DNA of 64,000 nucleotides from Hymenobacter aerophilus DSM 13606 (GTDB lineage Bacteria > Bacteroidota > Bacteroidia > Cytophagales > Hymenobacteraceae): assembly GCF_000382225.1 (NCBI RefSeq), contig NZ_KB907800.1, positions 248,001 to 312,000 of the forward strand, in the 5' to 3' direction. The position numbers and the translations under genes are program-made. The notes beneath the pieces were generated by a model that ran no database searches, was not told where the DNA came from, and saw nothing but the letters and a program-made list of their open reading frames with translations. How positions within the stretch are numbered: the first letter of the stretch is position 1; each line of letters begins with the position of its first letter. Positions 1 through 64,000 of the stretch are shown piece after piece.

Positions 1-729
1 AGCACCGTGAGCCAGCAGCCGGTGCCCGCCTACAGCCAGGAGCTGACGCCCGCTCCCCAGTACCGCATCGGCTACATCCAGGACTGCCTGGACCGGCCGG
101 GCCTCAACCCCGAAATCAAGCAGGCCACCGAAGCCGCGCTGGAGCAGCTGCGCGGCCAGGGCCACGTGGTGGAAGCGGTGGAATTCCCCTACCTCGACTT
201 CATCGTGCCCACCTACTATATTCTGACCACGGCCGAAGCCAGCTCCAACCTGAGCCGCTACGACGGCGTGAAGTTCGGCTACCGCGCCCCCGACGTCACG
301 GATCTGGAGTCGCTCTACAAGAAAACCCGCTCGCAGGGTTTCGGGCCCGAGGTGCAGCGCCGGATTCTGCTGGGCACCTTCGTGCTGAGCGCCAGCTACT
401 ACGACGCCTACTACACCAAGGCCCAGCGGGTGCGCCGGCTCATCAAGGAGAAAACCGACGAGCTGCTGCGCGACTACGACTTTCTGGTGCTGCCCACCAC
501 GCCCACCACGGCCTTTAAGATTGGCGACGTAAACAAGGATACGCTGGCCATGTACCTGGCCGATATTTTCACGGTGCAGGCCTCGCTGGCGGGCGTACCG
601 GCCATTTCGGTGCCCAACGGCCTCGACTCGCAGGGCCTGCCCATTGGCCTGCAGATCCTGAGCGGCGCCTTCCGCGAGTCGCAACTGCTGGCCTTCGCCA
701 ATTCGCTGGATTTAGCCGTTGGCCAGTAA
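1..729 (+). CDS. gatA: Aspartyl/glutamyl-tRNA(Asn/Gln) amidotransferase subunit A, 3' part
   Basis: This is the C-terminal part of the amidase subunit of GatCAB, which turns Glu-tRNA(Gln) and Asp-tRNA(Asn) into the correct aminoacyl-tRNAs. The frame is open from the first base, so the gene begins upstream of the window and the GTG at 7 is an internal codon. Recognisable family stretches are 'GVKFGYRAPD', 'GFGPEVQRRILLGTF', 'YDAYYTKAQRVR', 'DFLVLPTTPTTAF' and the C-terminal 'LAGVPAISVPNG' and 'LPIGLQILS'. The Lys-Ser-Ser catalytic triad would lie in the missing N-terminal half. Assignment to the amidase signature family is certain. GatA rather than another amidase is very likely because of the 'GYRAPD' and 'VPAISVP' stretches. 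Confidence 0.93.
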   Translation, partial: STVSQQPVPAYSQELTPAPQYRIGYIQDCLDRPGLNPEIKQATEAALEQLRGQGHVVEAVEFPYLDFIVPTYYILTTAEASSNLSRYDGVKFGYRAPDVTDLESLYKKTRSQGFGPEVQRRILLGTFVLSASYYDAYYTKAQRVRRLIKEKTDELLRDYDFLVLPTTPTTAFKIGDVNKDTLAMYLADIFTVQASLAGVPAISVPNGLDSQGLPIGLQILSGAFRESQLLAFANSLDLAVGQ

Positions 730-848
730 TCACCAAGCTGCTGCTTTTGTATTCCCAAACGAAGCTACTGGCTATCAGTTAAGAGCTAACAACGGAGATT
801 TAAAGTACCGCTTTAAGTAAAAAGGCTGGGAGTTCTGCGAAACTGTGC

Positions 849-856
849 TATTTTTG
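849..856 (+). promoter_or_regulatory. -7 box TATTTTTG upstream of the lytic transglycosylase
   Basis: The octamer TATTTTTG matches the Bacteroidota -7 consensus TAnnTTTG and lies about 70 bases before the ATG at 929. No clear TTG is visible about 20 bases upstream, so the call rests on the -7 box alone. Confidence 0.4.
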
Positions 857-928
857 GCAAAACGCTGGGTTGTGGCTCAGCGTTTTGCGTTTGGGCCCGC
901 CGGCCATTGTCCTTTTGAGTGAGTTAGC

Positions 929-2911
929 ATGATGAAGTTGCTGCGGGTTGCCGCTCCCGTTCTGCTGGCTTGCGCGTTGGCCCCCGCCGCCCGGGCCCAG
1001 GTGCGGCCCGGCGCCCCCACCGCCCCGGTTGCCCTGCCGCCCGATTCGGCCCTGACGACCCTGCCGCTACTGCCTGATTCGCTGGCCGCCCTGCCCCTGG
1101 CACCCGATTCGGCCAAGCTGGCCTGGCTGCGCACCCCGCCCGAGCTGCGCGATTTGGTGGGCGACCGGGTGAGCTGCTTTGAAACCGACGTGCCCCACGT
1201 GTTCAACAACCACGTGATGAGCTTCGTGAAGCTGTTTACCGAGCGGCAGCGCGGCTACACGCAGCGGGTGCTGGAGCGCGAAAACCTGTATTTCCCGCTC
1301 TTCGAGAAGTATCTGGCCAAGTACAATCTGCCCCTCGACCTTAAGTACCTGGCCGTGGTAGAGTCGGCTTTGATTCCGACGGCCAAGTCGCGGGTGGGCG
1401 CCACGGGTCTGTGGCAGTTTATGGGCCCTACCGCCAACGACCTGCGCCTGCGCCGCGACGAATGGGTGGACGAGCGCATGGACCCCGAAAAAGCCACCGA
1501 AGCCGCCTGCAAGCACCTGCGCTACCTGTATCGGGTGTTCGGCGACTGGGAAATGGTGCTGGCGGCCTACAACTGGGGCGCCGGCAACATGCAGCGCGTG
1601 ATGAAGCGCACCGGCAAGCGCACCTACTGGGAAGTACACAGCAGCCTGCCCGCCGAAACGCGCAACTACGTGCCCACCTTCACGGCCATCATGTACACCA
1701 TGAAGTACGCCAAGGAGCACGACCTGCACGCGCCCACGCTGAACTACCAGTATGCCCAGGCCATGGATACGCTGCAGCTCGGCGGCCGGCCCTTCGACCT
1801 GATGCGGCTCGCCCAGGCCATCGGCGCCCCCGATTCGCTGGCCTTGCTGCGCCTGAACCCCGAGCTGCGCAAGCCCTATTTGCCGGCCGGCTACCGCAAC
1901 TACACGCTGCAACTGCCCGCCGCCGCCCGGGCCGGCCTGGTGGCCGTGGCCAGCCGCGAGGCGCTGTTTGATTACTGCCGCCCGCCGGCCGAACTACCGC
2001 AGCCCCTGGCCCCGCGGCTGGTGGCGCTGAGTGGCACTATGCCGCTGCCCGCCCGCAACCTGGCCGCTGCGGCTTCGGTAGCCAAGCCCGAAGCAACTGC
2101 TGCACCGCGCTTCGAGCGGCTGCGCCATACCGTGAAACGGGGCGAAACGGTGAACTCGGTGGCCGCCCGCTATAAGGTTAGTCCGGCGCAGGTGCGCCGC
2201 TGGAACAAGCTGGGCAGCAGTGCCTCACTGGCCGGGCGGCAGCAGCTGGTGCTGTTCCGGGCGCTGCCCGCAACGGCTGGTTCCGCGGCTCCGGCTCCGG
2301 CTCCAACTCCGGCAGCGGTGGTAGCGGCCGCGCGGCCGGCGGTGGTGCCGGTACGGGTAGCCGCCTCCAAAGCTGCTCCGGCGGCTACTGAGCCCGATTC
2401 GGCGGCCGAAGTGCTGGCCCGCGTTCCGGTTAAGCAAGCCGCCGAGGTGCGGCGGGCGGCCACCGTAGTTTCGGCGGCGGCCAACGATGATTCGATGCCG
2501 AGCCGCTACGTGGTAAAGCCGGGCGACTTTCTGGAGAAGATTGCCACTGCTAACGGCCTGACCGTGGCCCAGCTCAAAGCCTGGAACCAGCTCGGCAGCT
2601 ACGTGCTGCAGCCCGGCCAGGAGCTGACGCTGAAGGCCCCGCCCGCCGCCGTAGCCAGCGAGGCTGTAGCCGACCTCATCGAAACGACCCGCGAAACCGC
2701 CGCCGTAGCCCAGGCCCCCGCCCGTCGGGCTGCCAGCCCCGCGGTTGCGCCGGTATCGCCGGCGCCGCACCTGCATCTGGTGCAGCCCGGCGATACGCTC
2801 TACAACATCTCGCGCCGCTACCAGGGCCTGACAGTGCAGCGCCTGCGGGAGCTCAACAACCTGAAGTCGGATGCCGTGCAGCCGGGCCAGAAGCTGGTGG
2901 TGGGCGGCTGA
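929..2911 (+). CDS. Membrane/periplasmic lytic transglycosylase with three LysM domains (MltD-like)
   Basis: This secreted murein hydrolase should cleave the glycan strand with 1,6-anhydro product formation. Residues 1-23 form a signal peptide ending in 'ARAQ'. The transglycosylase SLT domain covers roughly residues 110-270, with the catalytic Glu at about 145 in 'VVESALIPTAKS' followed by 'GATGLWQFM' and 'AAYNWGAGNMQR', as in the MltD family. Three LysM peptidoglycan-binding modules follow at about 400-443, 524-568 and 612-658, each with the 'V.PGD..' type start, separated by Ala/Pro-rich linkers. The start ATG ATG at 929 gives a normal signal peptide. The gene stands alone and is followed by a strong terminator. 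Confidence 0.93.
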   Translation: MMKLLRVAAPVLLACALAPAARAQVRPGAPTAPVALPPDSALTTLPLLPDSLAALPLAPDSAKLAWLRTPPELRDLVGDRVSCFETDVPHVFNNHVMSFVKLFTERQRGYTQRVLERENLYFPLFEKYLAKYNLPLDLKYLAVVESALIPTAKSRVGATGLWQFMGPTANDLRLRRDEWVDERMDPEKATEAACKHLRYLYRVFGDWEMVLAAYNWGAGNMQRVMKRTGKRTYWEVHSSLPAETRNYVPTFTAIMYTMKYAKEHDLHAPTLNYQYAQAMDTLQLGGRPFDLMRLAQAIGAPDSLALLRLNPELRKPYLPAGYRNYTLQLPAAARAGLVAVASREALFDYCRPPAELPQPLAPRLVALSGTMPLPARNLAAAASVAKPEATAAPRFERLRHTVKRGETVNSVAARYKVSPAQVRRWNKLGSSASLAGRQQLVLFRALPATAGSAAPAPAPTPAAVVAAARPAVVPVRVAASKAAPAATEPDSAAEVLARVPVKQAAEVRRAATVVSAAANDDSMPSRYVVKPGDFLEKIATANGLTVAQLKAWNQLGSYVLQPGQELTLKAPPAAVASEAVADLIETTRETAAVAQAPARRAASPAVAPVSPAPHLHLVQPGDTLYNISRRYQGLTVQRLRELNNLKSDAVQPGQKLVVGG

Positions 2912-2940
2912 TTCATTGGTTATAGTTGCTGATTCAAAGT

Positions 2941-2966
2941 AAAAAAGCGCCTTCGGGCGCTTTTTT
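2941..2966 (+). terminator. Rho-independent terminator after the lytic transglycosylase
   Basis: A GCGCC-TTCG-GGCGC hairpin flanked by A6 and T6 sits 30 bases after the stop codon at 2911. Confidence 0.9.
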
Positions 2967-3125
2967 ATGGTCTTCTGATTACGCTAGAACCTCCCTCGTT
3001 CTATAATCAGAGCCTTATATACTGGATAGGCAAGAAAAACGTGACTCAGTTGGAACTCTTTCGGTCAGCTCTGGCGCGGTTGTTACCAACTGCCTGCCAT
3101 CCTCTAATCTTCACGCCCTCCGCTT

Positions 3126-3752
3126 GTGTCGTCCCGCATTATATTCCTCGCTTCCCTGCTCACGGCCTCACTGCTGGGCACCTCCTGCCGCAAAGACTGC
3201 GACCCGACGCCCACTCCTCCCGTCGTGGCCGAACCGGCCCAAGCCGCCACGCTTAACGTCAATTTCGCGTATTCGGGCTCAACTGAAGCACGCTCGGTGA
3301 GCTATGTGGCCGACCAACCCAGCGCTGAACTGCTGTCCGACCGCCTCATTATCACCTTTGACGGCGGACTAGGCAACGGCGGGCCTGCCGACAGAATAAG
3401 CTTTGCACTGGCCAAGAGCCGGCAGAAACCCGGGCTGGTCGGCACCTATTCGCTGGCTTCCCAACCCGATGCCAGCCAGGGCGACGCGCAGGTGATGTTT
3501 ATCCGTTTCACGCCCTCGACCAACACCGCCAACAACGCCGTGTCTGGTAATCAGAATCAGTTGAGCGGCTCGCTGACCATTACGGCCTACGACGCGGCCC
3601 GGCAGCTCGTTAGCGGCACTTACGAAGTGAAGGCGACGGACCTCCGGGATGTATTTGCCTTTCGCAACTACGCCGATTACACCCCCGATGCCCGCCGACT
3701 GGGCGACTTGCGGGTGCACGGCAGCTTTACGGAGCTTCGCCTGCGCCCTTAA
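3126..3752 (+). CDS. Hypothetical lipoprotein
   Basis: The product is a 208-residue protein with a lipoprotein signal: hydrophobic residues 5-18 and the lipobox 'LLGTSC', with Cys 21 as the likely lipidated residue, then a Pro/Thr-rich linker. The rest is beta-rich and carries no motif that I recognise; 'RLIITFDGGLGNG' and 'LSGSLTITAYD' suggest a small beta-sandwich. The GTG at 3126 is the start that supplies an intact signal peptide, and no ATG is available upstream in frame. It is flanked by terminators on both sides, so it is probably transcribed alone. Function unknown. Confidence 0.75.
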   Translation: MSSRIIFLASLLTASLLGTSCRKDCDPTPTPPVVAEPAQAATLNVNFAYSGSTEARSVSYVADQPSAELLSDRLIITFDGGLGNGGPADRISFALAKSRQKPGLVGTYSLASQPDASQGDAQVMFIRFTPSTNTANNAVSGNQNQLSGSLTITAYDAARQLVSGTYEVKATDLRDVFAFRNYADYTPDARRLGDLRVHGSFTELRLRP

Positions 3753-3778
3753 CTCTTACCTTTCAACTGGCCCGTTCA

Positions 3779-3808
3779 GCCCCGAATCCTGCCCGGTTCG
3801 GGGCTTTT
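3779..3808 (+). terminator. Rho-independent terminator after the lipoprotein gene
   Basis: Perfect 8-bp stem GCCCCGAA/TTCGGGGC with a 10-base loop, followed by TTTT, 27 bases after the stop codon. Confidence 0.85.
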
Positions 3809-3827
3809 CGGTTCCGGGCGGGGGCTG

Positions 3828-3835
3828 TACCTTTG
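3828..3835 (+). promoter_or_regulatory. -7 box TACCTTTG of maeB
   Basis: TACCTTTG matches TAnnTTTG exactly and lies 70 bases before the maeB ATG at 3906, just downstream of the preceding terminator. Confidence 0.55.
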
Positions 3836-3905
3836 AAGCCGGCGCATTTTGCCGCATCTTGCTTCCTTGCTTTTTCATCCGGAAGCTCAACTTCTGCCTC
3901 GCTTT

Positions 3906-6182
3906 ATGCTCAAGATAAACAAACAGGACGCCCTCGAATACCACTCGCGCACGCCGGCCGGCAAAATTGAGGTGGTGCCCACCAAGCCCGTCAGCACCCA
4001 GCTCGATCTGGCCCTGGCTTACTCGCCGGGCGTGGCCGAGCCGTGCAAGGAAATTGCCGCCGACAAGGACGCCGTGTACAAGTACACCGCCAAGGGCAAT
4101 CTGGTGGGCGTTATCAGCAACGGCACGGCGGTGCTGGGTTTGGGCAACATCGGCCCCGACGCTTCCAAGCCCGTGATGGAAGGCAAAGGCGTGCTGTTCA
4201 AGAAGTTCGCGGGCATCGACTGCTTCGATATCGAGATTGACGCCACCGACCCCGACGAGTTTATCCGCATCGTAAAGTCGCTGGAGCCCACGTTTGGCGG
4301 CATCAACCTCGAGGATATCAAGGCGCCCGAGTGCTTTCGGATTGAGACGGCGCTGCGCGAGCAGATGAACATTCCGCTCATGCACGACGACCAGCACGGC
4401 ACGGCCATCATCTCGTCGGCGGCGCTGCTGAACGGGCTGGAAGTGGTGGGCAAGCAGATTGAGAACATCCGGGTGGTGGTGAGTGGGGCGGGCGCGGCGG
4501 CCATTTCGTGCCTGCGCCTGTGCCTGGCGCTGGGCGTGCAGCGCGAAAACGTGGTGGTGTTTGACAAGGACGGCCTCATCACGCCCGCCCGCACCGATTT
4601 GGCCGACATGCAGCTGTTTTTCGCCACCGACCGGCCTATTACCACAATGGCCGAGGCCCTGCACGGCGCCGACGTGTTCCTGGGCCTCTCGGCCGGCAAC
4701 GTGCTGGCCCCCGAGCTGCTGCTGAACATGGGGCCCGACCCCATCGTGTTCGCGCTGGCCAACCCCGACCCGGAGGTGGCCTACGAAGCGGCCATGGCCA
4801 CCCGGCCCGACCTGATTATGGCCACCGGCCGCACCGACCACCCCAACCAGGTGAACAACGTGCTGGGCTTCCCCTACATTTTCCGGGGGGCGCTGGACGT
4901 GCGGGCTACCGAAATCAACGAAGCCATGAAGCTGGCGGCCGTGCGGGCGCTTTCGGAGCTGGCCAAGGAGGCCGTGCCCGAAATGGTAAACCGCGCCTAC
5001 GGCGACAATACGCTGAGCTTCGGCCGCACCTACCTCATCCCCAAGCCCCTCGACCCGCGCCTGATTACCACCGTGAGTCCGGCCGTGGCCCGGGCCGCTA
5101 TGGAAAGCGGCGTGGCCCGCGTGCACATCACCGACTGGGCGGCCTACGAGGACGACATCCGGGCGCGGCTGGGCGTGAACCAGAAGCTGATGAACCGCAT
5201 CACGTCGGCGGCGCGCAGCAACCCCAAGCGGGTGGTATTTGCCGAGGGCGACACCTACAAAACCCTCAAAGCGGCCCAGATTCTGCGCGAAGAAGGCATT
5301 GCCTTCCCCATTCTGCTGGGCAACCGCAACAAGATTGAGCGCATTGCGGCCGAAACCTCGCTCGACCTGGAGGGCTGCGAAATCATCGACATCATTCGGG
5401 AGGAAGCCCGGCGCGAGGAGTACGCCGAGCTGCTTTACCAGAAGCGGCAGCGCCGGGGCATCACGCTCTATGAGGGCCGCCGGCTGCTGCGCGAGCGGAA
5501 CTACTTCGCCGCCATGATGCTGGAAACCGGCCACGCCGACGCCCTGATTACGGGCCTGAGCAAGGACTACGGCAAATCTATCGTGCCCGCGCTGCAGGTG
5601 ATTGGGGTGGCCGAGGGCGCCCGGCGGGTGGCCTCGATGTACATCATTCAGCACCGCAAAGGCCCGTTCTTCTTCGCCGACACCACCGTGAACATCGACC
5701 CCACGGCCGAGGAAATGGTGGACATTATCGGGCTGACGGCGCGGGCCGTGAAGTTCTTCGATGCCGAGCCGCGGGTGGCCGTTATCAGCTACTCCAACTT
5801 CGGCTCGAACCCCGGCGAGCTGCCCGACAAGGCCCGTCGCGCCACCGAAATGGCCAAAGCCCGCTACCCCGAACTACTGCTCGACGGCGAGATGCAGGCC
5901 AACACGGCCCTCAACCCCGAGCTGCTGCAGGAGCAGTATCCCTTCTCGCCCCTCGCGGCCAAGGGTGGGGCCAACACGCTTATTTTCCCCAACGTTATCA
6001 GCGGCAACATTGCCTACAAAGTGCTCCAGGAAATCGGGGGCGCCGAGGTAATCGGGCCGGTGCTGATGGGCATGCGCAAGCCGGTGCATATTCTGCAGCT
6101 CGGCGCCTCGGTGCGCGAAATTGTGAACATGGCCGCCATTGCCGTCGTCGATGCCCAGCAGCCGGGCAATAAGGGGCTTTAG
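3906..6182 (+). CDS. maeB: NADP-dependent malic enzyme with C-terminal phosphotransacetylase-like domain
   Basis: It converts malate to pyruvate and CO2 with NADP+ reduction. The protein has 758 residues, the usual length of the MaeB hybrid family. The N-terminal malic domain carries '[10 protein letters not shown]' (Tyr 39), '[11 protein letters not shown]' and 'MHDDQHGTA'. The NAD-binding domain has 'VVSGAGAAA'. From about residue 430 a phosphotransacetylase-like domain follows ('[16 protein letters not shown]', '[11 protein letters not shown]', '[10 protein letters not shown]'), thought in this family to be regulatory rather than catalytic. I chose the ATG at 3906 over an in-frame TTG at 3849 because the family N-terminus begins there and a promoter box lies upstream. 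It precedes ruvA and sprA, an arrangement also known in other Bacteroidota. Confidence 0.96.
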
Positions 6183-6186
6183 AGGT

Positions 6187-6297
6187 AAAATGGTGAAATG
6201 GTGAGCTTAATGTTCAATGGTCCTTTCTGCGCAAGCAGCGCAAGTAGGTACCGTCGAACATCAAACTCACCATTTCACCATCTCACCATTTCACTTC
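6187..6297. repeat. Nested palindromic element, arm class GGTGAAAT (first copy)
   Basis: The left arm (6187-6215) is a short tandem of an 8-mer like GGTGAAAT ending in ATGTTC. The right arm (6256-6297) is its reverse complement beginning GAACATCAAAC. The 40-base centre holds a small TGCGC/GCGCA stem. The same arms recur at 14604-14795. Confidence 0.8.
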
Positions 6298-6378
6298 TAA
6301 AGTCCCTAACTTGGCACCAAAGCGGCTACCGTCGCGTTCGGCCGTTTCCACCCGTTTCTACTTCTCTTCTGCTCCCGC

Positions 6379-6984
6379 ATGATTGCTTACGTTGACGGCA
6401 AGCTCGCCTACAAAGACCCCGCCCAGGCCATTCTCGACGTGGGTGGGCTAGGCTACGAAATCCGCATTTCGCTGGCCACTTATGCCAAGCTGCCGGCCGA
6501 GGAGGAGAAAATCAAGCTCTACACTTACCAGCACATCAAGGAAGACGGGCAGGCGCTCTACGGCTTCCTCGACCCCAACGAGAAGGCGCTGTTTATGCAG
6601 CTGATTTCGGTGTCGGGCATTGGGCCGGGCACGGGCATCGTGATGGTGTCGTCGATGTCGGTGGGCGAAATCCGGCAGGCCATTGTGAGCGAGGATGTGC
6701 GCGCCATCCAGAGCATCAAGGGCGTGGGGCCCAAAACGGCCCAGCGCGTGATTCTGGAGCTGAAAGACAAGCTGCGCAAAGACGAGCTGCTGGCCAAGGC
6801 CGGCATTGATACCGTGCCGCTGGCCAAGGCGCACAATACCAGCCGCGCCGAGGCGTTAGCCGCTTTAGTAACGCTGGGCTTCGCGCGGGCGGCGGCCGAG
6901 AAATCACTCGACCAGATTCAGCGCAAGCACGGCAACGACCTGACGGTGGAGGAATTGATTAAATTCGCTCTGAAGTCTAATTAG
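6379..6984 (+). CDS. ruvA: Holliday junction branch migration protein RuvA
   Basis: RuvA binds four-way junctions as a tetramer and loads the RuvB helicase. The 201-residue product has the expected order: OB-fold domain (about 1-62, starting 'MIAYVDGKLAYKDP'), tandem helix-hairpin-helix domain (about 65-140, with 'SVSGIGPGTG' and 'SIKGVGPKTAQR'), an acidic linker, and the RuvB-interacting C-terminal domain (about 153-201, 'RAEALAALVTLGF'). The ATG at 6379 gives the canonical N-terminus. The TAG stop codon overlaps the first bases of a palindromic repeat arm that separates ruvA from sprA. Confidence 0.97.
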   Translation: MIAYVDGKLAYKDPAQAILDVGGLGYEIRISLATYAKLPAEEEKIKLYTYQHIKEDGQALYGFLDPNEKALFMQLISVSGIGPGTGIVMVSSMSVGEIRQAIVSEDVRAIQSIKGVGPKTAQRVILELKDKLRKDELLAKAGIDTVPLAKAHNTSRAEALAALVTLGFARAAAEKSLDQIQRKHGNDLTVEELIKFALKSN

Positions 6985-7095
6985 GGCTTAGGGACTTAGG
7001 TGTTAGGGCGTAGTTACTGCTATCAGTTCAGGGCTGATGTTTCTGCCTCAACGGCCTGCCACCTATGCCCTAACACCTAAGTTCCTAAGCCCTAA
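6981..7095. repeat. Nested palindromic element, arm class TTAGGGN (first copy)
   Basis: The left arm (6981-7009) and the right arm (7067-7095) are 29-base inverted copies with one mismatch. Each is made of a degenerate 7-mer like TTAGGGC. The left arm contains the ruvA stop codon. A second copy of the same arms is at 53364-53630. Confidence 0.85.
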
Positions 7096-7113
7096 TACCT
7101 AGTATATCGACGC

Positions 7114-10100
7114 TTGACTACTGGTAAGAAGTTCTCCGCCAGCGCCTTCGTGCTTCTGGTTTCCTTGGTGGCCTGGTGGTCGGAAGCCTCGCCGTTGGCC
7201 GATGGCGCGGTGGCCCCGTTTGCGCTCGGCCAGCTGTGGGCCGACTGGCTGCCGGCTGGTTTACGGCCGGACGGCAAGTGGGGTTTTGCCCTGGCCGCCG
7301 CCGACACGCCCCGCATCGATACCACCCGCTACCAGCCCGGCACCCGGCCCCGCGTGGCGCCCGCCGACCGCCGCGGCTCGCGCTTTTCCAACCAGCGCCG
7401 CCGCTCGCCGCTGGTCCTGCCCCTGCCCGACAACGTGCAGCTGCAGGTGCAGCCCGACGACAGCCTCAAGAACTTCGACATCCGCGAGGGCATCGGCTCC
7501 GACCTGAATTTCCGCGACCCCAGCCGGATGACGTTCGAGGAGTACTCGCGCTGGCAGCAGCAGAAAGCCGTGCGCGACTACTTTCGCGAGCGGTCGGGCG
7601 GCAGCGGCGGCGTGGCCGGCGACCCCAACCAGCCCGACAACCGCCGCCTGATTCCCAAAATCTACCTCGGCCCCATGGCCGACCGCATTTTCGGGGGCAG
7701 CTACGTGGATATCCGGCCCCAGGGCGCCGTGACGCTGCGCATGGGCTACCGCGGCAACCGCAACGAAAACCCCACCCTGACGCTGCGCCAGCGCAAAACC
7801 GGCGACTTTCAGTTCGACCAGAACATGAACCTCAATCTGAGCGGGCAGATTGGGCAGAAGCTGCGCCTGACCTTCAACTACGACACCAAGGCCGCCTTCG
7901 ACTTCGAAAACAACATGAAGCTCGACTACACGGGCTTCGACACCGATATTATCCGCAAGGTGGAGCTGGGCAACGTGAGTCTGCCGCTCAACAACTCGCT
8001 TATTACCGGGGGCCAGAACCTGTTTGGCGTGAAGGCCCAGCTGCAGTTCGGCCGCCTCGGCATCACCACCATTGCCAGCACCCTGCGCGGCCAGGCCGAC
8101 GAGGTGCGCATCCAGAACGGGGGCCAGAGCCGGCCGTTTGAAATCAAGGCCAGCCAGTACGAAAAGGACCGCCACTACTTCCTGAGCCAGGCGTTTCGGG
8201 AGCGGTACGACAACTCGCTGCGCAACCTGCCCACCATCCAGAGCGGCATCAACATCACCTACCTCGAAGTGTGGGTGACCAACGACAACCGCCAGAGCGA
8301 CAACCTGCGCAATGTGGTAACGCTCATGGACGTGGCCGAGCCCCGGCGCGTGTACCGCCAGCAGTTTCTAAACGGCGCCAACCCCAACGCCCTGGCCGAT
8401 AACGCGGCCAACTCCGAGTTGAGCCAGATCCGGGCCCTGCCCAACTTCCGGCAGGAGCTGGCCATCGACGACAACCTGCTTAGCCTCGGGCTGGCCAAGA
8501 ACACCGACTTTGAGCACGTGCGGGCCCGCAAGCTCGACCCGCGCGAGTACACTTACAACGCCCAACTGGGCTACCTCTCGCTGAATACCCAGCTGCTGCC
8601 CGAGCAGGTGCTGGGTGTGTCGTACCAGTACATTTACAACGGCAAAACCTACACCGTTGGCGAGATTCAGAACGACTACTCGCAGGTGGGCACCGACCAG
8701 GTGATTTTCCTGAAGATGCTCAAGGCCACCAACCCCGCCGTGGGTTTGGCCGACCCCACGCAGAACCCGCTGAACGAAAACCTGCTCACGCGCAACCTGC
8801 CGACCTGGGATTTGATGATGAAAAACATCTATCCCCTGAACGCGCAGCAGCTCAGCCGCGACCGGTTCGAGCTGCAGATTGTGTACAAGGACGACGCGAC
8901 GGGCGTGGATTTGATTTCGCTGAAAGAGGGCCAGAACATTGCCAACAAGCCGCTGATTGAGGTCTTCAACCTCGACAACGTAAACCCCAACAACGACCGG
9001 AACCCCGACGGCAACTTCGACTTCTTCCCCGGCATCACCGTCGATACCGAGTTGGGGCGCATCATCTTCCCCGAAATCGAGCCGTTTGGCAGCTATTTGG
9101 CCGGCAGGTTCGACACCGTGGCCTCGCCCACGGAGCTGCAGCTGGCCCGCAAGTACGCCTACCGCGAGCTGTACAACCAGGTGCAGAGCGACGCCCAGCA
9201 GCGCCAGGAAAAGGACAAGTTCTATCTGCGCGGCCGCTACCAGGCCACCAGCACCGACGAGATTAACCTGCCCGGCATTGGCGTGGCCGAGGGCTCGGTG
9301 CGGGTGCGCTCGGGCTCGACGCTGCTCACCGAGGGCACCGATTACCAGGTGTTCTACGACCAGGCCAAGGTCAAAATCCTGAACCCGGCTTACCTCAATT
9401 CGGCCAACGAGCTGCGGGTGGAGTTCGAGAAAAACGCGCTGGTGCAGGTGCAGCCCCGCAAGCTGCTGGGCGCCCGGTTCGATTACCGGGTGTCGTCGGA
9501 TATGTACTTCGGGGCCACGGTGCTGCACCTGCGCGAAAACCAGGCCCCCGGCATCAACCGCGTGAATATCGGCGACGAGCCGGGCAATAACACCATCTAC
9601 GGCTTCGACATGAACATGCGGCGCGAGTCGCGGGCCCTCACGCGCTACCTCAACGCGCTGCCGTTTATCTCGACCAAGGAAATTTCGACCGTCTCGTTCA
9701 GCGGCGAGTTTGCCCAGCTGCTGCCCAGCCAGAGCAAGCTCGGCAACAAGAACAGCGGGGGCGAAAACGGCGTGTCGTACCTCGACGATTTCGAGAATGC
9801 GCGCACGCCCTACACGCTGGGCGGGCTGAACGCCGCGGTGGCCTGGCGGCTGGGCTCCACGCCGCAGCCGCTGCGCAACGGCGTGAATAACGGCCTCGAA
9901 ACGGCATACAGCCGCGCCAAGCTGGCCTGGTACACCATCGACCAGACCTACTACACCAACGGCCAGAGCAAGCCCGGCAACATTGGGGCGGCCGACCTGA
10001 AAAACCACTACGTGCGCGGCATCAAGCGCGACGAGGTGTTTCCGAACCGCAACCTGGGCGCCACCGGCAACTCGTTCGAGACGACCTTCGACCTGGCCTA

Positions 10101-13100
10101 CTTCCCCGACCAGCGCGGCCAGTACAACTACACACCCAACTTCGACCGCGCCCGGCCGACCTTCTTCGCCGATAAGACGGAACAGGCCAACGCGGACCGG
10201 CACGCGGCCATTTCGCGCGAAATTTCCTTCGATACCGACTTCGACAACGCCAACGTGGAGTACCTGGAGTTCTGGCTCATGGACCCCTTCCTGCCCGGCG
10301 ACAACGGCCTCATCACCGACAACGACGGCCACAACACCCACAATACCAGCGGCGGCGACCTGTTCGTGAACCTGGGCTCGGTATCGGAAGACGTGCTGGC
10401 CGACAACAACCAGTACGAGTTTGAGAACGGCATTCCGGTGGATGGCGACCCCAACAGCCCCGACGCCGTGCCCACGCCCTGGGGCCGGGCCTCGCGCCAG
10501 CCCTTCCTCACCGACGCCTTCAACCCGGCCGCCGGCGCCCGCGCCCTGCAGGACGTGGGCCTCGACGGCATAGCCGACGTGGCCGAGCAGGCCATCGACC
10601 CCAACTACACCGGCGTGCCCGACCCGGCCGGCGACAATTTCCGCCACCACCTCGACCCCAGCTACGACCAGGCCAACGCCAAAGTGCTGGCCCGCTACAA
10701 GGACTACAACGGCATGGAGGGCAACTCGCCCGAGGGCAGCCGCCTGAGCTCGACGGCCTACCCCGACAAGGAGGACCTGAACCGCGACAACGTGATTTCG
10801 GAGATTGAGCGCTACTACGAGTACCGCATGCGCCTGCGGCCCGGCAAGCTCGAAGTAGGCCAGAACTACATCGTTGATAAAGTCACGAATACCAACGACG
10901 ACACCAACAACGAGCCCGTTACGTGGTATCAGTTTCGCATTCCCATCCGGCAGTACGACCGGGCCGTGGGCACGCCCGGCGGCCAGGAGTTCGGCTTTAA
11001 GTCGATCCGGTTTCTGCGCGTGTACCTCACGGGCTGGGAGCAGCCGGTGGTGCTGCGCCTGGTGCAACCCCAGTTTGTGGCCAACCAGTGGCGCCGCTAC
11101 CTCACCAAAATTGCCGAGCCCGGCGGCATTCTCAACCCCGACACCGACGCCGACGAGTTCAGCATCTCGACGGTGAGCATTGAGGAAAACGGCCGCGTGG
11201 AGCAGGCCGGGGCCGGCTCGATTCCGTACCTGCTGCCGCCCAACATCCGGCGCGACCGGGAGTACGGCTCCAGCACCACCAGCCGCCTGCAGAACGAGCA
11301 GAGCCTGCGCCTGGTAGTGGGCGGCCTGCGCGACGGTTTCGCCAAGGCCGCCTACAAAAACCTCACGGTAAACATGCTGCGCTACAAGCGCCTGAAGCTG
11401 TTTCTGCACGCCGAAACCCAGGACCGCAACCTGCGCGACGGCCAGGCCCGCGGCTTCGTGCGCCTGGGCACCGACTACACCCAGAACTACTACGAGTACT
11501 CGCTGCCGCTGGAGCTGACGCCCCAGCCCGGCGCCACGGGCACGGCCTACACCGTCGAGCAGGTGTGGCCCGAAGCCAACCGCATCGATATGTCGTTGCA
11601 GGCGTTTGTGGATGCCAAATCGGCCCGCAACAAGGCCGGCGTCAACTACAACACGCCCTACGTGGTGCAGCTGCCCAATGGCGCCACCATTACGGTCGTC
11701 GGCAACCCCGATTTGTCGTCGGTGCAGGGCGCTATGATTGGCGTGCTGAACCCCGGCGACGACGGCGCCAACCTCTCGCTCACGCTGTGGGCCGACGAGC
11801 TGCGGGTGGCCGAGTTTGAGAGCGAGAGCGGCTGGGCTGCCACCGCCCGCTTCAACACCAAGCTGGCCGACATTGCCAACATCACGGCCACCGGCAGCTA
11901 CGTGACCACCGGTTTCGGCGGCCTGCAGGACCGGCCCCAGCAACGCTCCATCGACAATATTCTGCGCGGTGATGTGAACGCCACCGTGGCGGCCGACAAG
12001 TTTTTCCCGGAGAAGCTGGGCCTGCGCGTGCCGGTGCTGCTGCAGGCCGGCATCGAGAGCCGCTCGCCCAAGTACGACCCGCTCGACCCCGACACCCGCC
12101 TGGAGCAGAGCCTGGAGAAGTTTGAGGACGCCGACGAGCGCGCCGCTTACCGCCGCGAGGTTATCGACCAGACCAGCCAGCGCAGCATTTCGCTGCTGAA
12201 CGTGCGCAAGGAGCGCACCAACCCCGAGAAAAAGGTGCAGCCCTGGGACGTGGAAAACCTGGCCCTGAGCTACTCGCTGACCGAGCGCAAGCACACTGAT
12301 ATTCGCACCGACCGCGACTATACCCGCACCTACACCGGTGCGCTGGCCTACGTGTACCAGGCCAACCCGCGCAACTACACGCCGCTGGCCAAGGTGAAAG
12401 CCTTCGACTCGCCTTATCTGGCCTTGTTCAAGGAAGTCAACTTCACGCCCCTGCCCTCGCGCTTCTCGTTTAGGGCCGACCTCGACCGGCGCTACAACGA
12501 GCGGTTTTTGCAGCGGACTTTGGAGCCCGGTCAGGTGCCGGTAACCACCGGCATCCCGCCCGTGTTCCAGAAGATTTTCTACTTCAGCCGCATCTACGAT
12601 TTGCGCTGGGACCTGACCAAGGCGCTGGCCTTCGACTACACGGCCACCAACCGGGCCGTGGTGGATGAGGGCCCCGGCCGCACCATCGGCGAATCGCAGA
12701 TTGCCCGCGACAACCGTCAGCAAATCCGCGACAACCTGCTGCGCGGCGGCCGCACCACCAACTTCAACCAGACCGTCGCCCTCACCTACCGCCTGCCACT
12801 CGACAAGTTCCCGCTCACCGACTGGCTGTCGGCCGATGCCCGCTACGCGGCTACCTACAGCTGGCAGGCGGCCTCCACGGCCCTTCGGCGCCCCTTCAAC
12901 CCCGGCAACCCGACCGATACGACCACCGTGCCGCTGAATTTGGGCAACACCATTGAAAACAACGGCGAGCTGAGTGCCAACGGCAAGATTGATTTGGTGA
13001 AGCTCTACAACAAGGTGCGCTTCCTCAACATCATCAACAACGCCCCGCCGCCCGGCCAGCAGCCCACCGACCCCAAAACGGCCAAGGGTGGCGTAGCCGC

Positions 13101-14607
13101 AGCCCCCAGTACGGGCCCCGAAACAGCCACGGCCGACTCGGCCAAAGGCCCCGAGCTGCGGGCGCTGAAGGCGGTGCTGCGCTCCTTGATGACGGCCCGC
13201 TCGCTCAACTTCACCTACGTGCGTTCCAACGGCACGCTGCTGCCTGGCTACCTGCCCCGCACGCGCTTCTTCGGGTTTGATAACGGCTTCGATGCGCCCG
13301 GCCTGCCCTTCATTCTGGGCCGTCAGCAGGACCTCGACGCGCTGTTTGGCAAGGCTTACAACAACGGCTGGTACACCGACCAGAGCCAGTACCTGAATGC
13401 CCCGCTCAGCTCCCTGCTCACCGAGGCCCTCACGCTGCGCACCACCCTGGAGCCCATCCGCGACTTCAACATCCAGCTCGATGCCCGCCGCAACCTCGTG
13501 CGCAGCCGCCAGGTGTTCTACCGCCGTTTGGTGAATGATGATTTCGTGGCCGACCCGAGCAACCCCACGCCCCGCCAGAGCAATCCGCTGGGCAACGGCA
13601 CGTTCAGCACCTCATTCATCGCCATCCAGACGGTATTCGGCGACCTAAGCGGCAAGGGCACGGTGTCGAAGGCTTTTCAGCGCTTCGTGCAGAACCGCGA
13701 GGTAGTGCAGCAGCGGCTGGAAGCGGCCAAGCGGATCCCGGATGGCACCTACGGCTACAACTCGCAGGATGTGCTGCTGCCCGCCTTCCTCGACGCCTAC
13801 AAAGGCAAATCGTCGGATGGCTACACGGCCAAGAAGTTCAAGCCCTTCGCCCAGCTGCCGCTGCCCAACTGGAACATCAGCTACAACGGCCTCTCCGAGC
13901 TGCCCTTCGTGCAGCGCTACTTCCGCTCGTTCCGCCTCAACCACGTGTACAGCTCCAGCTACAACATTGCCGGCTACAGCACCACGGTCGATTACCTGAA
14001 GGAGCCCGACGACCTTTCGACGGTGCTCAACCAGGCCGGCCGGTTCGTGCCTTACTACATTCTCGGGCAGGTAACCATTGCCGACCGGCTGGCCCCGCTT
14101 ATCGGGGTTGATTTCCAGACCACCGGCCGCCTCACCGGGCGCCTGGAGTACCGCGTCGACCGCACCATCGGCCTGAATTCGACGGTGGCCCAGGTAACGG
14201 AGCTGCGCCGCAACGACATCGTGATTGGAGCCGGCTTCGCCACCAACAAGTTCCGGCTGCCCTTCAAAATCGGGGGTGAGCAGCGGGTGCTGCGCAACGA
14301 GCTCAACGCCCGCCTCGACCTGAGCATCAGCGAGAACTACGCCATCCAGCGCACCATTCTCGACGTGGTAGACCCCATCGAAGCCGTTAAAACCGGCGGG
14401 CAGCCCAGCATCGGCCGGGCCTCCAGCCAGGTAACGGCCGGCACCCGCCAGGTGCAGCTGCGCCCCACCGTCGATTACGTGCTCAACCAGCGCCTGAACC
14501 TGCAGTTCTTCTTCACCCAGAACATCACCACGCCCAAAACCGGCAACGCCTTCAAAAACACCTCCACCGAAGCCGGAATTCAACTCCGCTACAGCCTCTC
14601 GCAATAG
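7114..14607 (+). CDS. sprA: Cell-surface protein SprA, outer-membrane translocon of the type IX secretion system
   Basis: SprA forms the very large outer-membrane barrel through which T9SS cargo is exported in Bacteroidota. The product has 2,497 residues, which fits the family. Residues 5-25 are a signal peptide. SprA-type motifs include 'SPLVLPLPDNV', 'DSLKNFDIREG', 'GDFQFDQNMNLNLSGQIG' near the N-terminus, many aromatic beta strands, and the C-terminal 'TSTEAGIQLRYSLSQ'. No ATG lies near the start; TTG at 7114 gives Lys-Lys followed by a hydrophobic core and is preferred over GTG at 7150. Neighbours ruvA upstream and gcvH and a vanZ-like gene downstream match the arrangement reported around sprA in flavobacteria. 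Two proteins in this window carry T9SS sorting domains and are probable cargo. The stop codon lies in the arm of a palindromic element. Confidence 0.96.
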   Translation: MTTGKKFSASAFVLLVSLVAWWSEASPLADGAVAPFALGQLWADWLPAGLRPDGKWGFALAAADTPRIDTTRYQPGTRPRVAPADRRGSRFSNQRRRSPLVLPLPDNVQLQVQPDDSLKNFDIREGIGSDLNFRDPSRMTFEEYSRWQQQKAVRDYFRERSGGSGGVAGDPNQPDNRRLIPKIYLGPMADRIFGGSYVDIRPQGAVTLRMGYRGNRNENPTLTLRQRKTGDFQFDQNMNLNLSGQIGQKLRLTFNYDTKAAFDFENNMKLDYTGFDTDIIRKVELGNVSLPLNNSLITGGQNLFGVKAQLQFGRLGITTIASTLRGQADEVRIQNGGQSRPFEIKASQYEKDRHYFLSQAFRERYDNSLRNLPTIQSGINITYLEVWVTNDNRQSDNLRNVVTLMDVAEPRRVYRQQFLNGANPNALADNAANSELSQIRALPNFRQELAIDDNLLSLGLAKNTDFEHVRARKLDPREYTYNAQLGYLSLNTQLLPEQVLGVSYQYIYNGKTYTVGEIQNDYSQVGTDQVIFLKMLKATNPAVGLADPTQNPLNENLLTRNLPTWDLMMKNIYPLNAQQLSRDRFELQIVYKDDATGVDLISLKEGQNIANKPLIEVFNLDNVNPNNDRNPDGNFDFFPGITVDTELGRIIFPEIEPFGSYLAGRFDTVASPTELQLARKYAYRELYNQVQSDAQQRQEKDKFYLRGRYQATSTDEINLPGIGVAEGSVRVRSGSTLLTEGTDYQVFYDQAKVKILNPAYLNSANELRVEFEKNALVQVQPRKLLGARFDYRVSSDMYFGATVLHLRENQAPGINRVNIGDEPGNNTIYGFDMNMRRESRALTRYLNALPFISTKEISTVSFSGEFAQLLPSQSKLGNKNSGGENGVSYLDDFENARTPYTLGGLNAAVAWRLGSTPQPLRNGVNNGLETAYSRAKLAWYTIDQTYYTNGQSKPGNIGAADLKNHYVRGIKRDEVFPNRNLGATGNSFETTFDLAYFPDQRGQYNYTPNFDRARPTFFADKTEQANADRHAAISREISFDTDFDNANVEYLEFWLMDPFLPGDNGLITDNDGHNTHNTSGGDLFVNLGSVSEDVLADNNQYEFENGIPVDGDPNSPDAVPTPWGRASRQPFLTDAFNPAAGARALQDVGLDGIADVAEQAIDPNYTGVPDPAGDNFRHHLDPSYDQANAKVLARYKDYNGMEGNSPEGSRLSSTAYPDKEDLNRDNVISEIERYYEYRMRLRPGKLEVGQNYIVDKVTNTNDDTNNEPVTWYQFRIPIRQYDRAVGTPGGQEFGFKSIRFLRVYLTGWEQPVVLRLVQPQFVANQWRRYLTKIAEPGGILNPDTDADEFSISTVSIEENGRVEQAGAGSIPYLLPPNIRRDREYGSSTTSRLQNEQSLRLVVGGLRDGFAKAAYKNLTVNMLRYKRLKLFLHAETQDRNLRDGQARGFVRLGTDYTQNYYEYSLPLELTPQPGATGTAYTVEQVWPEANRIDMSLQAFVDAKSARNKAGVNYNTPYVVQLPNGATITVVGNPDLSSVQGAMIGVLNPGDDGANLSLTLWADELRVAEFESESGWAATARFNTKLADIANITATGSYVTTGFGGLQDRPQQRSIDNILRGDVNATVAADKFFPEKLGLRVPVLLQAGIESRSPKYDPLDPDTRLEQSLEKFEDADERAAYRREVIDQTSQRSISLLNVRKERTNPEKKVQPWDVENLALSYSLTERKHTDIRTDRDYTRTYTGALAYVYQANPRNYTPLAKVKAFDSPYLALFKEVNFTPLPSRFSFRADLDRRYNERFLQRTLEPGQVPVTTGIPPVFQKIFYFSRIYDLRWDLTKALAFDYTATNRAVVDEGPGRTIGESQIARDNRQQIRDNLLRGGRTTNFNQTVALTYRLPLDKFPLTDWLSADARYAATYSWQAASTALRRPFNPGNPTDTTTVPLNLGNTIENNGELSANGKIDLVKLYNKVRFLNIINNAPPPGQQPTDPKTAKGGVAAAPSTGPETATADSAKGPELRALKAVLRSLMTARSLNFTYVRSNGTLLPGYLPRTRFFGFDNGFDAPGLPFILGRQQDLDALFGKAYNNGWYTDQSQYLNAPLSSLLTEALTLRTTLEPIRDFNIQLDARRNLVRSRQVFYRRLVNDDFVADPSNPTPRQSNPLGNGTFSTSFIAIQTVFGDLSGKGTVSKAFQRFVQNREVVQQRLEAAKRIPDGTYGYNSQDVLLPAFLDAYKGKSSDGYTAKKFKPFAQLPLPNWNISYNGLSELPFVQRYFRSFRLNHVYSSSYNIAGYSTTVDYLKEPDDLSTVLNQAGRFVPYYILGQVTIADRLAPLIGVDFQTTGRLTGRLEYRVDRTIGLNSTVAQVTELRRNDIVIGAGFATNKFRLPFKIGGEQRVLRNELNARLDLSISENYAIQRTILDVVDPIEAVKTGGQPSIGRASSQVTAGTRQVQLRPTVDYVLNQRLNLQFFFTQNITTPKTGNAFKNTSTEAGIQLRYSLSQ

Positions 14608-14795
14608 GTGAGATGGTGAGATGGTGAGGTGGTGAAATGGTGAGTTTGACGTGCTGTCATCCTGAGCGCAGCGAAGGACCTATACGGAAGCTGATATCAG
14701 ACTATAGCTTCCGTATAGGTCCTTCGCTGCGCTCAGGATGACAGGCCCCCCGAACATCAAACTCACCACCTCACCATTTCACCATCTCACCTATT
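14604..14795. repeat. Nested palindromic element: GGTGAGAT arms around a 39-bp hairpin
   Basis: The outer arms (about 14604-14646 and 14757-14795) are inverted tandem runs of GGTGAGAT/GGTGAAAT. Inside lies a perfect 39-bp inverted repeat (14654-14692 and 14706-14744) that begins CTGTCATCCTGAGC and ends at the loop with CGGAAGCT. The left arm contains the sprA stop codon. Confidence 0.93.
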
Positions 14796-14800
14796 ACCTG

Positions 14801-14808
14801 TACTTTTG
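14801..14808 (+). promoter_or_regulatory. -7 box TACTTTTG of gcvH
   Basis: TACTTTTG matches TAnnTTTG and lies 52 bases before the gcvH ATG, directly after the right arm of the palindromic element. Confidence 0.5.
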
Positions 14809-14860
14809 AAGCGGGGTGCGGCGCGCCCCGTTTTTTAGTCCATTCACTAAGCACCACCCC

Positions 14861-15241
14861 ATGAATCTGCCCGCCTCCCTGAAGTATTCCAAAGAGCACG
14901 AGTGGGTCCGCGTTGAGGGCGACGTGGCCTACATCGGCATCACCGACCACGCCCAGAAAGAACTCGGCGACATCGTGTACGTCGACATCGACACGGTTGA
15001 CAAGGACGTTGCCCAGAACGACGTATTTGGCACCGTAGAAGCCGTAAAGACGGTTTCCGACCTGTTCAGCCCCCTCAGCGGCACCGTGCTCGAAGTAAAC
15101 GACAAGCTCGACAGCAACCCCGAGCTGGTGAACTCCGACCCCTACGGCGACGGCTGGATTATCAAGCTCTCGATGAGCGATGCGTCGGAGCTGGAGGGCC
15201 TGCTCACGTCGGAAACCTACGGTGAGCTGGTAGGCGCTTAA
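14861..15241 (+). CDS. gcvH: Glycine cleavage system H protein
   Basis: GcvH is the lipoyl carrier that shuttles the aminomethyl group between the P, T and L proteins of glycine cleavage. The 126-residue protein is of normal length. It begins '[16 protein letters not shown]' and has the lipoylation motif '[13 protein letters not shown]', with Lys 63 as the modified residue. An in-frame upstream start at 14816 would add a non-conserved 15-residue extension, and the promoter box at 14801 argues against it. It is followed 15 bases later by the vanZ-like gene. Confidence 0.97.
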
Positions 15242-15256
15242 GCGCCGCTTTAGCCG

Positions 15257-15670
15257 TTGGCTTTGCCCGCTGCAACGCCGCCCCCGCCGCGTCGGCGCCC
15301 TTTGGTGGGCCTGCCGGTGGCGTGGGCGGCGTTTATTTTGGTGAGCACCCTCACGCCCGCCGCCGACATGCCCGTTACGCCCCGCTGGCAACTGCTCTCC
15401 TTCGACACGGCCGCTCATGCCTTCGTGTTCGGGGTGCTCACGGTGCTGGCCACCTTTTCGGCGCGGCGGCAGCGCTGGTTGGCGGGCCTGCGCTGGCAAG
15501 CGTTCAGCCGCGTGTTTGGGCTGGCCGTGGGCTTAGGCGCGCTGGTTGAAGTGCTGCAGATGCTGCTGGCCCTGGGCCGCCACGGCGAATGGTCGGACCT
15601 GCTCAGCGACGCACTGGGCGCGGCGGCCGGCACCGCCTTCATGTGGTTTAACCGTCGTTTCTGGCAATGA
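15257..15670 (+). CDS. VanZ-like family membrane protein
   Basis: This 137-residue protein has about four hydrophobic segments: 'PVAWAAFILVSTLTP', 'AAHAFVFGVLTVLATF', 'RVFGLAVGLGALVEVLQ' and 'LLSDALGAAAGTAFMWF'. The 'DTAAHAFVFGVL', 'GALVEVLQ' and 'WSDLLSDALGAAAG' stretches are typical of the VanZ-like family. The biochemical role of the family is not settled. The start is TTG at 15257; no ATG is available. It lies directly downstream of gcvH, and its stop codon overlaps the next start codon (ATGA), so the two genes are probably co-translated. Confidence 0.85.
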   Translation: MALPAATPPPPRRRPLVGLPVAWAAFILVSTLTPAADMPVTPRWQLLSFDTAAHAFVFGVLTVLATFSARRQRWLAGLRWQAFSRVFGLAVGLGALVEVLQMLLALGRHGEWSDLLSDALGAAAGTAFMWFNRRFWQ

Positions 15671-16989
15671 GCTTGTTATCAAATCGCACCCGCGCTTTTC
15701 CCTTGAGTTGCCTGACACGACTCGGGCTGCTGCTCGGGGGCGCACTGGCCGCAACTGCGCCGGCCGCGGCGCAGGATATGGCCCGGGTCCGGCAGGCGAT
15801 TACCCAACTGACGGCCCCCGAGCTGCACGGCCGCGGCTACGTACAGGGCGGCGAGCAGCGGGCCGCGGCCTACCTGCAGGGCCGCTTCCGCGCGCTGGGC
15901 CTGCAGCCCCTGGCCCCCGAATACTACCAGTTTTTCACGCTGCCCGTCAACACCTTTCCCGGCCGCGCCGAACTGCGCGCCGACAACCAGCCCCTACAGC
16001 CCGGCCTCGATTTCATTGCCGCCCCCGACTCGGGCCCCGGCAACGTACACGGCCCGGTATACCAACTCGATTCGCTGGTTTTCACCCAGTCCCAAGCCCG
16101 GCAGAAACTGCTGGCTACGCCGCTGGCCAAATCGGTGCTGGTGCTAACCCAGGCGCAGGCCAAGCGGCTGGCCGACCTGCCGCCCGCCGTGCAGGCCCAC
16201 CTGGCCACGGCCACCGCCCAACTCACGCTGATGCCCGGCAAGCTCACGGCCAGCGTGGCCGGCGAGCAGGCCCCGCGCCCCCGGCTGGAAGTGCGCGCCG
16301 CCGCCTGGCCCGCCTCCGCCCGCACTGTGCGCCTGCGCCTCGATGCCCGCCTGGAGCCCGCCTACCGCACTCAGAACGTGGTCGGCTACCTGCCCGGCAC
16401 CGCCCGCCCCGACTCGTTCGTGGTGGTGTCGGCCCACTACGACCACCTGGGCCGGCTGGGGCGCGACACCTACTTTCCGGGCGCCAACGACAACGCCAGC
16501 GGCGTGGCGATGCTGCTGGAGCTGGCCGCCTACTACGCCCAGCCTGAAAACCGCCCGGCCTACTCGGTGGCATTTCTGGCGTTCGGGGCCGAAGAAGCCG
16601 GGCTGGTCGGCTCGCGCTACTTTGTCGAGCACCCGCTCATTCCGCTGCCCGCCATTCGGGTGCTAACTAACCTCGACCTGCTGGGAACCGGCAGCGAGGG
16701 CCTGACGGTGGTGAACGGGCGGGTGTTTGAAAACCAGTTTGCCCGCCTGCAACGCCTGAATGCGGTGGGCGGCTACGTGCCGTCGCTGGCCGCCCGCGGC
16801 CGGGCCGCCAACTCCGACCACTTCCCCTTTTCGGAGCGCGGCGTGCCGGCCCTGTTCTTCTACACCCGCGGCGGCATCACGGCCTACCACGATGTCCTCG
16901 ACCGGCCCGAAACCCTTCCCCTCACCGCCTTCAGCGCCGTATTCGGGCTCCTGCGCGACTTTCTCAACGGCGCGGCTTCGGGGAAATGA
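15667..16989 (+). CDS. Secreted M28-family zinc aminopeptidase
   Basis: The product is a 440-residue exported peptidase with a signal peptide ending near residue 36 ('PAAAQD'). The M28 domain occupies about 230-435. Metal ligands are visible in order: His in 'VVSAHYDHLG', Asp in 'GANDNASGVAM', the Glu pair in 'GAEEAGLVGS', Asp in 'LTNLDLLGTG' and His in 'NSDHFPF'. The residues before the peptidase domain, which contain the inserted 'QPLAPEYYQFF' region, resemble the PA-like insert of secreted M28 enzymes. It overlaps the vanZ-like gene by four bases. The TGA stop is immediately followed by a repeat arm. Confidence 0.92.
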   Translation: MSLLSNRTRAFPLSCLTRLGLLLGGALAATAPAAAQDMARVRQAITQLTAPELHGRGYVQGGEQRAAAYLQGRFRALGLQPLAPEYYQFFTLPVNTFPGRAELRADNQPLQPGLDFIAAPDSGPGNVHGPVYQLDSLVFTQSQARQKLLATPLAKSVLVLTQAQAKRLADLPPAVQAHLATATAQLTLMPGKLTASVAGEQAPRPRLEVRAAAWPASARTVRLRLDARLEPAYRTQNVVGYLPGTARPDSFVVVSAHYDHLGRLGRDTYFPGANDNASGVAMLLELAAYYAQPENRPAYSVAFLAFGAEEAGLVGSRYFVEHPLIPLPAIRVLTNLDLLGTGSEGLTVVNGRVFENQFARLQRLNAVGGYVPSLAARGRAANSDHFPFSERGVPALFFYTRGGITAYHDVLDRPETLPLTAFSAVFGLLRDFLNGAASGK

Positions 16990-17180
16990 GAGGCGAGAAG
17001 TGAGAAGAACGTCATTCAGAGCATGTGGCGCATCAAGCCAGGGACGAAGAATCTCGCGTGAATCGTTGAACCGTCGCTGCAACATCAGCACGCGAGATTC
17101 TTCGTCCCTGGCTTGATGCGCCACATGCTCTGAATGACGTTCCTTTTCTCACTTCTCACTTCTAAAATCTCACCTCTCAC
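16986..17180. repeat. Nested palindromic element with a perfect 53-bp inverted repeat, GAGAAGT arms
   Basis: Arms made of GAGAAGT-like 7-mers (16989-17007, and the reverse complement at about 17146-17180) enclose a perfect 53-bp inverted repeat (17008-17060 and 17089-17141) that begins AACGTCATTCAGAGC. The loop is 28 bases. The stop codon of the M28 peptidase is at the outer edge. Confidence 0.93.
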
Positions 17181-17188
17181 TTCTCCCT

Positions 17189-17243
17189 AAAAGCAGTTCA
17201 CCCGGAATCTGCCAGCAAGGCAAACTCCGGGTGAACTGCTTTT
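17189..17243. terminator. Bidirectional terminator between the M28 peptidase and the secreted protein gene
   Basis: Perfect 18-bp stem starting AAAAGCAGTTCACCC with a 19-base loop. T4 follows the stem on both strands, so it can end transcription from either convergent gene. Confidence 0.85.
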
Positions 17244-17272
17244 GAGATTGTCGCTGACGTAGCGGCGTTGGA

Positions 17273-17818
17273 TTAGCTGTTGCTCTTGAACGAGCCCATG
17301 ATCTGCTTGGCGACGTTTTCCCACTCGGGCTTCTGGCGGTCGGCGCAGGTGAAGGTGCACATCAGCAGCTTGCCTTCCACGTCGGTGAAGAAGATGAAGG
17401 TGTACGACTCGCGGCCTAGCTCCGGCTTCATCAGCTCGAGGTAGCCCACTTTGCGGCCGCTTACTTCCTTCACGCCGTGGCTGAACCAGGTTGCGCCCTT
17501 GTACTGCTTGGCGTAAATCTTATAGAAGTTGTCGTGGTACATGTCCACCATGTCCTGGTCCGCCGTGTTGTCGGTGTAGGAGAAGGCCAGGCTAACTTCC
17601 TTGTTGTTGGTGTAGATGACGCTCGGACGGCTCTGCGCTTTGGCGTAGTTGAAATCCATCTGCTGCTCGCTCATCACCTCGAAGCCTTTGGGGATGAGAA
17701 TCTCCACCCGCTCGCTCAGAACGCGCTTTTTGATCAGCTCAACTTCGGCGAACGGACGGGCCGCCATCAGCAGCACCATCAGGCAGAGAACAGGTAAGGT
17801 AAGTAGGGCTTTTTTCAT
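17273..17818 (-). CDS. Secreted hypothetical protein
   Basis: This 181-residue protein has a signal peptide (about 1-24, 'MKKALLTLPVLCLMVLL'). The body is mixed alpha/beta with 'RVEILIPKGFEVMSEQQM', 'DMVDMYHDNFYKIYAKQY' and 'MCTFTCADRQKPEWENVA'. The ending resembles small exported proteins in which a final helix after a Trp-containing segment closes the fold; I do not recognise a named family. An upstream in-frame start at 17899 is rejected because it would bury the Lys-Lys signal peptide. It is transcribed alone towards a strong bidirectional terminator. Confidence 0.78.
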   Translation of the reverse strand: MKKALLTLPVLCLMVLLMAARPFAEVELIKKRVLSERVEILIPKGFEVMSEQQMDFNYAKAQSRPSVIYTNNKEVSLAFSYTDNTADQDMVDMYHDNFYKIYAKQYKGATWFSHGVKEVSGRKVGYLELMKPELGRESYTFIFFTDVEGKLLMCTFTCADRQKPEWENVAKQIMGSFKSNS

Positions 17819-18153
17819 AGTAGTAGGCTGAAAAAAGGTGGAAAGCAGAGTGAGGAAATCCAGCGGTAAGGCAGTTGCCGGGCTGCTTGGATAACACAAT
17901 TTACAAGGAAAAAGCCGAAGCGCAAGTCATTTGATGAAAAACAACTGCCTTCTACGCCTGAAAGGGAAATCTAGATGGCCGATAAAGTCGATTTTGACAA
18001 CATAATGGCCGTTTTACCGGTGAAAATTATTTTTTGGCAGTTTAACGGTACACCTGAAAATATTCAATGCAATATCAAGAATAGCCTATGCACAGTAATG
18101 TTCTTAAAGTTATATTAGGCACCTACGCGGGCCGCCTTATTCTGGTTTTGGTT
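17819..18153. other. 335-base intergenic region, no gene seen
   Basis: The stretch is more AT-rich than its surroundings and lies upstream of the secreted protein gene (minus strand) and downstream of yicC. It presumably holds the promoter of the secreted protein. No TAnnTTTG box, RNA gene or conserved frame could be supported. Confidence 0.5.
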
Positions 18154-19056
18154 TTAGAGAATATTGTTGATCTGCTCCTTAATTTTCTCCAGTTCCTCCT
18201 TCATGCTCACCACCAGGTGTTGCATGGCCGAGTCGTTGGCTTTGGACCCGATGGTGTTTATCTCGCGACCAATTTCCTGCGAAATAAACGCTAATTTCTT
18301 TCCGGTGGGCTCGGGCAGGTGGGCCGTTTCGATGAAGTAGCGCAAATGGTTGCCCAACCGCACCTTTTCCTCGGCAATGTCAAGCTTCTCGATATAGTGC
18401 AGAATCTCCTGCTCGAAGCGGATGCTGTTGAAATGCTCGTTGGCTGAGATGTCGGCCAGGTGGCTTTGCAGGCGCTGGCGCACCTGCGCCACGCGGCTGG
18501 GGTCGTGGCGCTCCACCTCGGCCAGCAGCTGGCTGATGCGCTCCACGTAGCCCAGAATTTCGGCGGTCAGGGCCTGGCCCTCGGCCCGGCGGAACTCGTG
18601 CAGGCGCTCCAGCGCCTCGTGCAGCAGCGGCAGCAGCTCGTCCCAGCTGGTTTCGGTTTCCAGGGGCTCGGCGGCAGCGGCCGGGTCGGCGGCGGGCAGG
18701 CGCAGGGAGCCGGGCAGGGCGTGGGCCACGGCTGTTACCTGGTCGAACGACAGGCCGGTGCGCAGGCTCAGGGCCTGCAGCTCCTGGCAGGCCGCCGTCA
18801 GGGCCACCTCATTTACAATGGAGCCGCCCGCAGCCGTGGCGCGGGGCCGGGTGAAATCGAGGTTGAGGTTGACCTTGCCACGCACCAGGCTTTTAGCCAG
18901 CAGGTTGCGGATTTCCAGCTCCTTGTCCTGCAGGAAGCGGGGCAGGCGCAGAGTGAGGTCAAAGCTCTTGGAGTTAAGCGACTTGATTTCGACGGTAGCG
19001 GCGTAGTGGTCGGTTTCGCGGGTGGCGATTCCGTAGCCGGTCATGGACTGGAGCAT
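18154..19056 (-). CDS. YicC/YloC family endoribonuclease
   Basis: The 300-residue product begins 'MLQSMTGYGIATRE', the hallmark YicC N-terminus, and continues with 'EIKSLNSKSFDL' and 'RGKVNLNLDF'. The C-terminal DUF1732-type domain ends '.GREINTIGSKANDSAMQHLVV'-like, the most conserved part of the family, followed by 'SMKEELEKIKEQI'. E. coli YicC is a ring-shaped endoribonuclease that degrades small RNAs such as RyhB. The ATG at 19056 is chosen because an upstream in-frame start at 19212 adds 52 residues unlike the family. It is divergent from the TonB-dependent receptor gene. Confidence 0.94.
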   Translation of the reverse strand: MLQSMTGYGIATRETDHYAATVEIKSLNSKSFDLTLRLPRFLQDKELEIRNLLAKSLVRGKVNLNLDFTRPRATAAGGSIVNEVALTAACQELQALSLRTGLSFDQVTAVAHALPGSLRLPAADPAAAAEPLETETSWDELLPLLHEALERLHEFRRAEGQALTAEILGYVERISQLLAEVERHDPSRVAQVRQRLQSHLADISANEHFNSIRFEQEILHYIEKLDIAEEKVRLGNHLRYFIETAHLPEPTGKKLAFISQEIGREINTIGSKANDSAMQHLVVSMKEELEKIKEQINNIL

Positions 19057-19176
19057 GGGTGCGGGCAGGGCTGATGGAGGCCGCGAAAGTAGCGCTTTCG
19101 GCGGGCAGATGCGGGGCGGGCGACGAGGGTAACGCAAACATAACCGCCGCGCAATATTAGCATAACAGGGCCAGGG

Positions 19177-19184
19177 TAGTTTTG
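19177..19184 (+). promoter_or_regulatory. -7 box TAGTTTTG of the TonB-dependent receptor gene
   Basis: TAGTTTTG matches TAnnTTTG and ends 22 bases before the ATG at 19207, predicting a short leader. No good -33 TTG is visible. Confidence 0.45.
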
Positions 19185-19206
19185 TCAAACCCTTTTCAAG
19201 CCCCGT

Positions 19207-22053
19207 ATGCAACGCACACTTACGCTGTTTTTCCTGCTGCTCATCCTGCTGCTTACCAGCTCACTGGCCCGGGCCCAGCAGGCCACGCTGAGCGGAACGA
19301 TTCGGGATAAAAAAACCGGCGAGGGCGCTATCGGGGCCACCGTCATCATAGCAGGCACCACCCAGGCCGCCCCCGTGGGCCTCGACGGCACCTACCAGCT
19401 CACGGCCGCGCCCGGCACCTACACCATCAGTGTGCAGTCGATTGGCTACAAGCCGCTCACCTTCCTCGGCACGGTGTTGCGCGCGGGGCAGACGACCACC
19501 CTCAATGGCGCGCTGGAGGAAAGCAGCCAGGCGCTGGGCGAGGTGGTGGTGACAGGCCAGAAACAGACCGGCACCGAGGTGGCCCTGCTTCAGGACTTGA
19601 AGAAATCGGAAGTGGTGGTGAGCGGCATGAGCTCGGACCAGATTGTGAAGACGCTGGACCGCGACGCGGCCGAGGTGGTGAAGCGCATTCCGGGCGTCAC
19701 CATCCAGAACAACTCGTTTATCGTGATTCGGGGCCTGGCCGAGCGCTACAACACGGTGCTGCTCAACGATGCCCTCACGCCCTCGTCGGAGGTGGATACG
19801 CGCTCCTTTTCGTTTGACATTCTGCCCTCGTCGGTGATTGACCGGGTGCTGATTTTCAAGTCGGGCGCGCCGGAGCTGCCGGGCGAGTTTGGCGGCGGCG
19901 CCGTGAAAGTGTACACCAAAAACGCGGTGCTCGAAAACACCACCAGCCTGTCGGTATCGGCCTGGCACCGGGCGGGCACCACGTTTGGCAGCGGCTACCA
20001 GCAGAGCCCGCAGCGCAGCCGCACCCAGTGGGCCGGCTACGACGGCGGTGAGCGGAAAATGCCCACTGTCATCGGCGCCGAACCCTACAACAGCCAGCAG
20101 CCGCTCTCCGACGCCCGGCTGCTGCAGGCCGCCCGCGCCCTCGACAACAGCTGGAAGCCCCGGCTGAGCACGGCTTTACCCGACCTGCGGGCCTCGCTGG
20201 GCCTGACGCGCCGCTACGACCTGGGCCGGGCGCAGCTGAGCAACGTCACGTCGGTGTCGTACTCGAACACGCGCCAGCAGTACCAGGTGCAGCGGCAGCG
20301 GCTGGAAACGGGCACCGGCAACTTCATTTACGACTACACCGACGAGCAGGCCCAGACCGCCAGCCGGCTGGGCGTAATTCATAACTGGCAGGTGCGCCTG
20401 AGCGACGCTCACCGCCTGGAGCTGCGCAACTTCCTCAACCAGTATGGCACCGACGAAGTAACCCACCGCACGGGCGTCGATTTTGCCCAGGGCGGCGACG
20501 GCCGGGCCCGCGACAACCACGCGCTGCACTACCAGAGCCGCACGATTTACTCGGGCCAGCTGGCCGGCACCCACGAGCTGGGCGCGGCCAAAACCAGCAC
20601 CCTGACCTGGCAGACGGGCTACAACTACGTGCTGCGCAACGAGCCCGACTACCGCCGCTACCGCACCGGCCGCGACGTGCCGGCGCCCGGCGACGCGGCC
20701 CCGCCTTTTCAGGTGGAAATCAGCCAGATTGGCTCGCAGCAGGATGTATCGTCGTACTACTCGCGGCTGCGCGAAGACACCTACATGGGCAGCGGGCAGT
20801 GGGAGCAGCGCCTGAGCGGCCGGCGGGATACCACCCGCGAAAGCCAGTACAAGCTGCGCGCCGGCTTCTACACCGAATACAAGGAGCGCAGCTACGCCAG
20901 CCGCTTTTTCTCGTTCGTGCCGGCCCGGCCGGCGCGCTTCAACTACGAGCTGCTGCAGCTGCCGATTGAGACGATTTTTGCGCCCGAAAACATCGGCCCC
21001 AACACGGGTTTCACGCTGCGCGAAGGCACCGGCGACGAGGACAGCTACCGCGCTGACAACCTGCTGGCGGCCGGCTACCTGAGCGCCGTGGCCCCGGTGT
21101 CGGACAAGTTCAGCGTGTCGGGCGGGGTGCGGCTGGAGTACAACCGCAAGTTTTTGCGCTCGGGTTTGGCCAGCGCCGCGCCCTACGAGGAGCAGCGCAC
21201 CTTTCTGCTGCCCTCGCTCAACAGCACCTACAACTTTAGCCTGCGCAGCCTGCTGCGGCTGGCGGGCAGCGTCACGCTCAACCGCCCCGAGTTTCGGGAG
21301 GTGGCCGGCTACGCCTACTACGATTTCAACAGCAACGCCCTGCTAAAGGGCAACCGCGACCTGCAGACGGCCAAAATCTACAACGCCGACCTGCGCTACG
21401 AGTTCTACCCCACCAAGGCCGAGCTGCTGTCGGTGGGCGTGTTCTACAAGAAGTTCACCGATGCCATCGAGCAGGTAACCGGCTCGACGACCGGCAGCGC
21501 CCTGGAGCTGGGCTTCGTGAATGCCCGCAGCGCCTACGATGTGGGCGTGGAGGTGGAAGCCCGCAAAGGCCTGGCCGACCTCACCGAAAACCGGTTTCTG
21601 CAGCACTTTGCCTTCGTGCTGAACGCCTCGCTAATCAAGAGCCAAGTGACGCTGAGCGACGATGCGCAGGGGGCCGGCAACCTCAACCGGCGGGCGTTGC
21701 AGGGCCAGTCGCCCTACGTGGTGAACACGGGCGTTTTCTACCAGGATGACGCCCGGGGCTGGCAGGTGTCGGCGCAGTACAACGTCATCGGACCGCGCAT
21801 TCTGTTTGCCAGCAGCAACACCCAGAACTTCAGCATTTTCGAGCTCTCCCGCCACGTCATCGACCTGGCCGCCACCAAAAGTGTGGGCCGGCACCTGAGC
21901 GTACGCGTGGGCATTCAGGACGCGCTCAACCAGTACACCCGCCAGTACTACGACTCGAACCGCGACGGTAAAATCACGGGGGCCGATGGCGGCGCGTTTG
22001 CCCGCTTCCGCCGCGGCCAGTACTCCACCGTGGGTCTGACCTACCAGTTTTGA
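19207..22053 (+). CDS. TonB-dependent receptor with N-terminal carboxypeptidase-regulatory-like domain
   Basis: This is a 948-residue outer-membrane active transporter. Signal peptide 1-23 ('LARAQQ'). A CarboxypepD_reg-like beta-sandwich covers about 26-110 ('LSGTIRDKKTGEGAIGATV'). The plug is at about 115-250 ('VVTGQKQTGTEVAL', 'KRIPGVTIQNNSFIVIRG', 'FDILPSSVIDRVLIFKSG'). A beta-barrel follows and ends in 'FRRGQYSTVGLTYQF', with a C-terminal Phe as expected for a barrel. The transported ligand cannot be read from the sequence. It is followed by a T9SS-sorted secreted protein, a pairing I know to be common in Bacteroidota. Confidence 0.94.
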   Translation: MQRTLTLFFLLLILLLTSSLARAQQATLSGTIRDKKTGEGAIGATVIIAGTTQAAPVGLDGTYQLTAAPGTYTISVQSIGYKPLTFLGTVLRAGQTTTLNGALEESSQALGEVVVTGQKQTGTEVALLQDLKKSEVVVSGMSSDQIVKTLDRDAAEVVKRIPGVTIQNNSFIVIRGLAERYNTVLLNDALTPSSEVDTRSFSFDILPSSVIDRVLIFKSGAPELPGEFGGGAVKVYTKNAVLENTTSLSVSAWHRAGTTFGSGYQQSPQRSRTQWAGYDGGERKMPTVIGAEPYNSQQPLSDARLLQAARALDNSWKPRLSTALPDLRASLGLTRRYDLGRAQLSNVTSVSYSNTRQQYQVQRQRLETGTGNFIYDYTDEQAQTASRLGVIHNWQVRLSDAHRLELRNFLNQYGTDEVTHRTGVDFAQGGDGRARDNHALHYQSRTIYSGQLAGTHELGAAKTSTLTWQTGYNYVLRNEPDYRRYRTGRDVPAPGDAAPPFQVEISQIGSQQDVSSYYSRLREDTYMGSGQWEQRLSGRRDTTRESQYKLRAGFYTEYKERSYASRFFSFVPARPARFNYELLQLPIETIFAPENIGPNTGFTLREGTGDEDSYRADNLLAAGYLSAVAPVSDKFSVSGGVRLEYNRKFLRSGLASAAPYEEQRTFLLPSLNSTYNFSLRSLLRLAGSVTLNRPEFREVAGYAYYDFNSNALLKGNRDLQTAKIYNADLRYEFYPTKAELLSVGVFYKKFTDAIEQVTGSTTGSALELGFVNARSAYDVGVEVEARKGLADLTENRFLQHFAFVLNASLIKSQVTLSDDAQGAGNLNRRALQGQSPYVVNTGVFYQDDARGWQVSAQYNVIGPRILFASSNTQNFSIFELSRHVIDLAATKSVGRHLSVRVGIQDALNQYTRQYYDSNRDGKITGADGGAFARFRRGQYSTVGLTYQF

Positions 22054-22224
22054 GGAAGCGCGCTTTTAGCTGCTCGCTACTCGCTGGCAGCTCATTTTCT
22101 GACAGAAGATAATGCTGGCGTAACCCAATGATAACGGCCCGCTAACGCCCCGGCGCGGCCGGTGCCGGACCTTTGTTGGGTACTCAATCCACTCCTTTCC
22201 ACCTCACTCCTCTTCTTTTTTTCG

Positions 22225-23901
22225 ATGAAAAAGACCGTACTCTCGCTGGCCCTGGCCGCCGCCGCCGTAACCGGCGCCCTCACCCCGCTACGGGCCCAAA
22301 CGAGCTGCTCCGTAGCCCCGGCCCCGGTCGAGGTGTCGGGCTCGATTACCAGCAACACCACCTGGACGGCCGACCGGGTGTATCTGCTCAAGGGTTTCGT
22401 GTTCGTGGAAAGCGGCGCCACGCTCACCATTCAGCCGGGCACCATCATCAAGGGCGATAAGGCGTCGAAAGGCACGCTTACCATCAAGCAGGGCGCTAAA
22501 ATTGAGGCCCGCGGTACGGCTGCCCGGCCCATCGTGTTCACCTCGAACCAGGCGCCCGGCGAGCGGGACCGGGGCGACTGGGGCGGGCTGATTCTGGCCG
22601 GCCGGGCCCCGCAGAACATTCCGGCGGCCCCCGGCCAGCCGCTGCCCAAGCTGGAAGGCGGCCTGACGCCCGACACCTACTTCGGCGGCACCGACCCCAA
22701 CGACAACTCGGGCACGCTGCAATATGTGCGCATCGAGTTTCCGGGCATTGCCTTCACCACCGACAACGAAATCAACGGCCTGACGCTGGCCGGCGTGGGC
22801 GCGGGCACGACCATTGACTACATCCAGGTTTCGTACTCCGGCGACGATTCGTTTGAGTGGTTCGGCGGCACGGTGAACGCCAGGTACCTGGTGGCCTTCC
22901 GCGGCACCGACGACGAGTGGGACACCGACAACGGCTTTGCGGGCAAGGTGCAGTTCGGCCTCTCGCTGCGCGACCCCAACCTGGCCGACGTGTCGGGCTC
23001 CAACGGCTTCGAGTCGGACAACGACGCCAACGGCTCGGCCAACGGGCCCCAGACGGCGGCCGTTTTCTCCAACATCAGCAACTTCATTGCGCCCGCTACC
23101 GGTACGCTCAACAACAACTACAAGCGCGCCATGCACCTGCGGCGCAACTCGGCCCTGAGCATCTACAACTCGGTGGTGGCGGGTTACCCGGTGGGGCTGC
23201 TGCTCGATGGCACGGCCGCGGAGGGCAACGCCGCCGGCGGCGCGCTGCAGCTGCGCCACAACGTGTTTGCCGGCTTCGCCGACAGCAAAGTGGCCACCGT
23301 GGTAACGGGCAGCACATTTGATGCAAAGAAGTTTCTGACCGACAACGGCAACGACCTCATTTCCAGCGTGGCCGACCTGAATCTGGCCACCGAAAACTTC
23401 AACCTGACCAACCCCTTCTTCCAACCCAAAGCCAGCTCGAAGCTGGGCGCCGGGGCCGGGTTCACGGGCAAGGCAGCCGACGCGTTTTTCGACAGGGTGA
23501 GCTACCGCGGGGCCTTCGCGCCGGAGGGTGCCACCGGGCCCAACACCGGTAACTGGGCCGCCGGCTGGACCAACTTCAACCCCCAGCTTACCTGCTACAA
23601 CTCCCCCGGCGTGACGACGGCTACCAAGTCGGCTTCCGGGCAGCTCCGGCAGCTGGCCGTGGTGCCCAACCCCAGCACCGGCCCGGCCGAGTTACGCTTC
23701 AGCCTGCGCCGCGCGGCCACCGCTACCGTGCAGGTGCTCGACCTGACCGGCCGCCCGATAGCCACGGTGCTGGCCAGCGGGAAACTCAGCGCCGGCGACC
23801 AGGCCCTGCGCCTGCCCGACGGCCTGCAAGCGGGCGTGTACCTGGCCACCGTCACGACGAGCGAAACCAGCCAGTCGGTGCGCTTTGTGGTGGTGAAGTA
23901 G
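22225..23901 (+). CDS. Secreted T9SS-sorted protein, partner of the TonB-dependent receptor
   Basis: The product has 558 residues. Signal peptide 1-26 ('LRAQ'), then a repetitive beta-rich body with 'GDWGGLILAGRAPQN', 'YFGGTDPNDNSG', 'DDSFEWFGGTVNARYL' and 'GFESDNDANGS', a type seen next to TonB-dependent receptors in this phylum. The C-terminal 75 residues are a type A T9SS sorting domain ('VVPNPSTGPAELRF', 'GRPIATVL', 'GLQAGVYLATV', ending 'VRFVVVK'), so it should be exported through the T9SS (SprA). The ATG at 22225 is chosen over 22162 because it starts a clean signal peptide. Function unknown; a surface-exposed binding protein is plausible. Confidence 0.9.
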   Translation: MKKTVLSLALAAAAVTGALTPLRAQTSCSVAPAPVEVSGSITSNTTWTADRVYLLKGFVFVESGATLTIQPGTIIKGDKASKGTLTIKQGAKIEARGTAARPIVFTSNQAPGERDRGDWGGLILAGRAPQNIPAAPGQPLPKLEGGLTPDTYFGGTDPNDNSGTLQYVRIEFPGIAFTTDNEINGLTLAGVGAGTTIDYIQVSYSGDDSFEWFGGTVNARYLVAFRGTDDEWDTDNGFAGKVQFGLSLRDPNLADVSGSNGFESDNDANGSANGPQTAAVFSNISNFIAPATGTLNNNYKRAMHLRRNSALSIYNSVVAGYPVGLLLDGTAAEGNAAGGALQLRHNVFAGFADSKVATVVTGSTFDAKKFLTDNGNDLISSVADLNLATENFNLTNPFFQPKASSKLGAGAGFTGKAADAFFDRVSYRGAFAPEGATGPNTGNWAAGWTNFNPQLTCYNSPGVTTATKSASGQLRQLAVVPNPSTGPAELRFSLRRAATATVQVLDLTGRPIATVLASGKLSAGDQALRLPDGLQAGVYLATVTTSETSQSVRFVVVK

Positions 23902-24043
23902 GAAGCTGATGCGACTACCGTTGCCTTGTATTTACTGACTACTATTCCGTCCTATTCGCGACCGGGCACTATTAACTACTTGATGACGAGCTGCAAACCG
24001 TCATCTTCAGCTGTAGAATCAGCTATTCTATTCTTCGTATTTT

Positions 24044-24079
24044 AAAAAGCTGGCTGCCCTGAGGCAGTCAGCTTTTTTT
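24044..24079 (+). terminator. Rho-independent terminator after the T9SS-sorted protein
   Basis: Stem AAAAAGCTGGCTGCC / GGCAGTCAGCTTTTT with one G-T pair, a four-base loop, and a run of seven T. Confidence 0.88.
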
Positions 24080-24121
24080 AGGTTCAGACCGAAACGGAAA
24101 GGCTCCAGCCACGGCTTGGTG

Positions 24122-24129
24122 TACTTTTG
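24122..24129 (+). promoter_or_regulatory. -7 box TACTTTTG four bases before the glycosyltransferase start
   Basis: TACTTTTG ends at 24129 and the GTG start codon is at 24134. If the Bacteroidota TAnnTTTG box sits at its usual place, transcription starts at or within a base or two of the start codon, so the mRNA would be leaderless. Confidence 0.5.
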
Positions 24130-24133
24130 CTTC

Positions 24134-25363
24134 GTGTCTGCTGCTTCTCCATCTGCCCTGCATGTTCTGCACCTGCCCAAGTGGTACCCGCACCGCTACG
24201 ACGACCAGGACGGCGACTTTGTAGCCCGGCACGTAGCCGCCATTGCCGCCACCGATACGCCCGAACAGCCTTTGCGGAGCGCAGTGGTGTTTGCGGCCGT
24301 GGCCCGGGGGCCGCTGTCCGGCATCATTGAAAGCGAAGTGGACCTGCGCGGCCCGGTACCTACCTGGCGCTACTACTACCGCGCCCACCTGACGGGCCTC
24401 GCCCCGCTCGATAAGCTGCTGAAGCTGGGCCTGTGGCTGGTGTGCATGATCCGCGGCTGGCGAGCCGTACGCCGACACTGGCAGGGCCGGCGGCCCGATA
24501 TTGTGCACGCCCACATTATGCTGCGTACTGCGGCGCTGGCGTTGGTGCTGAAATGGCGCTACCGGATTCCGTACTTGATTACCGAGAACTGGACAGCCTT
24601 TTTGCTGGTGAATGCGCATCGCCTGAGCTGGTGGCGCGGCCGGCTGGCCGGGCTGCTGGTGAGCCGGGCCGCCGTCTTCACGCCCGTTTCCGACGACCTA
24701 AAACGGGCCCTGGAGCGGCTCGGCGGGCGGGCCCGGCAAACCGTTATCATTCCCAACGTAGTCGACACTGACCGGTTCGGACTGCCCACCGAGGCCGGGC
24801 GGCGCCGGGGACTGCTGAACGTGGCTGCTTTCAACGAGCAGGCCAAAAACCTGAGCGGCACGCTGCGCACCGTGGCCCGGCTACGCACCGACCACCCCGA
24901 GCTGAATCTGCGGCTGCGCATTGCCGGCTACGGTCCGGCCGAGGCGCAGATGCACCAGCTGGCCGCCGAGCTGGGTTTGCTGGCCGATGGCACAGTGGAG
25001 TTTCTGGGCAAGCTAACGTCGGAGGAAGTAGCGACTGAGATGCGGCGGGCCCAGGCGTTCGTGCTGTTTTCCAATTACGAAAACCTGCCCTGCGTGCTCA
25101 TTGAAGCCCAGGCCAGCGGCCTGCCTGCCGTGGCCACCCGCGTAAACGGCGTGCCCGAACTGCTGCCGCCCGACGGTTCGGCCGGCCAGCTAGTGGAGCC
25201 CGGCGACGAGCAGGCTCTCTACGCCGCTCTGCTGGAAGTGCTGCAAGCCCCAATTGGCCGTTTCAACGAGCACCAGATGCGCAAAACGGCGCAGGCCCGC
25301 TTCAGTTACCCGGCCGTGGGCGCGGCTTTCCGGCGGGTGTACAGCTTGATGAGTCGCGGGTAG
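24134..25363 (+). CDS. GT4-family glycosyltransferase
   Basis: This 409-residue retaining glycosyltransferase has the GT-B fold. The N-terminal domain begins 'ALHVLHLPKWYPHRYDDQDG', and the linker has 'PVSDDLKRALERLG'. In the C-terminal domain, 'IPNVVDTDRF', 'AGYGPAEAQMHQLA', 'VEFLGKLTSEEVA' and the nucleotide-sugar-binding 'NYENLPCVLIEAQASGLP' (E-x7-E motif) are visible. It probably adds a sugar to an exopolysaccharide or O-antigen-like glycan; the donor cannot be told. GTG at 24134 is preferred over TTG at 24116, which lies inside the promoter region. The next gene is a polysaccharide flippase-like protein on the same strand, 67 bases downstream. Confidence 0.88.
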   Translation: MSAASPSALHVLHLPKWYPHRYDDQDGDFVARHVAAIAATDTPEQPLRSAVVFAAVARGPLSGIIESEVDLRGPVPTWRYYYRAHLTGLAPLDKLLKLGLWLVCMIRGWRAVRRHWQGRRPDIVHAHIMLRTAALALVLKWRYRIPYLITENWTAFLLVNAHRLSWWRGRLAGLLVSRAAVFTPVSDDLKRALERLGGRARQTVIIPNVVDTDRFGLPTEAGRRRGLLNVAAFNEQAKNLSGTLRTVARLRTDHPELNLRLRIAGYGPAEAQMHQLAAELGLLADGTVEFLGKLTSEEVATEMRRAQAFVLFSNYENLPCVLIEAQASGLPAVATRVNGVPELLPPDGSAGQLVEPGDEQALYAALLEVLQAPIGRFNEHQMRKTAQARFSYPAVGAAFRRVYSLMSRG

Positions 25364-25430
25364 CGCATATTGTTGGACTACCGACCGTTTTCGCACTAGT
25401 TTTCATTGGTTTCGCTTGTCTCCTGCCTAC

Positions 25431-26693
25431 ATGCTGCGCCGCGTCGTACAAAATTTCAGCACCCGCTTGGCTACGGCGCTGCTCAGCTTTGGAGTAGTAT
25501 GGCTGACGGCGCGCTACCTGGGGGCGGCGGGCCGGGGTGCGGTGAGTTTGTTCGTTACCGACTGCGCGGCTATTCTGCTCTTTATCGGACTGTTGGGTGG
25601 CTCGTCGCTGATTTACCTGGCCCCGCGCCGCAACCTCTGGCACCTGCTGCTACCGGCTTACGGCTGGGCGGCGCTGGTGTGCGGGCTGGGCACCGCCCTG
25701 GTGGGTTTGCTGCGGCAGCCCGAGCCGCTATATCTGCTTCATTTGGGGCTATTGAGCTTGCTGCAAGCCTTTTTCTCGATAAACACGGCCCTGCTGCTGG
25801 GCCGTCGGCGCGAGGGCATCTACAACTTGCTCACGCTGGCCCAGGTGGCGCTGCTGGCCGGGACGCTACTGGCAGCTTTCGGGGCCGGCGGGCGCTGGGT
25901 GGCCGTAGAAACGTACTACTACGCCGCCTACCTGGCCTTCGGGCTGCCGTGGCTGCTGAGCCTCCACCCCCTGCTGGGCCTGCCTGACAGCCGCCACCGC
26001 CAGGGCCGACGGCTGCGCGCCACCACCCGCGAACTGGCCCGCCACAGCCGGGGGGCGCACTTTTCCAACATTCTGGCCTTCGCCAACTACCGTTTGGGCT
26101 ACTACTTTGTGGCCTACTTCGCCGATGCGCGGGCCGTGGGCATTCTGTCGGTGGGCGTATCGCTCATGGAAGCCATCTGGCTGATTCCGCGCAGCGCGGC
26201 CCTGGTGCAGTACGTCGATTTGGTGAACACGCCCGGCCACGGTCCGCTGCCCGAGTCGGCGTTGCGGGTGGGGCGGCTGGCGGTACTGGGCACCGCGGCG
26301 GCTGTGCTGGTGCTGGTGCTGGTGCCCCCGGCCCTGCTTACGGCCGTGTTCGGCCGCGAATTCGGACCGGCCCAAACGGTGATGCAGTGGTTGGCCCCAG
26401 GCGTAGTTATTATGTCCGTGCAGATGCTCATTACCAGCTACTTCAGCGGCCGGGCGCACTACCGCCTCAACAATACGGCTTCGGTAGTGGGGCTGCTGGT
26501 TACGGTAACCGGGGGCCTGCTGCTGATTCCGCGGCTGCATACTGCCGGGGCCGCCCTGGTTTCCACGCTTTCTTATACCGCCTCCACGGCTTTTCTGATC
26601 TGGCAGTTCCGCCGTACCACCGGCCTGGGTCCCACCGCCTTTCTGCCTGGCCCCACCGATGCTGCCCAGGCCTGGCGGCGGATGTTTGGGTGA
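25431..26693 (+). CDS. Polysaccharide flippase-like membrane protein (Wzx/MATE-like)
   Basis: The 420-residue protein has about twelve to fourteen hydrophobic helices and begins 'MLRRVVQNFSTRLATALLSFGVVWLTARYLGAAGRG', in which the pattern of a first helix and 'ARYLG..GRG' is typical of Wzx-like lipid-linked oligosaccharide flippases. Other typical parts are 'NILAFANYRLGYYFVAYF' and 'IPRSAALVQYVDLV'. The ATG at 25431 gives this N-terminus; a TTG 15 bases upstream is less likely. With the upstream glycosyltransferase it forms a small surface-glycan pair. The exact substrate is unknown. Confidence 0.83.
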   Translation: MLRRVVQNFSTRLATALLSFGVVWLTARYLGAAGRGAVSLFVTDCAAILLFIGLLGGSSLIYLAPRRNLWHLLLPAYGWAALVCGLGTALVGLLRQPEPLYLLHLGLLSLLQAFFSINTALLLGRRREGIYNLLTLAQVALLAGTLLAAFGAGGRWVAVETYYYAAYLAFGLPWLLSLHPLLGLPDSRHRQGRRLRATTRELARHSRGAHFSNILAFANYRLGYYFVAYFADARAVGILSVGVSLMEAIWLIPRSAALVQYVDLVNTPGHGPLPESALRVGRLAVLGTAAAVLVLVLVPPALLTAVFGREFGPAQTVMQWLAPGVVIMSVQMLITSYFSGRAHYRLNNTASVVGLLVTVTGGLLLIPRLHTAGAALVSTLSYTASTAFLIWQFRRTTGLGPTAFLPGPTDAAQAWRRMFG

Positions 26694-26755
26694 CAGGTAC
26701 AGGGCTTATGCATAAAAGACAAACCAGCGCCCCCCGTCCTTTTGTCCCTGCTTGC

Positions 26756-27724
<969 letters not shown>

Positions 27725-27837
27725 AGGGGCGGATATAAGAGCGGGGCAACGGGCGGAAGTCAGGCGCTTAAAGGTAGAAATTTGCCTCCGGTTGACGCCG
27801 CCCTACCATTGCAATTTCAGCCGGGCAACACCCCAAT

Positions 27838-27871
27838 AAAAAAGCAGCCCCACGCGGCGGGGGCTGCTTTT
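27838..27871 (-). terminator. Terminator downstream of tRNA-Leu
   Basis: Hairpin of AAAAGCAGCCCC-type arms followed, on the minus strand, by T6. It lies 7 bases beyond the tRNA 3' end. Confidence 0.85.
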
Positions 27872-27877
27872 CAAAAG

Positions 27878-27961
27878 TACCAGAGACGGGAATCGAACCC
27901 GTACTTCCTCGCGGAAACGACAGTTTAAGTGTCGCGTGTCTACCAGTTTCACCACTCCGGC
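27878..27961 (-). tRNA. tRNA-Leu (anticodon UAA)
   Basis: The 84-nucleotide class II tRNA starts GCCGGAGTGGTGAAA on the minus strand. The anticodon arm CGACA-CTTAAAC-TGTCG gives anticodon TAA. A long variable arm follows, then GGGTTCGATTCCC. The acceptor stem GCCGGAG/CTCTGGT pairs with two G-T pairs, and the discriminator is A. CCA is not encoded. Confidence 0.96.
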
Positions 27962-27969
27962 TCAAGCAG

Positions 27970-28461
27970 TTAGCTTGTTTTTCGCTTCTGATTCTTACCG
28001 CGGTAATTGTCGGTCAGCGCATGGCAATTTGGGCAAAGTAACTGCAAATTCTCCAAACGGTGGTCGTTGTTTATACCGTTGATATGGTGCAACTCCAGTG
28101 GTATTGGCTCACCTACCCACTCCGATAACATGCACCCTTAGCACTTGTGCTCTTTTAATCTATATTCAATCAACCGCTTACGCAAACGAAAGGTCGAGGC
28201 GTACGTCGAGTTTTCAACCAGAATATCGTCCCAGGAAAAAGGCGTTCCAAACGCCCGAAACCGCGCCCCCGTATTCCAGCCCGCCCCCGTCCAGTGGCTC
28301 GTATCCAGCCCCAACCGGGCCACGCGGGCGTGCACCGTTTTGTAGTTGCCGCCGGCCGGCACCAGCCCGATGCGGCTGAGCACCTGCCGCACCGAGAGGC
28401 ACTCGGCTACGGCCTGTTGAAACTCAGCATCGGTACTCAGACACTTGCGGGTGTTAGCCAT
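27970..28461 (-). pseudogene. HNH endonuclease gene broken by an in-frame TAA in its zinc knuckle
   Basis: The minus-strand frame starts at ATG 28461 ('MANTRKCLSTDAEFQQAV') and encodes a helical N-terminal DNA-binding region with 'LGLDTSHWTGAGWN', as in phage-type HNH proteins. It reaches a TAA at 28138-28140. Reading through that codon in the same frame gives 'GCMLSEWVGEPIPLELHH', 'INGINNDHRLENLQLLCPNC' and 'HALTDNYRGKNQ', which is the HNH core with its second CxxC, ending at 27970. The stop replaces one of the two middle residues of the first CxxC (Cys-stop-Gly-Cys), so the premature protein lacks the whole catalytic core. It lies between tRNA-Leu and tRNA-Gly. A sequencing error in one base would also explain it. 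Confidence 0.85.
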
Positions 28462-28473
28462 ACCAGCAAGAAA

Positions 28474-28506
28474 CGAAAAAACCTGCCGGATGGGGCAGGT
28501 TTTTCG
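28474..28506 (-). terminator. Terminator downstream of tRNA-Gly
   Basis: Stem CGAAAAAACCTGCC / GGCAGGTTTTTCG just beyond the CCA end of tRNA-Gly, with a T run on the minus strand. It also lies 12 bases upstream of the HNH pseudogene start. Confidence 0.82.
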
Positions 28507-28509
28507 TGT

Positions 28510-28585
28510 TGGAGCGGGAGACGAGGTTCGAACTCGCGACCTCGACCTTGGCAAGGTCGCGCTCTACCAGCTGAGCTACTCTCGC
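28510..28585 (-). tRNA. tRNA-Gly (anticodon GCC), CCA encoded
   Basis: The 76-nucleotide gene reads GCGAGAGTAGCTCAGCTGG at its 5' end on the minus strand. The anticodon loop TTGCCAA gives GCC. The T arm is GCGAG-TTCGAAC-CTCGT, and the 3' end is CTCCCGC-T-CCA. The acceptor stem GCGAGAG/CTCCCGC has an A-C mismatch at position 4-69; all other pairs are Watson-Crick. Confidence 0.95.
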
Positions 28586-28620
28586 TTGAGATTCAAACGC
28601 CCTGGAGCGTTTTGGTGTGA

Positions 28621-28650
28621 CAAAGGTAGTACAGCAAATCCTGAAGTCAA
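28621..28650 (-). promoter_or_regulatory. Promoter of tRNA-Gly, TTG-N19-TACCTTTG
   Basis: On the minus strand TTG (28650-28648), a 19-base spacer and TACCTTTG (28628-28621) match the Bacteroidota sigma-A consensus exactly. The -7 box lies 36 bases upstream of the tRNA 5' end. This is the best promoter in the window. Confidence 0.85.
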
Positions 28651-28812
28651 GCCCTGCCTGTAAAAAAACCGGTTAATTAAGTCCATTTAAAGGCTTTTGC
28701 TTTGATTGTCAGCCAGAAAATTTTTCGTCGCCGAGCCTGGCCACAGCCCAACCGAGCCCCGACCCAGCGGCCCGAACAGCCAGAAGCTGAGCCGGGCCGC
28801 CGGTTCCGGGCG

Positions 28813-31620
28813 CTACTTGCCGCCACCTACTGCCAGCTTCAGCTCATTAAGCTTCAGCAGGGCCTCAATCGGCGTTAGGGTGTTCACATCGAGCTGCGTC
28901 AGCAGTTCGCGCAGATGTTCCAGGGCCGGGTCGGCGGGCTCGAACATGCTGAGTTGTAAGCTGGGGCGCGGGGCCGAGTGCACGGCGGCCGCCGGCTGGG
29001 CTTTCGGGCCGGCTGGCCGGACGGCTTCGGGCGTTTCGGCGCGGCTGTTCAGGGGCACTACCTTGCCGCTGGTTGCGTCGGCGTCGGCGTTATCATCCAG
29101 GCCCACCAGCAGGTCGTCGAACTCGGTGGGCTGGTCGGGCTCCAGGCCGGTGTTGGCCCGCTCCTGCTCCAGGTGGTGCATGATTTCGTTGGCCCGCAGC
29201 ACTACGGCCGTGGGCATGCCGGCCATGCGGGCCACGTGGATGCCGAAGCTGTGCTCGGAGCCGCCCTCGCGCAGCTTGCGCAGAAACAGGATGCGGTTGT
29301 CGGCTTCCTTCACGGCCACGTGGTAGTTGCGCACGCGGGGGCAGTCGGCGGCTAGCTGGTTGAGCTCGTGGTAGTGGGTGGCGAACAGCGTTTTGGCCCG
29401 CGCCCGCGGCGAGTTGTGCAGGTGCTCTACGATGGCCCAGGCGATGCTGATGCCGTCGTAGGTGCTCGTGCCGCGCCCGATTTCGTCCATTAGCACCAGA
29501 CTTCTATCCGACAAATTATTGAGGATGCTGGCCGTTTCGGTCATCTCCACCATGAAGGTGCTTTCGCCCTTGCTCAGGTTGTCGGAAGCGCCGACGCGGG
29601 TGAAAATTTTATCGATGACGCCCACGTGGGCCGCATCGGCGGGCACGAAGGAGCCTATCTGGGCCAGCAGCACAATCAGGGCTGTTTGGCGCAGCAGGGC
29701 CGATTTGCCGGCCATGTTGGGGCCGGTTATCACCACGATTTGCTGCTCGTCCTGGTCGAGGCGCAGGTCGTTGGGGATGTACTGCTCGCCGGGAGGCAGC
29801 TGGCGCTCGATTACCGGGTGGCGGCCGGCGGTGATGTCGAGGGTCGTGCTATCGTCCACCATGGGCTTCACGTAGCGGTGCTGGCGGGCGGTGGCGGCGA
29901 AGGAGGCCAGACAGTCGGCTACGCCGATGGCGCGGGCGTTCTGCTGCACCTGGGGCACGTACTCGGCGGCCGTTAGCACCAGCTCAGTGTAGATGCGCTG
30001 CTCGATGATGAACAGGCGCTCCTCGGCGTTGAGGATTTTCTCCTCGTACACCTTTAGCTCCTCGGTAATGTAACGCTCGGCATTCACCAGCGTCTGCTTG
30101 CGAATCCAGGTAGCCGGCACCTTGTCTTTGTGGGCGTTGGTAACTTCGAGGTAGTAGCCGAACACCTTGTTGTAGGCTACTTTGAGCGAGGAAATGTCGG
30201 TTTCCTGGATGGCTTTCTGCTGGAGCTGGAACAGGTAGTCCTTGCCCGAGCCGGCCATGCGGCGCAGCTCGTCCAGCTCGGCATCAATGTTATCGAGCAG
30301 CACGCCGCCCTGGTTGGTGAGAATGGGCGCGTCTTCCCGGATTTTCGTCTGGATTTCCTCGCGCAGCGCGGCGCAGGGGTTGAGCTGGTCGGCCAGCTTT
30401 TGCAGGGCCTTTACGCCCGAGGCGGCCAGCTCGTCGCGGATGGGGCCGATGGCTTCGAGGGCGCGGGCGAGTTGCAGCAGCTCGCGGGGGTTGATGCGGC
30501 GCACGGCCACCTTGGAAATCAGCCGCTCCAAGTCGTTTATCTGGCGCAGGTGCTGCTGCAAATTCTCCAGTAGCTCGGGGGTTTGCAGCAAGGCGTCCAC
30601 CGTATCGAGGCGGCGCTGAATCTGGGCGGGCTCCTTGAGGGGCAGCACCACCCATTTGCGCAGCAGCCGGGCGCCCATCGGGGTAATGGTCTGATCGAGA
30701 ATGTCAATCAAGGGCACGCCGCCGGGGTGCTGGGCCTGCACCAGCTCCAGGTTGCGCACCGTGAAGCGGTCCAGCCACACGTACTTGTCCTCCTCCAGCC
30801 GCCCGATGCTGCCGATGTGGCCCACGTCGGTGTGCTTGGTTTCGGCCAGGTAGTGGAGGATGCAGCCGGCGGCCGTGATGCCCTCGCGCAGTCCTTCAAT
30901 GCCGAAGCCCTTGAGGGAGGTGGTGTTGAAGTGGCGCGTGAGCTGCTCGTAACCGTAGTCGTGGCCGAACACCCATTCTTCCAGCGCGTTGTGGCAGTAG
31001 TCGGGCCCGAAGTGGCCCTCGAACTCGCTCCGGCTTTTCTTGCAGAACAGCACCTCGGCCGGCTGGAAGTTCTGGAGCAGCTTGCCCAGGTACTCCACCG
31101 TGCCCTGGGCCACCAGGAATTCGCCGGTACTGATGTCGAGAAAGCTGATGCCGGCTTCCTGTTTGCCAAAATGCACGGCGCAGAGGTAGTTGTTGCTGCG
31201 GCGCTCCAGCACGTTGTCGTGCAAACTCACGCCGGGCGTCACCAGCTCCGTAACGCCGCGCTTGACGAGGCCCTTGGCCTGCTTGGGGTCTTCGAGCTGG
31301 TCGCAGATGGCTACGCGCTGGCCGGCCCGCACCAGCTTGGGCAAATAGGTATCGAGCGAGTGGTGGGGGAAGCCGGCCAGCGGGGTTTCCGAGGGCGTGC
31401 CGGCCCCGCGCTTGGTGAGCGTGATATCGAGGATGCGCGAGGCCGTCACGGCGTCCTCGCCAAAGGTTTCATAGAAGTCGCCCACCCGAAACAGCAGCAC
31501 CGCGCCGGGGTAGGTTTGCTTGAGCTGCTGGTACTGCTTCATCAGCGGCGTATCGGCCACGGCGGGCGGCCCCAGCGTGCCGTGCGTGCGGACGGGCTTT
31601 TTCTCTTTCAGGACTTTCAC
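28813..31620 (-). CDS. mutS: DNA mismatch repair protein MutS
   Basis: MutS recognises mismatches and recruits MutL. The 935-residue protein shows the expected domains: mismatch-binding domain I with 'LLFRVGDFYETFGEDA' (the Phe-x-Glu motif, 'FYETF'), connector, lever and clamp, and the C-terminal ABC-type ATPase with Walker A 'GPNMAGKS', Walker B 'SLVLMDEIGRGTSTYDG' and 'LFATHYHEL'. The C-terminal 120 residues are a long Pro/Ala-rich tail that ends in a short helical region. The start is GTG at 31620; the first ATG in frame (31542) would cut into the region before domain I. It is divergent from the TrmH-type methyltransferase, with a palindromic element between them. Confidence 0.96.
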   Translation of the reverse strand: MKVLKEKKPVRTHGTLGPPAVADTPLMKQYQQLKQTYPGAVLLFRVGDFYETFGEDAVTASRILDITLTKRGAGTPSETPLAGFPHHSLDTYLPKLVRAGQRVAICDQLEDPKQAKGLVKRGVTELVTPGVSLHDNVLERRSNNYLCAVHFGKQEAGISFLDISTGEFLVAQGTVEYLGKLLQNFQPAEVLFCKKSRSEFEGHFGPDYCHNALEEWVFGHDYGYEQLTRHFNTTSLKGFGIEGLREGITAAGCILHYLAETKHTDVGHIGSIGRLEEDKYVWLDRFTVRNLELVQAQHPGGVPLIDILDQTITPMGARLLRKWVVLPLKEPAQIQRRLDTVDALLQTPELLENLQQHLRQINDLERLISKVAVRRINPRELLQLARALEAIGPIRDELAASGVKALQKLADQLNPCAALREEIQTKIREDAPILTNQGGVLLDNIDAELDELRRMAGSGKDYLFQLQQKAIQETDISSLKVAYNKVFGYYLEVTNAHKDKVPATWIRKQTLVNAERYITEELKVYEEKILNAEERLFIIEQRIYTELVLTAAEYVPQVQQNARAIGVADCLASFAATARQHRYVKPMVDDSTTLDITAGRHPVIERQLPPGEQYIPNDLRLDQDEQQIVVITGPNMAGKSALLRQTALIVLLAQIGSFVPADAAHVGVIDKIFTRVGASDNLSKGESTFMVEMTETASILNNLSDRSLVLMDEIGRGTSTYDGISIAWAIVEHLHNSPRARAKTLFATHYHELNQLAADCPRVRNYHVAVKEADNRILFLRKLREGGSEHSFGIHVARMAGMPTAVVLRANEIMHHLEQERANTGLEPDQPTEFDDLLVGLDDNADADATSGKVVPLNSRAETPEAVRPAGPKAQPAAAVHSAPRPSLQLSMFEPADPALEHLRELLTQLDVNTLTPIEALLKLNELKLAVGGGK

Positions 31621-31649
31621 TTAGTAACGGTAATTCGGAAGGATAAAAG

Positions 31650-31754
31650 CGCTCTACTTGTCATCCTGAGCGGAGCGAAGGACCTTATCACGTCGGAGCG
31701 AGTCGTTGGAGCGTGACAAGGTCCTTCGCTCCGCTCAGGATGACAAGTAGAGCG
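31650..31754. repeat. Palindromic element, core class GTCATCCTGAGC, no tandem arms
   Basis: A 43-base inverted repeat with one mismatch (31650-31692 and 31712-31754) containing TGTCATCCTGAGCGGAGCGA. It is closely related to the core at 53409-53515, sharing GGACCTTATCAC. It lies between the divergent genes mutS and the TrmH-type methyltransferase. Confidence 0.9.
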
Positions 31755-31792
31755 TGCAGCTCATCAACACCCCATGCCCCGGCGGGCGTTCC

Positions 31793-31800
31793 TACCTTTG
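31793..31800 (+). promoter_or_regulatory. -7 box TACCTTTG four bases before the methyltransferase ATG
   Basis: TACCTTTG ends at 31800 and ATG is at 31805, the same spacing as at the glycosyltransferase gene. A leaderless transcript is predicted. Confidence 0.55.
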
Positions 31801-31804
31801 CCGG

Positions 31805-32341
31805 ATGCGCAAACTCTCGATGGACGAACTGAACCGGCTGACGGTGGCCGACTTCAAAAATACGCGAAAATTCCCCCTTACCCTCGTGCTCGACAACGTG
31901 CGCAGCCTGCACAACGTGGGCGCCGCCTTCCGCACCGCCGACGCCTTTGCGGTGGAGAAAATCTGGCTCTGCGGCATCACCGGCCGCCCGCCGCACCGCG
32001 ACATCACCAAAACGGCCCTGGGCTCCACCGAGTCGGTGGCCTGGGAGTACGCGCCTACTACCCTGGAGGCACTACACCAGTTGAAGGCCGCCGGTTACGT
32101 GCTGGTAGCCGTGGAGCAAACCACCGAAAGCATACTGCTGGCCGACTTCATCATAGCAGCCGATCAGCCCTACGCGTTGGTAATGGGCAATGAGGTGTTC
32201 GGGGTGGAAGACGAGGTGCTGGCCCTCTGCGACGCGGCGGTGGAAATCCCGCAATTCGGTACCAAGCACAGCCTGAATGTGAGCGTGGCGGCCGGCGTAG
32301 TACTATGGGAGTTTATCAGCAAGCTTGAAAAGTCAGTTTAG
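31805..32341 (+). CDS. SpoU/TrmH-family RNA 2'-O-methyltransferase
   Basis: This 178-residue SPOUT-fold enzyme should methylate a ribose 2'-OH in tRNA or rRNA with S-adenosylmethionine. The three SpoU motifs are present: motif 1 'LVLDNVRSLHNVGAAFRTAD', motif 2 'ALVMGNEVFGVEDEVL' and motif 3 'IPQFGTKHSLNVSVAAGVVLWE'. It lacks the N-terminal substrate-binding domain of RlmB-type enzymes, so a tRNA target is somewhat more likely, but the site cannot be named. The ATG at 31805 is preferred because a -7 box directly precedes it. Confidence 0.93.
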   Translation: MRKLSMDELNRLTVADFKNTRKFPLTLVLDNVRSLHNVGAAFRTADAFAVEKIWLCGITGRPPHRDITKTALGSTESVAWEYAPTTLEALHQLKAAGYVLVAVEQTTESILLADFIIAADQPYALVMGNEVFGVEDEVLALCDAAVEIPQFGTKHSLNVSVAAGVVLWEFISKLEKSV

Positions 32342-32426
32342 CATTCGCACAGCGTATGTTTTAGAAAAAATCACGAAATACAGATAATATATTGTTCTTA
32401 ATTCCAAAAAGGCTTGGTTTTATTCG

Positions 32427-32434
32427 TAGTTTTG
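32427..32434 (+). promoter_or_regulatory. -7 box TAGTTTTG of the M36 peptidase gene
   Basis: TAGTTTTG matches TAnnTTTG, in an AT-rich stretch 68 bases before the ATG at 32502. Confidence 0.4.
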
Positions 32435-32501
32435 AAATTATCAGTAGACAGCTCATCGCTGTTTGGTTGTTGCCTTTTCCGCTTTCACTTAACCTCTATT
32501 A

Positions 32502-35188
32502 ATGAAACCAACCTTTACTCCTGCAGCCCGGATGTTGGCTGCCGCGGCGTTGCTGGCCCTGCCAGGTTTAGCTGTGGCCCAGAACGCTGCTCCCGACAGC
32601 CGGGCCCTGAATGCCCTCCAAAGCCGGGCGGCTAGCTTTGGCATAAGCGCCGCCGATGCAGCCGACGCAACTGTTTCCAGCCAGCACACCGATGCGCAAA
32701 ATGGCGTTACGCACGTATCCTGAACCAGCGCGTGCAAGGCATTGAGGTGTACGGAGCCGTGGCCAGCGTACACTTGACCGCTAATGGTCAGGTAGCGACC
32801 ATGAACAGCAGCTTCCTGCCCGGCATACAGGTACTGGCTCGTGGGTCGGCTCCGACCCCTTCACTTTCGGCCCAGCAGGCGGTTGCCGCCGCCGCCCGGG
32901 CGTTAGATATACCTGCACCCGGCGCGCTGACGGTGCTTAAGGCCGGTTCGGCCGCTGAGGGCATGGAATTCAGCGACGGAGGAATTTCCTCCGATAAAAT
33001 TCCGGTAAAACTCATGTACCTGCCCATGCCAAACGGCTCGTTGCGGTTGGTATGGGATGTTACGCTGGCCCCGCGCAGTGGCGTGCATTACTGGAACGCC
33101 CGGGTAGATGCCTCAACGGGAGTCCTGCTCGACAAAACCGACTTCAACGTGTCGGAGAACTTCAGCATGCTGAGCCTGACTCGGCCCCTGAGCATTGCGG
33201 CGGCAGTTGCTACAACCCCAACGGCCCGTCCGACGGCTACGCCTAACAGCTATAATGTATGGCCGCTAACCGTTGAGAGCCCCATGCACGGGGCCCGGCA
33301 ACTCGTTACCAATCCCGCCGACAAAAAGTTTTCGCCCTTCGGCTGGCATGATACCAACGGTGCCGCCGGTGCTGAATACACCATTACGCGGGGCAACAAC
33401 GTGTACGCCTACGATGACCCCGACGATGACAACAACAGCAAGGGCAAAAACTTCAGCCCCGATGGTGGAGCAGACCTGATTTTCGACTTTCCTTTCGACG
33501 ATAAACGGGCCACGCTCGCCAATACCAACCTGAGCGCGGCCGTTACCAACCTGTTCTACTGGAATAACCTGATGCACGACGTGATGGCCCACAAGGGCTT
33601 TGACGAGGCAAGCGGTAACTTCCAGACGACCAACTATACTACCAAGGGCCTAGGCAAGGACGAAGTGCAGGCGGAAGCGCAGGACAAGTCGGGCCTGACT
33701 CCGCCGACGCTTGGCAACGCCAACTTCGGAACGCCCGCCGATGGCATGAAGCCGCGGATGCAGATGTATCTGTGGGACGAATCGGTGGCTGATGCCGTAA
33801 TTACCGGACCAGCTAACTTGGCGGGCGACATCAAGGCTACTGAGGGTGCCTTTACGGTTCCGATTGCCAAGATAGGGCCCATAAGTGGTTCACTGGTGCT
33901 GGCTGCCGACGGTACAACAACTCCTACTTTCGGTTGCGCACCCTACGCTAACGCCGCGGCCGTGAAGGGCAACATTGCTGTGGTTGACCGCGGAACCTGC
34001 ACGTTCCTTGTCAAGGTGCAGCAGGCCCAGGCGGCCGGGGCGAAGATGGTCATCATCATCAACAACAACGCCGATCAGGCTCCTTTTGGCTTCGTAGGCG
34101 ACACGACCGGCATCCGTATCCCTGGTCTTATGATTGGGTTGGTTGACGGCAACCGCATCAAGCAGGCCCTGGCGGCCGGTACACCGGTGCAGATGAGCTT
34201 CTCAGGTGAAGTGAAAACGTTCTATCGGGATGGTGACTTCGACAACGGCATCATCGCCCACGAGTACGGCCACGGCATCTCCAACCGCCTGACTGGCGGC
34301 GCTGACAAGTCTAACTGCCTCACCAACCAGGAGCAAATGGGTGAAGGCTGGAGCGACTTCTTTGCGCTCTGGATGACCACCAAACCCGGCGACATAGGTG
34401 CTACCGGCCGCGGCATTGGCACCTATGCTTCCTTCCAGGAAACCAATGGCATCGGCATTCGCCCCACTCGCTATAGCACCGACTTCAAAATCAACCCTTC
34501 TACGTACAAACTGATAGGTACTGAGAACTACGGTACTTATCAGGATGCTGACAACCGTACCCGCGTATATGTGCACAGCATTGGCTACGTCTGGGCATCT
34601 GCTCTGTGGGACCTGAACTGGGCACTGATCGAGAAGTACGGCTACGAGCAGAACCTCACCGCTGCTACCGGAGGCAATAATATTGCGCTTAAGCTGGTTA
34701 TTGATGGTCTTAAGCTACAGCCCTGCAGCCCTGGCTTCCTCGATGGCCGCGACGCCATCCTGAAGGCTGATATGCTGAACAACAATGGAGCAAACACCGA
34801 CCTGATCTGGAAAGTATTCGCTCGTCGGGGTATGGGTTTCAGTGCTAAGCAGGGCAGCAGCAATGTTGTTACCGACCAGACGCCAGCCTTCGATACGCCT
34901 CCATTGACGGGCGTTGGCAAGCAACTGAGTGGCGCCCTGCTCGACGTATATCCTAACCCTGCTAGCGAGCAGGTACTGATCCGTACGCAGGTAAACAGCG
35001 CCGTTCCGGTACAGGTAGAGTTGCTGACCATCCTGGGCCAGCGCGTATTTGACCAGACCATTTCGGCGGCCCGCTTGCAGCAGGATGGCTTAACGGTAAA
35101 CACCTCTACAATAGCCCCGGGCCTGTATGTAGTACGCCTCACCACTTCGGAAGGTACTCTCACCAAGAAGCTTGTAGTGCAACACTAA
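32502..35188 (+). pseudogene. Secreted M36 (fungalysin-type) metallopeptidase with PA insert and T9SS sorting domain, frameshifted
   Basis: The N-terminal frame starts at ATG 32502 with a signal peptide ('LPGLAVAQ') and propeptide start and stops at TGA 32721-32723 after 'DAQNGVTHVS'. The rest is open in the next frame, where 'LNQRVQGIEVYGAVASVHL' continues the propeptide exactly as expected, so one base is missing near 32717-32720 (GTATCCTG where GTATACCTG would restore the frame). The remainder is intact: propeptide, M36 catalytic domain split by a PA insert ('GTCTFLVKVQQAQAAGAK'), zinc site HEYGH at 34259-34273 with 'EQMGEGWSDFFALW', and a type A T9SS sorting domain ('VYPNPASEQVLI' to 'KKLVVQH'). 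Either a recent pseudogene or a sequencing error. Confidence 0.9.
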
Positions 35189-35212
35189 GCACCTCTCCCG
35201 CTTCGACATAGT

Positions 35213-35245
35213 AAAACCGCCCGGCAGGCTGCCGGGCGGTTTTTT
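35213..35245 (+). terminator. Rho-independent terminator after the M36 peptidase
   Basis: Perfect 14-bp stem AAAACCGCCCGGCA / TGCCGGGCGGTTTT, three-base loop, then a T run, 24 bases after the stop codon. Confidence 0.93.
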
Positions 35246-35302
35246 GTTGCCGTACCTACCTCCGCCGTATGCAATGCGCGGCTTCGTTTTATCTTGCCGC
35301 CG

Positions 35303-35719
35303 ATGCCTGACTTCCTCCGCCCCGATGCCGCCCTGCTGGCCCTGCGCCCCGTGGTAACCGCCGAAACCACTACCACGCCCGCCACGCCCGGCGACTTCCT
35401 GCATGCCACGCTGCGGCCCGTGCTCAAGCTCCAGAACCCGCTGCTGCTGGCCGTAGTAGCCGATTTCGTGCGCGACCACCACGTGCCGCTGGCCACCGCC
35501 GCCCCCGCCGACCAAGTGCGGCTGCTGGCCGAGCTGCTGGGCCGCAACACCAAGCTGCGCTACACGGTAGTAGGGTTGATAACCGGCGTGTTCAGCACCG
35601 AAGAAACGGCCTTCTACCGCCAGCACCGCCCCGAGTTGAACCGCCGGCTGCTGGAACTGGCCACCCGCCGGGTGCAGGACCAGGCCGCCACCGTAGCCGC
35701 GCTAAGCTTAACCACATGA
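35303..35719 (+). CDS. Hypothetical protein, overlapping the J-domain gene
   Basis: This 138-residue, mostly helical soluble protein has no motif that I recognise ('RPVLKLQNPLLLAVVADFVR', 'NTKLRYTVVGLITGVFS'). ATG at 35303 is preceded by a TATCTTG box (35290-35296), a weak relative of TAnnTTTG. Its stop codon overlaps the start of the next gene (ATGA), so it is translationally coupled to the J-domain membrane protein. Codon usage is that of the host genome. Confidence 0.75.
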   Translation: MPDFLRPDAALLALRPVVTAETTTTPATPGDFLHATLRPVLKLQNPLLLAVVADFVRDHHVPLATAAPADQVRLLAELLGRNTKLRYTVVGLITGVFSTEETAFYRQHRPELNRRLLELATRRVQDQAATVAALSLTT

Positions 35720-36519
35720 GCACGCATTACACCACGCTGGGCCTGACTTCCAGCGCTTCGGAGGCGGATATCCGGCGGGCGTACCGGCAACTGGTGTGGA
35801 TTACGCACCCCGACCGCACCCCCGATCCGGCCGCCCACGCCCGCTACCTGGCCGTGAACGATGCCTACGAAGTGCTGAGCAACCCTGCCCGCCGCGCCGC
35901 CTACGATGCGGCGCTGGAGTGGCGGGCTACGGCCAGGCCCAAGCCTGTTACCCCGCCGGTTGCGCAACGGCCGGGCGCTCAGCCAAGGGGCCGCCCCCCG
36001 CACTCCGCCCGCCAGCCCCCGCCCAACCGGCCGCACGGCCGGACCACCCCCCGAACTGCCAGCTTCGACCTGCGGCCTTATGCCCACCTTATTCGTGGAT
36101 CTGGCCGGGTGCTGCTGGCTTTTGGATTGCTACTGCTGCTCGACTACGCTTTTTTGTATCGTACTACTTCTACCCGCGTGCTGGCCCTCAATGTCGTATC
36201 ATCCAGCTATCCGGCTGTTATGGTTACCACGTGGGGGCGCATCCCCGTTTACAGCCCGGTACCGGCCAACCTGCTTCAGCTTCCGCTGGAGGTACGGTAC
36301 ACCCCGATCTTCCGATTCACTCGCTCGGCCCGGCTACCTAACGGCCAGCACCTAGTGGTAGAAAACCCGGAATCCACCTTACTGGGCTTTGTTTACTTCA
36401 TGCTTCTGCTGGCGCTGCTAAGTCAATGGTTGTGGCTTAGCCTGTCCATGCGGCTCAACTCGCTGATGCTGGCCAGCGCCACGGCAGTTTTGATTGTGCT
36501 ACTTATGCTGCGCCACTGA
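35716..36519 (+). CDS. J-domain membrane protein
   Basis: The 267-residue protein has an N-terminal J domain (about 1-68: 'YTTLGLTSSASEADIRRAY', HPD tripeptide in 'THPDRT', 'AYEVLSNPARRAAYD'), a Pro/Arg-rich linker (about 75-120) and three hydrophobic segments: 'VLLAFGLLLLLDYAFLY', 'LLGFVYFMLLLALLSQWLW' and 'LMLASATAVLIVLLML'. It should recruit and stimulate a DnaK-type Hsp70 at the inner membrane. There is no Gly/Phe region or zinc-finger domain, so it is a class III J protein. Together with the overlapping upstream gene it forms a two-gene unit. Its last three codons and stop are part of a 31-bp palindrome. Confidence 0.88.
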   Translation: MSTHYTTLGLTSSASEADIRRAYRQLVWITHPDRTPDPAAHARYLAVNDAYEVLSNPARRAAYDAALEWRATARPKPVTPPVAQRPGAQPRGRPPHSARQPPPNRPHGRTTPRTASFDLRPYAHLIRGSGRVLLAFGLLLLLDYAFLYRTTSTRVLALNVVSSSYPAVMVTTWGRIPVYSPVPANLLQLPLEVRYTPIFRFTRSARLPNGQHLVVENPESTLLGFVYFMLLLALLSQWLWLSLSMRLNSLMLASATAVLIVLLMLRH

Positions 36520-36583
36520 GGAACCGGCAAAAAGGCCCACGACAGTTGCCGCGGGCCTTTTTGCCGGTTCCTCAGTGGCGCAG
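36508..36583. terminator. Long bidirectional terminator, perfect 31-bp stem
   Basis: The arms 36508-36538 and 36553-36583 are perfect inverted copies with a 14-base loop. The left arm begins inside the J-domain gene (its last codons CTGCGCCAC and TGA). Runs of A5 and T5 inside the stem give a terminator core for both strands between the J-domain gene (+) and terC (-). Confidence 0.85.
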
Positions 36584-36613
36584 AGCGCAATTCCTGTAGC
36601 TCACTCCTCACCG

Positions 36614-37387
36614 CTAATCATAGGGCGAGTCGCGCAGGTGTACGGGCGGGGCCTTTTTGCGCAGGCGCATGTTCAGCAGCTCCACCAGCAGCGAGAAGGC
36701 CATAGCGAAGTAGATGTAGCCCTTCTCGATTTCCTTGTGGAAAGCCTCCATCACCAGCAGCACCCCAATCATAATCAGGAACGAGAGGGCCAGCATTTTG
36801 ATGGTGGGGTTGCGGTTGACGAAATCGGCCACCACGCCCGAGAAGGCAATCATCACGCCCATCGACAGAATCACGGCCAGAATCATAATCAGCACGTTGT
36901 CCACGAGGCCCACGGCCGTCAGGATGGAATCGAAGCTGAAAACGATGTCGATGACGATGATTTGGAAGATGATGTTGAGCATGTTAGCGCGGCCCTGGCC
37001 GGCCTGGGTTTCGTCCTCTTCCTCGCCCTGCAGCTTGGTATGGATTTCGGTGGTGCTCTTGCCAATCAGAAACAGGCCACCAGCCAGCAGAATCAGGTCG
37101 CGCCCGCTCACGCCAAACGGCTCATCGAGCCAGGGCAGGTTTAGGGTAAACAACGAAGCTTTCAGCCCCACAATCCAGCTGATGCTCAGCAGCAGCCCGA
37201 TGCGGCACACCAGCGCCAGCAGCAGCCCGATGGTGCGCCCGCGCGGCTGCAGCTCGCGCGGCAACCGGTTGACGATGATGGAAATGAAGATAATGTTGTC
37301 GATGCCCAGCACGATTTCCATGAACGTGAGCGTGAGCAGACTCACCCAGGTGTGCGCCTGAGAAAAAACCGAGAAGTCGAAGTGCAT
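36614..37387 (-). CDS. TerC-family integral membrane protein
   Basis: The 257-residue protein has seven to eight transmembrane helices. The two conserved acidic motifs of the TerC family are present: 'EIVLGIDNIIFISI' near the N-terminus and 'DIVFSFDSILTAVG' in the middle. TerC proteins are linked to tellurite resistance and, in recent work on other bacteria, to manganese export and metal loading of exported enzymes. The substrate here is inferred only from the family. ATG at 37387; yajQ lies upstream on the same strand, 51 bases away. Confidence 0.93.
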   Translation of the reverse strand: MHFDFSVFSQAHTWVSLLTLTFMEIVLGIDNIIFISIIVNRLPRELQPRGRTIGLLLALVCRIGLLLSISWIVGLKASLFTLNLPWLDEPFGVSGRDLILLAGGLFLIGKSTTEIHTKLQGEEEDETQAGQGRANMLNIIFQIIVIDIVFSFDSILTAVGLVDNVLIMILAVILSMGVMIAFSGVVADFVNRNPTIKMLALSFLIMIGVLLVMEAFHKEIEKGYIYFAMAFSLLVELLNMRLRKKAPPVHLRDSPYD

Positions 37388-37438
37388 CGGGTTGGTAGGC
37401 TGATTGCTGGAATGGGCTGGCGGCGCAAAACCGGCTGT

Positions 37439-37927
37439 CTACTTCATGTTCACGAACTGCAGGGGCTGGCCGATGTCGGCACCGCGGAGGGCGGCAATGG
37501 CGGCCTGCAGCTCGTCGATTTTCTTGGCCGAAACGCGCACCTGGTCGTCCTGCATCTGGGCCTCCACCTTCACCTTGGCATCCTTGATGGTCTTGATGAT
37601 TTTGCGGCCCGCGTCTTTGTCGATGCCGGCACGCACTTTCACCGTTTTCTTCATCATCGTGCCACTGGCCTGGGCTTCGGCCGTGAAATCGAGGGCCGTG
37701 CCATCAATGCCCTGCTTGACGAGGCGGGTGAGCACGATGTCTTCGAGGGCCCGGATGCGCATGTCGTTTTCCGAGGTGAGGGTGATGACGTTGGTTTTCT
37801 TGTCGAGCTCGATGCCGCCCTTGGTGTCGCGCAGGTCGTAGCGGGTCTGGAGTTCTTTTTTGGCCGTATTCACCGCGTTTTCGAGGGTTTGCGGGTCTAC
37901 TTTGCTCACGATGTCAAAAGAGGGCAT
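37439..37927 (-). CDS. YajQ family nucleotide-binding protein
   Basis: The 162-residue protein begins 'MPSFDIVSKVDPQTLENAVN', the YajQ signature, and has the two ferredoxin-like halves ('ENDMRIRALEDIVLTRLVK' and 'DDQVRVSAKKIDELQAAI'). Members bind nucleotides, RNA or cyclic-di-GMP in different species; the ligand here is unknown. The ATG at 37927 is chosen because an upstream frame start at 38083 adds 52 unrelated residues. Confidence 0.95.
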   Translation of the reverse strand: MPSFDIVSKVDPQTLENAVNTAKKELQTRYDLRDTKGGIELDKKTNVITLTSENDMRIRALEDIVLTRLVKQGIDGTALDFTAEAQASGTMMKKTVKVRAGIDKDAGRKIIKTIKDAKVKVEAQMQDDQVRVSAKKIDELQAAIAALRGADIGQPLQFVNMK

Positions 37928-38057
37928 AACGGAAAGGAAAAATGGAGAATGGGGAAACAGTGCCTTAACGCAAAAAGGGCCGCTAAAGATAGGGCCGGCG
38001 CCACAGCGGGGCTGCCAAGGTAAGGTTTCCGCGTTATTGCCGAATTTGGCGCTTCCC

Positions 38058-38546
38058 ATGTCCACCAGCACACCCATCATCACGCCTCAGACGGCCGCCC
38101 ACTGGGCCGCCTACTACCGCCTCCGCTACGAAGTGCTGCGCCAGCCCTGGCAGCAGCCGCCCGGCTCGGAGCGCGCCCCCGACGACGGCGCGCCCACCAC
38201 CACCCACGCCCTGCTACTGGCGCCCAACGCGCCCAACGCGCCCGACGCGCCCGACGACGACACGCCGCCGGAAGCCATTGGCGTCGGGCGGCTGCATGCG
38301 GCGGCGCCCGGGCAGGGTCAGCTGCGGTTTATGGCCGTGGCACCCGCCTGGCAGGGCCGCGGCGTGGGCCGGCAGCTGCTGGCCCACCTCGAAGCCGCCG
38401 CCCATCAACAGCAGCTGGCCGAAATCATCCTCCACGCCCGCGCCGAAGCCGTGCCGTTCTACGAACGCGCCGGCTACGCCGTGGTAGCGCCCTCCCACCT
38501 GCTCTTCGGCCAGATTCCGCACTTTTTGATGCGCAAGGTTTTATAG
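38058..38546 (+). CDS. GNAT-family N-acetyltransferase
   Basis: This 162-residue GNAT-fold enzyme shows the acetyl-CoA-binding motif A 'FMAVAPAWQGRGVGRQLL' (Q/R-x-x-G-x-G/A) and 'FYERAGY' near the C-terminus. Substrate unknown. An Ala/Pro/Asn/Asp-rich loop in the first half is encoded by a perfect-to-near-perfect 9-bp tandem repeat. It is divergent from yajQ and convergent with the DUF962 gene. Confidence 0.9.
   Translation: MSTSTPIITPQTAAHWAAYYRLRYEVLRQPWQQPPGSERAPDDGAPTTTHALLLAPNAPNAPDAPDDDTPPEAIGVGRLHAAAPGQGQLRFMAVAPAWQGRGVGRQLLAHLEAAAHQQQLAEIILHARAEAVPFYERAGYAVVAPSHLLFGQIPHFLMRKVL
38220..38255 (+). repeat. Four tandem 9-bp repeats inside the GNAT gene
   Basis: Two copies of GCGCCCAAC followed by two of GCGCCCGAC encode Ala-Pro-Asn twice and Ala-Pro-Asp twice. 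Copy-number change would keep the frame. Confidence 0.9.
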
Positions 38547-38618
38547 AGCTGCATGCTTCAAGCTACAGGCTGCAAGCCGACGTTCAACATCAGCTTGCAG
38601 CCTGTAGCTTGTAGCTCT
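38545..38618. repeat. Palindrome between convergent GNAT and DUF962 genes
   Basis: Imperfect inverted repeat with arms related to AGAGCT-CAAGCTACAGGCTGC (38545-38577) and its complement (about 38592-38618). It probably forms a cruciform or a bidirectional terminator. Confidence 0.75.
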
Positions 38619-38622
38619 ACAA

Positions 38623-38925
38623 TCAAAACTTCTCCCGGCCGCGGAGCAGGTCCCAGTAGAGGCGGAAGTCACCGAGCAGCGAAAGCACGGGGTGCTGGAA
38701 GGTGGCGGGGCGGTTGCGCTCCACAAAGAAGTGGCCCACCCAGGCAAAGCCGTAGGCCGCCACCACCCCGGCCAGCACCAGCCACGGCTGCTGACGTAAC
38801 AGGGCCGCCAGCAGCAGCCCCAGAAACAGCGTGGTGCCCACAAAATGCAGGATGCGGGTGCCCCGGCGGCTATGCTCGCGCAGGTAGCGGGGGTAGAACT
38901 CGGCGAAGGTGAGCGAACGGGCCAT
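38623..38925 (-). CDS. DUF962/Mpo1-like membrane protein
   Basis: The 100-residue protein starts 'MARSLTFAEFYPRYLREHS' and continues 'RRGTRILHFVGTTLFLGLLL', the DUF962 signature with its conserved His, followed by a second hydrophobic pair and 'WVGHFFVERNRPATFQHP'. Yeast Mpo1 of this family is a dioxygenase that shortens 2-hydroxy fatty acids using Fe2+ and the conserved His residues. Whether the bacterial protein does the same is unknown. Confidence 0.9.
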   Translation of the reverse strand: MARSLTFAEFYPRYLREHSRRGTRILHFVGTTLFLGLLLAALLRQQPWLVLAGVVAAYGFAWVGHFFVERNRPATFQHPVLSLLGDFRLYWDLLRGREKF

Positions 38926-38998
38926 AAGCGGGAAACAGGTAAACAGCTAGCGGAAAGTACTTACCTTTTCCGACTCATCCCAGCCCTTCTCCGCCCCC

Positions 38999-39469
38999 AT
39001 GGACCTTCCGCTCGATATCAGCACCCTCATTGCTACTTACAACCAGATCAACAACTACGGCCGCGCCAACGGCATGACGCTGCACGTCGACGAGCCGGGC
39101 ACTATCCGCTACACTATGCGCGTACTCGACGAGCACCTCTCCTCGCCCAATACCTGCCACGGCGGCGTGCTGGCCGGCCTGATGGACGCGGCCCTGGGTG
39201 CGGCGGCCCTGTCGCTGGCCTTCACGGCGGCCGAGCTGGTTTCTACGGTCGAGTTCAAGATGAACTACTTCCATCCGGTGCATCTGCACGACGAGCTGGA
39301 GGCCCACGGCAGCATCGAACACGCCGGCAAAACCCTGATTGTGAGCACCACCACCATCCGCTGCCTCTCCCGCGACAACCTCGTAGTAGCCCGCGGCCTG
39401 GGCACCTTCAACCGCTACCCCGCCACCAAGCGCGACTTCCGCGACCTGCTGTTTCCAGGTACTATTTGA
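38999..39469 (+). CDS. PaaI-type hotdog-fold thioesterase
   Basis: The 156-residue protein has the hotdog motif 'CHGGVLAGLMDAALGAAALS' (His-Gly-Gly and Asp) and 'STVEFKMNYFHPV', as in the PaaI/YbgC-like acyl-CoA thioesterases. It should hydrolyse an acyl- or aryl-CoA; the substrate is not predictable. ATG at 38999. The stop codon directly abuts a CTSTTAG tandem array. Confidence 0.9.
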   Translation: MDLPLDISTLIATYNQINNYGRANGMTLHVDEPGTIRYTMRVLDEHLSSPNTCHGGVLAGLMDAALGAAALSLAFTAAELVSTVEFKMNYFHPVHLHDELEAHGSIEHAGKTLIVSTTTIRCLSRDNLVVARGLGTFNRYPATKRDFRDLLFPGTI

Positions 39470-39639
39470 GCTCTTAGCTCTTAGCTCTTAGCTGTTAGCT
39501 GTTAGCTGTTAGCTGTTAGCTGTTAGCTGGAAAACGAAGAAGGCCCCGTACTCGGTTGAGTGCGGGGCCTTGTTTTTGGGCGAAAGCAGAGGTCTTTCTG
39601 AACGAAAGCTGATAGCTATAAGCTCTCAGCTAACAGCTC
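39470..39639. repeat. Nested palindromic element, arm class CTSTTAG (first copy), with a terminator as its core
   Basis: The left arm is eight tandem copies of a 7-mer (three CTCTTAG then five CTGTTAG, about 39471-39527). The right arm (39607-39639) is a shorter degenerate inverted copy. A related pair of arms is at 63321-63437. A terminator hairpin lies between the arms. Confidence 0.88.
39540..39578 (+). terminator. Terminator between the thioesterase and NYN genes
   Basis: Stem AAGGCCCCG / CGGGGCCTT followed by GTTTTT, lying inside the CTSTTAG element. Confidence 0.8.
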
Positions 39640-39646
39640 AAAAAAC

Positions 39647-40669
39647 CTACATGCGCTCGGGCGAGCTGGCCGACTCGTGCTCACGCTCGTCTCCGTAGCC
39701 ATCCTCGTCGTCGTCATCGTCGTCGCGGTCCATGATTTCGGGGGCGTCGACTTTGCGCACGTTGCGGGCGCAGTCCTCGTCGCGGTGGTTGCGGCCGACG
39801 GTGAACTCCACCCAGTCTCCCTCCTGCAGCTCGTTGAAGTCGCCCTCGGCCATATCGGCGTAGCTGAAGAACAGGTTGTTGGGCGGCATCACCACGAAGC
39901 CAAACCCGTTTTTCAGGTTTTTGATGGTGCTCATGCCGATAGTGCCCACCGGGCCGGCGGCCGTGGGGCCGGTGGGGCGCACGGGCTTGGTGCTGGGGAA
40001 AGCGGCCGGCTCGGGCGTGTTCACGAACAGCGACTCAATCAGGTCGTCGCCGTCGGTGAGGCCCTGGTCGATGATTTCGTGCATCTGCACCGGGTAGGTG
40101 GCCTGGTCGAGCAGCTGCTGCGAGGCGCGCGTAACGCGGTTTTCGCCCTTGAAATCGGTGTATTTGAAGTCCCAGTTGAGCAGCATCACACGCGTGCCCA
40201 CGGTGTTGAGCTTCTTGATGAGGGGCGCGTAGTCCGAGTCGCCGGCAATCAGCACCACCACGTCGAGGCTTTTGTGGATCGAGAGTTCCAGCGCTTCGAG
40301 CGAGAGCCACACATCGATGCCCTTTTCCTGCAGGCGGCCGTCGCGGGTTTTCAGGGGCATGTAGTGCGTGGCGATGCCCATGTTCATGAGGATATCGTCG
40401 AGCAGCCGGTCGTGGAAGAGGCGGTCCTTGTCGCGGGCTTCGGTGGCCGAGAGGCGGCCGCGGAAGAAATGCGAGTCGATAATCTGGCTCAGGCGCACAT
40501 CCACATCCTCTTCTTCGGCTACCTGATGGCGGATAAACTCGTGCAGCCCTTCGAGGCTGATACGGGCCTTACGGTCGTGCTGAAAGTAGTAGTAATCACT
40601 GATTTTCAGGAAATAATTGCCATCATAAAAAATACCAATCCTGATCAGCGGGCTGTTCATCTGGTTCAT
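39647..40669 (-). CDS. NYN-domain (PIN-like) ribonuclease fused to a cold-shock-like domain
   Basis: The 340-residue protein has an N-terminal NYN domain (about 8-190), with the metal-binding acidic residues Asp 16 in 'IFYDGNYF', Asp 119 in 'EKGIDVWLSLEAL' and Asp 144/146 in 'LIAGDSDYAPL'. After a Pro/Thr-rich linker a cold-shock-like OB domain follows (about 245-307) with the RNP1-like 'GFGFVV' and 'FFSYADM'. The tail is acidic ('DRDDDDDDEDG'). The architecture suggests an RNA-cleaving enzyme that brings its own single-strand RNA-binding module. ATG at 40669; a second ATG three codons later is possible. A TATCTTTG box lies upstream. Confidence 0.92.
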   Translation of the reverse strand: MNQMNSPLIRIGIFYDGNYFLKISDYYYFQHDRKARISLEGLHEFIRHQVAEEEDVDVRLSQIIDSHFFRGRLSATEARDKDRLFHDRLLDDILMNMGIATHYMPLKTRDGRLQEKGIDVWLSLEALELSIHKSLDVVVLIAGDSDYAPLIKKLNTVGTRVMLLNWDFKYTDFKGENRVTRASQQLLDQATYPVQMHEIIDQGLTDGDDLIESLFVNTPEPAAFPSTKPVRPTGPTAAGPVGTIGMSTIKNLKNGFGFVVMPPNNLFFSYADMAEGDFNELQEGDWVEFTVGRNHRDEDCARNVRKVDAPEIMDRDDDDDDEDGYGDEREHESASSPERM

Positions 40670-41259
40670 AAAAAAATCTGGTTAGGCGCGAAAAAAGAGA
40701 AAAGTAATAGTGTCTGGTTGGGAGAACGAACATAACCGGCTGAGCCGTGGCTGCCGGGGCAAAGATACAGGTTGCAACGGTTCCGGTATAGCAATAATCC
40801 ATAGCGGACCAGTAGGCCCCAAACCCGGCGGCGGCGGAGCGGAGTACTAGCTGAACCGCACAACCCGGTAAGTGGCTGACTGCATGACTACCCGCGGCCC
40901 CACATTGGGTTTGGGAAGCACCTGCCGGGAACTGGTCGGAAGGGCCTGCGGGGAAGTCGTTGCAGATTGCGGTGCAATACTAAAGCATATCCGGCGGTTA
41001 AGCCAATCGGCAGAATACTAATTTCTTAATATTCTTGCTGAGGCCCGCATGCGCCACCTTTCCGGTCCCCGGATTCTGCCGGCGTTTCCGGCATAAGTCC
41101 AATTAGCCTGTTGTTTTACCGCACCGCTTAGCGGTTTGCGGAACCAGCGTACGAAAGGTACTCTGCAACACGGCTGCTGCTGGTAAAATTCGGTCAACCC
41201 GCGCATTTCGCGGCCCGACTGGCGGCTGCAGCGGGCCAACCATCGGGCGGGGCCGCCGC
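40670..41259. other. 590-base intergenic region, one promoter, no gene supported
   Basis: Apart from the promoter box at 40760-40767 I find no conserved frame, RNA gene or terminator. Open frames on the minus strand (40666-40863 and 41018-41404) have Trp/Arg/Cys-rich translations without family resemblance; the second overlaps the 3' end of the YdjM-like gene out of frame. The region may be decayed coding sequence. Confidence 0.5.
40760..40767 (-). promoter_or_regulatory. -7 box TATCTTTG of the NYN gene
   Basis: TATCTTTG on the minus strand matches TAnnTTTG. A TTG lies 24 bases further upstream, slightly far from the consensus spacing. The leader to ATG 40669 would be about 85 bases. Confidence 0.5.
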
Positions 41260-42000
41260 CTAGAACTTCAGCCGGCCCACGACCAGCCCCAGCACCAGTG
41301 CCCCATACACAACGCAGATAACGACCTCCAACATGTTGCCACTCTTCGAGCCCGTGCGGATAAGCGGGATGCCCAGGCTGGTATCGAGCAGCGGCATAAA
41401 CCACTTCACGCCGGCCTTGGTAACCGAGTCGGCCAGCAGGTGCGACACGTAGCCGCCGCCCGCAAACAGCGCCACGCCGTGCCAGCCCAGGCTTTGGTTA
41501 GCCAGGTGGCCAATGTAGGTCCAGGCGGCGGCGGCCCAGATGGTGTGGGTGTAGGAGCGGTGGCTGGTGAAGGGGGCCAGGGAGATGAAGCAGCCCAGCA
41601 TGCTCAGCCACACGAAGCCGGTGTACAGGCCCGCCACCACCGTGCACAGGCCCGTGAACAGCAGCGCCAGCTTGCGGGTCGAGTCGCCCTGCATGGCCGC
41701 GCCCACCAGCCCGAAGGCCAGCGCCACCGTGAAGGCCAGCCGCCGGTCAGGTCCTGGAACCAGCTGCCACTGGGCGTAGGCGGCTACCGCGGCGGCCACC
41801 ACTACAAAGGCCCAGCGCACGTAGCTCTGGGCGAAACCGAGCCGCTTGCTAAGCCGGGAGGCGGGGTGGTCGAGGTCGGGGGCCAGGGCCGAGAAGCCGG
41901 CCAGGGCAATACCGGCCGGCGAGAACGGCACGCCTGGCACGAGGCCCGCCACGGCCACGCCGGTAATCAGGCCAATGGCCAAATGAGAAGAACCGCGCAA
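41260..42000 (-). CDS. YdjM-like membrane-bound metal-dependent hydrolase (DUF457)
   Basis: The 246-residue protein has about six transmembrane helices. It begins 'MRGSSHLAIGLITGVAVAG' (conserved His) and continues with 'ALAPDLDHPASRLSKRLG' (Asp-x-Asp-His), 'TSHRSYTHTIWA' (His/Arg-Ser-x-Thr-His) and 'GGYVSHLLADSVTKAGVKWF' (His-x-x-x-Asp). These are the metal-binding motifs of the YdjM/LexA-regulated family. The substrate is unknown; phospholipase-like activity has been suggested for relatives. Confidence 0.9.
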   Translation of the reverse strand: MRGSSHLAIGLITGVAVAGLVPGVPFSPAGIALAGFSALAPDLDHPASRLSKRLGFAQSYVRWAFVVVAAAVAAYAQWQLVPGPDRRLAFTVALAFGLVGAAMQGDSTRKLALLFTGLCTVVAGLYTGFVWLSMLGCFISLAPFTSHRSYTHTIWAAAAWTYIGHLANQSLGWHGVALFAGGGYVSHLLADSVTKAGVKWFMPLLDTSLGIPLIRTGSKSGNMLEVVICVVYGALVLGLVVGRLKF

Positions 42001-42038
42001 TTTTAGGAGACAGTGGTTAATGAAGGAATGGAAACGTC

Positions 42039-42126
42039 TGTCATCCTGAGCGCAGCGAAGGACCTATACAGAAGCTAACACCAGATAACAGCTTCTGTAT
42101 AGGTCCTTCGCAAGCTCAGGATGACA
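42039..42126. repeat. Palindromic element, core class GTCATCCTGAGC, no tandem arms
   Basis: Inverted arms 42039-42076 and 42090-42126, 37-38 bases with a small difference near GCGCAGCG/GCTTGCG. Loop-proximal CTATACAGAAGCT is almost the same as in the core at 14654-14744. Confidence 0.9.
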
Positions 42127-42145
42127 AATGTCGTTCATCTATCCC

Positions 42146-42361
42146 CTAAAAGCTGCCGCCGCTGCCTTTCAAACCACTGCGCAGGTCCTGCACCTGGTTT
42201 TCGAGGTGGTTGAGGCACTGGCGGAAGGCATCTTCAGCTTCCGACTGCTGCTGCCGGGGCAGCGGACCGTCCTGGCGCACGTGTTCGCAGATGAGGCGCA
42301 GCTGCTGCACCATCCCATCCCACTGCTTGTTGCTGTCCGCTGCTGCCTGCTTGTCTGTCAT
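42146..42361 (-). CDS. Small hypothetical protein
   Basis: A 71-residue hydrophilic helical protein ('WDGMVQQLRLICEHVRQDG', 'EDAFRQCLNHLENQVQDL') with balanced composition, unlike the Pro/Arg/Ala-rich antisense shadows around it. ATG at 42361. It has no recognised domain; a coiled-coil or adaptor role would be speculation. It lies between a palindromic element and the mfd upstream region. Confidence 0.6.
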   Translation of the reverse strand: MTDKQAAADSNKQWDGMVQQLRLICEHVRQDGPLPRQQQSEAEDAFRQCLNHLENQVQDLRSGLKGSGGSF

Positions 42362-42592
42362 AGCCTTAGGTGCGGGGCGCTGCCCCGGTGCCGCGTGAAG
42401 AGGGAAGGTACGACGGGAATGGGCAAAAGCCGCGGAAACTTTCCGGGGCCGCCATTGGTATTGACTAGCGCGCTACGCGCCGTGTGCCTGTACTGCCCGA
42501 CCGGTTTTGCCCCCGGCCGGGCTTCTACCGTTGCCGGCCGCAGTAGCTTAGCCGCGCCGTTATCCTGATTTTCGCCCTAGCCGCTCCGCCCT

Positions 42593-45500
42593 TTGCAGGT
42601 TTCCGACTTCCTTAAGCTCTACCTCCTCGACCCCACCGTGCTCACCGTGGGCGCCCGCCTCAACCCGGCCACCCGCCGCACCCTCGGCAAGGCCGCCGAT
42701 AAAGCGGAAGCCCCCGCCCGGCTGCACCTGCGCGGGCTGGTAGGCTCCCAGGATGCCGTGCTGGCCGCCGCGCTGCACCACAGCTACCCCCAGCAGCCCC
42801 AGCTCTTCATCCTCCACGACCGCGAGGAGGCCGCCTACTTCCTGGCCGACCTCCAGCACCTGCTGCCCAACGAGGAGCCCCTCCTCTTCCCCAGCTCCTA
42901 CAAGCGCCCCTACGCCTTCGATGAGACGGAAAATGCCAACGTGCTTATGCGGGCCGAGGTGCTGAACCGGCTGAACTCGCGGACCTCGGTGCCTCACCCC
43001 CCAACCCCCTCTCCAGGGGGAGAGGGGGAGCCAAGTGACAAAAAGCCAGTGACTACAACGGGTCGTCAGGCTCCCCCCTCTCCCCCCGGAGAGGGGGGCC
43101 GGGGGGGTGAGGCCCCTGGCCCCCTCATCGTCACCTACCCCGAGGCGCTGTTCGAGAAGGTTATCAACAAGAAAAGCCTGGTGGCCAACACGTTTATCGT
43201 GAAAGTGGGCGACCGGCTTGATGTGAACTTTATCAGCGAGATGCTGGCCGAGTACGACTTCGAGCGGAGCGACTTCGTGTACGAGGCGGGCCAGTTCGCG
43301 GTGCGCGGCGGCATCGTGGACATCTTCAGCTACGCCAACGAGCTGCCTTACCGCATCGAGCTGTTCGGGGACGAGGTGGAGACGATTCGCACGTTTGACC
43401 CCGAGAGCCAGCTGTCGGTGGACAAGAAGAGCCAAGTGAGCATCATCCCCAACGTGCAGACCAAGCTGCTGCAGGAGACGCGGGAGGCGTTTCTCGACTT
43501 CATTCCGGGCGATACGGCCATTTGGGCCAAGGACCTGCGCCAGACGCTGGACGTGGTAACCGAGTCGTTCGAGCGGGCCGAGGCCGATTTCCAGCAGTTG
43601 CTGGCCGGGGCCGCGGGCATGCAGATTGTGAGTAAGCCCGAGGACCTTTTTGAGTCGGGCAAGAGCTTTAAGAAGCTGCTGGAGGGCTTTGCCATCGCCG
43701 AGTTCGGCAAGCGGTTCTACTTCAAGAGCGGCGAGGATTTCCAGTTTACCAGCAAGCCCCAGCCCAGCTTCAACAAGGATTTCGGGCGGCTGGTGAAGAA
43801 CCTGCACGAAAACCAGCAGGCCGGCTACACCAACATCATTGCCGCCGAATCCGTCCGGCAGGCCGACCGGCTGCGCACGATTTTCGATGAGCTCGACAAC
43901 AATGTGCAGTTTCAGCACCTGCTGCTGGGGCTGCGCGAGGGCTACATCGACGATACGCTGCAGTTGCTCGTGTACACCGACCACCAGCTGTTCGAGCGGT
44001 TTTACCGGGCCCAGGAGGGCCGTAAGTTCTCCAAGAAAAAGGCCCTCACCCTCAAGGAGCTGCGCACCCTGGTGCCCGGCGACTACGTGACCCACCAGGA
44101 CTACGGCATTGCCCGGTTCGCGGGCCTCACCCAGGTCGAAATCAACGACCGGATGCAGGAGGCCATCCGGCTGATTTACCGGGATGATGACGTGCTGACC
44201 GTCAGCATTCACGCCCTGCACAAGATTGCCAAGTACAGCGGGGCCGAGGGCACGCCGCCCACCATGAGCAAGCTGGGCTCGCCGGAGTGGGAAAACAAGA
44301 AAAAGGCCGTCAAGAAGAAGGTGAAGGACATTGCCGCCGAGCTGATTCGGCTGTACGCCAAGCGCAAAACCGCGCCCGGCCACGCCTTCGCGCCCGACTC
44401 GTTTATGCAGGCCGAGCTGGAATCGAGCTTCATCTACGAAGACACCCCCGACCAGGGCAAGGCCACCGAAGACGTGAAGCACGACATGGAGCAGCCCCAC
44501 CCCATGGACCGGCTGGTGTGCGGCGACGTGGGTTTCGGCAAAACCGAAGTAGCCATCCGGGCCGCGTTTAAGTCGGTGGCCGATGGCAAGCAGGTGGCCG
44601 TGCTGGTGCCCACCACCATCCTGGCCATGCAGCACTACAAAACGTTTCGCGAGCGGCTGGCCAACCTGCCCGTAACGGTGGAGTACGTCAACCGCTTCAA
44701 ATCAACCAAGCAGATAAAGGAGACGCTGGGCCGGGTGGCCGAGGGCAAAACCGACATCCTCATCGGCACCCACCGCCTCACCAACAAAGACATCAAGTTC
44801 AAGGACCTGGGCCTGCTCGTGATTGACGAGGAGCAGAAGTTCGGCGTGAAAACCAAGGACAAGCTCAAGGAGCTGAAGGTGAACGTGGACACGCTCACGC
44901 TCTCGGCCACGCCCATTCCGCGCACGCTGCACTTCTCGCTGATGGGCGCCCGCGACCTGAGCGTGATTGCCACGCCGCCGCCCAACCGCCAGCCCGTGCA
45001 AACCGAGCTGCACGTGTTCGACGAGCTGCTGATTCGCGACGCCGTGGCCCGCGAAATCAAGCGCGGCGGGCAGGTGTTTTTCGTGCACAACCGCGTGAAG
45101 GACATCGAGGAGCTGGCCGGCATGATTGTGCGCCTCGTGCCCGACGCCCGCGTGACCTACATTCATGGGCAGATGGAGGGCGACAAGCTCGAAAAGCGCA
45201 TGATGAAGTTCGTGGACGGCGACTACGACGTGCTGGTGAGCACCAACCTCATCGAAAGCGGCCTCGACATTCCCAACGCCAACACCATCATCATCAACCG
45301 CGCCCACCTGTTTGGCCTGAGCGATTTGCACCAGATGCGGGGCCGCGTGGGCCGCTCCAACAAAAAGGCCTACTGTTACCTGCTCACGCCCCCGGTGGCC
45401 GGCCTGCCCTCCGATGCCCGCAAGCGCCTGAGCACGCTCGAAGAATTCTCCGACCTCGGCGACGGCTTCAAGGTGGCCATGCGCGACCTCGACATCCGGG

Positions 45501-46144
45501 GCGCGGGCAACCTGCTGGGCGGCGAGCAGTCGGGCTTCATCAACGACCTGGGCTTCGAAACCTACCACCAGATTCTGGACGAGGCCGTGACCGAGCTCAA
45601 GGAAACCGAGTTCCGCGACCTGTTCCTCGGCGACCCCACCCAGCGCCTGCAGGAAGCCGCCAAAACGGCCGGCGTGCAGCAGTGCAATATCGAAACCGAC
45701 CTGCAGGTGCTGATTCCCGACGCCTACGTGAGCAACGTGTCGGAGCGGCTGCAACTCTACAGCAAGCTCGACCGCGCCAAAGGCCCCGAGCAGCTGCGCA
45801 AGCTGCTGGCCGGCATGACCGACCGCTTCGGCCCGCTACCGCCCGAAGTGGAGCAGCTGGCCGACATTGTACGCCTGCGCTGGCAGGGCCGCCACGCCGG
45901 CTTCGAGCGCCTGAGCTACAAGAAAAACGTGCTCAAGGGCTACATCCCGGCCGAAAACAACGAGGCCTACTTCCAGGGCGACACCTTCGGTAACATCCTC
46001 TCCTACGTGCAGACCCACCCCAACTCGGCCAGCATGAAGGAGCGCAAGCAGCAGCTCGTCTTCAGCATCAGCAACGTGCCCAGCGTGGCCGCCGCCAAGC
46101 GCCTGCTCAGCGAGCTAGGCAGCGAGGAGCCGGTGGGGGTGTAA
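42593..46144 (+). CDS. mfd: Transcription-repair coupling factor with in-frame palindromic insertion
   Basis: Mfd displaces stalled RNA polymerase and recruits UvrA. The 1,183-residue protein contains the UvrB-like N-terminal module, the RNA-polymerase-interacting domain ('DYVTHQDYGIARFAGL'), the SF2 translocase with Walker A 'GDVGFGKTEVAIRAA', DEEQ box 'LVIDEEQKFGV', 'SATPIPRTLHFSLMG' and 'HQMRGRVGRS', and the C-terminal TRCF domain. Residues about 134-173 are a Pro/Gly/Glu-rich insert ('PPTPSPGGEGE', 'PPSPPGEGGRGGEA') that interrupts the conserved run 'LMRAEVLNRLNSR' to 'LIVTYPEALFEKV' and is encoded by a palindrome. The start is uncertain: TTG at 42593 is the only candidate that keeps the N-terminus. 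It converges on the AT-rich GHKL gene. Confidence 0.93.
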   Translation: MQVSDFLKLYLLDPTVLTVGARLNPATRRTLGKAADKAEAPARLHLRGLVGSQDAVLAAALHHSYPQQPQLFILHDREEAAYFLADLQHLLPNEEPLLFPSSYKRPYAFDETENANVLMRAEVLNRLNSRTSVPHPPTPSPGGEGEPSDKKPVTTTGRQAPPSPPGEGGRGGEAPGPLIVTYPEALFEKVINKKSLVANTFIVKVGDRLDVNFISEMLAEYDFERSDFVYEAGQFAVRGGIVDIFSYANELPYRIELFGDEVETIRTFDPESQLSVDKKSQVSIIPNVQTKLLQETREAFLDFIPGDTAIWAKDLRQTLDVVTESFERAEADFQQLLAGAAGMQIVSKPEDLFESGKSFKKLLEGFAIAEFGKRFYFKSGEDFQFTSKPQPSFNKDFGRLVKNLHENQQAGYTNIIAAESVRQADRLRTIFDELDNNVQFQHLLLGLREGYIDDTLQLLVYTDHQLFERFYRAQEGRKFSKKKALTLKELRTLVPGDYVTHQDYGIARFAGLTQVEINDRMQEAIRLIYRDDDVLTVSIHALHKIAKYSGAEGTPPTMSKLGSPEWENKKKAVKKKVKDIAAELIRLYAKRKTAPGHAFAPDSFMQAELESSFIYEDTPDQGKATEDVKHDMEQPHPMDRLVCGDVGFGKTEVAIRAAFKSVADGKQVAVLVPTTILAMQHYKTFRERLANLPVTVEYVNRFKSTKQIKETLGRVAEGKTDILIGTHRLTNKDIKFKDLGLLVIDEEQKFGVKTKDKLKELKVNVDTLTLSATPIPRTLHFSLMGARDLSVIATPPPNRQPVQTELHVFDELLIRDAVAREIKRGGQVFFVHNRVKDIEELAGMIVRLVPDARVTYIHGQMEGDKLEKRMMKFVDGDYDVLVSTNLIESGLDIPNANTIIINRAHLFGLSDLHQMRGRVGRSNKKAYCYLLTPPVAGLPSDARKRLSTLEEFSDLGDGFKVAMRDLDIRGAGNLLGGEQSGFINDLGFETYHQILDEAVTELKETEFRDLFLGDPTQRLQEAAKTAGVQQCNIETDLQVLIPDAYVSNVSERLQLYSKLDRAKGPEQLRKLLAGMTDRFGPLPPEVEQLADIVRLRWQGRHAGFERLSYKKNVLKGYIPAENNEAYFQGDTFGNILSYVQTHPNSASMKERKQQLVFSISNVPSVAAAKRLLSELGSEEPVGV
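42992..43112. repeat. Palindromic element inserted in frame inside mfd
   Basis: Left arm 42992-43032 starts CCTCACCCCCCAACCCCC and itself contains a small hairpin; right arm 43069-43112 is its approximate reverse complement ending GGGGGGGTGAGG. The centre (43033-43068) is ordinary sequence. The element length keeps the reading frame and encodes about 40 residues. Confidence 0.92.
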
Positions 46145-46146
46145 TG

Positions 46147-46218
46147 AAAATAGGCGTATAAACGAGAGAAGGCAGCCCCCAAGCGGAGGCCGCCTTCTCT
46201 CGTTTATACGCCTATTTT
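46147..46218. terminator. Bidirectional terminator, perfect 27-bp stem that includes the end of the GHKL gene
   Basis: Arms 46147-46173 and 46192-46218 are perfect inverted copies (A4 T-rich ends) with an 18-base loop. The right arm contains the last codons and stop of the minus-strand GHKL gene (Lys-Ile-Gly-Val-stop). The left arm therefore mirrors them directly after the mfd stop codon. Confidence 0.88.
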
Positions 46219-48243
46219 TGTTAATTTATCTGTGACATTGCTAAAATCAATTTCAGGAAAATCCTCTTTTAACACAGCTGACACATCAACATCTTCTAAT
46301 TGTAGTTCGGTCGAAAGATAACTTAGCTTTCTTTTGTTTATTTCAATAATATCCTGCCATTCAACAACCCATATTTCAATATTTTTTCTTTCATTTTGAG
46401 AATAAAAATATGGCTTACCAACAGGCTTTGATATACCTTTTAATTTATAACTTGTCATATTGGAAATACTAGATGACACAAGAATAATTTTGTAATTTAT
46501 TTTTGGAAAGAAAGCCAATGTATCTATTTCATATGCATATCTTTCAGCTTGCAATAATTCTTTATTTGATATTTTTACTCCTGGAGCTTTCAATTCAACA
46601 ATAAGCACCTCTCTATTAGAAGCATCTAATATCTTTTCATTAAACAAAAAAAGATCAGTTATAGAGCGAATATCATTATCTTCTATATGAACAAAATTAT
46701 CATCTTCTTCACTCGGCGTGAATTTAAACAACTTATTTCTCAGAGCAGTTAAGTTATTTTTAAGACTTTTATCTGAAAGTAAACGGGTTGATGTATCGAC
46801 ATATTCCTCACCAAATATCCATAACATTTTCTCAACTACTTTATGCAATTGCGTTCTTTCTTTAACATATTTAGATGTTTTCGAGCTGACTAATGACTCT
46901 AAAAGCTCCAATTGATGCAGTCTTTTAGACACTCTATCGGAAAAATGTATAACCTCCTCTAAACCTGTTTTCTCTAATAGACAATTAAATTTTTCAACTG
47001 TTTCATCATCTAGTTTTAATATTTCACTAACAAGTGGCAAAGTTCCATCAGTAACAAGTGCCCTATTAATTAATGGAAATATTATCTCCCTCAAATCATT
47101 ATTCTCTTCTATTAACTTATACTTATTCTCAACTAAATATGCTAGTTTATCAAACATTACTCCTTGAGCGACAGAGGCAATGTCTTCAGAAGGGTAATAT
47201 TTATCTTCTTGTAGTCGAGTTGTGAACTTTTCAAAAGCTTCATTCTTTATCTTAAAAAATGAAGCAACTTCATTTCTAATAAATTTCTTCAAATCAGCTT
47301 TGTCAGTATCTATATCTGACAAATCCATATCTCTAAATATATTACCTTGAAAGAATTCAGCATTTACGTATACAATCCATGTACCTAGATCAGGGCTCAG
47401 CCAATCCGCATCAAATTTAAATCCATAAGAAACAGTTTGTATTCCAGCATTATCTACAGTTAAAAATACTTTTAGATCTGTTTTTTCACCTATTTTTAAT
47501 TTAGAATATGTGAAATACATTTCAAATTCATCTTTTTTATTATCAATATATTTTCTAACTATTCGTTCAGGCTCACCATCAATAAATAACTTTGGATCAA
47601 CTAATATATCATTTACATAAATATTTATTTCTTTGTTAAAAATTTTCAACATGTATTTTTCAAATAAAGAAATAAATATTTTTTCAAATGCAAAATCTAA
47701 TGACAATTTCTTTTTCTTATTTTCATTCACAGCAACAGAATCATATATATTATCTATTCTGACCTTGTAATAGGTGTTATTTGCAACATTATTAGCAAGA
47801 TATTCACTATCTATATCTAAATCTATATCCGAAACATTAGAATTTCCATCAAAATCATGCTCATTTAACACAAAACTTAATTTTGACTTGAATCCACTAT
47901 CTCTATCATATGCAAGAGATTCGATAGTAACTTTGGCACCAATTTGAAGAGCTGCAAATCGACCAATTCCTTTGCCACCTACTTTATTATTTGTACCTAT
48001 TTCCAGTAATTTGTTGTCTATATCAGAGACGGAAACCCCTATTCCATTATCAATCACTTCTATATTTGATATAAATGGACTAAAAATGTTATTAGAATCA
48101 CCATATTCTATATTTATGTGTATTTCTGTTGCTTCAGCTTGTATGCTGTTATTTATCAATTCAGAGAAAGCAACGAACGTGTCTCTGTATTGCGCAAATA
48201 TATCTTTTATTACACGCGAATTAGTTGAGAGTTTCTTTTTCAT
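46204..48243 (-). CDS. GHKL-type ATPase with C-terminal PD-(D/E)XK-like nuclease domain, AT-rich
   Basis: The 679-residue protein has an N-terminal GHKL (Hsp90/MutL/MORC-like) ATPase domain: N box 'FSELINNSIQAEATEI' (Glu 28, Asn 31/32), G1 'VIDNGIGVSVSD' (Asp 65), G2 'NKVGGKGIGRFAALQIG' (about 86-102). The middle is helical. Near the C-terminus, 'SITDLFLFNEK' (Asp 530), 'REVLIVELKAPG' (Glu 550, Lys 552) and 'LLQAERYAYEI' fit a PD-(D/E)XK nuclease core, which I infer from the pattern only. The gene is strikingly AT-rich (lines counted at 20-33% G+C against about 65% nearby), so it is probably acquired. ATG at 48243 is preferred because the GHKL N-terminus begins there. It stands alone. An antiphage role is plausible but unproven. 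Confidence 0.85.
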   Translation of the reverse strand: MKKKLSTNSRVIKDIFAQYRDTFVAFSELINNSIQAEATEIHINIEYGDSNNIFSPFISNIEVIDNGIGVSVSDIDNKLLEIGTNNKVGGKGIGRFAALQIGAKVTIESLAYDRDSGFKSKLSFVLNEHDFDGNSNVSDIDLDIDSEYLANNVANNTYYKVRIDNIYDSVAVNENKKKKLSLDFAFEKIFISLFEKYMLKIFNKEINIYVNDILVDPKLFIDGEPERIVRKYIDNKKDEFEMYFTYSKLKIGEKTDLKVFLTVDNAGIQTVSYGFKFDADWLSPDLGTWIVYVNAEFFQGNIFRDMDLSDIDTDKADLKKFIRNEVASFFKIKNEAFEKFTTRLQEDKYYPSEDIASVAQGVMFDKLAYLVENKYKLIEENNDLREIIFPLINRALVTDGTLPLVSEILKLDDETVEKFNCLLEKTGLEEVIHFSDRVSKRLHQLELLESLVSSKTSKYVKERTQLHKVVEKMLWIFGEEYVDTSTRLLSDKSLKNNLTALRNKLFKFTPSEEDDNFVHIEDNDIRSITDLFLFNEKILDASNREVLIVELKAPGVKISNKELLQAERYAYEIDTLAFFPKINYKIILVSSSISNMTSYKLKGISKPVGKPYFYSQNERKNIEIWVVEWQDIIEINKRKLSYLSTELQLEDVDVSAVLKEDFPEIDFSNVTDKLTKIGV

Positions 48244-48776
48244 TTTAGCTGTACATGAGTGGGGACGCGCGAAGGTATAATAATTAGGCAAATTATCAGT
48301 ATAGTAGCCATTCTTTCGGGGCAATCTTAAGTGGCATGAGCTTGTTGCTATCATTCATGATAATGGTAACGCTATATCTCACTTACTGTATTGCGTGAAG
48401 GCGAAACTGCGCCGGGTGAAGCCTCTCCCGTCTCTTTCAACGCTACTCCCAAACTCGCCACAATCACTGCCGCCGCTGCTACATCCTCTGCGGCGGCGAG
48501 CTGAGGGCGTTGCGCGACCGATTGAACCCATAACGTGAGCATTTGAACCTATAACGTGGCTCATCGAACCCATAGCGCGGCCGTTCGAACTTATAACGTG
48601 GCGAGTTGAACCCGTAACGCGGCCGTTGAAGTCGTCGCGGGGCGGTGTGGGGTCGTAGCGGGCGCCGGTAGGTCTGTCGCGGGGGTGGCGGCCGAAATAT
48701 TCCTGGGCTTCACTGGCGCATTGTATGGCGGCGGTTTCTATATTACGCCTACAAACCCACTAACCCTCATTCCCTT
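48244..48776. other. 533-base intergenic region holding a 21-bp tandem array
   Basis: The part next to the GHKL gene (48244-48370) is AT-rich like that gene and probably carries its promoter. From about 48380 composition returns to the host level. The 21-bp repeats at 48521-48624 are the only clear structure. A minus-strand frame is open from about 48750 to 48379 but has no good start codon. Confidence 0.6.
48521..48624. repeat. Degenerate 21-bp tandem repeat, five clear units
   Basis: Units start at 48521 (20 bases), 48541, 48562, 48583 and 48604, with consensus near NTTGAACCCATAACGYGGC. More decayed units may extend to about 48690. Read on the minus strand the repeats encode heptapeptides such as 'SHVIGSN', 'AHVMGSI' and 'RHVISSN'. 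Confidence 0.85.
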
Positions 48777-49445
48777 ATGAACGATACCCAACGGGCGAAG
48801 CTGGCCATGCTGCAAGCCACTCTGGCCGTGCTCGACCAGCACGCCGCCCTCTACGCCACCAACCAGGCCCTCGGCAAAGCCCACGACGAGCTGGCCGCCC
48901 TCGTCGCGGCCCTCGACCCCACCGCCGACCGCCAGCGCAACGCCGTGACGCCCGCCCAGCCCGGTGCCGTGAAAAAGCAAACCAAGCAGCTGCTGGCCCG
49001 GCGCGCCGCCGAAGTTGCCGCCGCCCTGCTGGCCCTGGCCGACGAGCAGGACGACATCGGCCTGCACACCGACGCCGACTACACCGAAAAGCAGCTCCAG
49101 CGCCAACCCGACAACGACCTGCTGCGCATCGGGGCCAACCTGCACCGCCGCGCCACCGAGCACGCCCAGCCCCTGGCCCAGCAAAACGTAACGCCCCAGG
49201 AGCTCCAGGACCTGCAAGCCGCCCTCGACGCCTTCCGCCAGGAACTGACCACGCCCCGCACCGCCGTGGCCACCGGCAAGGCCCTCAAGCAGCAAATCAG
49301 CGCCGACTTGCGCCAGGCCAACAACCTGCTCCGCAACCGCCTCGATAAGTACCTGCTGCGCTACCAGCGCCCCCAGCCCGCCTTCTATACCGCCTACCAG
49401 TCGGCCCGCCAAACCATCAACACGGCCGCCCGCAGTGAGAAGTGA
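48777..49445 (+). CDS. Hypothetical helical protein
   Basis: The product is a 222-residue Ala/Gln/Leu-rich protein predicted to be almost all helix ('AKLAMLQATLAVLDQHAALY', 'LGKAHDELAALVAALDP', 'DLRQANNLLRNRLDKYLLRY'), compatible with four-helix or coiled-coil packing. There is no signal peptide. I do not recognise a family. ATG at 48777. The last residues 'RSEK' and the stop are encoded by the first unit of the GAGAAGT tandem array that follows. Confidence 0.78.
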   Translation: MNDTQRAKLAMLQATLAVLDQHAALYATNQALGKAHDELAALVAALDPTADRQRNAVTPAQPGAVKKQTKQLLARRAAEVAAALLALADEQDDIGLHTDADYTEKQLQRQPDNDLLRIGANLHRRATEHAQPLAQQNVTPQELQDLQAALDAFRQELTTPRTAVATGKALKQQISADLRQANNLLRNRLDKYLLRYQRPQPAFYTAYQSARQTINTAARSEK

Positions 49446-49617
49446 GAAGTGAGAAGTGAGAAGTGAGAAGTGAGAAGTGAGAAAAGGAACGTCATTCTGA
49501 GCGAAGCCGGCGGCGAAGTCGAAGAATCTCTACCGGAGTGGTAACCCTATCGGCCGCAACGAAGCGGTAGAGATTCTTCGACTGCGCCTCCGGCTTCGCT
49601 CAGAATGACGTTCCTTT
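49437..49617. repeat. Palindromic element with a GAGAAGT tandem arm (second copy)
   Basis: Six full copies plus a partial copy of GAGAAGT (49437-49483) lead into an inverted repeat (about 49483-49534 and 49565-49617) beginning AACGTCATTCTGAGCGAAGC, with a few mismatches in the middle of the stem. The arm class and the core class match the element at 16986-17180. No clear complementary tandem arm remains on the right. Confidence 0.9.
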
Positions 49618-49654
49618 TTCTTCCTTCCCCCCTGCTCCTACCTCTACCTCTCTC

Positions 49655-51145
49655 CTACTCCGCACCTAGCCCGCGCTTTTCCAGAATCAGGTGGTTGCGG
49701 TAGTCGTAGAGGGTGGCTTCGAGGCCCACGGGGTAGGTGTGGGGATTGAGGAAGCGGCGGATGCTGGGGTCGAGGGCCAGCACTTCGCGGTGGGCGCGGG
49801 CGCGGCTTTCGGCCAGCGGGGGCAGCGGCTGCAGCAGCCGGCCGCGCCGGAACACGGGCTCCAGCAGCTCGCGGTAGGGCGTTTCGGGGCGCACGGTGCG
49901 GCGGCGGGTGGCATCGAGCGGGTCGACGATAACCAGCGGGGCCGTGGGTGGCGGCGTGGCCGTGTTGTAGAGCATGTCGGCGCGGGGCTGGCCCTTGTCG
50001 GTTTCGTAGCGGCGCACCTGCAGGATGCCGGGGATGCTGGTTTTGGCCAGCTGCTCGCTGAGCTTGATGGTGAAGTCCCAGCCCGAATCGTCGGGTTTGC
50101 GCAACGCGGCCAGCTTGTACACCCCTCCCAGCGCCGGCTGGTTGTAGGCCGTTACCAGCTGCGTGCCGATGCCCCAGGTGTCGATTATGGCGCCCTGCAG
50201 CTTGAGGCTGGTAATCAGGTTTTCCTCCAGGTCGTTGCTGGCCACGATGCGCACGTCGGGGAAGCCGGCCTCATTGAGCAGCTCGCGGGCCTCACGGCTC
50301 AGGTAGGCCAAATCGCCCGAGTCGAGGCGGATGCCGCCCAGCTCGTGCCCCTGCTCGCGCATGGCCCGCGCCACCTTGATGGCCTTGCGCACGCCCTCCA
50401 GCGTGTCGTAGGTGTCCACCAGAAACACCGAGTCGTCGGGGAAGGCCTTGGCGTAGGCGGCAAAGGCCGTTTCTTCGTCCTCGAAGGCCATTACCCAGCT
50501 GTGGGCGTGGGTGCCCTTGACGGGAATGCCGAACCGCTGGCCCGCCAGCACGTTGCTCGTGGCATCGACCCCGCCCAGGTAGGCGGCGCGGCTGGCCGAC
50601 AGGCCGCCATCGGGGCCCTGGGCGCGGCGCAACCCGAATTCCAGCACGGTATCGGAGCCGGCGGCCTCGCGGATGCGGGCGGCCTTGGTGGCAATCAGGG
50701 TCTGGAAGTTGACGAGCGTGAGCAGGGCCGTTTCGATGAGCTGGGCCTGCAGCAGCGGCCCCTGCACCCGAATCAGCGGCTCGTTGGCGAAGGCCACGGT
50801 GCCCTCGGGCATGGCGTCCACGTCGCAGCTGAACTCCAGCGTGCGCAGGTACTCCAGGAACTCCTGCGGAAACAGCGGCGTGCCCTTGGCGCCTTTCAGA
50901 CCGGCTAAATACGTCAGGTCGTCTTCCGAGAAAGCCAAGCTTTCGAGGAAATCGGCCACGTAGGCCAGGCCCGCGGCCACGGCGTAGCCCCCCTGAAACG
51001 GCGGGCGGCGGAAGTAGAGGTGAAACACGGCTTCGCGGTCCTGCAGGCCCTGCTGCCAGTAGCCGTAGGCCATCGTAACCTGGTACAAGTCGGTGAGCAG
51101 GCTGAGCGAGGGCGCGTAGAGGCCCGAGAGGGGAGCTGGGTTCAT
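49655..51145 (-). CDS. pncB: Nicotinate phosphoribosyltransferase
   Basis: It makes nicotinate mononucleotide from nicotinate and PRPP in the NAD salvage pathway. The 496-residue protein carries 'SLLTDLYQVTMAYGYWQ' at the N-terminus, 'VLEFGLRRAQGPDGG' with 'GVDATSNVLAG', 'GTHAHSWVMAF', 'LVDTYDTLEG', 'GIRLDSGDLAYLSREAR', 'IVASNDLEE' and 'DTWGIGTQLVTAYNQPALGG', all typical of the family. ATG at 51145. It is divergent from the LuxR-type regulator gene, with 100 bases between them. Confidence 0.96.
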   Translation of the reverse strand: MNPAPLSGLYAPSLSLLTDLYQVTMAYGYWQQGLQDREAVFHLYFRRPPFQGGYAVAAGLAYVADFLESLAFSEDDLTYLAGLKGAKGTPLFPQEFLEYLRTLEFSCDVDAMPEGTVAFANEPLIRVQGPLLQAQLIETALLTLVNFQTLIATKAARIREAAGSDTVLEFGLRRAQGPDGGLSASRAAYLGGVDATSNVLAGQRFGIPVKGTHAHSWVMAFEDEETAFAAYAKAFPDDSVFLVDTYDTLEGVRKAIKVARAMREQGHELGGIRLDSGDLAYLSREARELLNEAGFPDVRIVASNDLEENLITSLKLQGAIIDTWGIGTQLVTAYNQPALGGVYKLAALRKPDDSGWDFTIKLSEQLAKTSIPGILQVRRYETDKGQPRADMLYNTATPPPTAPLVIVDPLDATRRRTVRPETPYRELLEPVFRRGRLLQPLPPLAESRARAHREVLALDPSIRRFLNPHTYPVGLEATLYDYRNHLILEKRGLGAE

Positions 51146-51245
51146 AGAAGCACGGCGGTTGGTCGGGCAAGCTTACGCAGATAATTTAATTTGGACGCGA
51201 CTGGCGCCTATTTCGTAGTATAGCCGTCCTTCTTCCCTTCCCATT

Positions 51246-51947
51246 ATGATCCGAATTATTCTAGCCGACGACCACACTATCCTGCGCGACGGCATCAGCG
51301 CGCTGCTGGCCCGCGAGCCTGATATGCAGGTGGTGGGCGAGGCCGCCAACGGCCAGGCGCTGCTGGAGCTGCTAACCCACACCCCCGCCGATCTGGTGCT
51401 GCTCGACATCAATATGCCCATACTCGACGGCTTTGAGGTGATGCCGCGGCTGCGCGAGCAGTTCCCCGGGGTGCGGGTGCTGGTGCTTTCCATGCTCGAA
51501 CACGAAAGCTACGTGCACCGCATTCTGGAGGCCGGCGCCCAGGGCTACGTACTCAAGAACGCCGACAGCACCGAAATTGCCTTCGCCATCCGCACCGTGG
51601 CCGCCGACCGGCCGTTTCTGTGCACCGAAATCGGGCTGAACCTGCTGCGCCGCCTCGTGGAGCGCACCCCCGCCCCCGACCCGCTGACGGCCCTGCCCTA
51701 CCTGCCCCGCGGCGGCGCGCCCGCCTCTGCGGCGGCCCCGGCGGAGGGCCGCGCGGAGCTGTCGGGCCGCGAGCTGGAGGTGCTGCAGCTGATTGCCGAG
51801 GGCTTCACCAACGCCGACATTGCCGACAAGCTGTTCGCCAGCAAGCGCACCATCGAAACCCACCGCCAGAATATCATCGAGAAAACCCAGACCAAGAACA
51901 CCGCCGACCTGATCCGCTACGCCATGCGCGCCGGGCTGATTGGGTAA
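51246..51947 (+). CDS. NarL/LuxR-family response regulator
   Basis: The 233-residue two-component regulator has a receiver domain (about 1-120) with acidic pocket Asp 8/Asp 9 ('LADDHTILRDG'), phosphoacceptor Asp 54 ('VLLDINMPILDG'), Ser and Lys at 'LVLSML' and 'GYVLKNA'. An Ala/Pro linker follows, then a LuxR-type helix-turn-helix at about 168-228 ('LSGRELEVLQLIAEGFTNAD', 'TIETHRQNIIEKTQTKN'). No sensor kinase gene is present in the window, so its partner is elsewhere. ATG at 51246. Confidence 0.94.
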   Translation: MIRIILADDHTILRDGISALLAREPDMQVVGEAANGQALLELLTHTPADLVLLDINMPILDGFEVMPRLREQFPGVRVLVLSMLEHESYVHRILEAGAQGYVLKNADSTEIAFAIRTVAADRPFLCTEIGLNLLRRLVERTPAPDPLTALPYLPRGGAPASAAAPAEGRAELSGRELEVLQLIAEGFTNADIADKLFASKRTIETHRQNIIEKTQTKNTADLIRYAMRAGLIG

Positions 51948-51997
51948 GCCGCCGCCGCGCCAACGGATTCGTACACCACCGCAACTGCCGGGCGCAC

Positions 51998-52032
51998 AAA
52001 AAAACCGCGCCTGCAAGCTGCAGACGCGGTTT
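51998..52032 (-). terminator. Terminator downstream of tRNA-Arg
   Basis: Stem AAACCGCGCCTGCA / TGCAGACGCGGTTT with one mismatch and a T7 run on the minus strand, touching the CCA end of the tRNA. Confidence 0.82.
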
Positions 52033-52033
52033 G

Positions 52034-52108
52034 TGGTAGCCGCGACGGGAATCGAACCCATATCAAGCGTTTAGGAAACGCTCGTTTTATCCATTAAACT
52101 ACGCAGCC
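52034..52108 (-). tRNA. tRNA-Arg (anticodon CCU), CCA encoded
   Basis: The 75-nucleotide gene begins GGCTGCGTAGTTTAATGG on the minus strand. The anticodon arm AGCGT-TTCCTAA-ACGCT gives CCT. The T arm is GGG-TTCGATT-CCC and the end is CGCGGCT-A-CCA. Confidence 0.96.
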
Positions 52109-52123
52109 AGCGGGTTGCCGGCC

Positions 52124-52154
52124 CAAAGGTACGCCGAAAGCGCAGGCGGGCCAA
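52124..52154 (-). promoter_or_regulatory. Promoter of tRNA-Arg, TTG-N20-TACCTTTG
   Basis: On the minus strand TTG (52154-52152), 20 bases, TACCTTTG (52131-52124). The -7 box is 16 bases upstream of the tRNA 5' end. Confidence 0.75.
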
Positions 52155-52207
52155 ATGGCGCGTATCTTGGGCGGCGGGCGCTGCGTAGGTGCCTTTTTCC
52201 GACTACT

Positions 52208-53374
52208 ATGGGTGTTCTGGAAGACTTACGGGCGCGTCGGCGGCAGATTGGCACGGCCGGCACCTCGGCCTTCGACGGGCAGCAGCCGGCCCTGCTGTTC
52301 ATTCCCGACATCAGCGGCTTCACGCGCTTCATCGAGCAGTCGGGCAGCCCGCAGGCGCCGTTTCTGGTGGCCGATCTGCTCGAAATCCTCATCGAGGCCA
52401 ACACCCTGGAGCTGCAGGTAAACGAGATTCAGGGCGACGCCGTGCTGTTTTACCGCCTCGGCCCGCCCCCCTCGGCCCAGCAGCTGATGCAGCAGTGCCG
52501 CCGCATTTACCTCGATTTCCAGAACTACCTGCTGCTGGTGGAGCAGGACACCGATTCGGAGCTGGCCGCCGCGCTGCGCGAGCTGGTGCTCACGCTGAAA
52601 ATCGTGGTGCACTACGGCCGCGTGAGCGTGGCCCGCATCCGGGAGCACACCAAGCTGATGGGCCACGACGTGATTGTGGTGCACCGGCTGCTGAAAAACA
52701 CCATTCCGGGCGCCGAGTACGTGCTGCTCTCGGAGGGCTACACCCGCACCCAGCCGCCGGCCGAGCTGGCCCGCGCCTTCGCCTGGACGCGCCTGCTGCC
52801 CGGCTCGACCCACTACGAGTACCTGGGCCACACACCCTACCACTACGCCTACCTCTCGCCGCTGCGCCTGCTGCTGAGCACCCCCTCGCAGCCCGGCGCC
52901 CCCGACGAGCCGCTGCCCGGCCGCGGCGGCCGCCTGAAGGTGCGCCGGCTGCTACCCGCATCGGCCGAGCGGGCCCTGCGCGTGGTGGGGGCGTTGCGGC
53001 TGCGCCACTGCTGGCTGGCCGGGGCCACCGCCAGCCACTTCGACGAGAGCAAGGCAGGCCGGCTGGGCACCAGCTACAAGGTAGACGTGCTCAATGGTCA
53101 GATCGACTTCCAGAACGTGCAGGTGCTGCGCGACGACGACGGCCGCTACACCTACGTGGAGAAGATTTCGCACTTCCGCCTCTTTCCCAACGCCCTGCTG
53201 TTCTTCCACCTCGAACCCGTGACGGCCCAGGCCTGCCTGCTCACGCTGGAGCTGCGCTACGGCCACGTAGCCAGTAACGTGCGCCTCATCCGCTTCGGCC
53301 AGCTGCGCCGCCTGCACCGCTGGCTGGCCCAGTCGGTGCGCCGGTTGGCAAGGCTGGTGGAGGTTAGGGCTTAG
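52208..53374 (+). CDS. DUF2652 protein: class III nucleotide-cyclase-like domain plus SRPBCC-like C-terminus
   Basis: The 388-residue protein's N-terminal domain (about 25-220) resembles class III adenylate/guanylate cyclases: 'LLFIPDISGFTRFIEQSG' holds the first metal-binding Asp (34) and 'NEIQGDAVLFY' the second (77), followed by 'LKIVVHYGRVSVARI' and 'LMGHDVIVVHRLLKNT' in the positions of the substrate-contacting strand. The canonical transition-state Asn is not obvious, so activity is open. The second half ('LRLRHCWLAGATASHFDE' onward) looks like an SRPBCC/START-type ligand pocket. ATG at 52208 is the first good start. It is convergent with an HD-Pycsar effector gene. Its stop codon is in a TTAGGGN repeat arm. 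Confidence 0.82.
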   Translation: MGVLEDLRARRRQIGTAGTSAFDGQQPALLFIPDISGFTRFIEQSGSPQAPFLVADLLEILIEANTLELQVNEIQGDAVLFYRLGPPPSAQQLMQQCRRIYLDFQNYLLLVEQDTDSELAAALRELVLTLKIVVHYGRVSVARIREHTKLMGHDVIVVHRLLKNTIPGAEYVLLSEGYTRTQPPAELARAFAWTRLLPGSTHYEYLGHTPYHYAYLSPLRLLLSTPSQPGAPDEPLPGRGGRLKVRRLLPASAERALRVVGALRLRHCWLAGATASHFDESKAGRLGTSYKVDVLNGQIDFQNVQVLRDDDGRYTYVEKISHFRLFPNALLFFHLEPVTAQACLLTLELRYGHVASNVRLIRFGQLRRLHRWLAQSVRRLARLVEVRA

Positions 53375-53630
53375 GGACTTAGGTATTAGGGTTTAGGGTT
53401 TAAATAAAGTGCTGTCATCCTGAGCGGAGCGAAGGACCTTATCACAGCAGAACGAGCCATTTTTGCGGCCGTTGAGGCGTAATAAGGTCCTTCGCTCCGC
53501 TCAGGATGACAGCACTTCACCTAGAGCAAATTGCGAGTCGGTGTACAGGCTGTAGAGACGCATATTTGCGTCTCTACAGCCTGTACAGTAAACTGAAAAC
53601 CGTTCTAATACCTAAGTCCCTAAGCCCTAA
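53364..53630. repeat. Nested palindromic element: TTAGGGN arms around two hairpins
   Basis: Outer arms 53364-53389 and 53605-53630 are a perfect 26-bp inverted repeat. Inside are a perfect 34-bp inverted repeat (53409-53442 and 53482-53515, GTGCTGTCATCCTGAGC class) and a perfect 21-bp hairpin (53542-53562 and 53567-53587, containing GTAGAGACGCA). The stop codon of the DUF2652 gene lies in the left arm. Confidence 0.95.
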
Positions 53631-53640
53631 AACCTAACCT

Positions 53641-54882
53641 TTACACCTTATACAGCAGCGCGATACCGAAGGAGAGGGCCGTCAGAATCAGGCCAACCAT
53701 GAAGATGGTGTAGCTCAGGCGCAGCAGGCGGTACTTGCGCGTGAGCACGTCGCCGAGGTAGTAGACGTCGGTTATCATGTTGGTGTATACCGATTCGCCC
53801 GACTTCATCAGCTGGTGCATGCCGTCCTGAAAATCGTCGAGGGTGAGCTTGCTGAAGTTGCCGAAGAACAGCAGGTTCACGCGGCGGTTGGTGGCAATCT
53901 GGGGGCTGCGCTTGAGCCACTTGAAGCTCGTCACGTCGGGTTGGGCGCACAGGATGGCCGTAATCACCGAGCCCAGGGCCGTGGCCAGCAGAATGCCCAT
54001 CGGCACGGCAATGATGGGGTTGCGGATGAGGCCCACGTTGGACAGCGCCGCCGTTTTGCTGCCCAGCTTGGCGCCGAAGTAGGTGATGATAAGCGACATG
54101 AGCACGGCGTTGAGCGAAATCATCATGCTCGCCTTTTTGTCGGCCATGTCCGAGAGCTTCATGTGGTTGCTGTACATGGTGCGGAACATCGTTTCGATGC
54201 CGCGCTTGGGCTCGGCGAAGGTGCCCTCGGCTTCCTGCTCCTTCTTCTTGCGCTTCTTTTCGGCCTTCTTGAGGGCGTCGCGCTGGGTACGGATGTTTTC
54301 GTGGAACTGCTCCTCGTAGCGCTTTTTGCCCTCGGGCGAATAGAAGCGGGCGCTGGTCAGGAAATCGAGCTGGCTTTCGGCCCACTCGGTGTTGCTGAAG
54401 GTGCGGCCCAGCGCGGCCTCCCACTCGGCCCGCAGCAGCTCGCCGTTGGCAAAGAAATCTTCGCGGCCCATGCTGCTCATGTCGGCGTCCACCATCAGCT
54501 TTTCCAGCTGGGTGCGGCGCTCGGCCTCGCGGTGGGTGGCCTTGATGAGGCTCTGCACCAGCGCTATGCGCTCGGTGGGGTAGCCCTGGGCCGCCAGCCA
54601 CTCGCCCGCCAGCTCGGCGCTGCGAAACTCGTGGCCGTCGTACACCTCAATGTAGCCCACATCATGAAACCAGGCCGCCAGCAGCAGCGCCTCCAGGTCG
54701 GGGGCTTCCAGCCTGGCGGCTTCGCCCAGCGCCCGCGCCTCCTTTACCACCTGCGTAGTGTGCCGGGGCGAGTGGTAGACGAGCTTGCCGGGCAGTTTTT
54801 CTTCGAGCAGCGCCAGTACGTGGGCTTTGGCGTTGCGGATAATTTCGGCCTTGGCCGGCGATGGGGTAAGAGCAGTTTCCAT
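53641..54882 (-). CDS. HD-domain protein with Pycsar-type transmembrane effector domain
   Basis: The 413-residue protein has an N-terminal HD phosphohydrolase domain (about 30-150) with His 41 ('SPRHTTQVV'), His 73-Asp 74 ('AAWFHDVGY'), His 84 ('DGHEF') and Asp 132/134 ('MVDADMSSMG'). A basic coiled-coil linker (about 200-215, 'KKAEKKRKKKEQ') leads to a Pycsar effector transmembrane domain (about 230-413) with 'FRTMYSNHMKLSDMADKKAS' and hydrophobic helices at about 252-274, 289-312 and 388-411. In characterised Pycsar systems such domains respond to cCMP or cUMP and damage the membrane to stop phage. Here the HD domain might control the second messenger. No canonical cyclase gene is adjacent; the convergent neighbour is a cyclase-fold protein. 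Confidence 0.88.
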   Translation of the reverse strand: METALTPSPAKAEIIRNAKAHVLALLEEKLPGKLVYHSPRHTTQVVKEARALGEAARLEAPDLEALLLAAWFHDVGYIEVYDGHEFRSAELAGEWLAAQGYPTERIALVQSLIKATHREAERRTQLEKLMVDADMSSMGREDFFANGELLRAEWEAALGRTFSNTEWAESQLDFLTSARFYSPEGKKRYEEQFHENIRTQRDALKKAEKKRKKKEQEAEGTFAEPKRGIETMFRTMYSNHMKLSDMADKKASMMISLNAVLMSLIITYFGAKLGSKTAALSNVGLIRNPIIAVPMGILLATALGSVITAILCAQPDVTSFKWLKRSPQIATNRRVNLLFFGNFSKLTLDDFQDGMHQLMKSGESVYTNMITDVYYLGDVLTRKYRLLRLSYTIFMVGLILTALSFGIALLYKV

Positions 54883-55134
54883 TGGCAGGAACGGGCGGGA
54901 AGCAGGGCACGGAAAGAGTAGCCGGGCCCAATCGGGCTTACAACGCTATTCGGGGCCGGGAAGTTGGCCGGCCCAACCGTGTTTCCGCTAATTGCGTAGG
55001 GCAGCACACCGGCCCGGCTTCGGCCGCGTTTATGCGGTACACTGGGTAAGTTTACCATCTTTTTTGTTGTTCAGCCGGTGGCCGGCCCGGCCGGCCGCGC
55101 GCCTCCCCCGACTTCGCACTCCCTCTTTCTCTGT

Positions 55135-58100
55135 ATGAATCGACATTATCTGCTGCTGACGTTGCTGCTGGCCCTGCTGGGCGTCGCTCCAACGGCGGCT
55201 CACGCTCAGAAAAAAGTAAAGACCCAGACGCCCCACCCCGAACGCCCCAACTACCGCGGCGCGGGCGTCAACTGGGAGTCGAAAACCCCGCCCGACAGCT
55301 CGCGCATCCGCTATTCGATGTTTCTGATCGGCGACGTGGGCAAGCCCATCATTGAGGCCGAGGGCGGCGAGCCGTCGCTCAACTTCATGCGCAAGCAGAT
55401 TCTGGCCGCCGGCGCCAAAAGCACCACCGTGTTTCTGGGCGACAATATTTACGAGTACGGCCTGCCCCGCGAGGGCGCCTACGACCGCAAAGTGTCGGAG
55501 CAGCGCATGGTCGATCAGCTGAAAACCCTGCGCGATTACCAGGGCGAAAAGTACATGGTGCCCGGCAACCACGACTGGAAGCAGGGCCAGCGCGGCGCCG
55601 TCGAGCAGGTCAACCGCGAGCAGCGCTTCGTGGAGGACTACCTGCGCTCCGACTCGGCCGCCTTCCCCTACACCGGCGACTTTTTCCTGCCCCGCGACGC
55701 CTGTCCCGGCCCCGTCGAAATCCGGCTGCAGGATGATCTGGTGATGATTGCCATCAACTCGCAGTGGTTTCTGCAAACCAGCGGCGAGCGGCCCGCGGGC
55801 GGCAACAGCAACTGCGGCGTGGCCAACGAAACCGACTTCTTCACCCGTCTCGAAGACATTATCCAGCGCAACGCGGGCAAAAACATTGTGGTCGTGGCCC
55901 ACCACCCGCTGTTCTCCGACGGCATCCACGGCGGCTACTTCACGCTCGGCGACCATATTTTCCCGCTGTCCATCGTTTTCAAGTACGCCTACCTGCCGTT
56001 GCCCGTCATCGGCTCCATCTACCCGTTTGCCCGCAAGTACGGCGGTGTGAGCCAGGACATTCCGCACCCTGCCTACCAGGCCTACAAGAAGGGCCTGATG
56101 GACATTTTTGAGAAGTACCCCAACATTGTGTACGCGGCCGGCCACGAGCACAACCTGCAGTATTTCAAGGCCGGCAACCTCAACCACATCATCAGCGGCG
56201 CGGGCTGCAAAACCCAGCACGTAAAGCCCGGCCCCGGCGGCGACGCCCTGTTTTCGGACAAGGAGAAGGGCTTTTCGCGGGTGAACTACTACGACAACGG
56301 CGAGGTGTGGGTGGAATACTACGTGCCCGAAGGCACCGGCGACACCGGCCGCCTCGTGTTCCGCACGCCCATGTATGCCCGCCAGACCGAGGTAGCCGTG
56401 GCCGACGGCCCGGCCGGCACCAATGCCGCCGCCCTGGCCAACCGCCCCGACTTCCGCGACTCGACCGTAACGGTGGCCGTAAACCCGCGCTACGCCGACC
56501 GCGGCAAGTTTCATAAGTTTCTGTTCGGCGAGCATTACCGCAAGGAGTGGGCCACGCCGGTCAAGTTTCCGGTGCTCGACCTGGCCACCGAGAAAGGCGG
56601 CCTGACGCCCTACAAAGTGGGCGGCGGCAAGCAGACGGCTTCGCTGAAACTGCGCAACGAAGAGGGCCGCCTGTTCAGTCTGCGCGGCATCGACAAGGAC
56701 CCGGCGGCCGTGCTGCCGGCCTCGCTGCGCACCGGCGCGGCGGCCGATATTCTGCAGGACCAGATTTCGGCCCAGCACCCCTACGCCGCCATTGCCCTGC
56801 CCCCGCTGGGCACGGCGGCCGGCATTCTGCACACCAACCCCGAGTTGCGCTACGTGCCCCAGGACCCGCTGCTGGGCCAGTACCTGCCCCGCTTCGGCAA
56901 CGTAACGGGCACGCTCGAAGAGGATGCCAAGGACGACCAGAGCAACGTGGAGAGCCTGGCCTTCGCCGAAAACCTGGTGGGCACCGACAAGGTGTTTGAG
57001 CGCATCACCGACGACAACGACAACCGCGTGAAGCAGGTGGATTTTGCCCGCTCGCGCCTGTTTGATATGTGGATTGGCGACTGGGACCGGCACGAGGACC
57101 AGTGGCGCTGGGCCGAGAAAAAGCAGAAGGACGGCGACCGGATTTTCACGGCCGTGCCCGAAGACCGCGACATTGCCTTCTTTAAGGGCGACGGCCTGCT
57201 GCCCTACCTGGCCTCGCGCAAGTGGGCCATCCGCAACTTCCAGAACTTCGGCTACGACTACGCCGACTGGAAGGGCCTGAACCTGACGGCCCTGAGCAAC
57301 GACCGCGTGTACCTGGCCGAAGTAACCCGCGAGCAGTGGGTGGAGCAGGCCCAGGAAATGAAGGCCGCCCTCACCGATCAGGTGATTGAGGACGCCATCA
57401 AGGGTCGCTTCCCGGCTGATATTTACGCCCTGCACGGGGCCGAAATTGTGGCCAAGCTCAAAAGCCGCCGCGACCTGCTGCCCCAGATTGCCGCCGACTA
57501 CTCGGGCCTGCTGAGCAAGGTGACGGAAGTGAAAGGCTCGAAGAAACGCGAGCGGTTTGTGGTAGAGCGCCTGCCCGGCAAAACCCACGTCACGGTCCAG
57601 AAAATCAACAAGGAAGGCCAGCTGACCAAGATGCTCTTCGACCGCACCTTCGATAATAAGGTGACCAAGGAGCTGCGCCTCTACGGCTTTGCCGGCGAAG
57701 ACCAGTACGAGCTGAAAGGCGACGTGAAAAGCGGCCCGCTGGTGCGCATCATCGGCGGCACCGAGCGCGACTCGATTCTGGACCGCTCGAACGTGCGCGG
57801 GCTGGCCCACCACCTGCAGGTGTTCGACGCCGATACGGGTAACGTGATTGTGGCCGGCCCCGACGCCCGCCTGCGCCTGGAGCCCGGCACCGACGTAAGT
57901 CGCTACGACCAGCACACCCGCGCCGACCGCAAAGACTACACGCTCAATTACTTCGGCCCCACGCTGTACTTCGGCTACAACGTCGATGACCGGCTGTTTC
58001 TGGGCGGCGGCGTGGTGTACCGCACCTACGGTTTCCGCAAGGAGCCCTACGCCTCCGAGCAGAGCCTGGCGGCCAACTATTCGCCCTCGCAGAGCGCCTA

Positions 58101-59058
58101 CAACGTGCGCTACAAGGGCCACTACGTGGATCTGATCGGCAAGCTCGACCTGCGGATAGACGCCCAGCTCTACGGCCCGCAGCTGCTCTACAACTACTTC
58201 GGCCTGGGCAACGACACCAAAAACGAACTGGCCGACAAAGAGGGCCGGGTTTCAAACCGCGACATTAACGACACGTACCGCATCCGCTTCTCGCGGCTGT
58301 ATGTGAATCCGATGCTGGAAAAGGAAATTTTCAGCTTCCTCAAGCTCGGCTTCGGCCCCCAGTACGACCAGTTCCGGGTGTCGCGCAATGATGTGGGCAG
58401 CGAAATTGCCAGGGGCCTTAACCGCACCACCGGCGACGGGGAAAGCGGGGCGGCCATCGGCATCCGCGGCTCCGACTTCGGCCTCAACCGCTACCTGGGC
58501 GGCAAGGCCTACCTCAACCTCGATGTGGCCTCTTCGCCCAAAAACCCGCGCATTGGCCTGCGCATCTACAACTCGGTCGAGTACAACCGGCAGCTGGGCG
58601 GCGAGAAGCTCAACTATGGCCGTCTGGCCACCGAAGCGCGCTTCTACCTCTCGCCCAACTTCCCGTTCCAGCTCACCTGGGCCGGCCGCATCGGGGCCAC
58701 CCGCAACCTGGGCGACTACCGCTTCTACCAGGCCAACACGCTGGGCGGCACCACCAACCTGCGCGGCTACCGCCGCACCCGCTTTGCCGGCCGCTCGTCG
58801 GTGTTTGCCAACGGCGAGGTGCGCGTGCAGCTGTTCGAGTTCAACGCCTACCTGCTGCCGGGCAAGTTCGGCATCCTGGGCCTGGCCGATGCCGCCCGCG
58901 TGTACTCGCCCTACGATGTGAAAACCGGCCTCAAAGCCCTGCACACGGCGTATGGCGGCGGCGTCTGGGTGGATATTCTCAAGCAGGCCGTCGTGAATGC
59001 CACCTACTCGGTGGGCGAGGAAAAGCTGGTTTTCGTGGGCTTCGACTTCCTGTTCTAG
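55135..59058 (+). CDS. Metallophosphoesterase fused to an Omp85/BamA-type outer-membrane barrel
   Basis: The product has 1,307 residues. Signal peptide about 1-26 ('AAHAQ'). A calcineurin-like phosphoesterase domain (about 55-400) shows all motifs: 'LIGDVG', 'LGDNIYEYG', 'PGNHDW', 'VVAHHPLFSDG' and 'AGHEHNLQ'. A central region of about 450 residues without a known fold follows ('RHEDQWRWAEKK', 'VPEDRDIAFFKGDG'). The last 400 residues form a 16-strand-like barrel typical of surface-antigen/Omp85 proteins ('GGTTNLRGYRRTRFAGRS', 'GVWVDILKQAVVNATYS', final Phe). ATG at 55135 is preferred over an upstream TTG because it begins the signal peptide. The enzyme domain would face the periplasm or surface. 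Confidence 0.9.
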   Translation: MNRHYLLLTLLLALLGVAPTAAHAQKKVKTQTPHPERPNYRGAGVNWESKTPPDSSRIRYSMFLIGDVGKPIIEAEGGEPSLNFMRKQILAAGAKSTTVFLGDNIYEYGLPREGAYDRKVSEQRMVDQLKTLRDYQGEKYMVPGNHDWKQGQRGAVEQVNREQRFVEDYLRSDSAAFPYTGDFFLPRDACPGPVEIRLQDDLVMIAINSQWFLQTSGERPAGGNSNCGVANETDFFTRLEDIIQRNAGKNIVVVAHHPLFSDGIHGGYFTLGDHIFPLSIVFKYAYLPLPVIGSIYPFARKYGGVSQDIPHPAYQAYKKGLMDIFEKYPNIVYAAGHEHNLQYFKAGNLNHIISGAGCKTQHVKPGPGGDALFSDKEKGFSRVNYYDNGEVWVEYYVPEGTGDTGRLVFRTPMYARQTEVAVADGPAGTNAAALANRPDFRDSTVTVAVNPRYADRGKFHKFLFGEHYRKEWATPVKFPVLDLATEKGGLTPYKVGGGKQTASLKLRNEEGRLFSLRGIDKDPAAVLPASLRTGAAADILQDQISAQHPYAAIALPPLGTAAGILHTNPELRYVPQDPLLGQYLPRFGNVTGTLEEDAKDDQSNVESLAFAENLVGTDKVFERITDDNDNRVKQVDFARSRLFDMWIGDWDRHEDQWRWAEKKQKDGDRIFTAVPEDRDIAFFKGDGLLPYLASRKWAIRNFQNFGYDYADWKGLNLTALSNDRVYLAEVTREQWVEQAQEMKAALTDQVIEDAIKGRFPADIYALHGAEIVAKLKSRRDLLPQIAADYSGLLSKVTEVKGSKKRERFVVERLPGKTHVTVQKINKEGQLTKMLFDRTFDNKVTKELRLYGFAGEDQYELKGDVKSGPLVRIIGGTERDSILDRSNVRGLAHHLQVFDADTGNVIVAGPDARLRLEPGTDVSRYDQHTRADRKDYTLNYFGPTLYFGYNVDDRLFLGGGVVYRTYGFRKEPYASEQSLAANYSPSQSAYNVRYKGHYVDLIGKLDLRIDAQLYGPQLLYNYFGLGNDTKNELADKEGRVSNRDINDTYRIRFSRLYVNPMLEKEIFSFLKLGFGPQYDQFRVSRNDVGSEIARGLNRTTGDGESGAAIGIRGSDFGLNRYLGGKAYLNLDVASSPKNPRIGLRIYNSVEYNRQLGGEKLNYGRLATEARFYLSPNFPFQLTWAGRIGATRNLGDYRFYQANTLGGTTNLRGYRRTRFAGRSSVFANGEVRVQLFEFNAYLLPGKFGILGLADAARVYSPYDVKTGLKALHTAYGGGVWVDILKQAVVNATYSVGEEKLVFVGFDFLF

Positions 59059-59077
59059 CCGCCAACGACCAACTGGT

Positions 59078-59139
59078 AAGGGCCTTATCCTGGGCGGACG
59101 CCTCGCTTGTCGGGGTGCCGCACCGGGGTAAGGCCCTTT
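59078..59139 (+). terminator. Hairpin after the phosphoesterase-barrel gene
   Basis: AAGGGCCTTATCC pairs with GGGGTAAGGCCCTT across a 34-base loop, 20 bases after the stop codon. The T tract is weak, so it is a probable rather than a certain terminator. Confidence 0.6.
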
Positions 59140-59249
59140 GCTTTGGGACGGGCCCGGGGCCGGTTTTCCGTCCGGAATGCGGTTCAGCTCTATCCTTTTG
59201 GCGGTGCGGCCCGTTAAGGCCCATATTACCCGCCTAGCTCCCCGTCTGT

Positions 59250-60389
59250 ATGCCCTTTTTTCGTGCCCGAACCCGTTACCTGCTCCCTTTCCTGACTGTG
59301 GCCGCCGTGCTGGCCGGCAGTGCGGCGCGGGCCCAGGTAAAGCCCGCCAGCCCTTCTGTGTACCCGCCCCCGGCCCCCATGGCCGCCGATACCCTGGCCG
59401 ACAACCAGGTTGGTGAAGCGCCGCGCTACGCCGTGCCTTCGGTTGTCGGGATGGGGCCCAGCAAGGGCGTGGTGGCCCACATCGAGGGGCTGGCCAACTT
59501 CAACATCAAGTCGGATCTGCGCGACCGGGAGCCCAACGAGAAAAGCGAGAACACAGTAGTCAAGAACCGCCGGGCCTACATCAAGGCTTACGCGCCGCTG
59601 CTCAACCGGCCCCGGCTCAAGCTGATTCTGGGCGTCAACTACGACCGTGAGGAGTTCAAGTTCGAAGACCCCAACCGCTCGGTACTCTACCGCAACCTCG
59701 AAGACAAGGGCCTCAAAACCATCGGCGCCCAGCTGGCCGTCATCCGCCCCATCGACGAAACGCGCTGGTACCTGGCCCGGGTGAAGGGCGAACTCAACGG
59801 CGACTACACCTCCTCGGAACTGTCGGTGACGGACTACCTGAAGATGTCGGGCGAGTTTATTTACGGCTGGAAGCGCAGCCCCTATTACGCCTGGGGCGTG
59901 GGCGCGCAGCTGGGCTACACCTTCGGCCGCCAGAGTTTGTACCCGGTCATTCTCTACAACCGCACCTTCAACCCGCGCTGGGGCGTCGAGTCGCTGTTTC
60001 CGGCCCGCGTCACGGTACGCCGCAACGTCAACCCCAAAACGCTGCTGTTTGGCGGCTACACCGTCGACGGCCTCAACTACAACATCAAGCTGCGCGAGCC
60101 GCTGGGCGAGTTGCGCACGCTTATTCTGCGCCAGACCGAGGCCAAATTCCGGCTGCGGGCCGAGCGCGAGATTTACGACTTTCTGTGGTTTGGCCTCGAA
60201 GGCGGCTACCGCTATAACTACTCCTTCAACGCCTTCGACGAAGACAGCAACCGCCGCAACCTGTTCGGCATCGGCGGTAGCGGCAACCGCGACAAAACGG
60301 TGGTCAACACCCTGGGCGGCGCGCCCTACGTGAGCGTAGAGCTGTTTCTGGTGCCGCCGCGCAAGCTGCTGCGCAACCTCACCAAGTAG
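59250..60389 (+). CDS. Outer-membrane beta-barrel protein (DUF6268-like)
   Basis: The 379-residue protein has a signal peptide (about 1-28, 'SAARAQ'), a Pro-rich stretch, and alternating amphipathic strands ('RLKLILGVNYDREEFKF', 'AWGVGAQLGYTFGRQSLYP', 'VTVRRNVNPKTLLFGGY', 'FGLEGGYRYNYSF') ending in 'YVSVELFLVPPRKLLRNLTK'. The pattern resembles uncharacterised outer-membrane barrels annotated DUF6268. Function unknown. ATG at 59250 is the natural signal-peptide start. Confidence 0.8.
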   Translation: MPFFRARTRYLLPFLTVAAVLAGSAARAQVKPASPSVYPPPAPMAADTLADNQVGEAPRYAVPSVVGMGPSKGVVAHIEGLANFNIKSDLRDREPNEKSENTVVKNRRAYIKAYAPLLNRPRLKLILGVNYDREEFKFEDPNRSVLYRNLEDKGLKTIGAQLAVIRPIDETRWYLARVKGELNGDYTSSELSVTDYLKMSGEFIYGWKRSPYYAWGVGAQLGYTFGRQSLYPVILYNRTFNPRWGVESLFPARVTVRRNVNPKTLLFGGYTVDGLNYNIKLREPLGELRTLILRQTEAKFRLRAEREIYDFLWFGLEGGYRYNYSFNAFDEDSNRRNLFGIGGSGNRDKTVVNTLGGAPYVSVELFLVPPRKLLRNLTK

Positions 60390-60474
60390 CCCCGTCAGCG
60401 CAGGCATTACGGCTCTTCAGCGCCCCGAGGAATTGACTTCCGGCATCCGCCTAAAGTTGGTTTCCCGGGGCGTT

Positions 60475-60519
60475 GCCTTGCCTGGCAGGGCCGATATTCA
60501 CGGCTGAGCCAGGCAAGGC
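60475..60519 (+). terminator. Hairpin after the beta-barrel gene
   Basis: Perfect 12-bp stem GCCTTGCCTGGC / GCCAGGCAAGGC with a 21-base loop, 85 bases after the stop codon. No strong T tract follows. Confidence 0.5.
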
Positions 60520-60659
60520 TAAATAGCATTTACTCAGGACGGAACACTGAACTTGCCCCATTTTGGAAAAAGGAAAACCCACTTTAAAAGCTCCTCTATA
60601 GCAACCCAGCCACCCGGTTTCTACGTTCAGGCTAACTCAATCGACTTTTTCTCCTGAAT

Positions 60660-61091
60660 ATGGTTATCTCTTGCAATATTGACTTATCCGACGACAGCAC
60701 CTGCACCGTGCACTATGATGAGCTGGTGGGCTGGCTGCGGGCCGTGTGGCTGGGCTACGTAGATGTGAACCAGGCCTACCTGGGCGCCGGCCGCCTGCTT
60801 GAAATCGAGCAGAAGCTGCACTGCCCCTACCTGCTCAACGACAACAGCGGCGTGCGCGGCCCCTGGTTCGATTCGATGGAGTGGCTGAGCCGGGTGTGGA
60901 TGCCGCGGGCCGCCGCCCTGGGCCTGCGCTACGTGGCCCACGTGGCCCAGCCCGGCGAGCTGGGCGGCGAGTCGGCCGCCGTGCACCACGCGCCGCTGCC
61001 CGAGGGCCTCGAAGTGCAGGTATTCGACACGACCGCCGACGCCGAGCAGTGGCTGGCCGATATGCAGGCCGCCCACGAACCGCGGCGGTAA
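60660..61091 (+). CDS. Small hypothetical protein, SpoIIAA/STAS-like
   Basis: The 143-residue soluble protein has 'CTVHYDELVGWLRAVWLGYV', 'CPYLLNDNSGVRGPWFDSME', 'WLSRVWMPRAAALGLRYVAH' and a final 'VFDTTADAEQWL'. The order strand-helix-'DN..'-helix-strand and the ending 'F.d..eA..WL' resemble SpoIIAA-like/STAS proteins. I could not tie it to a named function. ATG at 60660. A strong terminator follows 17 bases after the stop. Confidence 0.75.
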   Translation: MVISCNIDLSDDSTCTVHYDELVGWLRAVWLGYVDVNQAYLGAGRLLEIEQKLHCPYLLNDNSGVRGPWFDSMEWLSRVWMPRAAALGLRYVAHVAQPGELGGESAAVHHAPLPEGLEVQVFDTTADAEQWLADMQAAHEPRR

Positions 61092-61107
61092 GCAGCTCTA
61101 CACACAA

Positions 61108-61153
61108 AACAGGGCGGGCCGGCTATGCAGCTGCATAACCGGCCCGCCCTGTT
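61108..61153. terminator. Bidirectional terminator between the STAS-like gene and ppk1
   Basis: Perfect 15-bp stem AACAGGGCGGGCCGG / CCGGCCCGCCCTGTT with an inner palindrome TATGCAGCTGCATA, between convergent genes. Confidence 0.8.
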
Positions 61154-61173
61154 CAATCGGGTTTATTACGGCG

Positions 61174-63309
61174 CTACTCGGCGGCCTTTTTGCCGGCCGG
61201 AGCCGTGCGCTTGCGGGCCGGGCGGGCCAGGGCCGCGAGGTAGGCGTAGGTTTCAAACTGGGCCCGCACCTCGCCCTCGGCTGCGGCGGTGGCTTCGGCT
61301 GCCGGAATTTCGGTGGCCCCGACGAAGTTGTTCTGCCAGTCGCGCGACTTCACACTGTCGCGGCGCTGCAAATCGAGCAGGTCGCGCAACTCGGCCCGCA
61401 GGTCGTCCTGCAGAATGGGGAAGGCCACCTCTACGCGCCGGTTGAGGTTGCGGTTCATCCAGTCGGCTGAGGCCACGTACAGCTTCTCCTCGCCCCCGTT
61501 GCCGAACACGTACACCCGGGCGTGCTCCAGAAACCGGTCGACGATGCCGCGTTGCTGAATGTTGCTGCTCTGGCCCGGCAGGCCCGGAATCACGCACGAA
61601 ATGCCGCGCACCAGCAGCTCGACCCGCACGCCGGCCTCGGAGGCCTCGTAGAGCTTGCCAATCATGCGCTCATCCTGCAAAGCATTCAGCTTGAGAATGA
61701 TGTAGGCCTCCTTACCCTGCCGGGCCAGCGCAATTTCGTGGTCGACTAGGGCCGTGAGCTTGTCGCGTAGCTCGAACGGGGCCACCAGCAGGTGCTGAAA
61801 CTGGCCGGTTTTGTCGAGGTGGTCGTGGAAGTAGGTGAACACCTCCGCCACTTCGCGCGTCAACTCGGGGTGGGCCGTGAACAGGCCGTAATCGGCGTAC
61901 ACCTGGCTGGTTACTTCGTTGAAGTTGCCGGTGCTCAGGTAGGCGTACAGGCGGTTGTGGCCCTCTTCGGCTCGGGTGATGAGCAGCAGCTTGCTGTGGA
62001 CTTTCAGGCCCGGCATGCCATAGATGACGTTGGCGCCGGCTTTCTGCAGCTTCTCGGCCCAGAACATGTTGCTTTCCTCATCGAAGCGGGCTTTCAACTC
62101 GACCACTACCGTTACCTGCTTGCCGTTCTTGGCCGCCTTCAGCAGCGCTTTGGCCACGGCGCTCTTGCTACCCACGCGGTAAAGCGTAATGCTGATGTCG
62201 CTCACCTGCGGGTCACGGGCCGCCTCATTCAGCAGGCGCGTCACGTAGTCGAACGACTGGTAGGGCGGGTGCAGCAGGTGGTCGCGCCGGGCCATGGCGG
62301 CCAGCAGCGAGCCGGTGCGCGGCAGCGTGGGGTGCGGCAGCGGCGGCATGGGCTGGTACTGCAGGTGCGTCAGCCCGAAATCGGGGAAGCCGAAAAAGTC
62401 GCGGAAGTTGTGGTAGCGGCTGCCCTCCACCAGCTCCTCCTGACCGATGCCGGTTTTCTGGCCGATGGCCCGCAGCACCTCGGCGGGCATGGCCGGATCG
62501 TAGAGCAGGCGGGCCGGGAAGCCGGTGGCGCGCTTCTGCAGGCTGCTCTTGATTTTGGCCAGCAGGTTGTCCGACACTTCCTCGTCGATGTCGAGCTCGG
62601 CATCGCGCGAGAGCTTGAGCGCGTGCACCTGCACCCGGCCGTAGTTCGGGAACAGCTGGTCGGCGCAGCAGCGAATCACGTCGTCCAGGAACATCACGTA
62701 GTGCTCGTCGCCCACATCGGGCAGGCGCACAAACCGGCCGCCGTGACGCTTGGCGGGCAGTTCCATCACCACCACGCGCTCCTCGTCGTGCTTGTCGGCG
62801 TTGTGGGGCTGGGTCAGCAGGAAGGTCAGGTACACGCTCTGGTCGCGCAGAAACAGGTGGTGCAGGTTCTCATCGAGGATGATGGGCGAGAGTAAGTCGC
62901 GCACGTTGTCCTGGAAATACTGCTGCACCCAGGTACGCTGTTCGGCGGTCAGCTCGCGCTCCGAAATCAGGTGGATATGCTCGCGGCTCAGCTCGGGCAG
63001 AATATGGTTGCGAAACGTGTCGCCGAACGCCTGCTGCTGCCGGCCCACTTCGGCCAGCAATTCGTGCAGCTGCTCAGCGGGGTCTTCGGCCAGCTTGGCG
63101 CGGGTTTTCTTCTTGAGCTTAACGAGCCGGCGCAGCGTGGCCACCCGCACCTTGAAATACTCGTCGAGGTTGCTGCTGAAAATGGCCAGAAACTTGAGCC
63201 GCTCCAGCAAGGGCACGGCGGGGTCCTGGGCTTCCTGCAGTACCCGGCGGTTGAAGGTGAGCCAGCTGATTTCCCGGTTCAGCAGCTGCGGCGGGACGGT
63301 TTCGGACAT
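61174..63309 (-). CDS. ppk1: Polyphosphate kinase 1
   Basis: PPK1 polymerises the gamma-phosphate of ATP into polyphosphate. The 711-residue protein begins 'LLNREISWLTFNRRVLQEAQ' and contains 'FSSNLDEYFKVRVATLRR', the catalytic region 'PYQSFDYVTRLLNEAA', the autophosphorylated His in 'LKVHSKLLLITR', 'YLSTGNFNEVTSQVYADYG' and 'YVASADWMNRNLNRRVEVAF'. The C-terminal extension is Ala/Lys-rich. ATG at 63309. The gene upstream on the same strand is sixA. Confidence 0.97.
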   Translation of the reverse strand: MSETVPPQLLNREISWLTFNRRVLQEAQDPAVPLLERLKFLAIFSSNLDEYFKVRVATLRRLVKLKKKTRAKLAEDPAEQLHELLAEVGRQQQAFGDTFRNHILPELSREHIHLISERELTAEQRTWVQQYFQDNVRDLLSPIILDENLHHLFLRDQSVYLTFLLTQPHNADKHDEERVVVMELPAKRHGGRFVRLPDVGDEHYVMFLDDVIRCCADQLFPNYGRVQVHALKLSRDAELDIDEEVSDNLLAKIKSSLQKRATGFPARLLYDPAMPAEVLRAIGQKTGIGQEELVEGSRYHNFRDFFGFPDFGLTHLQYQPMPPLPHPTLPRTGSLLAAMARRDHLLHPPYQSFDYVTRLLNEAARDPQVSDISITLYRVGSKSAVAKALLKAAKNGKQVTVVVELKARFDEESNMFWAEKLQKAGANVIYGMPGLKVHSKLLLITRAEEGHNRLYAYLSTGNFNEVTSQVYADYGLFTAHPELTREVAEVFTYFHDHLDKTGQFQHLLVAPFELRDKLTALVDHEIALARQGKEAYIILKLNALQDERMIGKLYEASEAGVRVELLVRGISCVIPGLPGQSSNIQQRGIVDRFLEHARVYVFGNGGEEKLYVASADWMNRNLNRRVEVAFPILQDDLRAELRDLLDLQRRDSVKSRDWQNNFVGATEIPAAEATAAAEGEVRAQFETYAYLAALARPARKRTAPAGKKAAE

Positions 63310-63320
63310 TCTTTTGAGTT

Positions 63321-63437
63321 TATAGCCTTTGGCTGTTAGCTGTCAGCTTTTTTTGTGCTGGCGGCCTCCAGCAATTAGTAGCCGCATGTAGGGCGTTGAA
63401 CGGAAGCTGACAGCTACTAGCTATAAGCTGGCAGCTG
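63321..63437. repeat. Palindromic element, arm class CTGTTAG (second copy)
   Basis: Degenerate inverted arms (63321-63349, containing GGCTGTTAGCTGTCAGCTT, and 63404-63437, AAGCTGACAGCT onward) around a 54-base centre with a small GGCGGCC/GCCGC stem. Related to the element at 39470-39639. Confidence 0.75.
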
Positions 63438-63443
63438 AAAGCA

Positions 63444-63935
63444 TCAGTAGTTCTTGGGCTTGTCGAAGAAATAGTACTCCGCTTTGGAGCGGTCGATATC
63501 GGCCCAGTGCTCCACGCTGAACTTCAGGCACGCAATGGAGGAAGTGGGCATGGAGGGGATGCTACTGGGTGAAAGCAGGTTGGCAAAGTCGGTGAGCGTG
63601 TTGTTGTGGCCCACCAGCAGCACCTCATCGGCCGCGTCGGGCAGGCCCTGCACCACGGCCAGCAGGTCCGACACTTCGGCTTCGTAGATGGCATCAATTA
63701 CCCGCAGCTTTTCGGGCGGCAGGCCCAGCACCTCGGCCACCAGCGCGGCCGTGCTTATAGCCCGCACGGCCGGCGACGACACCAGTAAATCGAGCTTCAC
63801 CTCGCGCTCGGCCAGGGCCTGGCCCATCAGCGGCGCCTCGTCGCGCCCCCGGCCGTTGAGCGGGCGCTCCTGGTCGTTGAGCATATCGAAACTCCAGCTC
63901 GACTTGGCGTGGCGCATCAGGTACAGCGTTTTCAT
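63444..63935 (-). CDS. sixA: SixA-type phosphohistidine phosphatase
   Basis: The 163-residue histidine-phosphatase-superfamily protein has the catalytic His in 'LYLMRHAKSSW', Arg/Ser in 'LLVSSPAVRA', the acid in 'IYEAEVSDLL' and the second His in 'VLLVGHNNTLTD'. SixA removes phosphate from histidine of phosphotransfer proteins. Its position next to ppk1 is a known association, though the functional link is not clear. ATG at 63935; the rest of the window (63936-64000) is upstream sequence. Confidence 0.92.
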   Translation of the reverse strand: MKTLYLMRHAKSSWSFDMLNDQERPLNGRGRDEAPLMGQALAEREVKLDLLVSSPAVRAISTAALVAEVLGLPPEKLRVIDAIYEAEVSDLLAVVQGLPDAADEVLLVGHNNTLTDFANLLSPSSIPSMPTSSIACLKFSVEHWADIDRSKAEYYFFDKPKNY

Positions 63936-64000
63936 GGCGGCGCAGCAGTTAGGGTGGCAGGCCTCTTTACTACGGCCGGCGCAAAAGGTTATGCCCGCCC

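What the first reader, a model, noticed from the sequence alone, without database searches (positions are those of the whole stretch)
6187..63437. Modular family of nested palindromes: four tandem arm classes, each present twice, combined with exchangeable hairpin cores
Arms of period-7/8 repeats occur as inverted pairs in four classes: GGTGAGAT (6187, 14604), TTAGGGN (6981, 53364), CTSTTAG (39470, 63321) and GAGAAGT (16986, 49437). Cores of class GTCATCCTGAGC occur with GGTGAGAT arms (14654), with TTAGGGN arms (53409) and without arms (31650, 42039). The GTCATTC(T/A)GAGC core goes with GAGAAGT arms. Arms and cores are thus partly exchangeable, and nearly all elements lie just after stop codons. 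Simple REP elements do not show this two-layer structure. It suggests a mobile or templated mechanism acting at gene ends.
Basis: partly seen in the sequence, partly recalled or inferred. Interest (0 to 1): 0.72.

Follow-up and report, generated by a model that had tools for sequence, protein, structure and literature searches.

The report
Interchangeable nested palindromes at gene ends
In this Hymenobacter genome the ends of many genes carry long hairpin-forming repeats, sometimes one nested inside another; a related species usually keeps a hairpin at the same gene end, but often one of an unrelated kind, and the two sides of a hairpin tend to change together as if one were copied from the other.

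Summary
The window has 19 inverted repeats of score >=18; 40 dinucleotide shuffles have none. Two listed pairs are weak (39470, 63321) and the 49437 array lacks an opposite arm. Cores are CGTC/TGTC-tagged REP dimers, close to a described superfamily, present in 120 of 120 same-genus genomes searched. Arms are separate period-7/8 families: the GGTGARRT arm is in 64 of 120, copy number uncorrelated with the core (rho 0.02). Extra outer stems surround 10 of 55 REP dimers, against 0.9% of shuffled flank pairings. New: between two species gene-end sites stay occupied (odds ratio 15.6), yet only 16 of 40 co-occupied sites hold elements more alike than 95% of random pairings. Arms co-vary (13 complementary double changes, 0.90 expected, in 8 best orthologues), a few spacers are inverted, and mismatches show no G-U bias. 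This fits fold-back template switching plus nested insertion. No Y1 transposase is tied to the core: 37 of 120 genomes have no match. What spreads the elements is not shown.

The parts
6172..6307 (.). Palindrome with GGTGARRT (period 8) arms and its own loop, after the stop (6182) of a malic-enzyme-like gene; no REP core
   Evidence: relatives hold GGTGA arms, a REP dimer, or TTAGGG arms with a collapsed REP at this gap
6980..7096 (.). Palindrome with TTAGGGN (period 7) arms after ruvA; the arm overlaps the stop codon
   Evidence: GTTGTTA/GTTGTCA-type arms in G001, G034, G087
14603..14795 (.). Composite: GGTGARRT arms outside, REP-C dimer (14654-14744) inside, after the sprA stop
   Evidence: GGTGA-type arms without core in G058 and G053
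16986..17185 (.). Composite: GAGAAGT arms around a REP-T dimer with long REP loops (17007-17142)
31650..31754 (.). REP-C dimer with a 10-bp contiguous outer stem, divergent gap; G001 has a CCCCTCTCC palindrome here
36508..36583 (.). Long unlabelled palindrome between convergent genes, overlapping a stop codon
38555..38615 (.). AAGCNNC-like (period 7) arm palindrome; 9-nt apex inverted relative to G001
39469..39638 (.). AGCTGTT array (left) and degenerate inverted partner (right) around a GC-rich hairpin
   Evidence: score 14 (weak as palindrome)
42039..42126 (.). REP-C dimer without outer arms; G001 has a REP-G dimer
46142..46223 (.). Long unlabelled palindrome between the ends of the ORFs 42593-46144 (+) and 46204-48354 (-)
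49434..49618 (.). AGTGAGA array (left only) beside a REP-T dimer (49482-49618); in G001 the REP ends are conserved and the inner spacer differs
53364..53630 (.). Three-part composite: TTAGGGN arms enclosing a REP-C dimer (53407-53517) and a GTAGAGACGC palindrome (53542-53587)
   Evidence: G001 has TTAGGG arms with only a remnant TGTCATC
63313..63440 (.). Weak TTAGCTG-type inverted pair (73% complementary) between two minus-strand genes
   Evidence: not reached at score 14

Best explanation
These are two layers of separate dispersed palindromes that accumulate, nest and replace one another at gene ends. The inner layer is a REPIN-like dimer of CGTC/TGTC-tagged REPs. The outer layer is a set of palindromes whose arms are degenerate period-7/8 repeats, several of which, by reading, hold a stop codon in each unit. 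Composites arise when one palindrome lands in the loop of another; gain and loss of layers exchanges the class at a site that stays occupied. The two arms of an element are kept complementary at the DNA level, most likely by hairpin fold-back template switching during replication (the quasipalindrome mechanism), which copies one arm onto the other and occasionally inverts the spacer. Shown: independence of the core from one arm family, outer stems above chance, site persistence with class exchange in one genome pair, arm covariation, examples of collapse by deletion. Inferred: the template-switch mechanism, outward stem growth, the order of insertion, and that tolerance just after stop codons rather than a positive function sets the location. 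Unknown: what disperses cores and arms to new sites.
For: Independence: core in 120 of 120 same-genus genomes (1-881 copies), GGTGARRT arm in 64 of 120; Spearman 0.02, p 0.81. Nesting: outer-stem score >=12 in 10 of 55 REP dimers (5 set off from the core, 5 contiguous with the REP stem) against 0.9% of shuffled flank pairings; at the sprA site, arms without core in G058 and G053, arms with core in G000, other arms with core in G001. Site persistence: of 188 mapped gaps (of 218 of >=30 bp) both occupied 40, only G000 24, only G001 12, neither 112 (odds ratio 15.6, p 5e-14); it holds for gaps >=150 bp in both (26/12/9/55, p 6e-8) and in divergent gaps (5/1/0/27). Class exchange: 16 of 40 co-occupied pairs exceed the 95% level of non-orthologous pairings; by label 16 of 40 differ, 2 of those are the same element on alignment, leaving 14, 9 of them across families. 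Arm templating: 13 complementary double changes against 0.90 expected in the 8 best orthologues, 7 of them in three unlabelled palindromes and 6 in REP or tandem-arm elements; in the REP dimer at C1:67526 four bases changed together (G/C to A/T in both REPs) and nearly complementary 10-nt insertions appear in both arms; spacers 6 direct and 2 inverted, plus one 9-nt apex. In H. citatus composites (n=30 of 41 REP dimers in loci picked for the composite) the 12 nt next to the core match within an element (mean 0.75, median 0.92) but not between elements (mean 0.46). DNA level: arm mismatches in co-directional gaps are 66 G-T and 60 A-C on the sense strand, p 0.66. Arm homogenisation, spacer inversion and multi-base compensation by template switching are documented (abstracts of PMC8604942, and PMC8794818).
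Against: No replication intermediate or new event was observed; all is comparative. Arm covariation could also reflect replacement of a whole element by another copy, or selection on DNA cruciforms. Spacer inversions are few; the local score at C1:297482 (11.5) is above the 99% null (8.5) but below its maximum (13), and could be another REP dimer in the other orientation. In H. citatus several elements have poorly matching arms (down to 0.27 over 30 nt), the loci were selected by the arm-core pattern, and between-element identity also falls with distance (0.46 to 0.39; within 0.75 to 0.62), so outward decay is only suggestive. Class labels are regular expressions with misses. Gene calls are my own and missed the 716-aa ORF at 46204-48354. 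One genome pair was used for the occupancy table, and gene-end selection could contribute to persistence outside divergent gaps. The model does not explain how one arm class reaches many sites, nor the 7/8-bp period. Y1-bearing genomes have more cores (median 183 against 99, p 0.01, not corrected for phylogeny), so a past or indirect Y1 role is not excluded.
Confidence: 0.55

Rival explanations
1. Functional 3'-end hairpins: selection for a transcript-end structure (termination or protection from exonucleases) keeps a hairpin after each of these genes, and any dispersed palindrome can fill the role, so the class drifts while the site persists.
For: 63 of 73 co-directional elements lie nearer the stop, median 15 nt; 30 elements for 50 convergent gaps, 73 for 222 co-directional and 9 for 53 divergent (C1+C2); persistence of occupancy; by reading, plain GC-rich hairpins occupy the maeB-ruvA gap in several more distant relatives.
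Against: Occupancy also persists in divergent gaps (5/1/0/27). No G-U excess among mismatches. T5 tracts at the exit of the best stem in only 2 of 34 REP, 0 of 28 tandem-arm and 3 of 39 unlabelled elements in co-directional gaps; in convergent gaps, either side counted, 3 of 11 REP and 1 of 8 tandem-arm. So most are not ordinary intrinsic terminators.
Confidence: 0.25
2. Ordinary REPIN transposition by a Y1 (RAYT-like) enzyme acting on the CGTC cores; the arms are only bystanders.
For: Cores have the REPIN architecture and REP-internal covariation (102 of 103 paired); two Y1 genes of this genome are flanked by palindromes of their own; weak excess of cores in Y1-bearing genomes.
Against: No core repeat in the three Y1 loci; 37 of 120 genomes have no Y1_Tnp match and keep up to 671 cores; junctions between arm and core differ from element to element while often mirroring within one, unlike copies of one unit.
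Confidence: 0.12
3. Exchange by homologous recombination between strains carrying different alleles at the gap, the palindromes being passive intergenic filler.
For: Flanking genes stay orthologous and colinear while the gap content changes; some gaps group relatives in an order different from overall similarity, e.g. 31620.
Against: Does not account for outer stems above chance, for arm covariation, or for element-specific arms that mirror within one genome.
Confidence: 0.08

Closest known systems
CGTC-tagged REPs (Di Nocera, De Gregorio and Rocco 2013, PMC3733652; abstract, sections 6 and 15 and passages read)
   Same: Tag CGTC or TGTC (C or T before GTCAT in 81 of 84 cores), inverted dimers, location after genes, no flanking transposase; some REP dimers of that paper sit inside longer palindromes.
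   Different: Inner loop 3 nt in 61 of 84 and 14-21 nt in 16 of 84, against 4-5 nt as the rule in the paper; first A-T stem pair broken in 32 of 84; outer palindromes here belong to many tandem-repeat families that also occur without a core.
REPINs with RAYTs (Bertels and Rainey 2011, PMC3116915; passages read)
   Different: No RAYT linked to these cores; outer tandem arms; class exchange at conserved sites.
Small dispersed repeats in Nostoc, often embedded in tandem heptamers and nested (Elhai et al. 2008; recalled, paper not held)
   Same: As recalled: small hairpin repeats embedded in heptamer arrays, nested insertions.
   Different: As recalled, the heptamer arrays are not described as inverted arm pairs, nor exchange at orthologous sites.
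Quasipalindrome template-switch mutations (PMC7202029 seen in a listing; PMC8604942 and PMC8794818 abstracts read)
   Same: Arm homogenisation, multi-base compensatory change, spacer inversion.
   Different: Those works treat single mutational events in genes or RNA stems; here the signature appears in dispersed, nested intergenic palindromes.

Membership tests
CGTC-tagged REP superfamily (core) | CGTC tag, often changed to TGTC or CCTC, outside the stem | tested here: met
   Base before GTCAT: T 51, C 30, G 3 of 84 in the 452 kb sample
CGTC-tagged REP superfamily (core) | 8-9 bp stem with complementary AT at positions 1 and 2 | tested here: inconclusive
   Variable stem position paired in 102 of 103; base opposite the first stem A is T in 52 and C in 32 of 84, so the first pair is broken in 32
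CGTC-tagged REP superfamily (core) | Loop of 4-5 nt in most families | tested here: not met
   Loop 3 nt in 61, 2 nt in 5, 4 nt in 2 and 14-21 nt in 16 of 84, counting a tandem G-A as stem; the paper itself notes families with other loops, so I call it close to the superfamily, not a firm member
CGTC-tagged REP superfamily (core) | No transposase gene flanked by the repeats | tested here: met
   0 core repeats in the three Y1 loci; other transposase classes not examined
RAYT-mobilised REPIN | RAYT gene flanked by the same REP | tested here: not met
   37 of 120 genomes without a Y1_Tnp match
RAYT-mobilised REPIN | GTAG tetranucleotide at the REP base | tested here: not met
   Core begins C/TGTCAT; GTAG is seen in other palindromes of this genome
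Intrinsic transcription terminators | U tract at the stem exit | tested here: not met
   2 of 34 REP and 0 of 28 tandem-arm elements in co-directional gaps; 3 of 11 and 1 of 8 in convergent gaps
Template-switch (quasipalindrome) products | Complementary double changes beyond independence | tested here: met
   13 against 0.90 in 8 orthologues; 43 against 4.1 in 19 pairs, some of them replaced elements
Template-switch (quasipalindrome) products | Spacer inversion between relatives | tested here: inconclusive
   2 inverted and 6 direct of 8 with recognisable orientation, of 40 pairs; one further 9-nt apex
Small dispersed repeats in heptamer arrays (cyanobacteria) | Sequence or structural relation to SDR families | not testable with these tools
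   Paper not held

The most novel reading that the evidence does not exclude
Gene ends in Hymenobacter are held by a self-renewing population of palindromes: an existing hairpin makes its site a hotspot where new hairpins are captured or written by fold-back copying, so sites persist between species while their sequence class turns over, and the period-7/8, stop-rich arms are the product of that copying rather than inherited elements. A dedicated, undescribed machinery may drive it, since no Y1 transposase is linked to the cores.
Probability: 0.18. Interest if true: 0.82.

Novelty: new variant of a known kind. Interest (0 to 1): 0.55.

Why it matters
The 2013 survey of CGTC REPs found no dedicated transposase for them (PMC3733652, abstract). 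This genus offers a comparative system for that open question: the 120 genomes searched all carry such cores, 37 have no Y1_Tnp match, and one arm family varies independently of the core. If fold-back copying maintains these palindromes, it would tie a mutational mechanism studied at single loci to a genome-wide repeat population, and would warn that compensatory changes in intergenic hairpins need not mean RNA function.

Tried and rejected
Intrinsic terminators: not favoured as the main account, for lack of T tracts. RNA-level pairing selection: no G-T against A-C asymmetry in co-directional (66/60), convergent (20/31) or divergent (11/17) gaps. Known RNA families: Rfam at gathering thresholds finds only three tRNAs in the window. 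A shared apex motif GTTGAAC: in 14 of 115 elements, 17 of 81 occurrences in the sample; enriched but thin, not used. Whole-unit copying of arm plus core: looked at in H. citatus and H. profundi and not favoured. Literature: the searches listed no title or abstract start that describes this combination; most of those papers were seen as listings only, and the library lacks most subscription journals, so absence from print is not claimed.

Rows dropped: 12 of 76 C1 elements could not be placed in G001, and part of that output was cut; 30 of 218 gaps unmapped or rearranged; pairs below 0.60 identity left out (19 of 40 kept) and at or below 0.73 out (8 of 40 kept); REP dimers without a GTGA-type arm left out (30 of 41 kept); 1 of 30 ruvA loci incomplete. 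Outer arms farther than 70 nt from a core were not seen.
Full report
WHERE IT IS. The window is C1:248001-312000 of a 4.25 Mb genome in 62 contigs. Genes at its left include a malic-enzyme-like gene (3906-6182), ruvA (6379-6984) and sprA (7114-14607). I take the genus to be Hymenobacter. The closest relative, G001, has a contig of the same length (1,482,617) as NZ_FOHS01000001.1 of H. actinosclerus; that link is inference.

THE OBSERVATION. With a simple ungapped score the window has 19 inverted repeats of score 18 or more; 40 dinucleotide shuffles give none, best score 16. A 452 kb sample (the window, C1:1-248000 and C2:1-140000) gives 132 such repeats, merged into 115 elements, against 3 in a mirror control that counted one per centre. 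The listed coordinates hold with exceptions: 49437 has only a left array, 39470 and 63321 are weak as palindromes, and there are more classes than four. Where an arm is clearly tandem, the period is 7 (9 elements), 8 (11) or 9 (1) of 115, periods 5-12 having been allowed.

THE CORE. The pattern GTCATNCWGAGCN{2,9}CGAAGNAYCT is present 632 times in this genome and in 120 of 120 same-genus genomes, with no hit for the reversed control. Over the phylum it is patchy: 50 of 247 genomes drawn, own genus included. The variable base of the head pairs with that of the tail in 102 of 103 copies, with all four Watson-Crick types. The base before GTCAT is C or T in 81 of 84. This is close to the CGTC-tagged REPs of PMC3733652 (abstract, two sections and passages read), which also occur as inverted dimers near gene ends, lack a dedicated transposase, and in some species lie inside longer palindromes. 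The loops differ from the rule given there.

TRANSPOSASE. The genome has three Y1_Tnp matches. None has a core repeat in its 3.2-3.4 kb locus. One is flanked on both sides by palindromes of the GCCCCAGCGGGGC family, which contain GTAG; another by GTAGCGCGAA palindromes. These look like ordinary RAYT systems. Of 120 same-genus genomes 37 have no Y1_Tnp match at E<=0.001, and these hold 8 to 671 cores. Genomes with Y1 have more cores (median 183 against 99, p 0.01), a difference not corrected for phylogeny.

ARMS ARE SEPARATE. The GGTGARRT arm pattern is in 64 of 120 genomes and absent from the close relatives G003, G034, G087 and G114. Its copy number does not correlate with that of the core (Spearman 0.02, p 0.81). 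TTAGCTN arrays occur in 10 of 247 phylum genomes, from 9 of 121 genera, own included. REP dimers have a further outer stem more often than chance allows: 10 of 55 against 0.9% of shuffled flank pairings. Of the 10, five have arms set off from the core and five are contiguous with the REP stem.

POSITION. My own gene caller gives 254 and 117 genes on C1 and C2; it missed at least one long ORF in the window (46204-48354). Of the elements, 30 lie in convergent, 73 in co-directional and 9 in divergent gaps, and 2 inside called genes; gaps of 30 bp or more number 50, 222 and 53. In co-directional gaps 63 of 73 are nearer the stop codon (median 15 nt) and 10 nearer the start. In 17 elements of C1 and C2 the palindrome overlaps the stop codon by 3 nt or more. 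By reading, several arm classes hold a TAG, TGA or TAA per unit; the AAGCNNC class does not in this direction. PMC3733652 reports stop codons supplied by GTAG REPs.

EXCHANGE AT CONSERVED SITES. Against G001 (88% identical over 281 kb of alignments), 188 of 218 gaps could be mapped: both occupied 40, only G000 24, only G001 12, neither 112 (odds ratio 15.6, p 5e-14). The effect stays when both gaps are at least 150 bp (26/12/9/55), and the divergent gaps alone read 5/1/0/27. Yet only 16 of the 40 co-occupied pairs are more alike than 95% of non-orthologous pairings, and 8 more than 99%. By label 16 of 40 differ; two of those are the same element on alignment (C1:39349, C1:67526), which leaves 14. 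Nine cross families: C1:15530, 18539, 27817, 97613, 183857, 217550, 234777, 254980, 279650, of which 15530, 97613 and 234777 have an unlabelled palindrome on one side. Twelve share all labels, 4 share some, 8 are unlabelled in both. At the sprA gap the layers can be seen apart: GGTGA-type arms alone in G058 and G053, the same arm class with a REP-C dimer in G000, other arms with a REP-C dimer in G001, and a REP-T dimer with short new arms in G034. At a laxer threshold (score 13), 19 of 29 usable genomes, own included, have a palindrome in the maeB-ruvA gap, and 9 of 29 in ruvA-sprA.

HOW ARMS STAY ALIKE. In the 8 best orthologous pairs, 13 base pairs changed on both sides to another pair where 0.90 is expected; 7 of the 13 lie in three unlabelled palindromes, 6 in REP or tandem-arm elements. 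The wider set of 19 gives 43 against 4.1 but includes replaced elements. At C1:67526 the REP dimer changed four bases together and carries nearly complementary 10-nt insertions in both arms, with the outer left flank conserved and the adjoining spacer partly so. Spacer orientation is direct in 6 and inverted in 2 of 8 readable cases of 40; one of the two (C1:297482, score 11.5) lies below the null maximum of 13. One more 9-nt apex is inverted, at C1:286555. In H. citatus, 30 composites have element-specific arms: over the 12 nt next to the core the two sides agree (mean 0.75, median 0.92) while different elements do not (mean 0.46). Within-element means fall to 0.62 at 40 nt, between-element means to 0.39. 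H. profundi looks alike with 6. Several of the 30 agree poorly (down to 0.27 over 30 nt), and the loci were chosen by the arm-core pattern. Sense-strand mismatches are 66 G-T and 60 A-C in co-directional gaps, which speaks against RNA pairing as the main force. Homogenised arms and inverted spacers are recognised marks of template switching (abstracts of PMC8604942 and PMC8794818). Dimers also collapse: in G001 at C1:218936 one REP hairpin is left inside conserved outer arms.

CONCLUSION. The most likely account is a population of dispersed palindromes, of a core type close to a described one and of less described tandem-arm types, that nest in and replace one another at gene ends while fold-back copying keeps the arms complementary. 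What spreads them is not shown. The 3'-end function rival explains position but not divergent gaps or the lack of G-U bias. The finding is a new variant of a known kind rather than a new category.

Noticed in passing
L052:1080-2204 (C35 of the same genome): Y1 transposase gene flanked on both sides by GCCCCAGCGGGGC palindromes that contain GTAG; the motif has 18 hits in the 452 kb sample. Looks like an ordinary RAYT with its REPs.
   Followed up: partly
L053:1311-2228 (C9 of the same genome): A second Y1 gene (219-aa frame) flanked by GTAGCGCGAACTTTGTAGTTCGCG-type palindromes on both sides.
   Followed up: partly
   Followed up: partly
window 48522-48630: Tandem repeat of 21/42 bp (GAACCCATAACG..) before the gene at 48777, not related to the palindromes.
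   Followed up: no
window 42988-43116: CCCCTCTCC-type palindrome that falls inside a called gene (42593-46144); the gene start may lie further downstream.
   Followed up: no
G001 near 207032 of the joined stretch, orthologous to C1:200530: In G001 the loop of a CACGGATT palindrome holds several tandem copies of CAGCCCGTCTACAAAATCCG, a one-sided expansion.
   Followed up: no

What the first reader, a model, noticed from the sequence alone, without database searches (positions are those of the whole stretch)
46204..48243. Isolated AT-rich GHKL ATPase with a probable PD-(D/E)XK nuclease end: candidate single-gene defence system
The gene differs sharply in base composition from all others (20-33% G+C in counted lines). 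It sits between mfd and a tandem array, and combines a complete GHKL ATPase site with a C-terminal Asp...Glu-x-Lys pattern followed by a Gln-Ala-Glu segment, as in PD-(D/E)XK nucleases. MORC-like GHKL proteins are known to join restriction-like systems, but I do not know this exact two-domain protein as a named system.
Basis: partly seen in the sequence, partly recalled or inferred. Interest (0 to 1): 0.7.

Follow-up and report, generated by a model that had tools for sequence, protein, structure and literature searches.

The report
GHKL-gated Shedu-type anti-phage nuclease
This foreign, AT-rich gene encodes an ATP-driven DNA-cutting enzyme of a type recently shown in cholera bacteria to protect against viruses, and it sits in a spot of the chromosome where related bacteria keep swapping defence genes in and out; it is a fairly ordinary new member of a known kind.

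Summary
An intact, AT-rich (29% G+C) minus-strand gene at 46204-48243 encodes a 679-aa protein with a complete GHKL ATPase site and a C-terminal PD-(D/E)XK nuclease (D530, E550-x-K552, Q565, Y569). These residues hold in about 50 close relatives (27-47% identity, mostly Bacteroidota) and in a more distant sister clade. AlphaFold2 of the C-terminal half (pTM 0.83) matches E. coli and B. cereus Shedu nucleases best (Z 9.9 and 8.9). The architecture is known: it is the paraMORC3 family predicted in 2008, and VcSduA, a GHKL-Shedu protein (type I-D), was shown in 2025 to be a single-gene anti-phage system that needs both active sites. New here: the protein belongs to a separate, well-supported clade with an ATP lid about 12 residues shorter, which Pfam SduA_C and PADLOC miss. 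The gene also occupies a hotspot: in 21 genomes read, mfd is conserved to about its stop codon, then the sequence differs; several carry other known or candidate defence genes there. Relatives elsewhere sit beside restriction, Hachiman, AbiE and SIR2 genes. Likely role: ATP-gated restriction of incoming phage DNA. Trigger unknown.

The parts
46204..48243 (-). Gene of the GHKL-nuclease protein (679 aa), intact, stand-alone
47815..48177 (-). GHKL ATPase domain core (residues 23-143; E28, N32, D65, G67, G69, K87, G92, G94); ATP lid of 18-19 residues between the two glycine motifs, against 29-31 in the sister clade
   Evidence: Pfam; alignment; spacing; Foldseek to MORC/Hsp90/MutL
46309..46866 (-). 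PD-(D/E)XK nuclease region (about residues 460-645; E462, D530, E550, K552, Q565, Y569)
46142..46223 (.). Near-perfect inverted repeat (-57.6 kcal/mol, z -13) between the convergent mfd and GHKL genes, probably a two-way terminator; its right arm holds the last codons and stop of the GHKL gene
46145..48520 (.). Variable segment: from the mfd stop codon to the 21-bp array, replaced by other genes in related genomes
48521..48630 (+). Array of about five 21-bp units at the right border of the variable segment; similar 21-bp arrays precede the same flank gene in relatives

Best explanation
A stand-alone anti-phage enzyme of the paraMORC3 / GHKL-Shedu kind. Proposed working: the N-terminal GHKL domain binds ATP and dimerises, closing a clamp formed with the middle (S5-like) domain around DNA or a protein-DNA complex. 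This conformational switch licenses the C-terminal PD-(D/E)XK nuclease to nick or cut invading phage DNA, so the phage is restricted and the cell survives. Shown here: both catalytic sites present and conserved, the nuclease fold, the defence-gene company and the swapped genomic spot. Shown elsewhere for VcSduA: both sites needed for phage protection, no cell sacrifice. Inferred: dimer clamp, gating, DNA as the target, and the trigger (perhaps DNA ends, as for E. coli SduA).
For: Catalytic residues of both domains conserved in 50 close and 35 distant relatives. Full-length profile match between the two clades, E 2.7e-73. C-terminal profile matches GHKL proteins that score above the Pfam SduA_C cut-off, E 4.5e-17, and those match classical Shedu, E 9e-8. 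Best structural matches are E. coli SduA (Z 9.9, 167 aligned) and B. cereus Shedu (Z 8.9). Nearest neighbours of relatives include type I RM, Hachiman helicase, AbiEii, SIR2 and DISARM methylase, against three weak family hits among 39 window genes. The spot after mfd holds PD-T4-2/Nsn-like, HEC-01, HEC-03 and AriA/OLD-like genes in related genomes. VcSduA E27A and K557A lose defence (PMC12137116). Homologues also on plasmids and in prophages.
Against: No phage data for this protein, and none found for any member of its own clade. It does not itself reach the Pfam SduA_C or PADLOC SduA models. Direct profile comparison with a small set of classical Shedu is weak (E 8e-4, 24% probability). Structural Z is only about 1 above the FokI-like nickase N.BspD6I. 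The full-length model has low overall confidence (pTM 0.52), so domain arrangement is not shown.
Confidence: 0.78

Rival explanations
1. MutL/MORC-like partner of a restriction-modification system encoded elsewhere in the genome: the ATPase loops DNA between recognition and cleavage sites and the nuclease cuts there.
For: paraMORCs were found by their association with RM operons, and the 2008 authors allowed for unlinked RM partners. Some relatives sit beside RM genes.
Against: The gene stands alone here; no constant partner was seen among relatives; VcSduA works alone in E. coli.
Confidence: 0.1
2. Abortive-infection effector: on infection the nuclease degrades host as well as phage DNA and stops the culture.
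For: Many nucleases at such loci act this way (general knowledge), and heterologous Shedu can be toxic (PMC12904381).
Against: VcSduA protected cultures at all multiplicities of infection tested, unlike abortive infection.
Confidence: 0.08
3. DNA repair enzyme (MutL- or EndoMS-like) recruited by chance to a variable spot.
For: The GHKL domain is nearest to MutL by sequence, and the nuclease resembles EndoMS/NucS at lower Z.
Against: Patchy presence (no close relative in the other 203 genomes of the family searched), foreign composition, defence neighbours, homologues on plasmids and in prophages.
Confidence: 0.04

Closest known systems
VcSduA (Vibrio cholerae VSP-II of the WASA lineage), Shedu type I-D
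   Same: N-terminal GHKL ATPase, C-terminal PD-(D/E)xK nuclease, single gene, mobile context; equivalent catalytic residues (E27/K557 there, E28/K552 here)
   Different: Sequence not held here, so identity and clade could not be measured; the present protein is in a mainly Bacteroidota clade with a short ATP lid
paraMORC3 family (Iyer, Abhiman and Aravind 2008)
   Same: GHKL plus S5-like module plus RE-fold domain with E-D-ExK; stand-alone members reported in Proteobacteria and Bacteroidetes
   Different: No tested difference; whether the 2008 set included this clade is unknown
Classical Shedu (E. coli SduA, B. cereus SduA)
   Same: Nuclease fold and D/E-x-K/Q motifs; single gene
   Different: N-terminal part is a non-GHKL DNA-end clamp or other sensor; no GHKL ATPase; sequence similarity only through intermediates
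BbrUII/HgiDII-type GHKL restriction enzymes, MzaB
   Same: GHKL ATPase domain in a restriction or defence protein
   Different: Match limited to the ATPase (scores far below family cut-offs)

Membership tests
paraMORC3 | N-terminal GHKL domain with intact ATP-binding motifs | tested here: met
paraMORC3 | S5 domain after the GHKL domain | tested here: inconclusive
   Foldseek aligns 400-480 columns with MORC2, Hsp90 and GyrB ATPase modules, but model confidence and TM are low
paraMORC3 | C-terminal RE-fold domain with E-D-ExK | tested here: met
paraMORC3 | Homology over the full length to other GHKL-nuclease proteins | tested here: met
   hhalign of the two clades over 624 columns, E 2.7e-73
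Shedu (SduA) | PD-(D/E)XK nuclease of SduA type, by fold and by linked profiles | tested here: met
   the four best structural matches are Shedu structures; profile chain to SduA_C-positive proteins E 4.5e-17 and on to classical Shedu E 9e-8
Shedu (SduA) | Direct match to Pfam SduA_C (DUF4263) above the cut-off | tested here: not met
   no hit for it or its clade, nor for any of the 35 sister-clade proteins; a related 608-aa GHKL protein (L008) does hit, 31.6 bits against 27
Shedu type I-D / VcSduA | Sequence relationship to VcSduA itself | not testable with these tools
   VcSduA sequence not in the collections; only residue spacing could be compared
Shedu type I-D / VcSduA | Anti-phage activity that depends on both active sites | not testable with these tools
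   needs experiment
MZA (MzaB) and BbrUII/HgiDII restriction enzymes | Family score over the curated cut-off | tested here: not met
   17.8 bits against 850 and 22.6 against 550

The most novel reading that the evidence does not exclude
The clade of this protein (about 50 members found, mainly Bacteroidota, with a consistently shortened ATP lid and invisible to current Shedu models) is a mechanistically distinct branch of GHKL-gated defence nucleases. It travels as a single gene through a previously undescribed defence hotspot, with no integrase noticed, that begins at the mfd stop codon in this genus.
Probability: 0.3. Interest if true: 0.5.

Novelty: new member of a known kind. Interest (0 to 1): 0.33.

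Why it matters
It extends an experimentally validated but little-studied defence type (GHKL-Shedu) to a large clade that annotation tools miss, with ready-made mutants to test how an ATP-driven clamp gates a nuclease. The mfd-adjacent spot offers a simple place to look for unknown defence genes in this genus: several passengers there have no known family.

Tried and rejected
Direct sequence search of solved structures with the protein or its C-terminal profile found no nuclease; only the fold comparison did. Foldseek alone ranked other restriction enzymes first with weak scores, and Shedu came out best only in the VIA-align second look. The long hairpin after mfd looked peculiar, but long hairpins are common in this window (11 with arms of 14 or more) and none is found in the four genomes where the passenger gene runs in the mfd direction right after mfd, so a two-way terminator is enough. 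Homology-driven insertion of elements carrying a replacement mfd 3' end was considered because partial mfd copies lie downstream in related genomes. The partial copies are closest to the host's own mfd in four of five cases, so local duplication is as likely. Placing VcSduA in one of the two clades failed for lack of its sequence. A whole-genome composition control could not be run.

Full report
WHAT IS THERE. The gene is real, intact and on the minus strand, 46204-48243 (679 aa), present once in the genome. It is the only strongly AT-rich stretch of the window (0.28-0.36 G+C per kb against 0.52-0.70 elsewhere; ORF 0.29). Upstream in window order is mfd (stop at 46142-46144). Between the two convergent genes lies an 82-nt near-perfect inverted repeat whose right arm holds the last codons of the gene. 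To its right is a 21-bp tandem array (48521-48630) and a 222-aa gene without known family (48777-49445).

DOMAINS. Pfam gives HATPase_c_3 at residues 23-143 (E 4e-15) and a weak HSDR_N_2 nuclease match at 521-573. Sub-threshold matches to MutL, BbrUII/HgiDII and MzaB cover only the ATPase. Scanning public genomes gave a clade of 50 full-length proteins at 27-47% identity (A3) and a more distant set at about 20-30% (A4). Invariant in A3: E28, N32, D65, G67, G69, K87, G92, G94, R95; invariant or nearly so: E462, H467, W475, D530, E550, K552, Q565, Y569. The same nuclease residues are conserved in A4. The two profiles align over 624 columns at E 2.7e-73. In a tree of 85 proteins each set is one side of a branch with SH-aLRT support 100. 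The spacing between the DxGxG and GxxGxG motifs is 18-19 residues in A3 and 29-31 in A4, so the ATP lid is consistently shorter in the present clade.

FOLD. The full-length AlphaFold2 model is only fair (pTM 0.52); its N-terminal part matches Hsp90/TRAP1, MORC2/MORC4, MLH1 and GyrB ATPase modules. The C-terminal 296 residues, modelled with 81 sequences, are good (pTM 0.83). The best structural matches are E. coli SduA (8ps4, 8ps5; Z 9.9) and B. cereus Shedu (8ti9, 8ti8; Z 8.9 and 8.8), just ahead of N.BspD6I (8.8), EndoMS (8.0) and FokI (7.3). Plain Foldseek was indecisive, so the margin is small.

LINK TO SHEDU BY SEQUENCE. Neither this protein nor its clade reaches Pfam SduA_C or PADLOC SduA. 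But 585-609-aa GHKL proteins of the same bacterial family (for example L008) score above the SduA_C cut-off. The C-terminal profile of the present family matches them at E 4.5e-17, and they match classical Shedu at E 9e-8. Direct comparison of the present family with nine classical Shedu is weak (E 8e-4).

WHAT IS KNOWN. The paraMORC3 family, GHKL plus S5 plus RE-fold domain with E-D-ExK, was described in 2008, with stand-alone members in Proteobacteria and Bacteroidetes (PMC2292703). In 2025 VcSduA of V. cholerae was shown to be a single-gene anti-phage system of this architecture. E27A and K557A abolish defence, cultures survive at all multiplicities tested, and the authors place it in Shedu type I-D and propose that the GHKL domain controls the nuclease (PMC12137116). 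E. coli SduA senses DNA ends (PMC12904381). The finding is therefore a new member of a known kind. It should be filed as paraMORC3; 'Shedu type I-D' holds by fold and linked profiles but not by the direct Pfam test.

COMPANY. Of 85 nearest neighbour genes of the close relatives, many match known defence families at very strong E-values: type I restriction subunits, Hachiman helicase, DpdF, AbiEii, SIR2, type II methylases, DISARM methylase, bSEFIR and others. Genes 4.5 kb or more away also include BREX PglZ, RM and Gabija genes. A control of 39 other genes of the window gave three weak families. More distant relatives also occur on plasmids and in Pasteurella prophages. They do not sit in housekeeping operons.

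THE SPOT. Twenty related genomes were read at the same place. In nearly all, mfd is conserved to its stop codon and the sequence then differs at once. Right after mfd lie AT-rich genes (roughly 0.26-0.39 G+C) in the window and in L166, L167, L171, L173, L179, L181, L182 and L183. PADLOC recognises NsnA/PD-T4-2_A (L167), HEC-01A (L168), HEC-03B with a small second gene beside it (L183), and AriA/GajA/OLD-like ATPases (L173, L181). The closest relative (L166, mfd C-terminus 98% identical) has a different AT-rich pair there, and window and relative become alike again at about window position 48521. This is a defence hotspot in the genus; no integrase was noticed in it.

MECHANISM. Shown by sequence and fold: an ATPase site and a nuclease site in one chain, both under conservation. 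Taken from the literature: both sites are required in VcSduA, and it acts without killing the culture. Inferred: ATP-driven N-terminal dimerisation closes a clamp on phage DNA and licenses cutting; the trigger may be DNA ends or topology. The short ATP lid suggests a difference in ATP handling or dimer contacts, which is untested.

LIMITS. No experiment on this clade was found in the papers searched. Gene calls in related loci were made by longest open frames. PADLOC counts are per family, so the exact number of defence neighbours is not known.

Noticed in passing
window 46142-46145 and loci L166-L185: The 3' end of mfd is a hotspot in this genus: conserved to the stop codon, then a different set of genes in each genome, many AT-rich and defence-like.
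   Followed up: partly
L166:689-2441 and L171:658-2424 (read in the mfd direction): A two-gene AT-rich pair (about 430 and 155 aa, both minus strand) without known family, in the same spot of two related genomes: candidate unknown defence system.
   Followed up: no
L170, L171, L178, L180, L185: Extra partial copies of the mfd 3' end (48-140 codons) lie 0.9-5 kb downstream of full mfd, mostly closest to the host's own mfd; possible traces of insertion or duplication at the hotspot.
   Followed up: partly
window 48521-48630 and upstream of the same flank gene in relatives: 21-bp tandem arrays with different unit sequences but the same period precede the 222-aa gene (48777-49445), which has no Pfam family.
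   Followed up: no
window 14654-14744, 36508-36583, 42055-42111 and others: Long near-perfect intergenic hairpins (arms 20-40 bp) are frequent in this genome; two of them share the segment GCGAAGGACCTATAC and look like a repeated element.
   Followed up: no
L004, L008, L013: Other GHKL proteins of about 600-650 aa with SduA_C-like or related C-termini occur in the same bacterial family, a further GHKL-Shedu branch.
   Followed up: partly
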